Shown here: one piece after another, positions 1 to 45,602 of the stretch
Numbering within the stretch: position 1 is the first letter of the stretch
How the letters are laid out: every line of letters starts with the position of its first letter
IMG/VR virus record: IMGVR_UViG_3300024346_000130
Coordinates: 1 to 45,602 of that record
Direction: 5' to 3' (one strand)
Length of the DNA: 45,602 bases
Source: a virus
Translations under genes and position numbers: made by a program
The notes under the pieces: model-generated
Told to the model about the DNA's origin: nothing
What the model saw: the letters and a program-made list of their open reading frames with translations, nothing else
Databases searched by the model: none

Positions 1-2586
1 CCAATATGCTTTTGATATATCCGAATCTGTTGTAACAAAATTAGGTGTTTGTAACGGATTTATGTCTGAACTAAGAAATAAATCTTCTTTTGTAACATCT
101 TTGTCCGAGTTAGATACCGTATACCTTAAACTTTCCGTATATGTGGTACTAACCTTTCTGTTAAACTTATTTGTTTTGTTAACTTTTAAATTGTCTTTAC
201 ACCATTCGTCATTAGTATATGGATAAGGCTCTAATCCGTGTGTTTCGTATTTTTTAACCTCCTCCATTAAAACGTCCCCCGCCTTTGCAAAAGGATTTAA
301 CTTAACATCGGTATTATCAACAATTGTGTCAATTACCGTAAAACTATTACGGTCTTCTATATCTTTCTCAGTGGATTTTGTAAGAATTAAACTCTTAGCG
401 GTTTCTATTAGTTGGATATCTTTACCCAAATAACCTCCACCAAACAATGCGTTTAAATTAGTTACCCCTTCCTTAAATAAGTTCTTACCGTTAAGTAGTC
501 GATTGATAGAGTATTCACCATTTTTAGCATCTTCGTAACCAATAACATCAATAGTCTTTTTAGAAAACCCTGTACCTAATACAGAATAAATTGCTCTATT
601 ATATAATCTATATATTAAACCTGAAAATGATGACTCATTAAACGCCCCCTCATTATCGGTTAAATCCTTAGTTAAAACACCATACCTCACTTTATCCGAG
701 ACCTTAGATGTTTTGTCAGTCGTTGCGGTATCACAAAATTCTGATGATATAGCCCCGTTCGTTGTTGCTGCTGAAAGATACTCTTCAACCAATTTAACTT
801 CAGGCCATGTCGCAGTGTCGTAACCCTTTAATTTACTCTTAACCGCAGGGTCACCAGGATAATACTCCTCTAACCTACCCTCTTTGTTTTTATCATATAT
901 CGTAGGAAACGGATAGACGACATCATTAACAGAATCGGGATTATCTTTCATATCAATACCCTTTTTTCTGTCTCCATTAAACCTTTGCTTATAAGACAGG
1001 TCGTGAGTATATTTCATAACCTTTAAAAACGTCTCTGTGTTTGCCAATATAATACCCATCACGTTTTTAAGTGTAGGTTCAAACCCTAAGTAATTGTTTT
1101 GTACATTACTTAAAACCTCTTCGACTTGGTCTTTAATTTGTTCGTATTCACGAGTATATGCGTTAATCACTTTTTCTAACTCATCAATAAACAAATCAAT
1201 TCTTACTTGTTTTTTCTTAAAATTATAAATCAATAACGAATGATTTAATTTAGATGTATTTATTGAGGAATATGTGATTTCATTCATACCTCCCTTTTCA
1301 TCAGTTTTTAACATAAGTTTTTGATGTTTACCAAAATACTTAATCTCACTTAACCTTTTAAGGTATCCGTCTATAATCGTATATATCGATTGGTTATAGT
1401 CTTTGTTATCAAGGATATTAAACGAACCTGTTGTCTTATCCCCTACTTTTGTTTTTAGAATCCCACCCTGATACGCCTTTTTAAATTCAAAGTATTGACC
1501 TCCTTTATCGTCATCAATAGGTATTGGATTATTTACGTTACAGAATTTACTAAACCACTCAATAACCGCAGTGTTTAATTGTGATAATACTTTACCATAC
1601 TCCGATATGTCAGAGAAAAAACTAATGTCCGCTTCGTCCATTAAATCATCCTCTAAGAATGTATCTAACCTTTTAACTAACTTACTTAACTGTGGTAATG
1701 TTAATGGTTTTTTAGCCAACTTTTCACTAATTAAATTATCTTTACCGTAATTAAGAAAAATTTGATTTAGTATGTCGAACCCTTTGGTTGATTTACAAGT
1801 TTTAACCTCCCCGCCAGCATCTGTCTTTGGTTTTACATATTCAAAAAGATAAGGCGCCACTTCGGCATCCTTTAATCGAATATCATTTAATAATTTTTGG
1901 TTTGTCGCCATAAATGATGCAGTGACATAATAATCACCATCACTCTCAAACGAAGTTTTCACTTGTCCCGATAATACCATTTGATATGTTATCGCTTCAC
2001 CATAATAACCTTTAACCGTTAAATAAAACTGTGGATATGGTAAATGAAAAAATGTTGAGTAAATCGAAGAAGGTCCTTTATCAAATAAAGCACGTCCCCT
2101 AACGTCAACCATTCTAATCGTAATAATTGAGGTTTTTAAATTGTCGGGTTTAGTATCAATCTTAATATCTTTAATACCCAATAACTGAGTATTATATTGA
2201 TTCTCCATTTGGAAATCGTAATCAACATTACCCGTATAATATTCTCTCTTAGTATCTGATATCGCAGTTTTACTATTTGTTTTACCCGAAAAATCTTCGG
2301 TCCATGAAGTGTCCATTGGTTTACCACCGTTTGGTCCTAAGTAATTTACCTTACCATAGGCAACCACGTTCCTAACCGTTTCTTCGTTCCCACCAATATC
2401 TAAAATACTACGTGGTACAGGGTTAGCTTCTAAGTTAACAAAATAAACTAAATCTTCTTGAGGTACGTACCTGTCAACAGGCGCACCTGTCTTACCACCC
2501 GTATGTACTTTATTTGGGTCGATAATGACTAAGTTGTTCTCCTCTTTCTGAACAAAGATATTACCTTTCTGTATTTTATCTGCCAT
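1..2586 (-). CDS. Large baseplate/virion structural protein, C-terminus cut by window edge
   Basis: The frame is open from an ATG at 2586 to the left edge, 862 codons without a stop, so at least 862 aa with the C-terminus missing. I read it triplet by triplet and it is stop-free. It starts MADKIQKGNIFVQKE and has no signal peptide or obvious membrane segment. A beta-rich stretch around residues 150-210 (motifs FHLPYPQFYL, GYYGEAITYQ) looks like a virion beta-domain. The start overlaps the end of the gp53-like gene by 11 nt, so it is probably translated in the same tail operon. I do not recognise the family. Position next to gp53-like and tape-measure genes suggests a baseplate or hub component; that is inference from context. 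Confidence 0.6.
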   Translation of the reverse strand, partial: MADKIQKGNIFVQKEENNLVIIDPNKVHTGGKTGAPVDRYVPQEDLVYFVNLEANPVPRSILDIGGNEETVRNVVAYGKVNYLGPNGGKPMDTSWTEDFSGKTNSKTAISDTKREYYTGNVDYDFQMENQYNTQLLGIKDIKIDTKPDNLKTSIITIRMVDVRGRALFDKGPSSIYSTFFHLPYPQFYLTVKGYYGEAITYQMVLSGQVKTSFESDGDYYVTASFMATNQKLLNDIRLKDAEVAPYLFEYVKPKTDAGGEVKTCKSTKGFDILNQIFLNYGKDNLISEKLAKKPLTLPQLSKLVKRLDTFLEDDLMDEADISFFSDISEYGKVLSQLNTAVIEWFSKFCNVNNPIPIDDDKGGQYFEFKKAYQGGILKTKVGDKTTGSFNILDNKDYNQSIYTIIDGYLKRLSEIKYFGKHQKLMLKTDEKGGMNEITYSSINTSKLNHSLLIYNFKKKQVRIDLFIDELEKVINAYTREYEQIKDQVEEVLSNVQNNYLGFEPTLKNVMGIILANTETFLKVMKYTHDLSYKQRFNGDRKKGIDMKDNPDSVNDVVYPFPTIYDKNKEGRLEEYYPGDPAVKSKLKGYDTATWPEVKLVEEYLSAATTNGAISSEFCDTATTDKTSKVSDKVRYGVLTKDLTDNEGAFNESSFSGLIYRLYNRAIYSVLGTGFSKKTIDVIGYEDAKNGEYSINRLLNGKNLFKEGVTNLNALFGGGYLGKDIQLIETAKSLILTKSTEKDIEDRNSFTVIDTIVDNTDVKLNPFAKAGDVLMEEVKKYETHGLEPYPYTNDEWCKDNLKVNKTNKFNRKVSTTYTESLRYTVSNSDKDVTKEDLFLSSDINPLQTPNFVTTDSDISKAYW

Positions 2587-2893
2587 AGTAGTAGTAATAT
2601 TCGTCAACCTTTGTCTTATACTCTTCTAAAGTTGGGACCAAAGGGAATGGTATAATAATAGTATCACCATCCGGAATATTCCACTCTAAACCACCATATT
2701 TTGGGTTTGCCTGTAATATTAACCAATTAAAGAACGGTGTCCCGTAATATTGTTGTGAAAATTTATCCAATCTTGATACCCCTTTTTTATAGGTAACAAC
2801 AACATCAGAACCTTTTTTATTCAGATTAATCGCCGGAACAACTTTGTGTTCTCCGTTAAAATGAAATTCAGAATATCTATCGTAGTACTGCAT
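2576..2893 (-). CDS. gp53-like baseplate wedge protein with LysM-like fold
   Basis: 105 aa. The middle carries a LysM-like pattern: an alternating TYKKG..RLDKFSQQYYG segment, then NWLILQANP, then IPDGDTIIIP, the usual end of a LysM repeat (a residue after the second helix, then I-x-x-G-x-x-I-x-I-P). T4 gp53, a baseplate wedge protein, has a LysM-like fold, and short LysM proteins in contractile tails normally sit at the wedge or hub. The C-terminus is tyrosine-rich. The gene lies 5 nt after the 1531-aa baseplate gene and overlaps the next by 11 nt, so it belongs to the tail operon. The LysM reading is fairly firm; equivalence with gp53 rather than another LysM tail protein is inferred. Confidence 0.6.
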   Translation of the reverse strand: MQYYDRYSEFHFNGEHKVVPAINLNKKGSDVVVTYKKGVSRLDKFSQQYYGTPFFNWLILQANPKYGGLEWNIPDGDTIIIPFPLVPTLEEYKTKVDEYYYYYGR

Positions 2894-2898
2894 AATTT

Positions 2899-5800
2899 TT
2901 AGGCCGTTTGAGTGTCATTATTTAATTGGTTAGTCTGATTATAAAGCACCGCCCAGTTTTCTGTAGGTTCACTAGGTATTGTAAATGGATTCCATATTCC
3001 CTTAGAATCCTCTTTATTAGGATTAACTTGTCTATAATATTCTTTTAATATATCAGTGTTTGACGGGTCAACAGATTCGGTTAACCTAAAGTCATAAACT
3101 TGGTTTGTTTTAACAACGTTTTCCCAAGTAACACTATCAACATTAAGTGTCTTAGCATTTTTGTTTTTTATAACCCCTAACTGTTCTGCAAATTTTCTTC
3201 TAATACGTCTATCAAACCCTACATTGTTTTTGATTTGTTCGTCAACATCAAATATACCATCATTTAAAAATAAGGGTAGTAATTCATTGTGATAATAAAC
3301 CGCAGCATCTATTTTGTTACTTTCTTTACCTCTATCTGTTAAGTCAGATTTATCACTTATTTCATAATCATTACCTTCTCCAGATAGTGTGGACACATAA
3401 TCATCATAAAGTTTTTTCGCTTTATTTAACGCCGATTCAAAATCACCCGATAAATCACCATTATCCTGTGTTAGATTATTAAGGTATTTCACAACAAACT
3501 CGTTGTCTTTACCTTTATACCCATCAATTTCATCACCTAAGATGATATTAAAAGCATCTAATGGTTCTTGTAATGATTTCTGTTTATTGTGTACCGCACT
3601 TATGGAGTCCTGTATTTGTACTCCAAAATCTGAAAATGTCTTTTTAAACTCTTTTAATAAGTGTTTATTTATTTTTATATATTCTTCGTTCTTTTCTTCG
3701 TTGAAGTTTATTGTTTTTCTTAGCTGGATATAAATCTCGTCCCAGTTTTCATCTACGTCATCAACCAATAATTGAACGTTAGACAACAATTTAATATAAG
3801 CTTCATTATAATCATAATTATCTCTACCAATATACCCTATTTCAACACTATCAGTCGTACTATATTTTGTAATCGACTTTGTATTCCATCTTTTTTCTTT
3901 CCCATAAAGTAGTCGTACCGCAGAGTTACCAAATTTGTCGTATAGAGTTTTCGTCTGAGTGATTAACTCGTTTGCGTAATCATTAAGACTCTCAGTAAAG
4001 TTATTATAAAACTGATTATATGTAATATTTTCAGTATCACTTTCCATTAAATTACCCCAATATTCGTCATCATCTTTTGATTTTTCCGGGTCATTTAAAT
4101 TGTCTGATAATTGTTTAGTCATTCTATCTTTATACGCGTTTTGAATTTCTTCAACCTTTTTAGGGTCTCTACCACCATCAGTCTCAGTCGACATCCAATC
4201 ATAAACTTCTGTGTTTGCGTAATAATTAAACGATAATGCGTTTTGTAATTCGTTAACCGCACCACTAATACCGTGACCACCAATAAACTTAACCCCCATA
4301 TTAACAGACGCTATCATTGGTTGCAACCCAATACCCTCAGGGTTCATATCCCATAACGCATCATCATACGAAAAATTGACATTATCAATAACCATTTTGG
4401 TATGGAAAAAATCTCCAATTCTTAACACACATATAGGTGGTTTACCAAACGCACTATTCGATGATAGGTCAGTAACTTCATTTTTGTTTTCATCAAAAAC
4501 TTTTATTGTTTCTCCGGGTCTTAAACATTGTTGTAAGAATGTTAATCGTGAGTTTAACCCTTCAGGTGTTGTTGAGTGAAAACCTGGTTGGAAATATTTT
4601 AATTTCTCCACTAAACTTCCAAACACCAACGGGTCAGTTTCTTTTAACTCTAAAAAGTAATCACATTCAGAGTGAATAGTTTTTAATATTAAATCCCAAC
4701 CGTCTTTATTCTCAGGATTTTTTTCTATTTTATCTATCGCTTTCTTGTATGTTGGTTCTGTTTTTCCCTTCTTGTATTTTGTTATTGTTGGTTCACCTAA
4801 TACAGTAATACTAGCGGTTGCCGTACGACAATAGGTTGCCGATTTTGAGTATATTTTACCTTTAGTGGTATTTTGTAGTTTAGTACAATTCAAACCTGAG
4901 AATTCAGGATTTTCACCTATTGATTCTATTACTATAGATATCCTTTTTTGGTCTTTATCCCCTAACAAATATTTCTTAAGTGATTCCGCTCTTCTACTAG
5001 CTAAAGCATCGTTATATGCTTGTGTCGCAACCGCAGACGTGGTCGCTTTTATTTTTATTTCAAATGTGAATTCATCCTCTGTGTCGTCTTTTTGGTTAAG
5101 GGTCTCACTAACCGTTGTCTTTAATTCTTCAACAACCGATTTAATATTATCTAAAATACCTTTAAAATCCAACAATTCATTTTCCCCCCAATTAACATCT
5201 CCTTCAAATAAATCATCGTCTGTAAGTTCGTTAACCTTTTTTTGGTAATCACTATCTATTTCTTGAGGTGCGTCAAACCTTTCTATATAATCATTAAGGT
5301 CATTATCAAACTCCGAATTAGGTGTCTTATCTGCCGTTGTGTTTGGTCCCGGCACATCATTAAACCAATATAACTGAATATCTTTCGTTTTACTATTATA
5401 TTTTTCTTCAAAAACAGACTTAATTTTGTCCACCGTTTCTGTTGGTTCAGTAATGACTTTTTCTCCATCTTTTACATCAGATTTTAAGTCCCCTTCTAAT
5501 TTTAAATATTCGTCAAGCCTTTCAACATCGTTCATTGATAGTGAACTAAACTCACTTGCTAATTCGTAAATATCATAATCTTTACAACCAGCAAAGAAAG
5601 CGGTCATTATCTCCTCTTGTTTCTCTGGAGATATATTCTTCTCTAATTTTTTTCTTAATAAATTAACAATTGAAGGGTGGTCAACAACAACTTTAAAGTT
5701 AATAGTACCACTTCTTTCTGAATTATTATATGTATATACAGGTTCAGGTCTACCTAGGAACGTGTGTGTGGTCCAACTAGCTCTGTTGTCGTCGGTATAT

Positions 5801-7494
5801 TTTAAATCATAAGGAGGGAACCACATAATTCTACCATCGTTAGGTCCTTGTTCACATATTGGTCGGTCTTTTAATTTATCAGAACCAACCCACGCTAAAT
5901 TCTCAATTGAGAACATATACTTAGTTAAGTTCTTACCTTCTTTATCTGTCCCAAAATTTATATTTTCTCCATCATTATCTTTAGTTGGTCCGATATTTAA
6001 CATCATTTGTGACCTGATTACAGAACCAGGAACCCTTCTCTGATTATTTTGTATCCCTTTATGTCTAACCAACCTTCCATAACGGTCATATCCGTAATCT
6101 TTAGTCCATACACGACAGAAGTCATCATCCTCACCTATAACCCCACTACCTTTAGATATTATTTTATACCCATCATGATATTTGTAGGCCACGTTACTTA
6201 TAACAGTACCGGGATGTTTTAATCTTGCTTCACCCTCTAATGCGGATGCGTCTTGAACCATTTTTTCTGTGAACCCTAAAAGAGTATCTTCTTTAATGGT
6301 TTTCTCGTTTGATTGTACGGAAACACCATCTATCGTTCCTCTTGGTATATCATTACCATCACCAATCCAAATGAAATCGGTTTCTGTATTTCTTGGTCTA
6401 GTACCGTTTAAGTACTTTCTACCACTCTGTGGGTATGTGTTTAATGGTATATCACCCTCAAACATTTTAACCATCTTAGACGGTCCTGAAACAATAAACC
6501 CTTTTTGTGTGTTACTTTGACTATCATAGTTAAAGATTGTTCCTGGGTCTGAGTCTGGCGAACCAACGTAAAAAGACCCATCTGAAGGGTCTAACCCTAC
6601 AAGTCCTTGGACAAACCCAACAACATTGTTTAAAACACCCCCAACACTACTATCAAAGTTTGGTTTATATTTATTATAATTTACGGATTTAAATAGTCTT
6701 GATTTTTGACCACCCGAAGTATATTGTAATAGTTTTTGACTATATGTTTTTTTGTGACTGTTAAAGTCTAAATTTAATACTTGACCAATCGCAGAACCAG
6801 CCTTATCTAAAAACCCTTCAACTTTACCTTTTTCAACATTTTCTTCAAAGAACTCACCAGGAATATAAGAAACGGGTAACTGTGTCCCCGAAACTCTTGC
6901 GAAATATTCTGCAGCTCTTGTTATCGGATTACCGGGAACTGTAATTTGGTAATCTCTTTCAATAATACTTTCTCTTCCTGTTAGTAACCCGTCTAAAGCC
7001 GTTGGGTCATTAATGGCGTCTAATGCGTTAATTCTACCTAAAGTAGATTCTCTTAACTTAACACCCATCGTTTCCAATGCCATACCCCTAAGTTGAGCAC
7101 GTGCGATAGAAACCATTTCAGTATCACCCTCACCATTATCGTCACCCGTTAATATTGAAATTAACCCTAAACTACCTCTACTCGGTGAAGGAACAAAACT
7201 CTGTAAATAGTCTAATTGACTACCAATACTACTTATTACCGTTTGAATATTTGTTATACTATATTGTTCAGGACCATATTGATTTAAAACACCAATCGTA
7301 TCTATGATTGGTTCAGCCGTTTCACTAACGTCCAATTGGTCATTCACTGAAAGGTCTGAAGTTCCTTGTATTCCATATGTGGAATCGGTGAAAGTATTAG
7401 GCAAAGGTGTACTAAACCCATAAGAATCATCTAGATTCCTACTAAGTAGACCGTTTCTTAATATCTCAGTATTTGTAAAATTTAAATTAGACAT
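2899..7494 (-). CDS. Giant baseplate structural protein with embedded OmpA-like module
   Basis: 1531 aa, far longer than any T4 wedge protein. Residues about 805-905 show an OmpA/MotB-type peptidoglycan-binding signature: an N-D-A-L-A-S-R-R-A-E-S-L-K-K-Y-L helix (the conserved N-x-x-L-S-x-R-R-A-x-x-V-x-x-Y-L) followed by I-x-I-x-S-x-G-E-N-P. Around residues 1010-1110 is a segment with RIGDFFHTKMVIDN and GLQPMIASVNMG, typical of beta-sandwich virion proteins. No signal peptide or membrane span is seen. The ATG at 7494 is preceded by TATATATAAT directly against the start and by a 39-nt gap from the tape-measure gene. Context and size suggest a baseplate wedge or periplasm-reaching protein that grips the cell wall during injection; that role is inferred. 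Confidence 0.5.
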   Translation of the reverse strand: MSNLNFTNTEILRNGLLSRNLDDSYGFSTPLPNTFTDSTYGIQGTSDLSVNDQLDVSETAEPIIDTIGVLNQYGPEQYSITNIQTVISSIGSQLDYLQSFVPSPSRGSLGLISILTGDDNGEGDTEMVSIARAQLRGMALETMGVKLRESTLGRINALDAINDPTALDGLLTGRESIIERDYQITVPGNPITRAAEYFARVSGTQLPVSYIPGEFFEENVEKGKVEGFLDKAGSAIGQVLNLDFNSHKKTYSQKLLQYTSGGQKSRLFKSVNYNKYKPNFDSSVGGVLNNVVGFVQGLVGLDPSDGSFYVGSPDSDPGTIFNYDSQSNTQKGFIVSGPSKMVKMFEGDIPLNTYPQSGRKYLNGTRPRNTETDFIWIGDGNDIPRGTIDGVSVQSNEKTIKEDTLLGFTEKMVQDASALEGEARLKHPGTVISNVAYKYHDGYKIISKGSGVIGEDDDFCRVWTKDYGYDRYGRLVRHKGIQNNQRRVPGSVIRSQMMLNIGPTKDNDGENINFGTDKEGKNLTKYMFSIENLAWVGSDKLKDRPICEQGPNDGRIMWFPPYDLKYTDDNRASWTTHTFLGRPEPVYTYNNSERSGTINFKVVVDHPSIVNLLRKKLEKNISPEKQEEIMTAFFAGCKDYDIYELASEFSSLSMNDVERLDEYLKLEGDLKSDVKDGEKVITEPTETVDKIKSVFEEKYNSKTKDIQLYWFNDVPGPNTTADKTPNSEFDNDLNDYIERFDAPQEIDSDYQKKVNELTDDDLFEGDVNWGENELLDFKGILDNIKSVVEELKTTVSETLNQKDDTEDEFTFEIKIKATTSAVATQAYNDALASRRAESLKKYLLGDKDQKRISIVIESIGENPEFSGLNCTKLQNTTKGKIYSKSATYCRTATASITVLGEPTITKYKKGKTEPTYKKAIDKIEKNPENKDGWDLILKTIHSECDYFLELKETDPLVFGSLVEKLKYFQPGFHSTTPEGLNSRLTFLQQCLRPGETIKVFDENKNEVTDLSSNSAFGKPPICVLRIGDFFHTKMVIDNVNFSYDDALWDMNPEGIGLQPMIASVNMGVKFIGGHGISGAVNELQNALSFNYYANTEVYDWMSTETDGGRDPKKVEEIQNAYKDRMTKQLSDNLNDPEKSKDDDEYWGNLMESDTENITYNQFYNNFTESLNDYANELITQTKTLYDKFGNSAVRLLYGKEKRWNTKSITKYSTTDSVEIGYIGRDNYDYNEAYIKLLSNVQLLVDDVDENWDEIYIQLRKTINFNEEKNEEYIKINKHLLKEFKKTFSDFGVQIQDSISAVHNKQKSLQEPLDAFNIILGDEIDGYKGKDNEFVVKYLNNLTQDNGDLSGDFESALNKAKKLYDDYVSTLSGEGNDYEISDKSDLTDRGKESNKIDAAVYYHNELLPLFLNDGIFDVDEQIKNNVGFDRRIRRKFAEQLGVIKNKNAKTLNVDSVTWENVVKTNQVYDFRLTESVDPSNTDILKEYYRQVNPNKEDSKGIWNPFTIPSEPTENWAVLYNQTNQLNNDTQTA

Positions 7495-7533
7495 ATATTA
7501 TATATAGTATTCTTAATTATTTTTTTGTTTTTA

Positions 7534-9402
7534 TCAATCTGTATTCCTTCCTCCCATTTGTGCTTGAAGTTCGATTTTATAACTCTCAGTGGTGGCTTGT
7601 ATCGCCTTCTGTGTATCACTATCTACTTTTAACTTTTTCCCCACACCGTCATTAATCGTAAGGTTTAGGTTTGTTACGTTTTTATTTGTAATCTTAATAT
7701 CTTTCTCTTTCAAAGAACTACCAACTCCTGATATACCACTATTTTTTGCCGATACCCCCATAAGTTTTTGGTATTCGCTCATATAATCCTGCATCTTATC
7801 TTTAATACCTTGTACCGCAATTTTTTGGTCATTTGTTTTAGCATTCGCTTCTAAACTAGCCTCAATACCTCTAATATCATTTTTGGCAAACATCGTCATA
7901 AAACCATCTAACATCGCCTCTCTCTTGGTATCGTCTTTAATCATACTGTATACCAAATCGTTTAAGTCATCTCCAACGGCAGTAAAGGCACCACCACCAT
8001 CTCCTGCACCTGTAACCTGCAATGCTATTGCTTTTAGATAGTAATTTGACTTAGTAAAAAGGTTTAACTGTTCGTTTAATATTTCTTTCTCAGTCATCGC
8101 CTTTTTCTTGTCTTCTTGTTTTAAAGACCTAAGTGTGTTTGTAAGTTCCACACTTCCCATTTCACTAACAACTTTACCTTTTAAAGTAACCTCACCACTA
8201 TCACTTATAGACCCTAAATTTCCTATTAATGTTCTTTCTTCTTCAGATAATTTAGGTAAAAAGGATATTTTATCCTTTATCATATCCATCTTCGCCAATC
8301 TCTTACCACTTCGTATAACTTCTTCGATACTCATCCCCGTTACTTTAGCAAATTCACGTGCTCGTCTTAAATCTAAAGGACTAGCATCAAATGTGTTTTT
8401 CTCCGCATTAAAAGAAACGAACTGTTTGGTCGCATCCATTAATGAATTAGTAAACCCTTCCATGTCGTTCGTTGGTGAGAACATTAAATCAATTGCGTTA
8501 CCTAACTTACCAAAATCACCCCCCAAAACATTTAGTTGTGCCGCCATTTCAACTGCACCATCAATATCAAAAAGTTTTTCAGCTGCGGACTGTGCACTAG
8601 AAAGGTCGTAACCAATAGAAGACGCCTTTGCGGCTATCTGAGTAAAACCTCTAATTCCCTTACTAAAACCTAAAGTATTTATCATCTTTAAATTTGTAGT
8701 AGCAAATTCCATAAATTTGTTGGTAGACAATCCCATTGACCTCGCAGTTGAAGCCATTTCCTTAAGTGTTTCAGGCCCTTTTTCTAAACCAATACCAAAA
8801 TTTGTTAAGGTGGCTAAGAAGGAACCTGCTTGAGAAGCAGTAAGACCAACCGCTCTAGCTTGTAACATTAGTCCTTCACCAACCTCTCGACTTATAGGGA
8901 CCGCAAGTCCTAAGTCATTTATAAATGTTGAATATGTGTCTGCAACATACCCTATTTCAATACCATATTTTGTTGTCTCTTCCGCAACCTCAATAATATC
9001 AGCTCTAAGGTCTCTAGCCAATCCACCTGTAAGACCTAAACTTCTATTTACTTGATTTCTAAGTGCGGTGTCTAAGGCTATTATTGGTTTTGCTAATTCT
9101 TTAAATGAAGTAAGAATTTTACCAAAATCCAAACTAACCATTGCCTTACCGAATTTTAACACATCATCCGTTAAATCTAAGATATTCTTATCAAAACTAA
9201 TTGTTGCTCCCCCCATTGAACCTAATGATTTTATATATTCACTAGTCTTACCTAACGCAGACTGACTCGTCACACTTCCACCGACTTTTTTAGACGCCTC
9301 ACTAGCAGCTTTAGATAATTCATCAGCCATTATCTTCTGCTTCTGCGTTTCATCAGTTGCGTTATTTAGTCTCTTAAGGGCATCAATGGCTTTTTGTGTC
9401 AT
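7534..9402 (-). CDS. Tail tape-measure protein (gp29-type)
   Basis: 622 aa, close to the 590 aa of T4 gp29. It is mostly alpha-helical and Ala/Gly/Ser-rich, with amphipathic helices (DELSKAASEASKKVGG), a hydrophobic stretch around GLTGGLARDLRADII, and repeated GxSxxKF and LNVLGG-type turns usual in tape-measure proteins. In contractile tails this protein occupies the tube lumen and sets tail length. A late-promoter-like ATTTATA lies 17 nt before the ATG at 9402. It follows the small gene at 9462 and the gp26-like hub gene, an order like the T4 hub cluster. No enzymatic domain (lytic transglycosylase, peptidase) is visible. The tape-measure call is well supported; one-to-one equivalence with gp29 is inferred. 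Confidence 0.7.
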   Translation of the reverse strand: MTQKAIDALKRLNNATDETQKQKIMADELSKAASEASKKVGGSVTSQSALGKTSEYIKSLGSMGGATISFDKNILDLTDDVLKFGKAMVSLDFGKILTSFKELAKPIIALDTALRNQVNRSLGLTGGLARDLRADIIEVAEETTKYGIEIGYVADTYSTFINDLGLAVPISREVGEGLMLQARAVGLTASQAGSFLATLTNFGIGLEKGPETLKEMASTARSMGLSTNKFMEFATTNLKMINTLGFSKGIRGFTQIAAKASSIGYDLSSAQSAAEKLFDIDGAVEMAAQLNVLGGDFGKLGNAIDLMFSPTNDMEGFTNSLMDATKQFVSFNAEKNTFDASPLDLRRAREFAKVTGMSIEEVIRSGKRLAKMDMIKDKISFLPKLSEEERTLIGNLGSISDSGEVTLKGKVVSEMGSVELTNTLRSLKQEDKKKAMTEKEILNEQLNLFTKSNYYLKAIALQVTGAGDGGGAFTAVGDDLNDLVYSMIKDDTKREAMLDGFMTMFAKNDIRGIEASLEANAKTNDQKIAVQGIKDKMQDYMSEYQKLMGVSAKNSGISGVGSSLKEKDIKITNKNVTNLNLTINDGVGKKLKVDSDTQKAIQATTESYKIELQAQMGGRNTD

Positions 9403-9419
9403 TTGGTATTAAGTATAAC

Positions 9420-9427
9420 TATAAATA
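9420..9427 (-). promoter_or_regulatory. Candidate late promoter of tape-measure gene
   Basis: Read on the minus strand it is TATTTATA, 17 nt before the tape-measure ATG. It is the same element found before tube, sheath and neck genes. Confidence 0.5.
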
Positions 9428-9461
9428 CCCGTTAACCTTTTTTTTGTGGATATAATGTAGA

Positions 9462-9665
9462 TTACCTTTTAGCCTTTTCGTTCTCGTAGTCTTGTTTCTT
9501 TTTTTCAAATTCCTCAACTAACATATTAACAAAAAACTTTCTTTCGTAGACAGGCATAATCATAACATCACTATACGTGAAATTCAGATGTTTCCCTAAA
9601 TAATAGATTTCTTCTAAAACAGATGTTTTATAGTCCGTAGAATGGACGAAAAAATTCTGTGTCAA
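9462..9665 (-). CDS. Small tail/baseplate-hub assembly protein
   Basis: 67 aa. It has a helical, highly charged C-terminus and the central motif Y-S-D-V-M-I-M-P-V-Y-E-R-K-F-F. The M-P-x-Y-E-R-(R/K) signature is one I associate with a small ORF lying between hub and tape-measure genes of many T4-like phages. It overlaps the end of the upstream gp26-like gene by 38 nt, so translational coupling is likely. The function is not established here; a chaperone or assembly role for the hub or tape measure is inferred from position and size. The ATG at 9665 is the only start in frame. Confidence 0.5.
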   Translation of the reverse strand: MTQNFFVHSTDYKTSVLEEIYYLGKHLNFTYSDVMIMPVYERKFFVNMLVEEFEKKKQDYENEKAKR

Positions 9666-10377
9666 GGTTAAAGAATGTTTGTATTTTTTTTTCCGAAGGT
9701 AAAGTTATCTCTACCCCTTTGTCTAAACCTGGTGTGTTGTCAGTGACATACTTCCTAAAACTCTGAGAATCTTTAATAGGTATTGTACTAATGAAGTGTG
9801 ATATTCTCATTGGGTCTTTTTCACCATCAACTGAAATAATCATCTTTTCTAACCTTTTAGTTACTGTTGGTTTTATTAACATATCTTTATAAACCTCACT
9901 AATTTTTTCTAATTCTCTCTCATCATTTGGTGATAAGAACTTAAATTTAACGACTTTTTTAGATGTTGGTAGTGTATAATCAAATAACCCTTCACTATCA
10001 GATGTTAGAGTAAATTTTTTATACTTAATGTTTTGTAGGTCATAATCAACCTCAACCGAAGAACCGGTATCAGGGTCAATTACAGATAGTTTAATCATAG
10101 AACCATATGCGGTATTTCTTAAAAACAATAAAACTGCTTCTTTGTCTGAATCGTGTAATTCATCCACGGTAATATCGTCATCTAAGATTTTAACCTTAAG
10201 TAACTCATCAATAACCAAACCTTGTTGGATTAAGTTTTGTGATGTTAAAATGTTTTCATCCGATGCCGTAAGAAAAGAAACTTTAAGCGTGTCTTTCTTA
10301 TTTTTGTAGAATACCCCGTTAGTCGGTAACGGTATTACGTCGAAGGCTACTTCCATTTTATAATTTTGTTCGTCCAT
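9628..10377 (-). CDS. gp26-like baseplate hub protein
   Basis: 249 aa from the chosen start. The open frame reaches back to 10440, but the first 21 residues are a hydrophobic translation of the upstream terminator, so I take MDEQNYKMEVAFD at 10377. The pattern follows the T4 gp26 / T4_baseplate family: PLPTNGVFY near the N-terminus, a VSFLTASDENILTSQNL segment, a GLVIDELLK segment, then LLFLRNTAYGS before a beta-region. T4 gp26 is about 208 aa and belongs to the central hub. The gene follows the tube gene across a terminator and overlaps the next small gene by 38 nt. The family call is moderately confident. Confidence 0.6.
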   Translation of the reverse strand: MDEQNYKMEVAFDVIPLPTNGVFYKNKKDTLKVSFLTASDENILTSQNLIQQGLVIDELLKVKILDDDITVDELHDSDKEAVLLFLRNTAYGSMIKLSVIDPDTGSSVEVDYDLQNIKYKKFTLTSDSEGLFDYTLPTSKKVVKFKFLSPNDERELEKISEVYKDMLIKPTVTKRLEKMIISVDGEKDPMRISHFISTIPIKDSQSFRKYVTDNTPGLDKGVEITLPSEKKIQTFFNLDTEFFRPFYGL

Positions 10378-10428
10378 ATTAAACACTTTTGTTTTAATAA
10401 TACACCATATAATCACATTGTAAAGCAT

Positions 10429-10453
10429 AAAAAAACCCACATGAAGTGAGTTT
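10429..10453 (-). terminator. Rho-independent terminator after tube gene
   Basis: On the minus strand, AAACTCAC - TTCAT - GTGGGTTT forms an 8-bp stem with one G-U pair and is followed by a run of seven T. It lies 28 nt past the tail-tube stop and before the gp26-like start, so it would separate the abundant tube message from the hub genes. Confidence 0.75.
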
Positions 10454-10480
10454 CTTTAATTTTATATGGCCGTTATAGTT

Positions 10481-10969
10481 TTAGTATACTAATATACATC
10501 TATCTGGTCTTAACGTTACTGAGATGTCAGCTAAACCTTCATCAGAGTAAGATAAGTCATTAAAGTTTAAGTCAGTTAAAAAGGCTCCTTGTATAATCCA
10601 TTTTTCTACCACAACACCTGTTGGGTCTAACATATCTAATTCGATATCTTTCTTATAACCCGCAGCATAACCCATTCTACCTGTAACAGATTCTGCGTGT
10701 AATCTAAACCATTCCATTAATGCTTGTGCCGCTGAAGGACCAATCGGGTCTTTAAACGTTACATTAATAGTGTTCCAATTAAACCTACCTGCAACGAATG
10801 TTGAGGTGTTTAGGAATGGTATTTCAACTGAACCTATGTTCGCTGAAGGTCTAGATGTTGTACTTACATACCACTCATTTATCCCTAAACTTGAAGGGAA
10901 TCTTAAAATAAACCTATTCTTTTTCTTTGGTTCGTAAGGAACAGGCATTTTCATTAATAAATCAGCCAT
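10481..10969 (-). CDS. gp19: Tail tube protein gp19
   Basis: 162 aa, against 163 aa for T4 gp19. Features of the family are an N-terminal P-x-x-P-K-K-K-N-R-F strand, I-x-x-W-Y-V-x-x-x-x-R-P early on, then F-N-W-N-T-I-N-V-T-F-K-D-P-I-G-P-S and a L-D-P-T-G-x-V-x-E-x-W segment followed by the final beta-strand D-I-S-V-T-L-R-P-D. It polymerises into the inner tube of the contractile tail. A late-promoter-like ATATTTATA lies 33 nt before the ATG and a strong terminator follows, which fits a separately controlled, highly expressed gene. The identification is secure. Confidence 0.9.
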   Translation of the reverse strand: MADLLMKMPVPYEPKKKNRFILRFPSSLGINEWYVSTTSRPSANIGSVEIPFLNTSTFVAGRFNWNTINVTFKDPIGPSAAQALMEWFRLHAESVTGRMGYAAGYKKDIELDMLDPTGVVVEKWIIQGAFLTDLNFNDLSYSDEGLADISVTLRPDRCILVY

Positions 10970-11002
10970 TTTGTATTTTTTTTAATTTGTTTCTTATTTA
11001 TC

Positions 11003-11011
11003 TATAAATAT
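11003..11011 (-). promoter_or_regulatory. Candidate late promoter of tail tube gene
   Basis: Minus-strand ATATTTATA followed by GATAAATAAG, 33 nt before the gp19 ATG. Confidence 0.55.
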
Positions 11012-11160
11012 CAAGTAATTTAAAAATCTTTCGATATTAGTTGACACTTTTAATTATTTTGTTTAAACTAGGTTCCAGTATACCTCACTTAAAAACACTT
11101 AAGAAATAAAATATATAAAATATAATAACTTAAATATTACTAGTATACTAGTTCTAGTAT
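11012..11160. other. AT-rich non-coding spacer with palindrome
   Basis: This is the rest of the 191-nt gap between the tube and HAD-like genes. I see no convincing ORF. It contains the perfect 14-bp palindrome ACTAGTATACTAGT at 11139-11152, followed by a further TTCTAGTAT, all directly past the stop of the HAD-like gene. It also contains two close copies of a TTAAGTG-type word on the minus strand. The palindrome could be a weak processing or termination hairpin or a protein site; nothing decides between these. Confidence 0.4.
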
Positions 11161-12012
11161 CTACATTTTTGTTTTATCAGTCTTAGTGTAATACACGTTG
11201 ACATTTTCTTCTCCTTTGTCGTCTAAGTATTTTTTTACGTTGTCGACATTAGCCTTATCATCATCAGAAAATCCAATCATCGGGACAAAATTATTTTTGA
11301 TGTCATTTTCTAACTCCATCGTAACTGCCAATTCTTCAGATAAAGAATTAACGTGTTTAATAAATAATTCTAATGCCTTAATTTTTTCTTCTTCAGGGTT
11401 AGCAGCACTACCCGCTCCGTGTGAAACAGGATGAAATCTACATAAGTCTAAATATTCTTGAAATAATTCTTCACCATCCCCGTCTATAACCCCTTTATAT
11501 TTCTTAAGTGACTCTACACACGATTCGAATGATAAACCACCCTTACCGTCTTTAACAATAGCCTCTACACCCTCTCTTAATGTCTCAGGGTTATGTCCTC
11601 TTGCCGTGATAATAGAAAATATTGAACCTCCGTTAATACATTCTATAAAATCATTCCATGAAGGACCTGTTTTAGCAATCATAGCGTCTTTAACAAATTG
11701 GTCATTTCCATCTACACCGAAATTTCTAAAAGGATTTTCAGCAAAACCAACTATAGTATGTCCTTTGTAGTCAAAATCTTCTTTTCCTATCTGTCCTCTA
11801 TACTCAGCAAAATCTGCAGTACCCATACCTATTTCTTGGTCTCCAAAACTTTTCACCATAATTTCAGTCGGCATATACATTAGGTTATCATCCCAATCAA
11901 ATGCGTAATATTTAAAATCAGGTAAACCCTCTTCGTTAAAACCTTCAGATACCTCAACACTCATGATTTCCATAAGTCTTTTAATTTCTGATTCTATTAA
12001 TGTTTGTTTCAT
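11161..12012 (-). CDS. HAD-superfamily phosphatase-like protein with possible packaging leader
   Basis: 283 aa. HAD motifs are visible. Motif I is F-D-W-D-D-N-L at about residues 38-44 (nucleophile and acid aspartates). Motif II is S-I-I-T-A-R-G-H-N near 135, with the conserved Thr. Motif IV is G-F-S-D-D-D-K near 252. A Lys for motif III probably lies in the helical part between them. The N-terminus MKQTLIESEIKRLM resembles the leaders of four other proteins in this window, ending in an [IL]-x-E site. It sits between tube and sheath genes, where T4 has no such gene. TATATATAAT abuts the start. The substrate is unknown; a nucleotide or nucleic-acid 3'-phosphatase is possible. The stop is TAG. 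Confidence 0.6.
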   Translation of the reverse strand: MKQTLIESEIKRLMEIMSVEVSEGFNEEGLPDFKYYAFDWDDNLMYMPTEIMVKSFGDQEIGMGTADFAEYRGQIGKEDFDYKGHTIVGFAENPFRNFGVDGNDQFVKDAMIAKTGPSWNDFIECINGGSIFSIITARGHNPETLREGVEAIVKDGKGGLSFESCVESLKKYKGVIDGDGEELFQEYLDLCRFHPVSHGAGSAANPEEEKIKALELFIKHVNSLSEELAVTMELENDIKNNFVPMIGFSDDDKANVDNVKKYLDDKGEENVNVYYTKTDKTKM

Positions 12013-12027
12013 ATATTATATATACAA

Positions 12028-12047
12028 AGGGGAGGAAACCCTCCCCT
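12028..12047 (-). terminator. Terminator after tail sheath gene
   Basis: Read on the minus strand, AGGGGAGG and CCTCCCCT flank a GTTT loop. This GC-rich stem stands out in AT-rich DNA and is followed by TTTG. It begins 10 nt past the sheath stop and ends just before the start of the HAD-like gene. Confidence 0.7.
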
Positions 12048-12057
12048 CTATAGTTTT

Positions 12058-14865
12058 TTAAATGTTTTCAAAAGATGCTCCTGTTGGTGTTACTAAGAAT
12101 TCAATATCAATGAATTCAAGAGCTCTTGTTGGTTTAATGTATATCTTACCCGATAACTGATTTCTGTCCATATCTTCTGGTGAAGACGACAATACAACTT
12201 TAAATTCTGTTAAACCTCTTTCTCTTTTTATATTTTCTAAAATTGGGTTAACTAAACTTAAGAATTCGTTTCTTACAACTTCATCATTCTGTTCGAATAA
12301 TAATCTTACCGCCACGTTTGAAATAAGTTTTCTAGCTTGTAGTAATAATCTTCTTACGTTGATTCTGTCTAATGCCGATTCTCTAACTTGTAATGTTTTG
12401 TTACCGAAGATAATCGTACCTACGTCTGAGAATGTTGCTATTGGGTTAATTCTATTAACATATAACTCATCTCTTTCGTCTAATGTTAATTTCTTTTTCG
12501 CTTTGATTGCGTTTACTAAACCTCTTGTGTAACCCGCTGATGCGAACCATGGATATGCCACGTTATCTGTTAACGCGATGTTCTTTAATACCTCACCTGT
12601 TGGTGCCACGTATACCTGAACTGAATTTTCAGTATCTCTCACCTGAATCCAAGGCCAATATGTTGCTGAGTAGTTAGAATCAAAACCTATATCTTCAATG
12701 TCACCTACAATTTCATCTACTGATGACCTGTTTGGTGAATCAATTACATATAATGAATCCGCTCTTTCTTCTTCAATCATATCGATTGCTTCACCAACTA
12801 AAGATGAATTGTCAAAGAAGTTAAGACCTGGTGTTGAGAATAAGTTAATATCTACTGCTTCAGGGTTAGCGTATGTTCTAATACCGTCTAAGAACGCATA
12901 GTAATCAGAGTTACCAACGTAAGGGTCAAACCCTGCGTTCGCATATGGTGATTTACCTTTTATATATTGGTCACCGTTAGTTCTTTCTTTTCTAAAGATA
13001 TCAAATCCGTCAAAACCACCTACAGGTGCTATTGTGAATTTACAACCAACTAACTTTTCAAAGTTTCCTTCTGATAACTCAAAGTTTTCATTAGTTTTAA
13101 CAAACTCAACTCCGTTAGCTTGTGATGAAAGGTGGAAACCTTTAAGTAATTCAACACCTTGATAATCACCTGAAAATTCAAAGAATGACGGGTCAAAACC
13201 AACTGTGTTAGAAACACCTAAATATGTTTTTCTTACTTTATCTGAATTTACTACAATATCATTACCATCATTATCTATACCGATAACCTGTCCTGCAGTG
13301 TAGTATTCGTTTTTATAGTTAATACTTGCGTTAGAAGATGAAGCGAAGTTATAATCTTTAACCTCGTAACCTCTAAATCCTGATGGTACCGCGTCTATCG
13401 GTGCGTCATCAGATAATTCTAATATAATATAACTTGATTTTAATTCGTACTCACCATCAGATGTACCTACTTTTCTCGCTACGTAACCTGGTACGTCTGG
13501 ATTCATAGAACATCTTGAGAATTTTTCTAAAACGATTGGACTTGCATCCGTATCGAAGAAATCTCTAACAATGATATCGAACTCTTGTTTTTCAATTGAA
13601 ATGTTTACAAAAGAAATCTTAACCTCTCTTGCTGATGCGTCTCCGTCTGAAATCGTTGCGAATCTAAATAAGTTAGACACAAAACCACCTCTTACTTCAG
13701 AAACAACATATGGAGTATATGATGATGTATATTTCGACTTAAAGTCTCCACCCTCATTTACACTATCTAAAGTTCCTGTATATAATCCTTTAATTTTTCC
13801 TGTTGCGATTAACCAATTTAAATAATTGTCATAAACCTTATCAACATAAACAGGATAATCATCAGGGTTTTTATCAAACGCCGATTCACCAATCACTTTA
13901 GTTATAAATTTCTTAGATGATGGTGATAAGTTACACGTAAAACTGTGTACTCCTGCCGCTGATGTGAATGATAAATCAAAGTCAGCTAAAGCATTGTCGT
14001 TTACCACATCACTAGTAATCGTAATATTACTGTTTAATTTGAAGTTTAAATCGTCACCTGTATATTCCGCTCTTGAACGTAATATAGCAATTGTCTTATT
14101 ATGAAACTCTGAAAATCTTACGACATCTAATTCCATAACCACAATCTGTACTTTAATAACCCCCGCGTCGTCGAATTTACTTGCGTAAAATGCTAACCCG
14201 CTTTCATTTGTTCCTGTAAATTCTATTTGGTCTGCCCATTTAGAGTCTGACATTGGATAAACAACTTTATCCGTATCATCAACACCAATAGCGTTCCAAT
14301 CGAATGTATTATAATATGGACCCATAACCATTACCTTATCTTCTGATAGGTTTAAGTTTACGAAATCTAAGAAACTTGTAGTAACACCTGCATTTGATTC
14401 AAATTCAGTATTAAGATAATCTGTTTCTAATTGACCTAAACCAGCGATATCTAAAGAACCACTATTCAGTTCAATAACAAAATCCGCTTTAAGTGAATTT
14501 GATTGTCCTATTGTTGTTGTATTAACACCAGCGATAGTTTTTATCGAATGTGCCGAACCTGCATCATAACCTGAATAACCCAATACTCTTGTCACAAATA
14601 ATTGTGATGATTGAGATAGGTATGATTTTGCATAATACGGAAGTGGGTATTTTAATGTTTCACCCATCTTTTCAGGTGAAGAACCACCGAACATTGTTCT
14701 GAATCCATTATAACCCGAAACCAATACTGGTTCAAATGCGGGACCTTTTTTTGTTTCACCTACTAAACCTAAAGTAGATACACCAACGCTTTGAGAAACA
14801 AAACTCAAGTCTTTTTCTGATGTGAATACTCCTGGTGAGACGAAAACTCTGTTAGAATTTGCCAT
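12058..14865 (-). CDS. gp18: Contractile tail sheath protein gp18
   Basis: 935 aa, against 659 aa for T4 gp18. The N-terminus has the sheath signature: V-F-V-S-P-G-V-F-T-S-E-K-D, then G-L-V-G-E-T-K-K-G-P-A-F-E-P. The C-terminal domain is the conserved core, with Y-P-W-F-A-S-A-G-Y-T-R-G, then I-N-P-I-A-T-F-S-D-V-G-T-I-I-F-G-N-K-T-L and R-I-N-V-R-R-L-L. These parts polymerise around the tube and contract. The extra length of about 270 residues lies in the middle, as surface domains. A late-promoter-like ATATTTATA lies 41 nt upstream and a GC-rich terminator follows, so it is probably its own transcription unit. Confidence 0.92.
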   Translation of the reverse strand: MANSNRVFVSPGVFTSEKDLSFVSQSVGVSTLGLVGETKKGPAFEPVLVSGYNGFRTMFGGSSPEKMGETLKYPLPYYAKSYLSQSSQLFVTRVLGYSGYDAGSAHSIKTIAGVNTTTIGQSNSLKADFVIELNSGSLDIAGLGQLETDYLNTEFESNAGVTTSFLDFVNLNLSEDKVMVMGPYYNTFDWNAIGVDDTDKVVYPMSDSKWADQIEFTGTNESGLAFYASKFDDAGVIKVQIVVMELDVVRFSEFHNKTIAILRSRAEYTGDDLNFKLNSNITITSDVVNDNALADFDLSFTSAAGVHSFTCNLSPSSKKFITKVIGESAFDKNPDDYPVYVDKVYDNYLNWLIATGKIKGLYTGTLDSVNEGGDFKSKYTSSYTPYVVSEVRGGFVSNLFRFATISDGDASAREVKISFVNISIEKQEFDIIVRDFFDTDASPIVLEKFSRCSMNPDVPGYVARKVGTSDGEYELKSSYIILELSDDAPIDAVPSGFRGYEVKDYNFASSSNASINYKNEYYTAGQVIGIDNDGNDIVVNSDKVRKTYLGVSNTVGFDPSFFEFSGDYQGVELLKGFHLSSQANGVEFVKTNENFELSEGNFEKLVGCKFTIAPVGGFDGFDIFRKERTNGDQYIKGKSPYANAGFDPYVGNSDYYAFLDGIRTYANPEAVDINLFSTPGLNFFDNSSLVGEAIDMIEEERADSLYVIDSPNRSSVDEIVGDIEDIGFDSNYSATYWPWIQVRDTENSVQVYVAPTGEVLKNIALTDNVAYPWFASAGYTRGLVNAIKAKKKLTLDERDELYVNRINPIATFSDVGTIIFGNKTLQVRESALDRINVRRLLLQARKLISNVAVRLLFEQNDEVVRNEFLSLVNPILENIKRERGLTEFKVVLSSSPEDMDRNQLSGKIYIKPTRALEFIDIEFLVTPTGASFENI

Positions 14866-14906
14866 TATTTGAATATTTTTTTAATTGTAATTTATTTCTT
14901 TACTAC

Positions 14907-14915
14907 TATAAATAT
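14907..14915 (-). promoter_or_regulatory. Candidate late promoter of tail sheath gene
   Basis: Minus-strand ATATTTATA followed by GTAGTAAAG, 41 nt before the sheath ATG. Confidence 0.55.
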
Positions 14916-14950
14916 TCAGTATTTTTATAAAAGACTTTTTATTAAACCGA

Positions 14951-14959
14951 ATATTTATT
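14951..14959 (+). promoter_or_regulatory. Candidate late-type promoter of RHH-like gene
   Basis: ATATTTATT lies upstream of a 20-bp palindrome and 41 nt before the ATG at 15001. Confidence 0.4.
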
Positions 14960-14962
14960 AAG

Positions 14963-14982
14963 AGTATGAATATATTCATACT
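14963..14982 (+). promoter_or_regulatory. Perfect 20-bp palindrome with a third half-site: probable operator
   Basis: The half-site AGTATGAATA is followed by its exact reverse complement with no spacer. After a T-run the word TTCATACT recurs at 14986-14993, giving three half-sites just before a gene for a predicted ribbon-helix-helix protein. That layout fits autoregulation. The T-run after the palindrome means a terminator hairpin is the alternative. Confidence 0.45.
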
Positions 14983-15000
14983 TTTTTCATACTACAGATA

Positions 15001-15162
15001 ATGAACGACAAAAGGGTTAAAAACTTAAAAATCTCGGAATACCACCATAAACTACTAAAAGACCACTGTAATAAAGGGGGTCTTAAGATGTTTAACTTCG
15101 TAGAAAAACTAATTGAGGACAATTGTAAAGTGAAAAGAGATATCTACGGAGACGAAATATAA
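15001..15162 (+). CDS. Small ribbon-helix-helix-like DNA-binding protein
   Basis: 53 aa, not among the longer open frames. The N-terminal V-K-N-L-K-I-S-E-Y strand is followed by a helix (HHKLLKDHC), a turn with K-G-G-L-K-M and a second helix F-N-F-V-E-K-L-I-E-D-N-C. This is the beta-alpha-alpha layout of Arc/MetJ-type ribbon-helix-helix proteins, which bind palindromes as dimers. It stands alone on the plus strand inside a minus-strand tail block, with a perfect palindrome in front. It converges on the gp15-like gene, 11 nt between stops. The likely role is a regulator, perhaps of itself and the divergent sheath gene. Fold assignment rests on sequence pattern only. Confidence 0.55.
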   Translation: MNDKRVKNLKISEYHHKLLKDHCNKGGLKMFNFVEKLIEDNCKVKRDIYGDEI

Positions 15163-15173
15163 TGTCGTAATTA

Positions 15174-16445
15174 TTATAACTCCGAAGTTAGATAAACCAA
15201 ACTCATTTTGGTTGTAGGTGTTGTTACAGGTGGAAGTTCATTGACCGTGATACTAAACTGACCTTTACTAAACGTATAATAGTCAGATTCAATTTGTAAT
15301 AAACCACCAACATCTAATAGTATCATATCGTATATTGGAAATTCTAATGGGTATGTCATCTGTCCATCAACAAATTCAATTGTCTCTTTTTTAAGATTTA
15401 AAATACTCCCCTCCATAGAACTCATAGTATTATCAAAGGTATAAACAATCCTCAACACACTGTCTAATGGTGGTGGGGTAGTAAATATAATATTAGAACT
15501 ATTACCGTTGTGTAAATAATCAACATCTTTAACCAACACTAAACCATTTAATTCCACATAGAACAGATTGTTTATTTTCTTTTGTGTTTTATATGTCGTT
15601 GTGACACCATCACTTAAAAACTTTTCTGTAGTAACTTCAACATTGTTTTTAATTACTTTTGTCATAACACCCGAAGAAGGTCCTTTAACATCCGCAATTA
15701 GTTCCGTCATTATAAGTGTTCTATCAATAGCTGGTGTTACCTCAAACTCTTCGTCATCAATTAAAAATCCCTGTAATTGTATTGTATATGATTGTTGGTA
15801 GTATCTTCTACCCTCTAATGAATCAATTTGTGATTGGTCAGAAATACCTTCTAACACTAAAGGAATATAATGTCCCTTAACATTAGTATAGGATTGTCTC
15901 GATGAGAACTTCTGCATTATTTTTTTATTAAACCTGTTAAGTTCTCTCATTCTATTACAAACAACAACAATGTCAAAAGACATATCAACAGGTATTGGTT
16001 GTGGTATCTTATAGATATCAGCACCGATTCTATTTCCATTCCATGTTGGTATTCTCCTATAAAAAAACGATTGTCTATCAGGTATTGTATATTGTAGTGA
16101 TGGGTTGGTTCCAAAAGGAACTTCTGGTTTTCTAATTACAACAACAAAAGGTAACTCGATATTACCATCTTCGTCTGTAAAAGGAAATGTGTTCGACATC
16201 TCTGCCCATCTTTGTATTGTTAAAATTCTTTCAATAAAATTAATAGTATTACCGTCACCCGTTTGAAATAATAAATTGTTCTTAACAAACTCCAACATAC
16301 CAAAATCTAAGTCTTCGTGTAAAATAGACTCAGGAAGGTTAGTGTCTTGATTTGTAATCTCTTCAAGAAGTTCACGTCTTCTTTCTAATAATTCCTTATT
16401 AGAATATACGTTTATATCGTTTTTATATTTCTTAGGTAATCCCAT
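15174..16445 (-). CDS. gp15-like tail sheath stabiliser / connector protein
   Basis: 423 aa from MGLPKKYKND at 16445. The frame extends to 16472, but this ATG lies one base after the upstream stop and has GGAG 7 nt before it. The core (residues about 105-240: PFVVVIRKPEVP, then IPQPIPVDMSFDIVVVCNRM, then RYYQQSYTIQLQGFLI) resembles T4/cyanophage gp15, where a P-Q-P-I-P-x-D-M-x-F-x-I-x-V strand precedes a helix. gp15 caps the tail and joins it to the neck. After residue 260 there is extra beta-rich sequence with two similar segments (FYVELNGLVLVKDVDY and DMILLDVGGLLQIESDYY), a likely duplicated decoration domain. Pairing with the gp14-like gene supports a neck-tail role. Confidence 0.55.
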   Translation of the reverse strand: MGLPKKYKNDINVYSNKELLERRRELLEEITNQDTNLPESILHEDLDFGMLEFVKNNLLFQTGDGNTINFIERILTIQRWAEMSNTFPFTDEDGNIELPFVVVIRKPEVPFGTNPSLQYTIPDRQSFFYRRIPTWNGNRIGADIYKIPQPIPVDMSFDIVVVCNRMRELNRFNKKIMQKFSSRQSYTNVKGHYIPLVLEGISDQSQIDSLEGRRYYQQSYTIQLQGFLIDDEEFEVTPAIDRTLIMTELIADVKGPSSGVMTKVIKNNVEVTTEKFLSDGVTTTYKTQKKINNLFYVELNGLVLVKDVDYLHNGNSSNIIFTTPPPLDSVLRIVYTFDNTMSSMEGSILNLKKETIEFVDGQMTYPLEFPIYDMILLDVGGLLQIESDYYTFSKGQFSITVNELPPVTTPTTKMSLVYLTSEL

Positions 16446-16446
16446 A

Positions 16447-16959
16447 TTATACTCCTTTAAATTGGTCACCACTTACAGGTGTACAAAGTAATGTTCTGTA
16501 AAAAGATTTGAATCCTCCGATTGTGTGTTTATTATCTGAAACCACTTTACCGTCATTGGCAACCTCATAATATCTTACTCTTGTCTCTGACTCATAGAAT
16601 CCGATGTAATCCCCATAGGACACATCAATACCCTTCTCTTCTAAATGGTGTTTATAGACCGATATAGTCATATTACCTGGCTCTAAATACCTACCCAATC
16701 CATTTGAATATGTTTTGTTGTCAGGTGCGCCAATAAGAACCATCCCTTTAAATTCGGTCGGTGGTAAGAACTTAATCTCCCCTTTACCCGATTCACCATA
16801 TACGTCATCAACAGTTTTAGACCTATCAACTCTAAATAAAACTAAATCAAAGTTTATGTCTCCGTGTAACCATTCCTCACCCATAGATAAATCTAAGTCA
16901 AAGTCGTCATACGAAAAAAACTTGTTTAATCTATTAATCGGTTGTTTCTTTTTACTCAT
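16447..16959 (-). CDS. gp14-like neck/head-tail connector protein
   Basis: 170 aa. Key stretches are L-F-R-V-D-R-S-K-T-V-D-D-V-Y-G-E-S, then G-D-Y-I-G-F-Y-E-S-E-T-R-V-R-Y-Y-E-V, then L-L-C-T-P at the C-terminus. The order (a 'D-x-x-Y-G-E' helix, a small beta-barrel, a G-D-Y/L-I strand followed by an E-V strand) recalls T4-like gp14 and other head-tail connector proteins. It is followed by the gp15-like gene with the junction TAATATG, so the two are coupled. A late-promoter-like ATATTTATT sits only 4 nt before the ATG. The assignment leans on context and is uncertain; another neck component is possible. Confidence 0.45.
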   Translation of the reverse strand: MSKKKQPINRLNKFFSYDDFDLDLSMGEEWLHGDINFDLVLFRVDRSKTVDDVYGESGKGEIKFLPPTEFKGMVLIGAPDNKTYSNGLGRYLEPGNMTISVYKHHLEEKGIDVSYGDYIGFYESETRVRYYEVANDGKVVSDNKHTIGGFKSFYRTLLCTPVSGDQFKGV

Positions 16960-16962
16960 ACT

Positions 16963-16971
16963 AATAAATAT
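16963..16971 (-). promoter_or_regulatory. Candidate late promoter with almost no leader
   Basis: Minus-strand ATATTTATT then AGT and the ATG at 16959. If functional, transcription would begin at or next to the start codon (leaderless mRNA). Confidence 0.4.
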
Positions 16972-17021
16972 CTCTTGATTAAGTTTAGTTTAATGTTTAT
17001 TATTGTGTATAATGCGCAATT

Positions 17022-18770
17022 ATGATTCCAGAACAGAAAGCAATAGAAATATTAAAAAAATATGAGGGAGGGAACAACTATATTCTAGGGTGTAAAGAAA
17101 AACTATTCTTTACTAAGAGTTATAAACCCTCTCGCTCACAGGCTGAGTACATAATTAAAAACCACGAGAACACTCCAAAAGTGGCGAGGAAGTGGGTTGA
17201 ATTGGATTCTTACTTTGGTGATAAGTTAAGAGAGGAAAGACTATTACCTCAACCAATTAAAAAAATCTATATTGAGAAATTACTAACACAAACAGAAAAG
17301 GCGTTTCACATATATGGTAAGATATTAGATAAAGCGGCTTTAGAATGTATGTGGATTCCTAAATCTCATATTATCACATACAACGAACGAAAAGTTGAGG
17401 TTGATTGGGAACCATATAACCATAGACCCCCAATGGAACATCAAAAAGAGGCTATTGTAAAACTGTTAGGTAACGACAAATATATTTTGGCTGATGACAT
17501 GGGGTTAGGGAAAACAACGTCTGCGATTATCGCTGCGGTTGAGAGTGGTGCCAATAAAGTTTTAATCATATGTCCCGCATCTCTTAAATTAAATTGGAAA
17601 CGTGAAATCGAGAATTACTCCGATGAAACTGTTGCTATTGTTGAGGGTAAGAAGTGGGATGACGGAAAGTTTGTCATTATTAACTACGACATCTTAAAGA
17701 ATTTCCACGAAATACCAAAAAAGAATGACGACGAATTTAAATCTAAAATATTAGATGAAGGTTTTGACTTAGTATTAATAGATGAAGCCCATTATATTCA
17801 AAATAAACAGGCGAAACGAACTCAGTTAGTTAATCACATGGTTAGACAGGTTGGTCGTGTTTGGTTACTTACAGGTACACCAATGACCTCAAGACCGATT
17901 AACTATTTTAACTTATTACATATTGTTGACTCACCACTCACAATTAATTGGGCTGGTTATGTTAAAAGATATTGTGATGGTTACCAATTCCAAGCGGGTA
18001 ATAGAAAAGTGTGGAATGTTAACGGAGCGTCTAATTTAGAAGAACTAAGAGATAGGACAAAACCACAAGTTCTTAGACGACTAAAAGAAGACATCTTAGA
18101 TTTACCTGATAAAATTATCACACCCGTTTATCTTAACTTAAAATCTAAAGAATACGAAAGAGAAATCGGTGAGTATATTGAGTGGGCAAATAATGACAAC
18201 ACTAAAAAAACTTTGGCCGTTAAGTTATCAAAACTAATGATGGCAAGACAAATTATTGCAGAATCAAAGTTAAACTCGACTTATGAGATTATTGATAGTG
18301 CCATCGAACAAGGAAAAAAAGTGATTGTTTTTACAAACTTCACATCGACATTGGAAGAAATTGCTTGGAAATATAACAAACGGTCAGTAACCCTAAACGG
18401 TAAAATGAGTAAAGTTAAAAGACAAGAATCTGTCGATAAGTTTCAGACTGATGACAAAATACAAGTTTTTGTTGGAAACATTAAAGCTGCGGGTGTAGGG
18501 ATTACTTTAACGGCGGGTGAGGTTGTTGTTTTTAATGACTTATCATTTGTTCCTTCAGACCATTCACAAGCCGAGGACCGAGCATATCGTTATGGACAAC
18601 AGTCAAACGTTTCTGTTTTTTATCCCGTATTCGAGAACTCTATAGAAATGATTATCTATGATATTTTACAAAGAAAGAAAAATGTTATAGACACGGTTAT
18701 GGGAGATAACGAAGATAATATGGGTAATTCGGTTATGGAAGACTTACTTTCGGCTCTCAAAGAGGGTTAA
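17022..18770 (+). CDS. SNF2-family DEAH helicase/translocase
   Basis: 582 aa. Motif I (Walker A) is D-D-M-G-L-G-K-T at residues 158-165, motif Ia is I-I-C-P-A-S-L, motif II is D-E-A-H at 254-257 and motif III is L-L-T-G-T-P at 282-287. The C-terminal lobe has V-I-V-F-T-N-F (motif IV), then A-A-G-V-G-I-T-L-T (V) and Q-A-E-D-R-A-Y-R-Y-G-Q (VI), which is typical of SNF2/SMARCAL1-like translocases. All ATPase motifs look intact. Such enzymes remodel DNA-protein complexes or anneal DNA; in phages they may replace or accompany UvsW in recombination and replication. The ATG at 17022 follows a 62-nt divergent gap with no clear promoter of either class seen here. It is transcribed with the next gene. 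Confidence 0.85.
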   Translation: MIPEQKAIEILKKYEGGNNYILGCKEKLFFTKSYKPSRSQAEYIIKNHENTPKVARKWVELDSYFGDKLREERLLPQPIKKIYIEKLLTQTEKAFHIYGKILDKAALECMWIPKSHIITYNERKVEVDWEPYNHRPPMEHQKEAIVKLLGNDKYILADDMGLGKTTSAIIAAVESGANKVLIICPASLKLNWKREIENYSDETVAIVEGKKWDDGKFVIINYDILKNFHEIPKKNDDEFKSKILDEGFDLVLIDEAHYIQNKQAKRTQLVNHMVRQVGRVWLLTGTPMTSRPINYFNLLHIVDSPLTINWAGYVKRYCDGYQFQAGNRKVWNVNGASNLEELRDRTKPQVLRRLKEDILDLPDKIITPVYLNLKSKEYEREIGEYIEWANNDNTKKTLAVKLSKLMMARQIIAESKLNSTYEIIDSAIEQGKKVIVFTNFTSTLEEIAWKYNKRSVTLNGKMSKVKRQESVDKFQTDDKIQVFVGNIKAAGVGITLTAGEVVVFNDLSFVPSDHSQAEDRAYRYGQQSNVSVFYPVFENSIEMIIYDILQRKKNVIDTVMGDNEDNMGNSVMEDLLSALKEG

Positions 18771-18774
18771 AGAC

Positions 18775-18782
18775 TATTTATT
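18775..18782 (+). promoter_or_regulatory. Candidate late-type promoter
   Basis: TATTTATT, 18 nt before the ATG at 18801 and 4 nt after the helicase stop. This is a weaker match than ATATTTATA. Confidence 0.35.
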
Positions 18783-18800
18783 ATTTTACAACACATACTA

Positions 18801-19409
18801 ATGGATTTAAGAAAACGTATTACGGAAGAAATAACAGAGGTTAAATATAATCAATTTCTTGTTTTTGTCTCTAGAGTGTTATCATCTAAATATCAAAATT
18901 TTAGTGATGACCCCGAGAAAATAGTATCATCGATTAAAAAATACTCAAGACAGTTTGGGTTTCAATGGCAAGAGGAAGAATTACTTAACAAAGCGATTGC
19001 TAGCTTTCAATTATCCCCAACGTTAAACGTAAATGACGAAAATTTCATTAAAGAACCAAAACTTAAACAATTTGAGGTAGAAGCTGAAGTTATGTGGAAT
19101 GGGTATGGTACAGATTATTATGAAGGTATCATTGAAGCTTATACCGAAGATGACGTAGAAAAAAGAATTACTGAAGATTCAGAGTGGAACGAATTAGAAC
19201 TAATAGAAAGAGATATTAGAAATTACGAGGCCAGCGAAGTGGAGATTCAGAATATGAACGAAAAAGAGATTACACCTCTAAGAGAATCTAAAAAAAGTAA
19301 GACTACAGATGAGTTTTCAATGTATGAAGACTACTACAAAAACCTATCCCCCGATTCCTTTAGTATTAAAAGAAAAGGGGACGAGATTATTATTAAACTT
19401 AAGAAGTAA
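18801..19409 (+). CDS. Hypothetical protein with leader-like N-terminus
   Basis: 202 aa. I do not recognise a domain. The N-terminus MDLRKRITEEITE has a basic start followed by I-T-E, matching the leader pattern of four other proteins here. Residues about 90-140 (FEVEAEVMWNGYGTDYYEGIIEAYTEDD) form a beta-alpha unit like small acidic phage proteins, and the rest is strongly charged. It follows the helicase by 30 nt with a candidate late promoter in the gap, and its 3' end overlaps the convergent zinc-protein gene by 11 nt. A virion-internal protein is possible but unproven. Confidence 0.5.
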   Translation: MDLRKRITEEITEVKYNQFLVFVSRVLSSKYQNFSDDPEKIVSSIKKYSRQFGFQWQEEELLNKAIASFQLSPTLNVNDENFIKEPKLKQFEVEAEVMWNGYGTDYYEGIIEAYTEDDVEKRITEDSEWNELELIERDIRNYEASEVEIQNMNEKEITPLRESKKSKTTDEFSMYEDYYKNLSPDSFSIKRKGDEIIIKLKK

Positions 19410-20163
19410 CCACATAAGTTCTGAAACTTGTTTTTGCCATTGCTTTGTAAATTCCTTTCCACTCGATAATTTGTGATTTAGGAATCCAAAAATCAAATTC
19501 TCCAATTTCATCTACACGAACCTTTAAGTCTTCCATAAAACGCTCAAGGTCGTCCGTGTTTTTAACGTATGGTACATTGGTGTTTTTGGCACATGTTCTA
19601 CCCATACCTGTAAGTTTTGACAACTCATCAGTTAATTTTCTACCACAACAACGACATACAGACCCAACAACAGTAGATAGTTTCCCTCTCAAATGAACTG
19701 CTTTACGAGAAACACCGATTATGTGAGATACATCAATTTGGATTGGTAAGAAATCTAATCCCTTCTCTTCTTTGATACTACGACCCGTTCTTTGACCAAC
19801 CACAATTGTTTCAGTCTTAGGTAAACGTAAAGGTTTTGCCATTTTGTTCTGAACCTTACGGTTTACAACTTTCAAACCTGCGTCGATTTGTTTCTCGGTT
19901 AGTTTCCCGTATTTTTCGTACTTAGCTTTAAGGTCTAATACGAACTTATTATCCCCTTTGTAATCCATAATTTGCTCGATATTCTTACGAACTTCGATTG
20001 GTGCCATTGATTTAACTTTTTCACGAATGTTTGTGATTACTCTGTCCGCCGCTGACAACTGTGATGGTGTTAATCGACCATACTTTGCGTATCCCGTCTT
20101 TAAAGAGTTTAAGAAAGAGTTGTTTCCGTTGTATTCGCTGATGAAAGAGTAAACTGTAGACAT
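19399..20163 (-). CDS. Zinc-binding protein with tandem repeats and DUF6011-like Cys motif
   Basis: 254 aa. The N-terminal half has two copies of a roughly 35-residue repeat, starting at residue 10 (YNGNNSFLNSLKTGYAKYGR) and residue 68 (YKGDNKFVLDLKAKYEKYGK), each followed by L-T-x-x-Q-x-x-A. Near residue 167 is C-R-C-C-G-R-K-L-T-D and then G-M-G-R-T-C-A-K, the spacing of the small DUF6011-type zinc ribbon. Such zinc/repeat proteins are common in large phages and in helicase neighbourhoods; a DNA-binding role is plausible but unproven. A host-type promoter lies in front, so it is probably expressed early. It overlaps the convergent gene by 11 nt. Confidence 0.6.
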   Translation of the reverse strand: MSTVYSFISEYNGNNSFLNSLKTGYAKYGRLTPSQLSAADRVITNIREKVKSMAPIEVRKNIEQIMDYKGDNKFVLDLKAKYEKYGKLTEKQIDAGLKVVNRKVQNKMAKPLRLPKTETIVVGQRTGRSIKEEKGLDFLPIQIDVSHIIGVSRKAVHLRGKLSTVVGSVCRCCGRKLTDELSKLTGMGRTCAKNTNVPYVKNTDDLERFMEDLKVRVDEIGEFDFWIPKSQIIEWKGIYKAMAKTSFRTYVVTS

Positions 20164-20199
20164 ATTATTTATTTTTTTATGGTTCTTATTATTATACTA

Positions 20200-20231
20200 C
20201 AAAGATAAGTAAAATATTCTATTACTACAAA
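20200..20231 (-). promoter_or_regulatory. Bacteroidota-type housekeeping promoter
   Basis: On the minus strand TTTG, a 20-nt spacer, then TATCTTTG. This is the -33 / -7 (TAnnTTTG) pattern of the Bacteroidota primary sigma factor. It lies 37 nt before the zinc-protein ATG. Confidence 0.6.
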
Positions 20232-20276
20232 CTTATTTTAATATGATTTGAAATATGGGGTTTAATGTATTTACGG

Positions 20277-20284
20277 TATTTATA
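20277..20284 (+). promoter_or_regulatory. Candidate late promoter
   Basis: TATTTATA, 13 nt before the chosen ATG at 20298, with GGAT between as a possible weak ribosome site. Its position inside the longer reading frame is one reason for choosing the later start. Confidence 0.5.
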
Positions 20285-20297
20285 TAAAAAGGATAGT

Positions 20298-21140
20298 ATG
20301 AAAAAATTGAGTATGTTAATAACAGAAAGTATATCACCAATTAGTGTGGCTCAAACACTTATGATAGAGTTCGGTAAAGGATATAATAGTGAATGGAGAG
20401 TCTTTTTAAATAAAGTTTTAGAACACGTCTATAAACCTCTTAATATGTGGTACGGTGAGAAAGACAACGAAGGTCGTTATAAGGTAGGAGTATGGACCAA
20501 TGATGGTGTGTGGCACCCAATATTAAATAGGGTTAACACAAATTATATTGTTATGGGTAAGTTACTACAGGAATCAGGGATTAATCTAAATCAGCCGACC
20601 GACTTAATATACGCATCTTTTATACAGTATTTTAGAAAAAATTATCGTTCTATTGTCTCTGAAGATGGGGCTCTTTATAATTCAATAGTCTTACCAACGA
20701 TTGGTAAAACATCTGCTAGAGGTGAAAAAACTGAAGAAGAAAGTATTAAACTACTTAAGGATTGTCCTCTATTTAATGGGTTAACTATTGAAAAATTAGG
20801 AGGGTCTGGTGTTGGTGCCGATATGATTGATGGTGTAGACGCTATTACTTATAAAAACACTCCTGATGATATAACACACACAATCCAAATAAAACCTTTC
20901 ACATTCATTAAAAAATCTGATTATGGTCATTTTATTAATGGGGTGGGACAGGCTAAAGAATATAGAACTAATTTTATTGTATTTGTTAAGGGGTCTTCTT
21001 ATATAGTTGCCGACTCTAAAAAATGTAAACCACTAAAAGGTTCGTATTTTGTCTCAAAGGGTGGGATACTATTTCAAAAAGGAGTGTCACAACTGAATGA
21101 AGATTTTAGTATTATGATGAACTTACTTAAGTTTAAATAA
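20298..21140 (+). CDS. PD-(D/E)XK nuclease-like protein with possible packaging leader
   Basis: 280 aa from MKKLSMLITES; the frame opens 11 codons earlier, but that part overlaps the promoter-like TATTTATA. Residues about 140-245 have a nuclease-like layout: a helix with G-E-K-T-E-E-E-S-I-K-L-L, G-S-G-V-G-A-D-M-I-D-G-V-D-A-I with an acidic residue on a strand, then H-T-I-Q-I-K-P-F, the (E/Q)-x-K strand of PD-(D/E)XK enzymes. The Q in place of D/E in the last motif is known in some family members. The N-terminal leader with L-I-T-E matches that of four other proteins. It lies 29 nt before the neck gene. The nuclease call is tentative. Confidence 0.45.
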   Translation: MKKLSMLITESISPISVAQTLMIEFGKGYNSEWRVFLNKVLEHVYKPLNMWYGEKDNEGRYKVGVWTNDGVWHPILNRVNTNYIVMGKLLQESGINLNQPTDLIYASFIQYFRKNYRSIVSEDGALYNSIVLPTIGKTSARGEKTEEESIKLLKDCPLFNGLTIEKLGGSGVGADMIDGVDAITYKNTPDDITHTIQIKPFTFIKKSDYGHFINGVGQAKEYRTNFIVFVKGSSYIVADSKKCKPLKGSYFVSKGGILFQKGVSQLNEDFSIMMNLLKFK

Positions 21141-21147
21141 AACAAAG

Positions 21148-21156
21148 ATATTTATA
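21148..21156 (+). promoter_or_regulatory. Candidate late promoter of neck gene
   Basis: ATATTTATA followed by ATAAAAAC, 13 nt before the ATG at 21170. Confidence 0.55.
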
Positions 21157-21169
21157 ATAAAAACACATA

Positions 21170-22279
21170 ATGGTTATAAACTCAAAAAACAAAGGTAAAT
21201 TATACAAACAAACAATGCACTTGTTGGGAGCACCTATTCGTTCAATCGAATTAGATGACGACCAAATGGATTCTTTGTTGGAAATTTCTTTAGGAGAATA
21301 CGAACAATTCATACAGGATTGGTTAATCGAATCACAATGGACATCGTTACACGGATTAAATGTTGACGAACAATCATTGTCGAGAGCCTTTACAACTCGA
21401 AGTATGGATTACGAAACACAATATACATACGCATACTCTAAGATTGTTGGTTTACAAACAGGAGGAGATTGGGTACTACAAAAAGATTTTATAGAATTAC
21501 AAGAAGGTCAACAAATGTATCACATACCAAAAGGACGTGAATTAAACGAACTACTTTGGTTTAACCGAGCTGAACTTAATGAATCACTTATCGACCCGTT
21601 TATGGGTGGTTTTGGCGGTTTTGGCGGTACAGGTATCGGAGGTGGTGGTGGATTCGCACAAATGGGTGTTATGGGGTCATACTTTATGATGCCAGCGTTT
21701 GACATCTTACTAAGAATGCAAGACCGTAACTTAAAGAATAGAATTATCGGTGGTGATTTAACATATAGAGTTACCGCAGCACCTGATGGTGGTAAATTCA
21801 TTCACTTATTAAACGTACCAGGTGGTAGGTTTGACTTTGGTTCTAAATCACTAAACCAATCAAAAGTATGGTATTGGTATTACGACACTGAAGATAGAAA
21901 AGCATGTATGAAAGATAACCCTGACGTTATTAAATTACCTTCTGATGTTGAAACAGAAGATATGACGTGGGAAACATTAAATAAACCTGGTCAAAACTGG
22001 GTAAGAAAATACTTTATCGCGACGTGTAAAGAAGCTTTAGGTCGTGTTAGAGGTAAGTTTGGTGGAAACTTAAAAGTTCCTGATTCGGAATTAAGTTTAG
22101 AATACGATTCATTACTTACTGAAGGTAAAGACGAAAAAATGAAACTAATCGAAGAGTTACAAGCAAGATTAGAAAGATTACGTCCTGATAAGATGTTAGA
22201 AAGAAGAGCAAGTGAGGCTGAAAACCTTAATAAGACACTTTCTTACAGACCATTCCAAGGACCATTCAACGCAATTTAA
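21170..22279 (+). CDS. gp13-like neck/head-completion protein
   Basis: 369 aa (T4 gp13 is 309 aa). The N-terminal region Y-K-Q-T-M-H-L-L-G-A-P-I-R-S-I-E-L-x-D-x-Q-M is a helix-strand typical of neck adaptors. The C-terminal region W-V-R-K-Y-F-I-A-T-C-K-E-A-L-G-R-V-R-G-K-F-G-G, then L-L-T-E-G-K-D-E-K-M, matches the gp13 pattern 'K-x-Y-x-x-A-x-x-K-E-x-L-G-x-x-R-x-K-x-x-x-L', then L-x-x-E-G. gp13 closes the head and joins the tail. A glycine-rich stretch at about residues 145-165 looks like an insertion loop. The gene stands away from gp14/gp15-like genes, on the opposite strand, with its own promoter and terminator. Confidence 0.65.
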   Translation: MVINSKNKGKLYKQTMHLLGAPIRSIELDDDQMDSLLEISLGEYEQFIQDWLIESQWTSLHGLNVDEQSLSRAFTTRSMDYETQYTYAYSKIVGLQTGGDWVLQKDFIELQEGQQMYHIPKGRELNELLWFNRAELNESLIDPFMGGFGGFGGTGIGGGGGFAQMGVMGSYFMMPAFDILLRMQDRNLKNRIIGGDLTYRVTAAPDGGKFIHLLNVPGGRFDFGSKSLNQSKVWYWYYDTEDRKACMKDNPDVIKLPSDVETEDMTWETLNKPGQNWVRKYFIATCKEALGRVRGKFGGNLKVPDSELSLEYDSLLTEGKDEKMKLIEELQARLERLRPDKMLERRASEAENLNKTLSYRPFQGPFNAI

Positions 22280-22301
22280 TTTAGAGTATCATCGAATTAA
22301 A

Positions 22302-22325
22302 AAACCCATCGTAATTGATGGGTTT
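22302..22325. terminator. Bidirectional terminator between neck gene and DNA polymerase
   Basis: AAACCCATC - GTAATT - GATGGGTTT is a 9-bp stem followed by CTTTTTTT on the plus strand and TTTTTTAA on the minus strand. It lies between two convergent stops. Confidence 0.85.
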
Positions 22326-22331
22326 CTTTTT

Positions 22332-25202
22332 TTATTTAAATTTAAACGTTTGTTGGTTTGTTTTAGGTTTAACAAAAGGTTTGGGTTGTGGTATTACCCT
22401 ATTGGTTATTGAAGCTTTCTTCTCTACCTCTACAAAGTTTTTTAATAAATTTTGGTTATGCTCAATTCTTTTATTATCAACCAATGACATTGTACCGTCT
22501 ACGTACATATAATATGGGTCTATATTTACGTCCTTCCAAAACTTAAGTTCTGTGTCAGATAGTGTTAATACCTCATCTAATGTGTCTTGGTCACCGTCTC
22601 TACGAGGATAACCTCTAACCAACTCTGTTTGACCTCGTGTAAAGTATTGTCTGTCGTTAGGGTCATCAACTAATATCTCATCTCTAATCTCCGTGTTAAA
22701 GACAACTAATAAAGGTTCAATACGTTTATTAAATGCTGCCATATATCTTGGTATATTATACTCCCCTAACTTATCAGGGTGTTTTGTGATATCATCTTCA
22801 GGTATAAAATAACAATTAAGTTTTACTACATCTTTTACTTTTTGTACGTCACCGTGAGATTTACGTGCTCCGTTGTTAACGTAGTATATTGTATCACCTA
22901 AACCTACTTTAATTTCGTGTTTTAAAATTAACTCCATATGTGCCTGTCTAGACATCAATGAACCTGACTTAGTTCTCTTTTGTATATGTATTTTGTAATC
23001 TGATGTTGATTGCTTAACACGTGCTTTATTAGCAATTTTAGAAAGTGGTATCTGTCTGTTATAGATAGTTGTTACATACTCATAGTAGTACTCTAAAAAT
23101 TCATGTCCCTTACCATCTAATAATAACGCCAACCCTTTATCTAAGAAATCCGCAATATATGTAGACATTTTTTTAGACTTAATAGTGTTACCCGTTAACT
23201 TAACCTTTCCTGTGTTGGTTAAAAGTGCGTAATTCTTACGTGCTAGGTTAATTGTTGCTGGCCATTGTCCGTCAGTATCTAACCCCATTTCGTCTCTCAT
23301 AAAGATGTCATTATACTCGGCAACATCTGCTTCAGAACCACTATACGTTTTACCTTCAACAACCAATCCGTTTAATCCTTTACCGACATATGTGTGAGCA
23401 TCTCTACCCTCAGGAACTGAGAAGTTAACACCATCCGTGTCCATTACTAATGGTTTATACTCTCTCTCCATAAACCACATAATCATCTGTCTAAGGTATT
23501 GTCTACCCGTACATGTTATCTGTTCTCCCATATCCATATCACCCCACGGGAATACGTGTGGTGCCGATAATGAACCGAAAAACGCGTTAATGAAAATTTT
23601 AATCGGTAGTTGTTTACGGTTATACTGTGAAGACAATTTAGGGTCTTCCACATAGAAATCTGCCGCTAACTTCTTGTATTTAATACGAGTATCACGGAAA
23701 TATTTTAACATCATCTTCATTGCTCCTGTCACATCACACTTAGGGAACACATCGTGTACTAATTGAATTGACGGATATAGTGACGAGTAATCGAGTTTAA
23801 GTACATCGGTTGAATAACCCACGGCTAGTAATCTTGATAACCCACCAGTAAATGGTCTCTTCTCACCCCTCGATGGAATCGCTAAACCGTTCTTATATGA
23901 CCAAGCTTGCATTATCATCTTCCATAATGTTGCCGTACCCATAGTTGATAGTCTTTCGTATGTTGTTGGTACCAACTTAGATAGTAAGAAGTTTGCTTGA
24001 TTGAACTCTTCATCGACAACCATAGTTTCATAAAGGTCATCATCCAAATACATCTCAATTATGTTCTTACCTGTTTTAATTTCAAATTGGTTTGGGAACC
24101 TCTGAAGTAAGTTATCAGTACCAGGGTCACCTATTTTCTTAAACCCACCCGACTTAGGATTGTAGTAAAACTGTTCATTATCAAAGTAGGTTTTACCAAT
24201 TTTGTCCCCTTGTACATACACACGATTCTCTTTTTCCGCACCAATGAACTGCGTGATATACTTAAGTCCCCAACTCTTAATGTCTGAGTTAATTGCTTGT
24301 GTCCTACGTACCGCATGTGCGATATCAATAATATTATACCCCCACATCATTGTTTGTGTGAAGTCCTCCATTTCATTAGCCAACTTAAGAATTGAATCTT
24401 TTTGTCGTAATGGTTTTTCAGGGTGTAAGGTTCGAGCAATCTTTTTAATATCTAAACCTAATATCTCGGCTCTACGTAATATAAAAGGAAAATCGAAAAA
24501 AGCGGAGTTATACCCACCAATCAATGTTGGTTTTATTTTATGTATTTCTTCAAAGAACTCTTCAATAATCTTAGCCTCCTCTTCTTCGTTCTCTGCAGAT
24601 AAAGATTTATGATACCCTTTATTATCTTTCATCCCTATTAAGAATATTTTACTCGTTTCAGGTGATAGACCTGTTGTTTCAATATCGAAAACAAAACGGT
24701 GTAGTTCGTCATATTCTTCAAACCCTTTAAAAAGTCTTTTTTCTTTTTGTACTAAATACATCTCCACAGGTGGTAGTATTGTTATACAATCTGAATTATC
24801 ACGACTCCACGGGTCTAAACCACCCTTCCTAAAGAAGTTTACTAATGACGAATAAGATTTTGTTGATTTTACGATGTACCTAAGACCTGATTCCATTCTC
24901 GGGTCACCCATAGTATTAAGAGTTTCAATCATAATACCGTTATGTGTCATCGCATCTTTTTGTTGTGCTTTTGACCCATTATAGAAGTTCTTACCTCTAA
25001 GGTCACCAACCCAAGCGAATGGAGTAAAGGTGTCTGATTTGATTTGTTTGCCCTTATCAGGGTCTTGAATAACTTTGTATACCTTGTCGGTTCTGTAGTC
25101 ATACTCTAATGCGACAATATATTTTTCGTCGTCTTCTCCTAGTAGAAAGGATTCAATTTGTTCTGTAGTTACCATTTTAATTTTGTTTTTCGTCTGAGAC
25201 AT
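22332..25202 (-). CDS. gp43: Family B DNA polymerase (T4 gp43-like)
   Basis: 956 aa (T4 gp43 is 898 aa). Exonuclease motifs: Exo I F-D-I-E-T-T-G at about 172-178, Exo II Y-N-S-A-F-F-D-F at 231-238, Exo III region Y-L-D-D-D-L-Y near 385. Polymerase motifs: A L-D-Y-S-S-L-Y-P-S (Asp471), B K-I-F-I-N-A-F-F-G near 535-543, C M-D-T-D-G (Asp588 and Asp590). Both catalytic centres are present; the usual Ser of D-T-D-S is Gly here. It copies the phage genome with proofreading. A host-type promoter lies upstream, fitting early expression, and a bidirectional terminator follows. The C-terminus ends in K-Q-T-F-K-F-K-type residues, which could contact the sliding clamp. Confidence 0.95.
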   Translation of the reverse strand: MSQTKNKIKMVTTEQIESFLLGEDDEKYIVALEYDYRTDKVYKVIQDPDKGKQIKSDTFTPFAWVGDLRGKNFYNGSKAQQKDAMTHNGIMIETLNTMGDPRMESGLRYIVKSTKSYSSLVNFFRKGGLDPWSRDNSDCITILPPVEMYLVQKEKRLFKGFEEYDELHRFVFDIETTGLSPETSKIFLIGMKDNKGYHKSLSAENEEEEAKIIEEFFEEIHKIKPTLIGGYNSAFFDFPFILRRAEILGLDIKKIARTLHPEKPLRQKDSILKLANEMEDFTQTMMWGYNIIDIAHAVRRTQAINSDIKSWGLKYITQFIGAEKENRVYVQGDKIGKTYFDNEQFYYNPKSGGFKKIGDPGTDNLLQRFPNQFEIKTGKNIIEMYLDDDLYETMVVDEEFNQANFLLSKLVPTTYERLSTMGTATLWKMIMQAWSYKNGLAIPSRGEKRPFTGGLSRLLAVGYSTDVLKLDYSSLYPSIQLVHDVFPKCDVTGAMKMMLKYFRDTRIKYKKLAADFYVEDPKLSSQYNRKQLPIKIFINAFFGSLSAPHVFPWGDMDMGEQITCTGRQYLRQMIMWFMEREYKPLVMDTDGVNFSVPEGRDAHTYVGKGLNGLVVEGKTYSGSEADVAEYNDIFMRDEMGLDTDGQWPATINLARKNYALLTNTGKVKLTGNTIKSKKMSTYIADFLDKGLALLLDGKGHEFLEYYYEYVTTIYNRQIPLSKIANKARVKQSTSDYKIHIQKRTKSGSLMSRQAHMELILKHEIKVGLGDTIYYVNNGARKSHGDVQKVKDVVKLNCYFIPEDDITKHPDKLGEYNIPRYMAAFNKRIEPLLVVFNTEIRDEILVDDPNDRQYFTRGQTELVRGYPRRDGDQDTLDEVLTLSDTELKFWKDVNIDPYYMYVDGTMSLVDNKRIEHNQNLLKNFVEVEKKASITNRVIPQPKPFVKPKTNQQTFKFK

Positions 25203-25244
25203 TGTCTCTCACACAATGGTGAGATTACTCTTTGACATTCAAAA

Positions 25245-25275
25245 CAAAGATACGAAAACTTGGTAAATTATCAAA
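25245..25275 (-). promoter_or_regulatory. Bacteroidota-type housekeeping promoter of DNA polymerase
   Basis: Minus-strand TTTG, 19-nt spacer, TATCTTTG. It matches TTG / TAnnTTTG at the usual spacing and lies 43 nt before the polymerase ATG. A TCTCAC/GTGAGA inverted repeat lies between promoter and start. Confidence 0.65.
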
Positions 25276-25615
25276 TAATTGAGACGATTAATTCTTCTTT
25301 TATTGGAAGTATAGTTTCAGTAGACACTCTGTACGTGTCGTTTAAGAATTGTATTTTAAATTCTCCTTTATATTCCCCAATTTTTTTAGTGTCTGACTTG
25401 GTAAAAGGATAGATGATAGAGTAGTCACCATTTTCAAAAATTAAGTCACACTCACCGTTTAATATTTTATACGCCCCTTTTTCATCAACCATATTAAAAG
25501 TAATAATAGAATTCTCAATTCTATCACCAAAAGGTTCTTTAAAGAATTTTTCGTCGTTATATAACGTAACCGATAAAATTGGTTCCTGTGAATGTTGTTT
25601 TATAAAGTGTTCCAT
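25271..25615 (-). CDS. Small beta-rich virion protein (BppU-like N-domain pattern)
   Basis: 114 aa. The pattern S-I-I-T-F-N-M-V-D-E-K-G then Y-P-F-T-K-S-D-T-K-K-I-G-E-Y-K-G-E-F-K-I-Q-F is that of the BppU-type immunoglobulin-like domain found in upper-baseplate and fibre-attachment proteins of tailed phages. There is no catalytic motif, and no signal peptide. It lies 17 nt after the LamG-like gene and ends in the polymerase promoter region, so it is probably co-transcribed with the adhesin-like gene. A receptor-binding accessory or fibre-linker role is inferred. Confidence 0.4.
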   Translation of the reverse strand: MEHFIKQHSQEPILSVTLYNDEKFFKEPFGDRIENSIITFNMVDEKGAYKILNGECDLIFENGDYSIIYPFTKSDTKKIGEYKGEFKIQFLNDTYRVSTETILPIKEELIVSII

Positions 25616-25632
25616 ATTATTAAATATATTAA

Positions 25633-26781
25633 TTATTCTGTTGGTGTACTATTATCTGTTTTATTCGTTGGACATTCTTCGATTACTTTTTCAGGAAACG
25701 TAGGTCCACAGTTTAAATCAAAACATCCAATAATACCATAACAATCCTTTAATTGTTTGTAATTGTGTCTTATTTCAGATAAAGACAATGGGTTTGAGTG
25801 AAATCTACCTCTTGGTTGCTTACCTTCAAATGTTCCAAACATATTATAATCTTCACTAATAAAGAAGTTGTCTGAAAAACCCCAACCCTGTACAAATTCA
25901 TGAACAGGTAAACTAGCTCTACGAGTAACAATGTCTTCAAAACCATATATTGAACCATATAATAACCCATTAACATAGACCTTTAAAGTACCAATTCGTT
26001 CTGATTCTGATTCTACAAACTTAGTTCCTAATTCTGTACACATATTATTAATGATACTCGAGTCTCTCTCAAACTTAACAGTAACTAAAAAGTTAGTATT
26101 GTCATCACTACATATCGCCTTATCAAACGAATGTTCGTATAACGTAGAACCCGTAACTAAATTACCTGAAGTAACTGTTACACTACTATCTCCACCACAT
26201 TCGGTTGAAGAATAATTCTTTTCTTCTTCATCACAACCATAACACTCCTCAGTGTATCTTGCTGAACGAACAACAATACTTTTGTTCTTATCAAAACCAA
26301 ATGCTATATTGTTGTGTAAATAATCTTTTTCGTAACTTCTTGATGTATCCACCAATTCTCCGTCGACTAATTCTTTTTCAAAACCAACACCTAAATAATA
26401 AAACACACTAAAATCAGTCATATCTTTATTGTCGAAATTCATCACCGTTTCAAATGTCCAACCACATGACATTATATTTTGAAAAACTTGTTTTCCTGGT
26501 TTTTTAAAGTGATATCTATAAAAAAGATTGTTATCAAAACCATCCTTACCTACGAAGTTTGCCATCATAGATTGTGGGATAGTTGTATCACTAATGTAAA
26601 GGATTTCCCTATCGTTTGGGTTTACATCTATCGCTAATTTATCATCAAAAAGACGATTACTATACAATAAATTCATATTTGTTATATTTTTTACTTGTGG
26701 TGTAACATCGTAGAAATACCCTTTATTAAGGGATAATCCTAGTTCAGAACCTGAATTTTGATATTTATTTGTTATACTCAT
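25633..26781 (-). CDS. Virion adhesin-like protein with lectin/LamG-like fold
   Basis: 382 aa. Residues about 120-160 (GWTFETVMNFDNKDMTDFSVFYYLG) and 265-345 (TLKVYVNGLLYGSI ... NPLSLSEIRHNYKQLK) give the concanavalin/LamG pattern: a strand ending in V-Y-V-N-G, then the final P-L-S-x-x-E-I-x-x-N-Y helix-strand typical of LamG-like sheets. It is unusually rich in cysteine (E-C-Y-G-C and D-C-Y-G-I-I-G-C-F-D-L-N-C groups). Such domains bind sugars on cell surfaces. A late-promoter-like ATATTTATT lies 6 nt before the ATG. It is probably a tail-fibre or head-fibre component, but the fold is assigned from pattern only. Confidence 0.45.
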   Translation of the reverse strand: MSITNKYQNSGSELGLSLNKGYFYDVTPQVKNITNMNLLYSNRLFDDKLAIDVNPNDREILYISDTTIPQSMMANFVGKDGFDNNLFYRYHFKKPGKQVFQNIMSCGWTFETVMNFDNKDMTDFSVFYYLGVGFEKELVDGELVDTSRSYEKDYLHNNIAFGFDKNKSIVVRSARYTEECYGCDEEEKNYSSTECGGDSSVTVTSGNLVTGSTLYEHSFDKAICSDDNTNFLVTVKFERDSSIINNMCTELGTKFVESESERIGTLKVYVNGLLYGSIYGFEDIVTRRASLPVHEFVQGWGFSDNFFISEDYNMFGTFEGKQPRGRFHSNPLSLSEIRHNYKQLKDCYGIIGCFDLNCGPTFPEKVIEECPTNKTDNSTPTE

Positions 26782-26787
26782 GATATT

Positions 26788-26796
26788 AATAAATAT
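26788..26796 (-). promoter_or_regulatory. Candidate late promoter, near-leaderless
   Basis: Minus-strand ATATTTATT followed by AATATC and the ATG at 26781. It lies back to back with the plus-strand copy at 26812. Confidence 0.4.
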
Positions 26797-26811
26797 CTTT
26801 AAAGTTGTTTG

Positions 26812-26820
26812 ATATTTATA
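26812..26820 (+). promoter_or_regulatory. Candidate late promoter
   Basis: ATATTTATA followed by AATAAAG, 17 nt before the ATG at 26838. With the minus copy it forms a divergent pair within 35 nt. Confidence 0.55.
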
Positions 26821-26837
26821 AATAAAGAATTTTATCT

Positions 26838-27566
26838 ATGGACCAAAGATTAAAACAGATTGTATTAGAGAAATTTGAGTCAAAAAAACAACAAAAATTC
26901 TTCTTTGCTAAGTGTAATGACGATTCACTTTCAAAAAAAGAAAAGAAGAAATGGTGTAATATGGCTGATGATTTCGCTAAAGATACTAACTTCAAAAAGT
27001 TACCTGAAAAGGCGACTGAAGAAGAGATTGAAGAAATTGTAGATTTTGACGGGTCAATCCCGACATCAAAAATACCTAAAGATATTAGGGCTAAAAGTGT
27101 TACCGCTAGAAAGACCTCTGATGCGCAAGTAAGTGCAACCTCTCAACCTCCATTCCAAAAAGGACATTATATGAGAAGATACTGGGGTGAGTCAGAAATG
27201 GACGATTCCTTAGGGTTTGAAGAAACAATGGGTAAGAACGCATCTTATGAAGAAGCATTAAAGTATTTTATGGACGAATTAGACTTCGAGGAAATCGATG
27301 CTAAAGAAAGATTAGAAAAAATGGGTTATATCCCATCATCAGAAGATAAGGTAAGACTTATCGAAAAGATGACTAAAGGTCAGATTGAAGAATATGTTGA
27401 TTCGGTAATATCTAAAAAAGATTCACCTAAAGACATTTTAGAGCCAACAATAGAAGAGGAAGATGATGTCGAATCTGAGCCAAATCCAATATTAGATAGA
27501 AAATTAAAATTTTTAATAGATTTATCTGACGAAGATAAAAAATATATCATTAACAAACTTAAGTAG
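26838..27566 (+). CDS. Hypothetical charged virion-associated protein
   Basis: 242 aa, very rich in Lys and Glu. The N-terminal third has F-F-F-A-K-C-N-D-D-S-L-S-K-K-E-K-K-K-W-C (a cysteine pair), and the C-terminus is acidic with E-E-E-D-D-V-E-S-E, then a short helix ending in K-K-Y-I-I-N-K-L-K. I recognise no named domain; N-termini of this kind (A-K-x-N-D-x-S-L-S-K-K-E) seem to recur in large T4-like phages. A late promoter precedes it and it opens the long plus-strand run, 2 nt from the next gene. A head or core role is plausible but unsupported. Confidence 0.5.
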   Translation: MDQRLKQIVLEKFESKKQQKFFFAKCNDDSLSKKEKKKWCNMADDFAKDTNFKKLPEKATEEEIEEIVDFDGSIPTSKIPKDIRAKSVTARKTSDAQVSATSQPPFQKGHYMRRYWGESEMDDSLGFEETMGKNASYEEALKYFMDELDFEEIDAKERLEKMGYIPSSEDKVRLIEKMTKGQIEEYVDSVISKKDSPKDILEPTIEEEDDVESEPNPILDRKLKFLIDLSDEDKKYIINKLK

Positions 27567-27568
27567 TA

Positions 27569-28006
27569 ATGAATCGTAAATTACATAACAAAGAATTTCA
27601 AATACCGAACAACATTGTTAAACACTTAAACGAGACCTTAAAGAAAATGGGTCACGTTAAAGGTGAGGGAATGAAACGTTTACGTAGATTGGTCGAAGAA
27701 AGGGTTATGACGTATCAACAACTTAAGAGATTAAAATACGACTTTAAAAATATAAACCAAGAAGAAAATCCTGACTCGTTTAACCTTAATGGTGGTGAGG
27801 TTATGTATAAGTGGGTTAATACCACATTAGATAACGCTAGGAAAGAAATTGAACAACAGAAAAAATCGGCACAAAGAGCGGCTGATTTAACTCCGGGTAA
27901 GAGTAATGCTTATAGAAAGTCACATGAAAAGAATGGTCAAGTCCCTTCTGTGGATGTGAGTAGGTTATCTGAAAGCATTAAAAAATACCATAAACTAATT
28001 AAGTAA
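27569..28006 (+). CDS. Hypothetical basic helical protein
   Basis: 145 aa, basic and helical. Recognisable pieces are F-Q-I-P-N-N-I-V-K-H-L-N-E-T-L, then V-M-T-Y-Q-Q-L-K-R-L-K-Y-D-F and N-L-N-G-G-E-V-M-Y-K-W-V-N. These recur in large T4-like phages in my memory, without an assigned function. The ATG follows the preceding TAG by 2 nt, and the stop overlaps the late-promoter-like element of the next gene. The C-terminus ends in an amphipathic helix rich in Lys. Confidence 0.5.
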   Translation: MNRKLHNKEFQIPNNIVKHLNETLKKMGHVKGEGMKRLRRLVEERVMTYQQLKRLKYDFKNINQEENPDSFNLNGGEVMYKWVNTTLDNARKEIEQQKKSAQRAADLTPGKSNAYRKSHEKNGQVPSVDVSRLSESIKKYHKLIK

Positions 28007-28014
28007 TATTTATA
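28006..28014 (+). promoter_or_regulatory. Candidate late promoter
   Basis: ATATTTATA followed by ATAAAAAG, 11 nt before the ATG at 28026. Its first base overlaps the preceding stop. Confidence 0.5.
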
Positions 28015-28025
28015 ATAAAAAGAAT

Positions 28026-28412
28026 ATGTCAAACGCAAACGAAAAACTAACAGAAATCGCAAATCAACAAAGAACTGCTTTGATGACCTCAAACACCTAC
28101 GATGGTACTGAGAGTGATGAGTATAGTTCTACCCACCCTAACGCATTATCAGATGGTGATGAAGCAGGTAAAGGGTTAACTAACACAACAGGTAGTTCGA
28201 CTGATATACTAACAAGACAAACATTAGTTAATAGTAACGAATATAACGGAGCCAATTCTTACGGTTCTTCACACCCTAACGCATTGTCAGATGGTGATGA
28301 AGCGGGTAAAGGACAAACTAATACTATTGGTGGAACGACTGATATACTAACAAGAGGTAATAATACATCGTCTAACCAATACGGACCATCAAACGAATAT
28401 CCTAATTTCTAA
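28026..28412 (+). CDS. Low-complexity virion-type protein with two tandem repeats
   Basis: 128 aa, rich in Asn, Ser, Thr and Gly, and acidic. Two units of about 33 residues repeat with a 47-codon period, each with H-P-N-A-L-S-D-G-D-E-A-G-K-G, then T-N-T and S/G-x-T-D-I-L-T-R. The repeat is nearly identical at DNA level in its central 40 nt, so it is a recent or conserved duplication. Such short, unstructured repeat proteins are likely head decoration or internal proteins; no family is recognised. The stop overlaps the next start (TAATG). Confidence 0.5.
   Translation: MSNANEKLTEIANQQRTALMTSNTYDGTESDEYSSTHPNALSDGDEAGKGLTNTTGSSTDILTRQTLVNSNEYNGANSYGSSHPNALSDGDEAGKGQTNTIGGTTDILTRGNNTSSNQYGPSNEYPNF
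28125..28355 (+). repeat. Two tandem 141-nt-spaced coding repeats
   Basis: Copies at about 28125-28217 and 28265-28355 encode H-P-N-A-L-S-D-G-D-E-A-G-K-G plus T-D-I-L-T-R. They differ at only a few bases in the core. Confidence 0.7.
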
Positions 28413-28789
28413 TGAAACTAATCCAGTCACTTAAATCCTTAATTATTAAAGAGGCCGTTAGTCGTGATACTATCGCTGACGCAATACGTAACAAAAAAGT
28501 TATTACTATTTTTTACGCGGGTGACCAAACGATTAATAAAGGGTATAGAGAAATCGAACCTGTTGCCTTTGGTCCTCATAACGTATCGGGAAACGTTGTA
28601 TTAAGGGCTTGGCAAGTTAGAGGGTCGAGTGATACTCCTGAAAACCAACCAGGGTGGAGGTTATTTAGATTAGATAAGATAAATAATAGTTCACCAACTA
28701 ACGACACTTTTGAAACACCTAGACCGTATTTTAACCCAAAAGGGGATAAGCACATGTCTCAAGTTTTTGAGATTGCAAAGTTTGACTAA
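28412..28789 (+). CDS. Stand-alone WYL-domain protein with possible packaging leader
   Basis: 125 aa. Residues about 22-97 follow the WYL domain pattern: I-A-D-A-I-R-N-K-K-V-I-T-I-F-Y-A, then Y-R-E-I-E-P-V-A-F-G, then V-V-L-R-A-W-Q-V-R and W-R-L-F-R-L-D-K-I. WYL domains sense ligands in transcription and defence regulators, normally with a helix-turn-helix; here only the WYL part plus a short leader is present (M-K-L-I-Q-S-L-K-S-L-I-I-K-E). The leader ends in I-K-E, like four others. It overlaps the repeat-protein gene by one base. A ligand-binding modulator delivered with the virion is possible; that is speculation. Confidence 0.6.
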   Translation: MKLIQSLKSLIIKEAVSRDTIADAIRNKKVITIFYAGDQTINKGYREIEPVAFGPHNVSGNVVLRAWQVRGSSDTPENQPGWRLFRLDKINNSSPTNDTFETPRPYFNPKGDKHMSQVFEIAKFD

Positions 28790-28799
28790 TCACAAAAGT

Positions 28800-28807
28800 T
28801 ATTTATA
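28800..28807 (+). promoter_or_regulatory. Candidate late promoter
   Basis: TATTTATA, 19 nt before the chosen ATG at 28827. Confidence 0.45.
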
Positions 28808-28826
28808 TTTACTAAAAAATAGTATT

Positions 28827-29450
28827 ATGGAAGGATTCGAAAAGTTACAAAACTCATTATTAGCGGCTAAACAAGTTATGTCTAAGGTTGATAATAAATC
28901 GTACACAACAGGTAATGTTGATGCGTCTATGTTATCTCAGGACACAAACAATTTACAATCCTCTCCACAACAACCATATACTCAACAAACACCGGTTAGT
29001 TCTAATAGAACACAAAGAGATGTTAAGAGTAATATGTCAGAAGACAAAATTAAAGGTTCAAACCTACCTGACAACATCAAACAATTAATGTTAGAGAATC
29101 CAATACCTACTGTTAATTTTGAAAATAACTTATCGTCTGATTTTATAGATGAGGTTGCTAAGAAAATGGAGGAACAATCTAAGTTCACTTCAGGAGCACA
29201 AAAAATACCTCAACCTGTAACACCAACACAACCAACACAACCAATACAAAGACAAACTACTTCACTTAACTTAAATGAAGAGTTAAAGAGTTTCATTAAA
29301 GAAGCCATTACAGAGACTTTAGATGATATCGTAGAATCTAAGTTAAATAAGTTAATGGAGTCTAATAAAGAAATTAGTGAGAATCTACAAATTAGAGTTG
29401 GTGACTCTATGTTCATAGGAAAAATAACAGACGTTAGAAACGTTAAGTAA
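28827..29450 (+). CDS. Hypothetical head-core-type protein
   Basis: 207 aa from MEGFEKLQNSL; the frame opens at 28710, but that part overlaps the WYL gene and the promoter. Helices (N-L-P-D-N-I-K-Q-L-M-L-E-N-P-I-P and L-S-S-D-F-I-D-E-V-A-K-K-M), a Gln/Pro/Thr-rich linker (P-T-Q-P-T-Q-P-I-Q), then L-N-E-E-L-K-S-F-I-K-E-A-I-T-E-T-L-D-D-I-V and a final small strand V-G-D-S-M-F-I-G-K-I. It resembles the helical scaffold or core proteins of T4-like heads in composition, but I find no diagnostic motif. A late promoter precedes it. Confidence 0.45.
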   Translation: MEGFEKLQNSLLAAKQVMSKVDNKSYTTGNVDASMLSQDTNNLQSSPQQPYTQQTPVSSNRTQRDVKSNMSEDKIKGSNLPDNIKQLMLENPIPTVNFENNLSSDFIDEVAKKMEEQSKFTSGAQKIPQPVTPTQPTQPIQRQTTSLNLNEELKSFIKEAITETLDDIVESKLNKLMESNKEISENLQIRVGDSMFIGKITDVRNVK

Positions 29451-29453
29451 TCT

Positions 29454-29485
29454 TTTGACTTATTATTATGGTTTAACTACATTTA
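29454..29485 (+). promoter_or_regulatory. Possible host-type promoter of glycosyltransferase gene
   Basis: TTTG, 20-nt spacer, TACATTTA (one mismatch to TAnnTTTG), 19 nt before the ATG. It overlaps the inverted repeat at 29472-29495. Confidence 0.35.
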
Positions 29486-29495
29486 AGTAGTTAAA
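29472..29495 (+). other. 9-bp inverted repeat before glycosyltransferase gene
   Basis: TTTAACTAC - ATTTAA - GTAGTTAAA. It is AT-rich and 9 nt from the ATG. It may be a weak terminator for the preceding gene, an operator, or a hairpin masking the start. Confidence 0.4.
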
Positions 29496-29504
29496 TTATA
29501 ATTT

Positions 29505-30728
29505 ATGTCAGAGCTTATTAAAATATTGGTATTACCATCCGACACTTCAGGTATTGGTAAATATCGTTCATTAGACCCACACATTTACTTAAACAATCAT
29601 TACTCAGACGAGTTCTTTGTTGATATTGTTTTTGATAACGTTGAGAATGTTAATTTCAATGATTATCACATCATACATTTCCATAAACGACTGGTCAGAG
29701 GTAAAGACACTGAATGGCAAGTAAGTAAGATTAAAGAAATCCAAAAAGGAGGTTCTAAGGTGGTTATGGACGTTGATGATTATTGGTTATTACCTAATGG
29801 TCATCCATTACAGAAGTCATATAAAGATAACGGATATTCTAAAAATCAATTATCGTTATTAAGGTCTGTGGATTATGTAACAACAACCACACCTATCTTC
29901 GCATCTAAACTAAAAAGTATTGGTATTAAAAATGTCATAGTAATTGAAAATTCTATCGACCCTGAAGAAAAACAGTTTAAAGGCGAGACTAAAAAAACCG
30001 ATAAACTTAGAATTGGATGGTTAGGTGGTTCTTCTCACGGTGAAGACATTAAACTTATGGATGGGATGTCAGGTAAGATGGAATCTCAATTTAAGGATAA
30101 ATATCAGTTTGTTCTTTGTGGTTATGACACTCGTGGTAACATTATCGAACAAACCCCTCAGGGACAGAAGAAAAGACCCGTTAAACCATGGGAAACCTCT
30201 TGGTTTGGATATGAAGCGACCCTAACTAATAAGTTTAAAAATTTATCTGACGATTATAGGGAACATCTTTTGAAATTCAACAGAGATTTAGAGTATGATG
30301 ATTCTAACGAAAACTATCGTAGAATATGGACAGAACCAATTAACAAATACGCGTTGGGTTATACTCAATTTGACGTATCTTTGGCTCCACTCGTTGAAAA
30401 CGAATTTAACTCAATGAAGTCAGAGTTAAAGATAATTGAAGCGGGTTTCTATAAGAAAGCATTAATCTCTCAAGATTTTGGTATGTATTCCTCAACATTA
30501 GTTAATGCTTGGGATAGAGGGAAGTTTAACGATAAAGGTACCGCATTTTTGATTTCTTCAAATAAAAATCATAAATTTTGGTTTGAACACATTAAGAGAT
30601 TAATGAACAATCCTTCGTTAGTCGAGGATTTAGGTGAGAGATTATATGAGAGTGTTAAAGACAAATATCACCTTAAAACGACTACAGAGAAAAGAAAAGA
30701 ATTTTATAAACAATTAATAAATAAATAA
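29505..30728 (+). CDS. GT-B (GT4-type) glycosyltransferase
   Basis: 407 aa. The GT-B layout is two Rossmann lobes: an N-terminal lobe with I-L-V-L-P-S-D-T-S-G-I-G-K-Y-R, and a C-terminal nucleotide-sugar lobe starting at R-I-G-W-L-G-G-S-S-H-G. The E-x7-E motif is probably in S-E-L-K-I-I-E-A-G-F-Y (residues about 306-316), followed by a donor-binding stretch. It would transfer an activated sugar to DNA, capsid or cell-surface glycan; the acceptor cannot be told. It is the first of three glycosyltransferases in this run. Confidence 0.75.
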   Translation: MSELIKILVLPSDTSGIGKYRSLDPHIYLNNHYSDEFFVDIVFDNVENVNFNDYHIIHFHKRLVRGKDTEWQVSKIKEIQKGGSKVVMDVDDYWLLPNGHPLQKSYKDNGYSKNQLSLLRSVDYVTTTTPIFASKLKSIGIKNVIVIENSIDPEEKQFKGETKKTDKLRIGWLGGSSHGEDIKLMDGMSGKMESQFKDKYQFVLCGYDTRGNIIEQTPQGQKKRPVKPWETSWFGYEATLTNKFKNLSDDYREHLLKFNRDLEYDDSNENYRRIWTEPINKYALGYTQFDVSLAPLVENEFNSMKSELKIIEAGFYKKALISQDFGMYSSTLVNAWDRGKFNDKGTAFLISSNKNHKFWFEHIKRLMNNPSLVEDLGERLYESVKDKYHLKTTTEKRKEFYKQLINK

Positions 30729-30730
30729 AA

Positions 30731-30967
30731 ATGATGAATTACACGATTACAGTAGGTTACGAAACTGAAAACTTAGACAAAGACGGAAACCCTAAAATGA
30801 AAAAGTCACGTTACTTAGTAGAGGCACAGTCCGTTGAAGAGGCGATGATTGTTATTGCAAAATACAGAAGTGAAGATAGTAGAGGTTCTGAAGTATTAAC
30901 AATTACTAAATCAACATATGAGGATGTATTAAACTCAACACTTTCTCCAAAGTATTACACTAACTAA
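30731..30967 (+). CDS. Small protein of unknown function (resembles DUF4494 N-terminus)
   Basis: 78 aa. The pattern Y-T-I-T-V-G-Y-E-T-E ... K-S-R-Y-L-V-E-A-Q-S-V-E-E-A resembles the N-terminal part of DUF4494, a small family I associate with Bacteroidota and their elements (E-x-Y-L-V-x-A-x-S-x-x-E-A). A Met doublet (30731 and 30734) leaves the exact start open. It is packed between the glycosyltransferase (2 nt) and the HD-like gene (2 nt). Confidence 0.45.
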   Translation: MMNYTITVGYETENLDKDGNPKMKKSRYLVEAQSVEEAMIVIAKYRSEDSRGSEVLTITKSTYEDVLNSTLSPKYYTN

Positions 30968-30969
30968 TA

Positions 30970-31548
30970 ATGGTTACATTAGATAAACAAAAATTAGAGA
31001 GAAACATTAAAAAGTTTGAAGAGGTTAATGAGAAATATAATATTTTCACAAAAGACCTTTTAGACTTTTTGGGTCAGGGATATTTTCTATCACCTGCGTC
31101 TCCTATGAAGGATATGAATAATGCTTTTCCTGGTGGGTTATTAGACCACACCATAAAGGTTGCTAAATATGCCGTTTATCTGAATAAAGCAATACCCGAA
31201 TCAATGCAGGAAACTATGGAATCTATACTTAAGGTTTCATTTTTATCCGAAATTGGTAAGACATTCTTATTCACCCCTTGTAAAAGTGAGTGGCATATGA
31301 CTAATTTGGGTAAATACTTTGAGTATAACGAAGAATTAGTATCTATGAGGGTAGGAGAAAGGAGTGCTCATTACGCACTCTCTAACGGTGTTAAATTAAC
31401 GGAAGATGAATACCAAGCAATCTTAAATCACGATAAAAGTGATGATGATAAACAAGTAAGATGGTACACAACTAAATTAGGTCAACTATTAAAACAAGCA
31501 ACAGACTTAGCCATTTTAGAAGAAAAAGAAATGAATAATGGAAAATAA
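30970..31548 (+). CDS. HD-fold protein with degenerate metal site
   Basis: 192 aa. The fold signature of HD phosphohydrolases is clear: F-P-G-G-L-L-D-H-T-I-K-V-A-K-Y (first His), then a helix ending S-F-L-S-E-I-G-K-T, then Y-A-L-S-N-G-V-K-L-T-E-D-E-Y-Q-A-I-L-N-H-D at about 143-161. At the place where the metal-binding 'H-D' should be (normally L-L-H-D-I-G-K) this protein has S-E. The rest of the scaffold is intact, so I expect a nucleotide-binding or regulatory protein with altered or lost hydrolase activity. It overlaps the dUTPase gene by 11 nt, which suggests nucleotide metabolism. Confidence 0.6.
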   Translation: MVTLDKQKLERNIKKFEEVNEKYNIFTKDLLDFLGQGYFLSPASPMKDMNNAFPGGLLDHTIKVAKYAVYLNKAIPESMQETMESILKVSFLSEIGKTFLFTPCKSEWHMTNLGKYFEYNEELVSMRVGERSAHYALSNGVKLTEDEYQAILNHDKSDDDKQVRWYTTKLGQLLKQATDLAILEEKEMNNGK

Positions 31549-32161
31549 CTTTGATTACGAAAAACTAACACGTATTGTCACTGAAAAGTTTGGTAACTTA
31601 TCTGACGAAAATTTTGATGTCGATGATGTAGATTTTGATGAGAATAAAATAAACGAACAATTCTCTGAGTTAACAAATGAACTTCAAAAAGCGATTATTG
31701 AAGAAAATAAACCAGTGGTAAGTTTAGGGTTTATTAACAAATCAAGTAACAAAGACCCTGAATATGTTTATGACGGGGATAGTGGGTTTGATTTAAGGGC
31801 TAACTGTGGTGACGCAATATGGCTTAAACCATTGGAAAGGTATATCGTACCGACAGGATTGTTTTTTAAAATCCCTGTGGGATATGAAATACAGGTTAGA
31901 CCAAGAAGTGGTTTAGCGGCAAAACAAGGTCTAACCGTGTTAAATACACCGGGGACTGTGGACCAAGGTTATACTGGTGAGATTAAAATCATCTTAGTCA
32001 ACTTATCGAATGAAACTACAAAGATAATACAAGGTGATAGAATAGCACAAGCAGTGTTATGTCCCGTACTAACTAAGTTAAGCGCCACTTTGAGCCCTGT
32101 TGATTCTTTAGTTAATACCGACAGAGGTGATGGAGGTTTTGGGTCTACAGGAAAAAATTAA
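31538..32161 (+). CDS. dut: dUTPase (deoxyuridine triphosphatase)
   Basis: 207 aa. All five trimeric-dUTPase motifs are visible: I S-G-F-D-L-R-A (about 82-88), II R-P-R-S-G-L-A (121-127), III G-T-V-D-Q-G-Y-T-G-E (139-148), IV G-D-R-I-A-Q-A (166-172), and V R-G-D-G-G-F-G-S-T-G (196-205). It hydrolyses dUTP to dUMP and pyrophosphate, keeping uracil out of phage DNA. The catalytic Asp of motif III is present. An acidic extension of about 65 residues precedes the domain; typical enzymes start closer to motif I. It overlaps the HD-like gene by 11 nt. Confidence 0.92.
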   Translation: MENNFDYEKLTRIVTEKFGNLSDENFDVDDVDFDENKINEQFSELTNELQKAIIEENKPVVSLGFINKSSNKDPEYVYDGDSGFDLRANCGDAIWLKPLERYIVPTGLFFKIPVGYEIQVRPRSGLAAKQGLTVLNTPGTVDQGYTGEIKIILVNLSNETTKIIQGDRIAQAVLCPVLTKLSATLSPVDSLVNTDRGDGGFGSTGKN

Positions 32162-32246
32162 TAAAGGGGGTAACCTATCTATTGATTTTTGACAGTTATA
32201 GGTGATATTAGTAGTATCATAAAGTGATAAATTAAACAAAATTAAT

Positions 32247-32966
32247 TTGGGAGCACGAAAAAATAAAAATACAGAACCACAACTACCTTTACATAGAATG
32301 TCTAAAAAGGAGATTGTACGTTCACTAATAAAAAACCCTAAGAAAAAATTCCTAACTGAAGCGCAGAAAGATTATTGGAATATCTTAGAAGATAATCAAA
32401 TAACTCTATGTTCAGGACCTGCGGGTGTTGGTAAATCATATGTGGCTATGATGAAAGCCGTTGAGTTACTACACAGAGAAGATAATAAGTACGAAAAAAT
32501 AATAATTGTTAGACCTGCCGTTGAGGCCGAAGAGAAACTAGGTTCATTACCCGGTGGAGTTGAAGAAAAGTTAGACCCTTATATATTTCCAACGTATTAC
32601 TTATTAAATAAAATCATAGGAAAAGAACAAAGAGAAAAATTAAAAGAAATGAATTATATCGAAGTGTTTGCTCTCGCTTATATGAGAGGTATGAACATTG
32701 ATAATTCTATTTTAATCTTTGAAGAAGCGCAAAACGCAACACCAGGTCAGATGAAATTACTACTGACAAGGATTGGTTTTAATTCTAAATTCTTCATTTC
32801 AGGAGATTTAGAACAGACAGATAGATACAAAGATAAAAGACAATCAGGTTTATACGATATTGTTAATCGTTTAGGTGGCGTGAAAGATGTCGGTGTATTT
32901 GAGTTTGATAATAAAGATATTGTTAGAAATCCTTTAATCTCACAGATTTTAGAGAAATACGACTAA
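32247..32966 (+). CDS. phoH: PhoH-like ATPase
   Basis: 239 aa from a TTG at 32247; no ATG lies between the upstream in-frame stop and that point, and the next ATG is 32298 (residue 18). Walker A is S-G-P-A-G-V-G-K-S (56-64) and Walker B is S-I-L-I-F-E-E-A-Q-N (154-163), followed by T-P-G-Q-M-K-L-L-L-T-R-I-G, the signature of the PhoH family. These single-domain ATPases are widespread in phages; proposed roles are RNA-related or phosphate-stress-related and remain uncertain. It lies 85 nt after dut, with no confident promoter in the gap. Confidence 0.85.
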   Translation: MGARKNKNTEPQLPLHRMSKKEIVRSLIKNPKKKFLTEAQKDYWNILEDNQITLCSGPAGVGKSYVAMMKAVELLHREDNKYEKIIIVRPAVEAEEKLGSLPGGVEEKLDPYIFPTYYLLNKIIGKEQREKLKEMNYIEVFALAYMRGMNIDNSILIFEEAQNATPGQMKLLLTRIGFNSKFFISGDLEQTDRYKDKRQSGLYDIVNRLGGVKDVGVFEFDNKDIVRNPLISQILEKYD

Positions 32967-33008
32967 ATATAACAAACTTTACTTTAACTATAATAAATCT
33001 ATATTTTA

Positions 33009-33593
33009 ATGATGAAACAAGTGTATATTAACATTACAGGAGTATTACGAGACACATTCGCAAAAGCAGCGTCTGAATATCGTAAGTATTATATCGAATC
33101 AGATTCTGAAGACGAGGAGAGTTTTGAGTATGATATGGTTTTACCTGTTAATACAAATGACATCTCAAACCATTTTAAATTTCAAGATGAAGATGAATTA
33201 AAGTATTTCTTCTTTATTGAGTTTGCGATGGAAATATTTGGTCATTCTGCCCCAACATATATGGGGGCTTTTAAAGACCTAACAGACCTTTTGAAAGAAA
33301 AGAAAGATTGGGAAATCACAATAGTCTCTGATGAATTAGGTAAGGGTAAAGCCGCGTCTCTATTCTTTATGTCTAAAAATAGTAGTTATGTCGATAACTA
33401 TAAGTTTTATAAAAAAGATACTATTGATTCAATGTGGGAAAATTGTGACATATGGATTACAACAGACTGTGAGGTTTTAGAACAAAAACCAAACGATAAA
33501 ATATCAATAAAGGTTGAAACTGAATATAATAAAGATTATGAATCTAACCATTCAGTAGAAACATTAACGAATGTAAAAGAAATAGAGTTATAA
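33009..33593 (+). CDS. HAD-like protein lacking catalytic aspartates
   Basis: 194 aa. Architecture resembles the phage NT5C-like HAD proteins: motif I strand V-Y-I-N-I-T-G-V-L-R-D-T at residues 5-16, a cap, then I-T-I-V-S-D-E-L-G-K-G-K-A (motif II) and W-I-T-T-D-C-E-V-L before K-I-S-I-K-V-E-T-E-Y-N. In an active enzyme the first strand would be D-x-D-G; here it reads N-I-T-G, so both aspartates are replaced. A second Met (33012) leaves the start open. It overlaps the next gene by 1 nt. The function is unknown; a regulatory or structural pseudoenzyme is the likely reading. Confidence 0.5.
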   Translation: MMKQVYINITGVLRDTFAKAASEYRKYYIESDSEDEESFEYDMVLPVNTNDISNHFKFQDEDELKYFFFIEFAMEIFGHSAPTYMGAFKDLTDLLKEKKDWEITIVSDELGKGKAASLFFMSKNSSYVDNYKFYKKDTIDSMWENCDIWITTDCEVLEQKPNDKISIKVETEYNKDYESNHSVETLTNVKEIEL

Positions 33594-33952
33594 TGCCGAA
33601 CGAAGACAAAGCATATTTAATCCCATATACCTTAGATGTTGAGGGGTTATCGTATATTTTAGATTTAGACGCTTATCACGAAGCCGTTAAAATGCCACCA
33701 AGAAAAGTGGTTAAAGTGGTAGAAGATGATAAAGGTGTCGAAAGTGAAATAGAAGAAATGGAAGATGGGGGATTAAACGTATCCAAATATGAACTTTTAA
33801 AATATGTTTTAGAAGTTGTTATGGACGAAAAAGGTGGGGAAGATATTGACTCCGCAATGGGAATATCATATGGATTTAAAAAAATGCCGTTCTCATTTAA
33901 ATTAAGTTTCAATACATTACTAAACTATGGTATAATTAAACCATTAAATTAA
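33593..33952 (+). CDS. Hypothetical protein
   Basis: 119 aa. Acidic middle section (E-D-D-K-G-V-E-S-E-I-E-E-M-E-D-G-G) flanked by Y-I-L-D-L-D-A-Y-H-E-A and Y-E-L-L-K-Y-V-L-E-V-V. No domain or family recognised. It is coupled to the HAD-like gene by a 1-nt overlap (ATAATG) and followed 12 nt later by the histone-H1-like gene. Confidence 0.5.
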   Translation: MPNEDKAYLIPYTLDVEGLSYILDLDAYHEAVKMPPRKVVKVVEDDKGVESEIEEMEDGGLNVSKYELLKYVLEVVMDEKGGEDIDSAMGISYGFKKMPFSFKLSFNTLLNYGIIKPLN

Positions 33953-33964
33953 AAACAAAAAAAA

Positions 33965-34135
33965 ATGTCAAAAAAACAAGAAATTTTCGAAGCAATAGAA
34001 AGTCACTACAATGACTTCGTAGAAAACCACAATGGAACTACTAAAGCGTCTCAAACAAGAGCACGTAAATCAATCGGTGAGATTAAGAAATTAGTAACTG
34101 ATTATCGTAAATCTTCTGTAGAGGAACAAGGATAA
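33965..34135 (+). CDS. Histone H1-like (Hc1-type) small DNA-binding protein
   Basis: 56 aa, shorter than the ORF listing cut-off. Sequence MSKKQEIFEAIESHYNDF, then A-S-Q-T-R-A-R-K-S-I-G-E-I-K-K-L and Y-R-K-S-S. This matches the small histone-H1-like proteins of Bacteroidota and their phages (a helix with F-x-x-x-x-x-x-x-x-F, then the basic (A/S)-x-T-R-(A/V)-R-K-x-L motif). It would coat or compact DNA in the cell or head. It lies 38 nt before a glycosyltransferase; no promoter of either class is visible. The family call is by motif memory, fairly confident. Confidence 0.65.
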   Translation: MSKKQEIFEAIESHYNDFVENHNGTTKASQTRARKSIGEIKKLVTDYRKSSVEEQG

Positions 34136-34173
34136 GATTTACAAATAAATTATTAAACCATTAAATAAAGAGC

Positions 34174-35232
34174 ATGGATAAAGTAAAAGTAATTAACGAG
34201 GCTATCGAACGTCTCGACAAATTAGAGTCGAACGTTTATGTGTTCGTACAAGATGCTAAAGGTAATGCTAAAGCATCAATCAAACATTCTTACGATTTAG
34301 TAAGAGTATTAAATGAGAATGAGTTCAACGCTCATATCTTAGTTGAAAATAAAGACTATGAAGGGGTTTCTTCTTGGTTACCATTAGAGTATGATGAAAC
34401 ACCTGTTGTTTCAATAGAAGAGGGTAGTCTTCAAGTTAGACCTGATGACTTAGTTATCATACCTGAGTTATTTGCTCACGTAATGGAACAAATTGCGGAT
34501 ATGCCATGTAATAAAGTAGTTCTATGTCAGTCATACGATTATTTATTTGAAACATTAAAACCAGGTGCTACTTGGAATTCCTTTGGGTTTAATAAGGTTA
34601 TAACTACAAGTTTAGACCAAAAACAATATCTTAATGACTTATTTAAGAAACTGAATATCGATGTTATTACACCGTTTATTTCTGAATTGTTTACAAAGTC
34701 AGATAAACCACAAAAACCAATTATTTCTATACACACACGTGACCAAAGAGATACTATGAAATTAATCAAATCTTTCTATGTGAAGTACCCACAATTTAAA
34801 TGGGTAACATTTAGAGATATGAGAGGATTAACTCAAGAAGAATTCGCGACAACATTAAGAGAGTCGTGTTTATCTGTTTGGGTTGATGACGTTTCAGGTT
34901 ATGGAACATTCCCATTAGAGTCTATGAAATCAGGAGTACCTGTTATTGGTAAAATACCAACACTTAAACCTGATTGGATGACAGAGGATAATGGTATTTG
35001 GACTATAGATTCAAATCAAATTGTGGATTTAGTTGCGTCTGTATTTAAGGGATGGTTAGAAGATAGAATACCATCAGACTTATACGATGAGATGGATTCA
35101 ACGGTAAGTAAATTAACTTATGAAACATTCACAAAAGAAACGTTAAGTGTTTTTACAAACATAACAAAAAAGAGAAAAGAACAATTAGAGTTCACAGTCG
35201 ATAAATTTAAAGAATTAGAAGAAAATGATTAA
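34174..35232 (+). CDS. GT-B glycosyltransferase
   Basis: 352 aa. A long N-terminal lobe (V-Y-V-F-V-Q-D-A-K-G-N-A-K-A-S) and a C-terminal lobe with I-I-S-I-H-T-R-D-Q-R, then S-V-W-V-D-D-V-S-G-Y-G-T-F-P-L-E-S-M-K-S-G-V-P-V-I-G, the donor-binding E-x-M-x-x-G-x-P-V motif of GT4-like enzymes. It probably transfers a sugar to a phage structure or DNA. It overlaps the next glycosyltransferase by 8 nt, so the two act together. The C-terminus is a charged helix. Acceptor and donor cannot be read from sequence. Confidence 0.75.
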   Translation: MDKVKVINEAIERLDKLESNVYVFVQDAKGNAKASIKHSYDLVRVLNENEFNAHILVENKDYEGVSSWLPLEYDETPVVSIEEGSLQVRPDDLVIIPELFAHVMEQIADMPCNKVVLCQSYDYLFETLKPGATWNSFGFNKVITTSLDQKQYLNDLFKKLNIDVITPFISELFTKSDKPQKPIISIHTRDQRDTMKLIKSFYVKYPQFKWVTFRDMRGLTQEEFATTLRESCLSVWVDDVSGYGTFPLESMKSGVPVIGKIPTLKPDWMTEDNGIWTIDSNQIVDLVASVFKGWLEDRIPSDLYDEMDSTVSKLTYETFTKETLSVFTNITKKRKEQLEFTVDKFKELEEND

Positions 35233-36001
35233 TTTAATTTTACCTATACATACAATCAATAAAGAACTCAGGTCGAGATTTGAGACATTTATGGAATCGG
35301 TATCTAAACAAACAGTTAAGGATTTTACATTAACTATTGTTTATAAACCAACAAAAGAGTTAACCAAATATTTGAATGAATATAACTTAGAATCTTATGT
35401 GTCCTTATTGGAGAACACTGGAGAAACTGATTTTTGTTCACAAATTAATTTTGGAGCACAGAACACTAAATCAGAATACATCGCAATTACTGAGGTGGAT
35501 GATGAGATTACTCCAACATACATACAAAACGCTATACAACACATTAACGCGTATCCTGATGTATCAACCTTTCTACCTATCGTCATAGACACTAATTCAC
35601 AGGGTGAGTTCTTGTCATTTACAAATGAATCTGTTTGGGCTATGAACCTAACAGAAACTATAGGATACTTAGATAACGAATCGTTATCGTCTTACGAGAA
35701 CTATCAAACCAGTGGTATGATTATTAAAACGTCTGTCTATAACGAAGTTGGTGGTCTTAAGAGTAATGTTAAATTATCTTTTGGTTACGAATTTTTACTT
35801 CGTTTAACACATATGTCTAATGAAGTATTCGTTATACCTAAGTTAACGTATAGACACACTAACTTTAGAAAAGGTTCTCTATTTTGGGATTACAAAGAAG
35901 GAGAAAATAAGTTAAGTTCTGACGAGGCAATGTTTTGGTTAGAGACGGCAAAGAAAGAGCAATTTTTCACAGAAGACCGAGCGATAACATACCAAGACTA
36001 A
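35225..36001 (+). CDS. GT-A (GT2-type) glycosyltransferase
   Basis: 258 aa. N-terminal Rossmann-like strand N-L-I-L-P-I-H-T, then an I-A-I-T-E-V-D-D-E-I-T-P-T-Y motif at about residues 92-105 with the D-x-D / metal-binding acidic pair, then Y-Q-T-S-G-M-I-I-K-T-S-V-Y-N-E-V-G-G-L, the G-G loop of GT2 enzymes, and C-terminal F-G-Y-E-F-L-L-R. It overlaps the GT-B gene by 8 nt and lies directly before the sigma-factor gene. Together with the two GT-B genes it forms a sugar-transfer set. Confidence 0.72.
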   Translation: MINLILPIHTINKELRSRFETFMESVSKQTVKDFTLTIVYKPTKELTKYLNEYNLESYVSLLENTGETDFCSQINFGAQNTKSEYIAITEVDDEITPTYIQNAIQHINAYPDVSTFLPIVIDTNSQGEFLSFTNESVWAMNLTETIGYLDNESLSSYENYQTSGMIIKTSVYNEVGGLKSNVKLSFGYEFLLRLTHMSNEVFVIPKLTYRHTNFRKGSLFWDYKEGENKLSSDEAMFWLETAKKEQFFTEDRAITYQD

Positions 36002-36009
36002 AACTTATT

Positions 36010-36711
36010 ATGCCTAGACCTAGAAAAAACAAACAATACTTTGGTCCTGAGGAGGAAGCTGCGGTAGTAAAATATTTAGAAGCAGAAACCTATGAGGAAA
36101 GAAATCTGATTTACAATCAGAGTCTTAGAAAACCATTAAGTAAAATGGTCGAAAGCATAATTCGTAGATATAAATTATATCGTAGAGACTTCGATTACGA
36201 ATCTTTACATACTGACGTATCATCATTTTTAATCACTAAAGCGGATAAGTTTGACCCGTCTAAAGGGTCTAAAGCTTATTCGTATTTTGGTACGATTTGT
36301 AAAAACTATTTAATGGGTGCGATATTAAAGGACCAGAAAGAATTAAATAGAAAGATATCTTATGAAGACATATCATCCTCAGTTGAGAGTAGACCTGATA
36401 TGACATACTTCTTACATAACGACTCTTTAGATTATGAGGACGTTGTTAAACGTTTAGTTAAGGAATTAGAAGATTTTATGGAAATCACTAACCTTAATAA
36501 AAATGAAGAAAAGTTAGGATATGCGTTAATAGAAGTGTTCACTAATTACGAAGTTATATTTCAAGGAGGGGAAGGAAATAAATTCAATAAGAACCTAATA
36601 TTATTGTCATTGAGAGACATGACATCTATGACCACAAAAGAAATTAGAACGTCAATGAAAAAGTATAAAAAAATATACTCTGAGATGATGTTACAGGTAA
36701 TTCAGGAATAA
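36010..36711 (+). CDS. gp55: gp55-like late sigma factor
   Basis: 233 aa from MPRPRKNKQYFG, 8 nt after the preceding stop. The frame extends upstream to 35935, but that part is the overlapped end of the glycosyltransferase gene. Residues about 12-110 resemble sigma-70 region 2 and the T4 gp55 family: E-E-E-A-A-V-V-K-Y-L, I-R-R-Y-K-L-Y, D-V-S-S-F-L-I-T-K-A-D-K-F-D-P-S-K-G-S-K-A-Y-S-Y-F-G-T-I-C-K-N-Y-L. T4 gp55 directs RNA polymerase to late promoters. No region 4 is seen, as expected. It sits in the plus-strand run ahead of a tail cluster and probably reads the ATATTTATA elements. Confidence 0.78.
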   Translation: MPRPRKNKQYFGPEEEAAVVKYLEAETYEERNLIYNQSLRKPLSKMVESIIRRYKLYRRDFDYESLHTDVSSFLITKADKFDPSKGSKAYSYFGTICKNYLMGAILKDQKELNRKISYEDISSSVESRPDMTYFLHNDSLDYEDVVKRLVKELEDFMEITNLNKNEEKLGYALIEVFTNYEVIFQGGEGNKFNKNLILLSLRDMTSMTTKEIRTSMKKYKKIYSEMMLQVIQE

Positions 36712-36713
36712 AC

Positions 36714-36721
36714 TATTTATT
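36714..36721 (+). promoter_or_regulatory. Candidate late-type promoter, near-leaderless
   Basis: TATTTATT followed by TAGT and ATG at 36726; weak match, 4 nt from the start. Confidence 0.3.
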
Positions 36722-36725
36722 TAGT

Positions 36726-37100
36726 ATGGGAAGAACAACTAAAAAAGAAATTAATTTTTCACAAAAAAGTTTAATGGCACTTCTACAGGAGATATATAAC
36801 GAAACTGTAGAGCAGAGAAATACCGCAATTAGAATACAAAATAAGATGTTAGGGTTCATGAAAGGACCTGAAGACTTAACCTTATTGGGTCCTATCATAA
36901 AAGAACAACAAAAGATATTAGATAGTGTTTTAGAGAAAAAACTATCATTGGCAAAACTACAACAGGTTATCATACAAAAATCATCAGAAGGTCGAGAAGA
37001 CATTGGTGGTTCTTTAAGTGATGACGATAAAGAAATGTTAAAGGATTTGGTTAATGGTTTAGGTAATGATACACCATCTGACGATAATTTTAATATGTAA
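36726..37100 (+). CDS. Hypothetical helical virion-associated protein
   Basis: 124 aa, almost all alpha-helical (S-L-M-A-L-L-Q-E-I-Y-N-E-T-V-E-Q-R-N and D-S-V-L-E-K-K-L-S-L-A-K-L-Q-Q), ending in an acidic S-D-D-D-K-E and N-D-T-P-S-D-D-N tail. No family recognised. The stop overlaps the next ATG by one base (TAATG), so it is coupled with the 615-aa structural gene; it may act as its chaperone or assembly partner. Confidence 0.5.
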   Translation: MGRTTKKEINFSQKSLMALLQEIYNETVEQRNTAIRIQNKMLGFMKGPEDLTLLGPIIKEQQKILDSVLEKKLSLAKLQQVIIQKSSEGREDIGGSLSDDDKEMLKDLVNGLGNDTPSDDNFNM

Positions 37101-38947
37101 TGGGATTAAAGACGGAACAAAACAAATTAGATAAAGGTATTGACTCAATAAAGTTGGTACTACAGTCAATGTCGGACATGAAGAAAATTGACCTTCAGTC
37201 TGTTGGTTCCGCATATTTAGATACAAATAAGTTAAAGAAAAAATTATTAGGTGACGGTAGTGGTAAATCAGTCAATACTGATTTTATCGGTAAATTAGTT
37301 AATACATTACTTCAAAGTTCTGGTGGTGGACCTGACAAAGTCAAAACATTCGTTAAAAAAATCATTAAGAAAGTTTCTACCGATTCACCAAAAATAACTA
37401 AGATTGTTATTGAAGAATTGTTTAGAGCGATTAATTGTGAAACTGATTTTTCATTGACGGGTATTGAGATAAACCTATCTCCTGAAGAAATAGACTTCTT
37501 TGATTTATTAAAAGTCTCTCCTGAAGGAATGCCAGGTAGAGTAATGTACGAAAAAGGTGATATAGATAACGAATTGTATCCTTTACCACTTAATAAAATG
37601 TTATACGACGTTACGATAAGTAATGACCTAAATTCCCCTAAAACATTTACCTCGGCAAACGGTAAAGAAATGTTTGACCTTAGTTTTGACGACTTCACTC
37701 AAGAATATAATTTAAAATTTAAGGACATTAACGTAACCGATTTTGTCTCTCACTATTACTCATCTTTTGAACTATTCAACACAAAAGACTTAATGTCTGA
37801 CTTAATGGACCAACTATTTGGTGTGGTTTCAATTGATGTCTCAACCAAAAGGGTAAAGTCATTCGCAGAATTAAACAAGATGATGCAAATTTTGGCTAGT
37901 TTGTGTAGTGACTTTTACGAGCAGGATGCGTTAATACAAGAAAGTTTAATTGATGGTTTGTCAACACAAGACGAAGATTTGTCTTATGCGTTTGACGATG
38001 AAGATACAAGGCAAATTGAAGAGGAGTTTAATTATAAAATTAATAAAATATATAAATTAGTTAATTGTGGGAATTTTGAGGGTGAGATGAATACTGATTT
38101 ATTAATCGATTCTTTACTCGATTTAGATTCAGATAATATTTCTGAGTCTGAGGTATTAGAAGGGTTATTACAAAATATCGGTAGTGGATTTGTAGAACAA
38201 TCAGGATTTGATGTTCCTACAATAAATCTTAACCTTAATTTAGACATATTCAAACAATTACCAACAACTATAATGGGTAAAGTGCTGGGACCAAAAACGG
38301 TTCTACCATTTATAATATTAACTAAAGCGATTGATGAGGCTAAAGGTAAGGCGAAGGACGTAAAGGAATTTGCTGAAAATAACAAACGTTTTATGACTCG
38401 AGTTGGTAAAAGAGTGTTTGATATGTATAAAAAAGAACTGATGGATGAAATTAAAAAAGAGTTAACTCAAATAGTTTCTATGGTTCTTAAAGAAATTGCT
38501 AAACAACAATTAAGAGGGAGATATGCTATTATACTCGCCCTATTATCTATGTTACACAAATTTATAACCACAACAGACTTTAGTACGTGTATAGGTATCA
38601 TTCAAGGACTATTATCTTTACTTAACCTTAAATCAGGTATACCTTTAGGGGTACCGTTTCCACTTCTTTATGGTGCATACGCAAGGGAAGGGGCAAACTC
38701 AACAAGGGCTTACAACAATGCGATTCAATTCATGGAAAAACAAGGTGTGAGTCTTGGTAGTTTACCGGACGGTTCACCAAATAAACATATACTATTAGTA
38801 GATTCTATTATGAAAGGAGCAATGAAAGAACTAGGTGAGAATGGGGTTAATCAATTTGTGTCATTACCGGCAACTGGAGCTCATCCATTAGGTCCTGTAG
38901 TAACACCATTTGTAACGGGTAAGTCAGTACCACTAACATCATATTAA
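37100..38947 (+). CDS. Structural/tail protein with hydrophobic C-terminal region
   Basis: 615 aa. The N-terminal third has K-L-V-N-T-L-L-Q-S-S-G-G-G and a basic helix F-V-K-K-I-I-K-K-V. Residues about 470-545 are hydrophobic (Y-A-I-I-L-A-L-L-S-M-L, then I-I-Q-G-L-L-S-L-L and L-G-V-P-F-P-L-L-Y-G-A-Y-A), possibly membrane-active. It ends in a Gly/Pro/Thr-rich stretch. No family is recognised. It is the second gene of a tail cluster with an OB-hub gene and a peptidase gene; a tail-hub, baseplate or membrane-penetration role is inferred. Confidence 0.5.
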   Translation: MGLKTEQNKLDKGIDSIKLVLQSMSDMKKIDLQSVGSAYLDTNKLKKKLLGDGSGKSVNTDFIGKLVNTLLQSSGGGPDKVKTFVKKIIKKVSTDSPKITKIVIEELFRAINCETDFSLTGIEINLSPEEIDFFDLLKVSPEGMPGRVMYEKGDIDNELYPLPLNKMLYDVTISNDLNSPKTFTSANGKEMFDLSFDDFTQEYNLKFKDINVTDFVSHYYSSFELFNTKDLMSDLMDQLFGVVSIDVSTKRVKSFAELNKMMQILASLCSDFYEQDALIQESLIDGLSTQDEDLSYAFDDEDTRQIEEEFNYKINKIYKLVNCGNFEGEMNTDLLIDSLLDLDSDNISESEVLEGLLQNIGSGFVEQSGFDVPTINLNLNLDIFKQLPTTIMGKVLGPKTVLPFIILTKAIDEAKGKAKDVKEFAENNKRFMTRVGKRVFDMYKKELMDEIKKELTQIVSMVLKEIAKQQLRGRYAIILALLSMLHKFITTTDFSTCIGIIQGLLSLLNLKSGIPLGVPFPLLYGAYAREGANSTRAYNNAIQFMEKQGVSLGSLPDGSPNKHILLVDSIMKGAMKELGENGVNQFVSLPATGAHPLGPVVTPFVTGKSVPLTSY

Positions 38948-39157
38948 ATGGATATAAAGATAATTTTAGAAATAGCAGAAAACGCATCGAAAAGGTCTAA
39001 TAAAGATTTAATCGAAGCGGCAACTATTTTATCAAAGGAATTTGAAGATACTAAGACATTAATGATTCAATTATCACACCATTTAGATAATGTGGAAAAC
39101 AGTTATTATCAAATCTCCGAAGAAGTTAAAAAAAGAAAAGGTATAACAGATGTCTAA
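38948..39157 (+). CDS. Small helical tail-cluster protein
   Basis: 69 aa, entirely helical and charged (L-I-E-A-A-T-I-L-S-K-E-F-E-D-T-K-T-L). It starts directly after the preceding TAA and overlaps the OB-hub start by 8 nt, so all three genes are coupled. A chaperone or connector is likely; no family recognised. Confidence 0.45.
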   Translation: MDIKIILEIAENASKRSNKDLIEAATILSKEFEDTKTLMIQLSHHLDNVENSYYQISEEVKKRKGITDV

Positions 39158-40661
39158 ACTCATTTTTAAGGGGGTTGTAAAAGACAATAAAGACCCGAAA
39201 TCGTTAGGTAGAATTAGAATCGACCCTGTTGAGTGGATTGTTTCTGATGAGGTTTATGTTACAGAGTATTCAGGAAAGTATTCAGAACAAAAAGACAGGT
39301 GGAACGCAGTATCTGACCCGTTTATGTTTGTGCCATTATTACCTAACCATATCAATATGGTTCCTAAGGTGGGTGAATCCGTTAATATATTATATACCGA
39401 TACCGACTCTAAATTTATAGATGGTTTCTATATACCAATGTCTATAGTCGACCAAGGATATCCAAACCCTTCAAGTGCGGAGCATATGATGTCACAATCA
39501 AAAGAGGGGTTAAAGTATAAGAAAGCAAAAGACATTTATAAATCAACAGGAGAGTTTGTTAAAAAAACTTATGACGGAGCAATTCCTAAAACTGAAGATT
39601 TTGCAATATCGAGTAGATTAAACTCAGATATTCTTTGGACTCAAAAAGCAATCGTGATTAGGGCTGGAAAAATTAAAGACGATGAGGTTGTCTCAAAAAG
39701 AGAACCCATTAGAGACTCTAATCCTGCTATGATTCAAGTATCTAAATTTGATACAACGACGACAATAAGTGAGGGTAAAGAAATCACCTCTAAAGTGAAT
39801 CAATTTGTACACACTGAAGTATTAATTGAATACCTTATAGATGACCTTAATTGTGATGGGAATTGTACTTCGACTCTTTATGTGTATAAATTAGCGGCAC
39901 AAAAAGAAATAACAGAAACGTTATACTTTAATCAAACAACTGAAATTGAAAACGATAAAAAAGAATTGTTATTTTCTACTATCGTTAATGGTGATGATTT
40001 AGAAGATTTATCTTTTAATATCAGACATGAAATTAAACAGATAATAAATCGTGGATTAACAGGGTTAAGTTCTTTAGAGAACTACATCAAACACCCGTCA
40101 AATGTTGACCCACAAAAAATGACATCAATATTTCCATTATATTTCAGGAATGTTCCGACACAATATGACGTTGAAAAAACCAACGATGTTTTTAATGATA
40201 AGATATTAAAAAATATACATATTAAAACTAGGAAAGGGTTTGGTCTTTTATTCAGTAATGAAGAAGATAATACGCCTGAGAAGGAGATAAAAATAAAAGA
40301 GACTATCGTTAAAAACTCTGATAAACCCAGTAAAAACGTTGTGGTATTATCAGATAAGAATTACATACTCGCTTACGGTAATAATATTCCAACATCTAAA
40401 AAAGGGATTAACTTCTCTAAAGTGTCTAACTACGAAATTAGTCAGGATGAAATAATTAATAATATAGAACCTGAAACATATGCGTTAGTAAGGGGTGAAC
40501 AATTACACGAACTTTTAGATATAATTTATCTCTACTTAACAACTCACGTACATAACCCTGCTGAACCGCCCGTTGTTTTTCCAAATATAAAATTAGACAT
40601 AGAGGAAAAATTTCAGAACTTTAAACAGAATATCCTTTCTAATAAAATTAGAATTAACTAA
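39150..40661 (+). CDS. gp5-like baseplate hub protein with OB-fold, no lysozyme
   Basis: 503 aa. The N-terminal domain (residues 1-100) has the gp5/VgrG OB pattern: F-K-G-V-V-K-D-N-K-D-P-K-S-L-G-R-I-R-I, then P-L-L-P and V-G-E-S-V-N-I-L-Y, D-G-F-Y-I-P. T4 gp5 has this OB fold followed by a lysozyme domain; here the remainder is beta-rich with no glycosidase motif. The hub would form the central spike base, and the cell-wall cutting role may have passed to the M23 peptidase encoded 1.4 kb downstream. It overlaps the small helical gene by 8 nt. OB domain recognition is fairly confident. Confidence 0.62.
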   Translation: MSKLIFKGVVKDNKDPKSLGRIRIDPVEWIVSDEVYVTEYSGKYSEQKDRWNAVSDPFMFVPLLPNHINMVPKVGESVNILYTDTDSKFIDGFYIPMSIVDQGYPNPSSAEHMMSQSKEGLKYKKAKDIYKSTGEFVKKTYDGAIPKTEDFAISSRLNSDILWTQKAIVIRAGKIKDDEVVSKREPIRDSNPAMIQVSKFDTTTTISEGKEITSKVNQFVHTEVLIEYLIDDLNCDGNCTSTLYVYKLAAQKEITETLYFNQTTEIENDKKELLFSTIVNGDDLEDLSFNIRHEIKQIINRGLTGLSSLENYIKHPSNVDPQKMTSIFPLYFRNVPTQYDVEKTNDVFNDKILKNIHIKTRKGFGLLFSNEEDNTPEKEIKIKETIVKNSDKPSKNVVVLSDKNYILAYGNNIPTSKKGINFSKVSNYEISQDEIINNIEPETYALVRGEQLHELLDIIYLYLTTHVHNPAEPPVVFPNIKLDIEEKFQNFKQNILSNKIRIN

Positions 40662-40668
40662 TTACTGG

Positions 40669-40677
40669 ATATTTATA
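40669..40677 (+). promoter_or_regulatory. Candidate late promoter
   Basis: ATATTTATA followed by AATAAAAC, 15 nt before the ATG at 40693. Confidence 0.55.
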
Positions 40678-40692
40678 AATAAAACATTTGTA

Positions 40693-42063
40693 ATGTCTAT
40701 ATTTAAATCTTATTTCAGTAAGAACAACACAATCATAAGTGATTCGTACACTAACACGGCAAAGAACCCTGTTAGTGAATTATTTTATGGTGGGTTTCAC
40801 ACTAGATTCCTATTACAAATTGATTTGTCAGAATTAATCCACAAAATTACTGATGGGTATATCAATACAAATTCAATTGAAAAACACATATTAAAACTAA
40901 CTAACACTATTAACCCTACAGAAAATTCGTATTTTAATGAAATTACGAGTCTTAATTCTAAAAGGGCAACATCTTTCGATTTAATAGTGTTTAAAGTAAA
41001 TCAAGAATGGGATGAGGGTGTTGGTTATGATTATATTAACACTTCTAACCAATTTCCATTACAAAGTACTCACTCTGACACTTCATCTAATTGGTTTAGT
41101 GCGACTAATCTTAATGATTGGACTCAGGCGGGTGTGAATGAAGGTGAAATCCTTTCAACACAACATTTTGATAATGGTAATGAAAATATAGAATTAGATG
41201 TTACTGATTATATCAATGACATATTAAACGGTACTGAAACACATTACGGATTAGGGATATCTTTTGACCTTCCTTACGAAGCAATCAATACGTTACAGAT
41301 ATATCGTAGTGTTGCATTTTTTACTAAGTACACTCAAACATTCTTTGAACCTTACTTAGAAACTACATTTAATGACCACTTTATTGACCACAGAAATGAC
41401 TTCTATACGGGAGTCGTTAGAAATTTAATATTATATGTAAATCAAGGTAACGAACCAACAAATTTAGATACTGAACCTACGGTAGATATTATGAACGGAG
41501 ACGAAGTATTACTTTCAGATTTACAATCAGAACATGTTAGTAAAGGAATATATAAAGTATCATTCACCGTTGACCCACAGTCTTGCCCTACCCCACTTAT
41601 TTTAAATGATGTGTGGAAAGGAGTTTCAATAGACGGGTATAGTCTTTCTGAGATTAATCAAGAATTCACATTAAGACCGTCTTCGGAACTATTTAAGATT
41701 GGAACCGACGAATTAAACCCTATAGAGTATAGTTACTCTTTTACTGGTTTAAAAAGAGACGAGAAAATCGTTAGAGGAGATATTAGAAAGGTTTATGTGG
41801 ATGTTAAAGTCCCATTTACATATGACGATAGAGTACAAATAGACAACTTAAAATATAGAATTTATGTTAAAGAAGGTAATACGTCTATAGATGTGATACC
41901 ATTCACAGACGTAAATAGGGCATACAATTCAAATTATTTCTTATTAGATACTTCTATGTTAATCCCAAATAAGGAATACCATATGGATTTACAATTAGAA
42001 ACAAACAGAGAAGTTAATACCTACAGAAAGGAAATTAGTTTTTACGTGATTAGTGAAAAATAA
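40693..42063 (+). CDS. Beta-rich baseplate or fibre structural protein
   Basis: 456 aa, beta-rich. N-terminal F-H-T-R-F-L-L-Q-I-D-L-S-E-L resembles the R-x-L-L-x-F-D-L-S pattern of DNRLRE-type virion and cell-surface proteins. Later come W-D-E-G-V-G-Y-D-Y, Q-H-F-D-N-G-N-E-N-I-E-L-D-V-T-D-Y-I-N and F-F-E-P-Y-L-E-T. Such segments recur in large T4-like phages, where they are annotated as virion structural. A late promoter lies directly before it and the peptidase gene follows within 4 nt. Its role could be a baseplate wedge or tail-fibre connector. Confidence 0.5.
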   Translation: MSIFKSYFSKNNTIISDSYTNTAKNPVSELFYGGFHTRFLLQIDLSELIHKITDGYINTNSIEKHILKLTNTINPTENSYFNEITSLNSKRATSFDLIVFKVNQEWDEGVGYDYINTSNQFPLQSTHSDTSSNWFSATNLNDWTQAGVNEGEILSTQHFDNGNENIELDVTDYINDILNGTETHYGLGISFDLPYEAINTLQIYRSVAFFTKYTQTFFEPYLETTFNDHFIDHRNDFYTGVVRNLILYVNQGNEPTNLDTEPTVDIMNGDEVLLSDLQSEHVSKGIYKVSFTVDPQSCPTPLILNDVWKGVSIDGYSLSEINQEFTLRPSSELFKIGTDELNPIEYSYSFTGLKRDEKIVRGDIRKVYVDVKVPFTYDDRVQIDNLKYRIYVKEGNTSIDVIPFTDVNRAYNSNYFLLDTSMLIPNKEYHMDLQLETNREVNTYRKEISFYVISEK

Positions 42064-42067
42064 TATT

Positions 42068-43681
42068 ATGAAAAAAAAGATATACATCAAAGAATCAGGT
42101 TTACTTGATTTTATTACAGACACATTAGGAGATGCAATTCCACAATTAGCGGCTACGGTTGATGGACCTGATTTATTGGTTACGATTCCCGCATTGGCAA
42201 AAAACATTTTTGAACTAAAACGTAATAACAAAAAATTTGATGAGTATATAACATCTAAACCTGAATTTGACGAAGAATCAATTAAAGAGTTATCAGAATA
42301 TGAAGATATATTTAAAAGGGATTTAATCGATGTCGTACAAAGAGTTATTGAATCGTTACCTGGTTCAGGTATTGGTTCCATTACTTCTTTTAGTGTTGGG
42401 TTTTTAGAGGATTTAATATTAGAAAAGTTTATAGAAAAGATGATTGATTTCAAAACTAATCATCTATCTAATATGCCGTCTATCCCATTATTAAATGATA
42501 CAATATCTGAAAGTCTTAATCATTTAGAAACTATTAATAAGTTACAGGAAGATTTTGAAGAATCGTCTAAAGAGTTATCTGAAGTCACAATATTAAATCC
42601 TGTTAAATCAACAAAGGTTACGGGTAAATTTAAAGAACCTAGAGGTGGTGGTACAAGAACACATTACGGAGTCGATTTGGCATTGCCGTCGGGTAGTAAC
42701 ATAATATCTCCTTTAGATGGTGTTATGATTAAGGACACTGGATATAATAATAATGCTTGTGGTGGTACAATGAAGATTCAACATGGAGGTAATATTACAA
42801 CTCGTTATTGTCACGTTAAGAAGATAAACTATTTAAAACTTGGTACTCCTGTCAAAAGAGGTCAGGTTATTGGTTTGTCAGGTGGTGGTACAAATGACCC
42901 ACACGCAGGTCGTTCTACAGGTCCTCACTTACATTTCGAAATGAAAAAGAATGGTAAGTTAGTAGACCCTATGAAATACATCAACAAAGATGAAGGTGTC
43001 GAATTTACCGAAGAAGATTGGGTAAATAGTGGTTTTGATAAAGACAATTTTTCAAGTCTTGTATGGTCAGACAATCAAACTACCGATGTTAAAGACGCAA
43101 CACCTGAAGAGTTGGCGAAATTTAGAAAACTAATGAGTACCGTTTTTAAAGGTATGGCTAATGACTTAAAAGAAAGTTCTAATGAGTTACAGTTTCATCT
43201 AAGTAACAACCTTTTAATTACTGAAAACATATTTAGACATGGTAGTCCGAAATACTTTAACCTAATTAACGAATCTCGTGAACTTTATAATAAAGGAGTT
43301 GGTGAATGGTCTGAAGAAGAAATTGAATTATTAGAATCTGACTGTGGTAAGTTTTTCATATATGAGGGTGAGAGATTACCTTTTGATTTCCCTATGATAA
43401 CTGAATCAGAATATCAAGGTAAAGACGTTGATTTAAACAAACCTAAATCGGGAGGTTCTAAGAAGTGGTATGTTTATGTTAAAAACCCTAAAACGGGTAA
43501 AGTTAAAAAGATAAGTTACGGTTCTCCTGATATGTCAGCCAAATGGAATGACCCCGTAGCTCGTAAATCATTCGCTGCTAGACATAGATGTGCTGAGAAG
43601 AAAGACAAAACCAAAGCTGGTTATTGGGCTTGTAGAGCACACAAAGATTTCGGTAAGAACGTTTCAGGTAGATTCTGGTAA
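42068..43681 (+). CDS. M23 zinc endopeptidase, virion-associated, with basic C-terminal module
   Basis: 537 aa from MKKKIYIKESG, 4 nt after the previous stop. A start at 42053 would add five residues and overlap the previous gene. The M23 (lysostaphin-type) core has the metal ligands H-Y-G-V-D (His199, Asp203) and H-L-H-F-E (287-291), plus G-x-P-V-K-R-G-Q-V-I-G. It cleaves peptide cross-links of peptidoglycan. The leader ends in I-K-E, like four other proteins. Residues 455-537 form a lysine-rich module with V-K-N-P-K-T-G-K-V-K-K, R-H-R-C-A-E-K-K-D-K-T-K-A-G-Y-W-A-C-R-A-H and a final Trp, like small zinc-binding modules at the ends of other phage proteins. It probably replaces the T4 gp5 lysozyme role. 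Confidence 0.8.
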   Translation: MKKKIYIKESGLLDFITDTLGDAIPQLAATVDGPDLLVTIPALAKNIFELKRNNKKFDEYITSKPEFDEESIKELSEYEDIFKRDLIDVVQRVIESLPGSGIGSITSFSVGFLEDLILEKFIEKMIDFKTNHLSNMPSIPLLNDTISESLNHLETINKLQEDFEESSKELSEVTILNPVKSTKVTGKFKEPRGGGTRTHYGVDLALPSGSNIISPLDGVMIKDTGYNNNACGGTMKIQHGGNITTRYCHVKKINYLKLGTPVKRGQVIGLSGGGTNDPHAGRSTGPHLHFEMKKNGKLVDPMKYINKDEGVEFTEEDWVNSGFDKDNFSSLVWSDNQTTDVKDATPEELAKFRKLMSTVFKGMANDLKESSNELQFHLSNNLLITENIFRHGSPKYFNLINESRELYNKGVGEWSEEEIELLESDCGKFFIYEGERLPFDFPMITESEYQGKDVDLNKPKSGGSKKWYVYVKNPKTGKVKKISYGSPDMSAKWNDPVARKSFAARHRCAEKKDKTKAGYWACRAHKDFGKNVSGRFW

Positions 43682-43947
43682 TGGTATACGAACAGGAAAA
43701 TATTAGTAAATATAAATTCAAAAGGACATTTACTGAAGATGTGGATTCTGAAGAACTCGTATGGCATAGAGATTTAAACACCCGTGAGGTTTTTATAGAA
43801 CAAAGTAATGGATGGATGTTACAAATGGATGAAGAACTACCTAAGGTCTTATTAGAAGGACGAACATATAAAATCCCTAAGATGGTATATCACAGAATAT
43901 TTAAAGGTACTGGTGACCTTAAAATAACCATATCAGAAAAACAATAA
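43681..43947 (+). CDS. Small beta-barrel (cupin-like) protein
   Basis: 88 aa. It begins in the last base of the peptidase stop (TAATG). The motifs E-L-V-W-H-R-D-L-N-T-R, W-M-L-Q-M-D-E-E-L-P, then L-E-G-R-T-Y-K-I-P-K and Y-H-R-I-F-K-G-T-G-D-L match a small cupin-like pattern that I recall in phages and large DNA viruses as an unannotated protein. The two His residues could bind metal. A terminator follows. It is probably co-expressed with the peptidase; no reaction is known to me. Confidence 0.5.
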   Translation: MVYEQENISKYKFKRTFTEDVDSEELVWHRDLNTREVFIEQSNGWMLQMDEELPKVLLEGRTYKIPKMVYHRIFKGTGDLKITISEKQ

Positions 43948-43950
43948 TAC

Positions 43951-43977
43951 AAAACGAGTTAATTCTCGTTTTTTTTT
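43951..43977 (+). terminator. Terminator of the long plus-strand run
   Basis: AAAACGAG - TTAATT - CTCGTTTT followed by five further T. It lies 4 nt after the stop of the small cupin-like gene. Confidence 0.85.
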
Positions 43978-44071
43978 GTTCTTATACTTAATATAATCCA
44001 TCTATATAGTTATTTCAAAAATCTTATCACGTTACATTTCTATTGTAAAGAAAATCCTTTTTTCTTAGCAT

Positions 44072-44098
44072 AAAAAAAGGGTCCCCGAAGGAACCCTT
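44072..44098 (-). terminator. UUCG-loop terminator after major capsid gene
   Basis: On the minus strand AAGGGTTCC - TTCG - GGGACCCTT forms a 9-bp stem (one G-U pair) closed by a stable UUCG loop, followed by a T-run. It lies 29 nt past the capsid stop, facing the plus-strand terminator. Confidence 0.9.
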
Positions 44099-44126
44099 AA
44101 TTATAATTGTTATCTTTAGATTAAGA

Positions 44127-45602
44127 TTATCTTAATTCAGAGATATCGAATGATTGTAGACCCGCTACTGAAATCACACCATAGAAACGGTTATTAACCA
44201 TTTTCTTAGCGTATCTCGTCATAATACCCTTTATCGGAGTAAAGTTGAACGGGTTATACATTGTAGGTGTTAACTGTAATGGCACGTATGGTGCGTATAC
44301 ATAACCTGTGTCTAATAAAGATGTACCTTTATGTCCCATTAAGATTTTTCCTGCTGGGAAGTAAGGGTCTCTATACACTTGGTATCTACCTGCTAATGTT
44401 CCTACCTTTTCAATACCCATGTTGTATGAATCTTGTTCAGGTGATGCGTTAGATACGTGGAAGTATTCTAAATCATCAAATACTGCTGATACTTCAGAAG
44501 AAACAACAATCCAGTTAGCTCCACCTCTTAAGGTAGATTTGTGGATTTGTGCTGAAACTTGGTTAATCTTAGTGATTAATGTTTGGTTCCAATCTTTCTG
44601 TGTGTAACCTGCGAATGATGCTCCATCGTTTCCGTATTTCCACTCATTGTAGTCCCACTTTAATTGCCATGCTGCACCTTTTCTTAAGTCTCTTAAGATT
44701 TCTCTATCGATTTCTGCTGCTACTTGCTCAGATAATAAAGCCGTTAATTCAGCTTCAGCATCGATGTTATGGAAAGCAGAAACGTCTTGTGCCAATTCTG
44801 GTGACCAAGATGCTCTTAATTTTCTTTCCGTTACAGATACAGTTACTGACTCTAAGTCAAAAGAAACCTCACCGATAGCGTCTTCAAATTCTAAATCAGA
44901 ATATTGTCTCCACTCTACTTTGAATTTTGTAATATCAACTTCTTGTGCTGACCATCCTTCTGTTGCGTCATATTTTTCAACATCTGCTTCTAAATGTATG
45001 ATACCGTCAGCATCACATATTTGTTGGAATTGACCACCTGGTGTAGCTGCTGAATCCTTTGAAGCTAAACCTCCAACGATACCTTTACCATACTTCTGAG
45101 TTACTACTCTAAAGTCGATTTCTTTACCGTCTAATTTAACTGTTAATGAAGCTAAGAATTCTTCTGAATCTACTTCTTGACCGTTTGGTCCGTGTAATTT
45201 ACCAGCTCCTTTATCTTGGAAACCTTTAAAGTCTAATTTTACTTTAGATACTGCAATTGCAACTTCATCAGCATCTACTAATGGTGTTGATGTAGTTAAA
45301 TCGTCTCCTGCAGTTACTGAACCTGTTACAGAACCTTGGATGTAATCACCTTTTGAGTAATCAAACATTCCTGAGTCAGTTGAACCGTCTTCGTAGAATC
45401 TATCATATAAATTCTTTGAACCGTTTTCATATCCTGCCATTGATGAGTTAGCGTATTCAGTTCCACCTGGGAATCCGAATGGTTTATAGTGACCATTGTC
45501 ATCTTTTCTATCTTGTACCTTTGGTACGAAGAAGAATAATTTACCGATTGGTAAGTTCATAGCTTGTACCGATACGATATCGTTAGCTAATAATTTTGAG
45601 AA
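44127..45602 (-). CDS. gp23: Major capsid protein gp23, N-terminus beyond the window
   Basis: The visible coding region is 491 codons plus stop; the frame stays open to the right edge and adds 14 residues (FSKLLANDIVSVQA) before the Met at 45560. That Met is therefore internal: the gp23 family has A-x-D-I-V-x-V-Q-P-M-N-L-P-I-G just there. Other family features are S-V-T-E-R-K-L-R-A-S-W-S-P-E-L, A-E-L-T-A-L-L-S-E-Q-V-A-A-E-I-D-R-E, and at the end F-T-P-I-K-G-I-M-T-R-Y-A-K-K-M-V-N-N-R-F-Y-G. It assembles into the head shell; in T4 the N-terminal about 65 residues are removed by the prohead protease, so most of the visible part is the mature protein. A UUCG terminator follows. Confidence 0.93.
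   Translation of the reverse strand, partial: FSKLLANDIVSVQAMNLPIGKLFFFVPKVQDRKDDNGHYKPFGFPGGTEYANSSMAGYENGSKNLYDRFYEDGSTDSGMFDYSKGDYIQGSVTGSVTAGDDLTTSTPLVDADEVAIAVSKVKLDFKGFQDKGAGKLHGPNGQEVDSEEFLASLTVKLDGKEIDFRVVTQKYGKGIVGGLASKDSAATPGGQFQQICDADGIIHLEADVEKYDATEGWSAQEVDITKFKVEWRQYSDLEFEDAIGEVSFDLESVTVSVTERKLRASWSPELAQDVSAFHNIDAEAELTALLSEQVAAEIDREILRDLRKGAAWQLKWDYNEWKYGNDGASFAGYTQKDWNQTLITKINQVSAQIHKSTLRGGANWIVVSSEVSAVFDDLEYFHVSNASPEQDSYNMGIEKVGTLAGRYQVYRDPYFPAGKILMGHKGTSLLDTGYVYAPYVPLQLTPTMYNPFNFTPIKGIMTRYAKKMVNNRFYGVISVAGLQSFDISELR

Follow-up and report, generated by a model that had tools for sequence, protein, structure and literature searches.

Five proteins with unrelated bodies, encoded in a 45,602-nucleotide stretch of viral DNA (hereafter the window), begin with a short leader ending in [ILV]-x-E. 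Judged from the sequences, these leaders are probably head-targeting propeptides that resemble those of T4 but are new in sequence type; a gp21-type protease would remove them, and their cargo would be larger and more varied than that of T4. In the mechanism proposed, whose docking, cleavage, packaging and delivery steps we infer by analogy, the scaffold core of the assembling prohead would bind an otherwise unrelated enzyme through its short helical leader. Cleavage after [I/L/V]-x-E by the gp21-type protease would then leave the mature enzyme free in the head, and it could pass with the DNA into the infected bacterium. In the M23 peptidase protein, a further cut would release a basic C-terminal domain.

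The window, an IMG/VR record of 45.6 kb, belongs to a divergent, sea-dwelling T4-like myovirus, and its DNA is AT-rich. No close cultured phage was found, only distant ones, Flavobacterium phage immuto and Microcystis phage Mel-JY01 being among the nearest; signal peptides ending in FSQ in its relatives suggest Bacteroidetes hosts. Genes were called by a simple procedure with predicted start sites. The five leader starts are located, as first read from the sequence, at 12012 (minus strand) and at 18801, 20298, 28412 and 42068 (plus strand). Those at 20298 and 42068 are internal ATGs in slightly longer open reading frames (from an ATG at 20265 and a GTG at 42053, respectively), and the shorter starts are backed by the relatives. 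The features concerned are listed below, with 'then' or an arrow marking predicted cuts.

11161 to 11943, minus strand: HAD-like body with motifs DWDDN, TAR, K210 and GFSDDD (from invariant residues)
11944 to 12012, minus strand: HAD-like leader, residues 1-23, MKQTLIESEIKRLMEIMSVEVSE then GF (from E23 conservation)
12058 to 14865: tail sheath gene
18801 to 18827, plus strand: leader MDLRKRITE then E, on a 202-aa protein without assigned function (from orthologues)
20298 to 20327, plus strand: nuclease-like leader MKKLSMLITE then S (from orthologues)
20328 to 21137, plus strand: PD-(D/E)XK-like nuclease body (from invariant residues; gene 20298-21140)
28412 to 28453, plus strand: WYL leader MKLIQSLKSLIIKE then A (from 11 orthologue N-termini)
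28454 to 28786, plus strand: WYL-domain body of a small protein (Pfam PF13280)
42068 to 42094, plus strand: M23 leader MKKKIYIKE then S (from orthologues)
42095 to 43405, plus strand: M23 peptidase part (PF01551), up to the predicted second site MITE446↓SEYQG
43406 to 43678, plus strand: basic C-terminal domain (phrog_7595), releasable by the predicted second cut
44127 to 45602, minus strand: gp23 major capsid protein, its 5' end beyond the right edge of the window

In an alignment of 16 orthologues of the HAD-like protein, E23 is nearly invariant and the surrounding leader is variable. [LIVMF]xE precedes the body in all 29 distinct orthologue N-termini, and E is the sole residue present in all 29 under the same rule, the next being R (20) and K (15). 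The leaders themselves are roughly 7-27 residues long, largely unrelated in sequence, and range in net charge from about -3 to +3: they are amphipathic and not uniformly basic, contrary to the always basic leader that had been expected. A cut at LIE7↓S, as read earlier, is not kept across orthologues; VSE23↓GF is the only conserved site and thus the likelier cut, and the leader most likely ends at this predicted position. The body carries all four HAD motifs (D39/D41, T136, K210 and D250-252, invariant in 16 orthologues), and its tentative HAD-like label draws on these motifs and on weak fold matches, of which the best in the PDB are Ceg4 and Lem4, HAD-type effectors of Legionella (E 0.009, prob 0.85); the Pfam search of the protein gave no match. 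Bacterial HAD homologues (from Kiritimatiellae and others) are devoid of a basic leader and have a short extension, PY[VI]NEEV, with a variable Glu; the contrast between phage and bacterial N-termini is real, though not absolute. This bacterial extension partly resembles the leader-end site.

Conservation of the leader in orthologues had been set beforehand as the test by which the idea could be refuted, and divergent orthologues of all five named proteins retain the terminal [I/L/V]-x-E. The 18801 leader ends in RITE↓E in close relatives, and in RITE↓Q and MISE↓Q in the distant orthologues G004 and G007. In the WYL protein, [LI]-x-E closes the leader at the same place in all 11 distinct orthologue N-termini, whatever the next residue (A, I, E, V, Q or D). 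The M23 leader of L070 ends in IVKE↓S, that of L063 in KINE↓D, and those of nuclease-like orthologues in LITE, LIME, LLTE or LLKE, with one distant paralogue (G004, 335 aa) devoid of the leader Glu. As for the bodies, Pfam confirms the identities first given to the WYL protein (PF13280, 22.4 bits for a cut-off of 21.8) and to the M23 peptidase (PF01551, E 1e-23). The tentative nuclease-like label draws on invariant E...D...(E/Q)xK residues (E146, D181, Q197 and K199 in 9 sequences) and on weak fold matches, all with E above 0.001, the best being to PD-(D/E)XK-class nucleases: I-Ssp6803I (prob 0.98) and Holliday junction resolvases of archaea.

Similar sites are found inside proteins, where an effect of start codons or N-terminal composition provides no explanation. 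G004 and G007 encode the nuclease as a fusion, C-terminal to an Fe/Mn superoxide dismutase (PF00081, PF02777), and the junction KIVKSIISE↓GASAG lies where the leader of the free nuclease ends. In the M23 protein, whose gene adjoins gp23, most homologues of the C-terminal region retain a hydrophobic-x-E↓[ASG] ahead of the basic domain. Two cultured phages with this domain, Flavobacterium phage immuto (where the site reads ELDE↓GEYRG) and Methylophilales phage Melnitz, are among those that retain it. A putative propeptide site of the leader-end kind, YLINE↓A, is present near residue 60 of gp23 in the relatives, matching the 65-residue propeptide of T4 gp23 (PMC5694885). The window stops inside gp23, and the gp21-type protease expected elsewhere in the genome was found in two near-identical relatives, G015 (63.9 kb) and G016 (92.1 kb), whose sequence runs beyond gp23 into gp22 and the protease gene (PF03420). 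Among in-frame leader contigs of at least 50 kb, 19 of 24 carry gp21, a co-occurrence that is undiagnostic because both control contigs of at least 60 kb also carry it.

Leaders are shared between proteins whose bodies are not. Comparison of N-terminal 36-mers from proteins with unrelated bodies yielded 364 high-scoring pairs; internal segments gave 78 and C-terminal ones 93. A hidden Markov model of the leader 'MKKIIxLTESxLxxIIKxVIxEQ' recovers 66 N-termini, spread over 58 unrelated clusters, while a threefold set of decoys yields no match; a second family, 'INEEEKNRILNLHESA...', comprises 14 N-termini in 14 clusters. Both often end in [IL]-x-E followed by Q. No match was obtained by tblastn with the short leader consensus, a query probably too short to find any, and a literature search for this leader family found nothing. 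Leader genes are clustered in runs (e.g., seven within 4358-10854 of G001). Pfam recognises only a minority of the tagged bodies, among them two with PG_binding_1, two with a TseH-like effector domain (one of these in G016), one C39-type peptidase and one L5 gp82 family protein. Taken with the M23, nuclease and HAD proteins of the window, they resemble equipment for takeover or for work on the cell wall more than structural parts. In L294 and L345, the FDWDD body of a HAD homologue directly follows an LTES-type leader, MKKYVITESQLNLVKSKLQE: the body type is kept and the leader swapped, i.e., leaders are interchangeable by sequence comparison. The broader reading, that widespread uncultured T4-like phages, probably infecting Bacteroidetes, use a modular N-terminal propeptide code, in which leaders of several types can be exchanged, to load a large, variable enzyme set into the head, is a serious possibility to which we give slightly less than even weight; its cargo would include peptidoglycan hydrolases, TseH-like effectors, HAD phosphatases, nucleases and the SOD-nuclease polyprotein.

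Could the leaders be uncleaved assembly or docking tags for the virion (head, tail or baseplate), with the Glu as part of a helix-capping docking motif? The HAD leader is modelled, with low confidence, as a helix (residues 2-24) separate from the body and ending near E23-24, and the residues common to each leader family reach well past [IL]xE, both of which would suit such a tag. So would the location of the HAD gene between tail sheath gp18 and tube gp19 in six genomes; amid tail genes, gene position alone does not point to the head. Unrelated leaders, however, have nothing constant in common except an [ILV]xE where they meet the body, as fits a protease site, and the same motif is conserved at internal domain junctions and in gp23, which makes uncleaved tags unlikely. 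Less probable still, and by a clear step, is a sorting role in which no protein is packaged and the leaders direct their carriers to some other destination, such as the host membrane or a site of phage assembly: amphipathic N-terminal helices are generally able to bind membranes, and small accessory ORFs account for many of the tagged proteins, but the invariant terminal Glu and the internal sites would be left unexplained, and genuine signal peptides in these genomes differ, ending in FSQ.

The cleaved-propeptide reading also accords with motif counts. The motif tested (an early basic residue, then [IL]xE[SAEI] with E at residue 7-16) is carried by 7 of the 41 window proteins, against a mean of 0.97 in shuffles preserving the composition of each N-terminus (0/2000 reach 7) and 0.9 at internal pseudo-starts. 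Among protein clusters from the window and ten related contigs, 84 of 929 carry it, against 21.7 in shuffles and 11.1 at internal pseudo-starts; the enrichment that had been proposed as a check is thus present at both scales. The two extra window matches, at 34174 (glycosyltransferase-like) and 38948, are chance matches, since their orthologues lack the motif. They serve as built-in negative controls. Weighted by cluster, hydrophobic-x-E↓Q within residues 5-32 was observed 54.6 times versus 15.7 expected, the excess being concentrated at P3 = I and L, whereas E↓Q with a non-hydrophobic P3 is merely 1.2-fold over expectation. A conserved-column test on 98 core families revealed no E excess, and the leader is therefore restricted to an accessory subset. 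The raw count of [ILVMF]xE, ignoring position and P1', is too crude (1.3-1.5-fold excess, like other residues), and a site matrix built from gp23 and basic-domain sites separates N-termini weakly, being overfitted to 16 related sites. Chance, through the many Lys and Ile codons that AT-rich DNA puts at gene starts, is a caveat of the sequence-only reading. It accounts for two of the seven window matches by the orthologue test, but is scarcely credible for the whole given the shuffles, the Glu constant to all 29 HAD orthologues and a scrambled DNA pattern that finds 16 stretches where the real one finds at least 120. The original packaging-tag idea is sustained in its core, a shared leader class on unrelated bodies, and amended as to the HAD cut and uniform basicity.

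The principle of packaging by a leader tag is already known from T4 and giant phages. The capsid-targeting sequence (CTS) of T4 spans 10-19 residues, is cleaved after Glu, and allows foreign proteins to be packaged (PMC9026906; PMC5694885); head entry of IPIII requires no more than its first ten residues, which gp21 then removes, and the CTS has been proposed as a route by which T4-like phages take up varied proteins (PMC9026906). Similarly to the gp21-cut CTS of IPI, IPII, IPIII and Alt, the leaders described here are short, N-terminal, attached to unrelated bodies and end in hydrophobic-x-E, a likeness to T4 internal-protein leaders that concerns general layout alone (Lys start, hydrophobic-x-E); gp22, gp23 with its propeptide site and the gp21-type protease are common to both systems. 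Unlike in T4, the leader sequences are of LTES, HES and HAD types, the tagged bodies are enzymes and cell-wall-active proteins, and dozens of proteins seem to be tagged (dozens of clusters in ten contigs, as read from genes alone), compared with a handful in T4. Ejection-protein propeptides of SPN3US, phiKZ and 201phi2-1 likewise end in x-E and are cut during head maturation, at A-x-E or S/A/G-x-E sites on packaged proteins (PMC5694885), but several exceed 100 residues and have a small P3, in contrast to the 7-27 residues and mostly I/L/V P3 found here. As far as the literature consulted shows, the leader families, the number and variety of tagged bodies, leader interchange and the internal polyprotein sites are apparently new.

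Most genes of large environmental phages lack an assigned role, and a cleavable leader would sort many of them as head cargo. If the propeptide reading is true, enzymes for host takeover and counter-defence would be singled out by their leaders as early deliveries to the host, the genome sequence of an uncultured phage could tell which proteins it injects, the T4 internal-protein principle would be a general and expandable loading system, and new leader sequences would be at hand for loading proteins into laboratory T4-type heads. No published leader or virion-processing data were found for immuto and Melnitz. In immuto, which grows on Flavobacterium sp. LMO8 and carries gp21, candidate leader genes include immuto26A_172, the one for the NT5C-type HAD and two for MKKQILSE proteins. 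These cultured T4-like phages have similar leaders, namely MKKVMGNLADLLLE↓E on an NT5C-type HAD and MKKFSEIIE↓A on a cytidylyltransferase-like protein; they share the basic C-terminal domain with the window M23 protein, and their leader families differ.

Seven genes that carry the short N-terminal leader lie in one run of a related contig (L227:4358-10854), most of them adjacent, and this run resembles a cargo island. In the near-identical relative G016, an LTES-type leader is followed by a TseH-like domain, a type VI effector family (L197:4229-5407). Two further related loci (L198:11969-13531 and L223:3637-5199) encode a complete Fe/Mn superoxide dismutase placed N-terminal to a homologue of the window nuclease. 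A gp21-like site lies where the two parts join, and this dismutase is possibly carried in the virion.

A hydrophobic-x-E site also precedes the basic C-terminal domain phrog_7595, which is found at:

window 43406-43678, basic C-terminal domain
L492:1270-1827, locus with the domain
L494:1154-3106, locus with the domain

Its partners vary: the window has an M23 peptidase in this place, and Methylophilales phage Melnitz has a cytidylyltransferase-like protein. An additional leader type, MKKITESQLxxRVxxLREYM, occurs on leader proteins of L333, L328 and L289, whose C-terminal ends harbor the leader-like motif DELSRIVSLV..R, and these proteins may be tagged at both ends.

HAD-like homologues (~30% identity) were found in Kiritimatiellae and Verrucomicrobia MAG contigs (L419-L486), most of them sharing the conserved stretch KYYIFDWDDNILHMPT.

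In phage immuto (L490-L493), MKKQILSEQF[KR]RMQxLAGIITES is common to two proteins, as is FLxENKLTxNxxLxxE|G to two; immuto is a cultured Flavobacterium phage and offers a laboratory test system already at hand.
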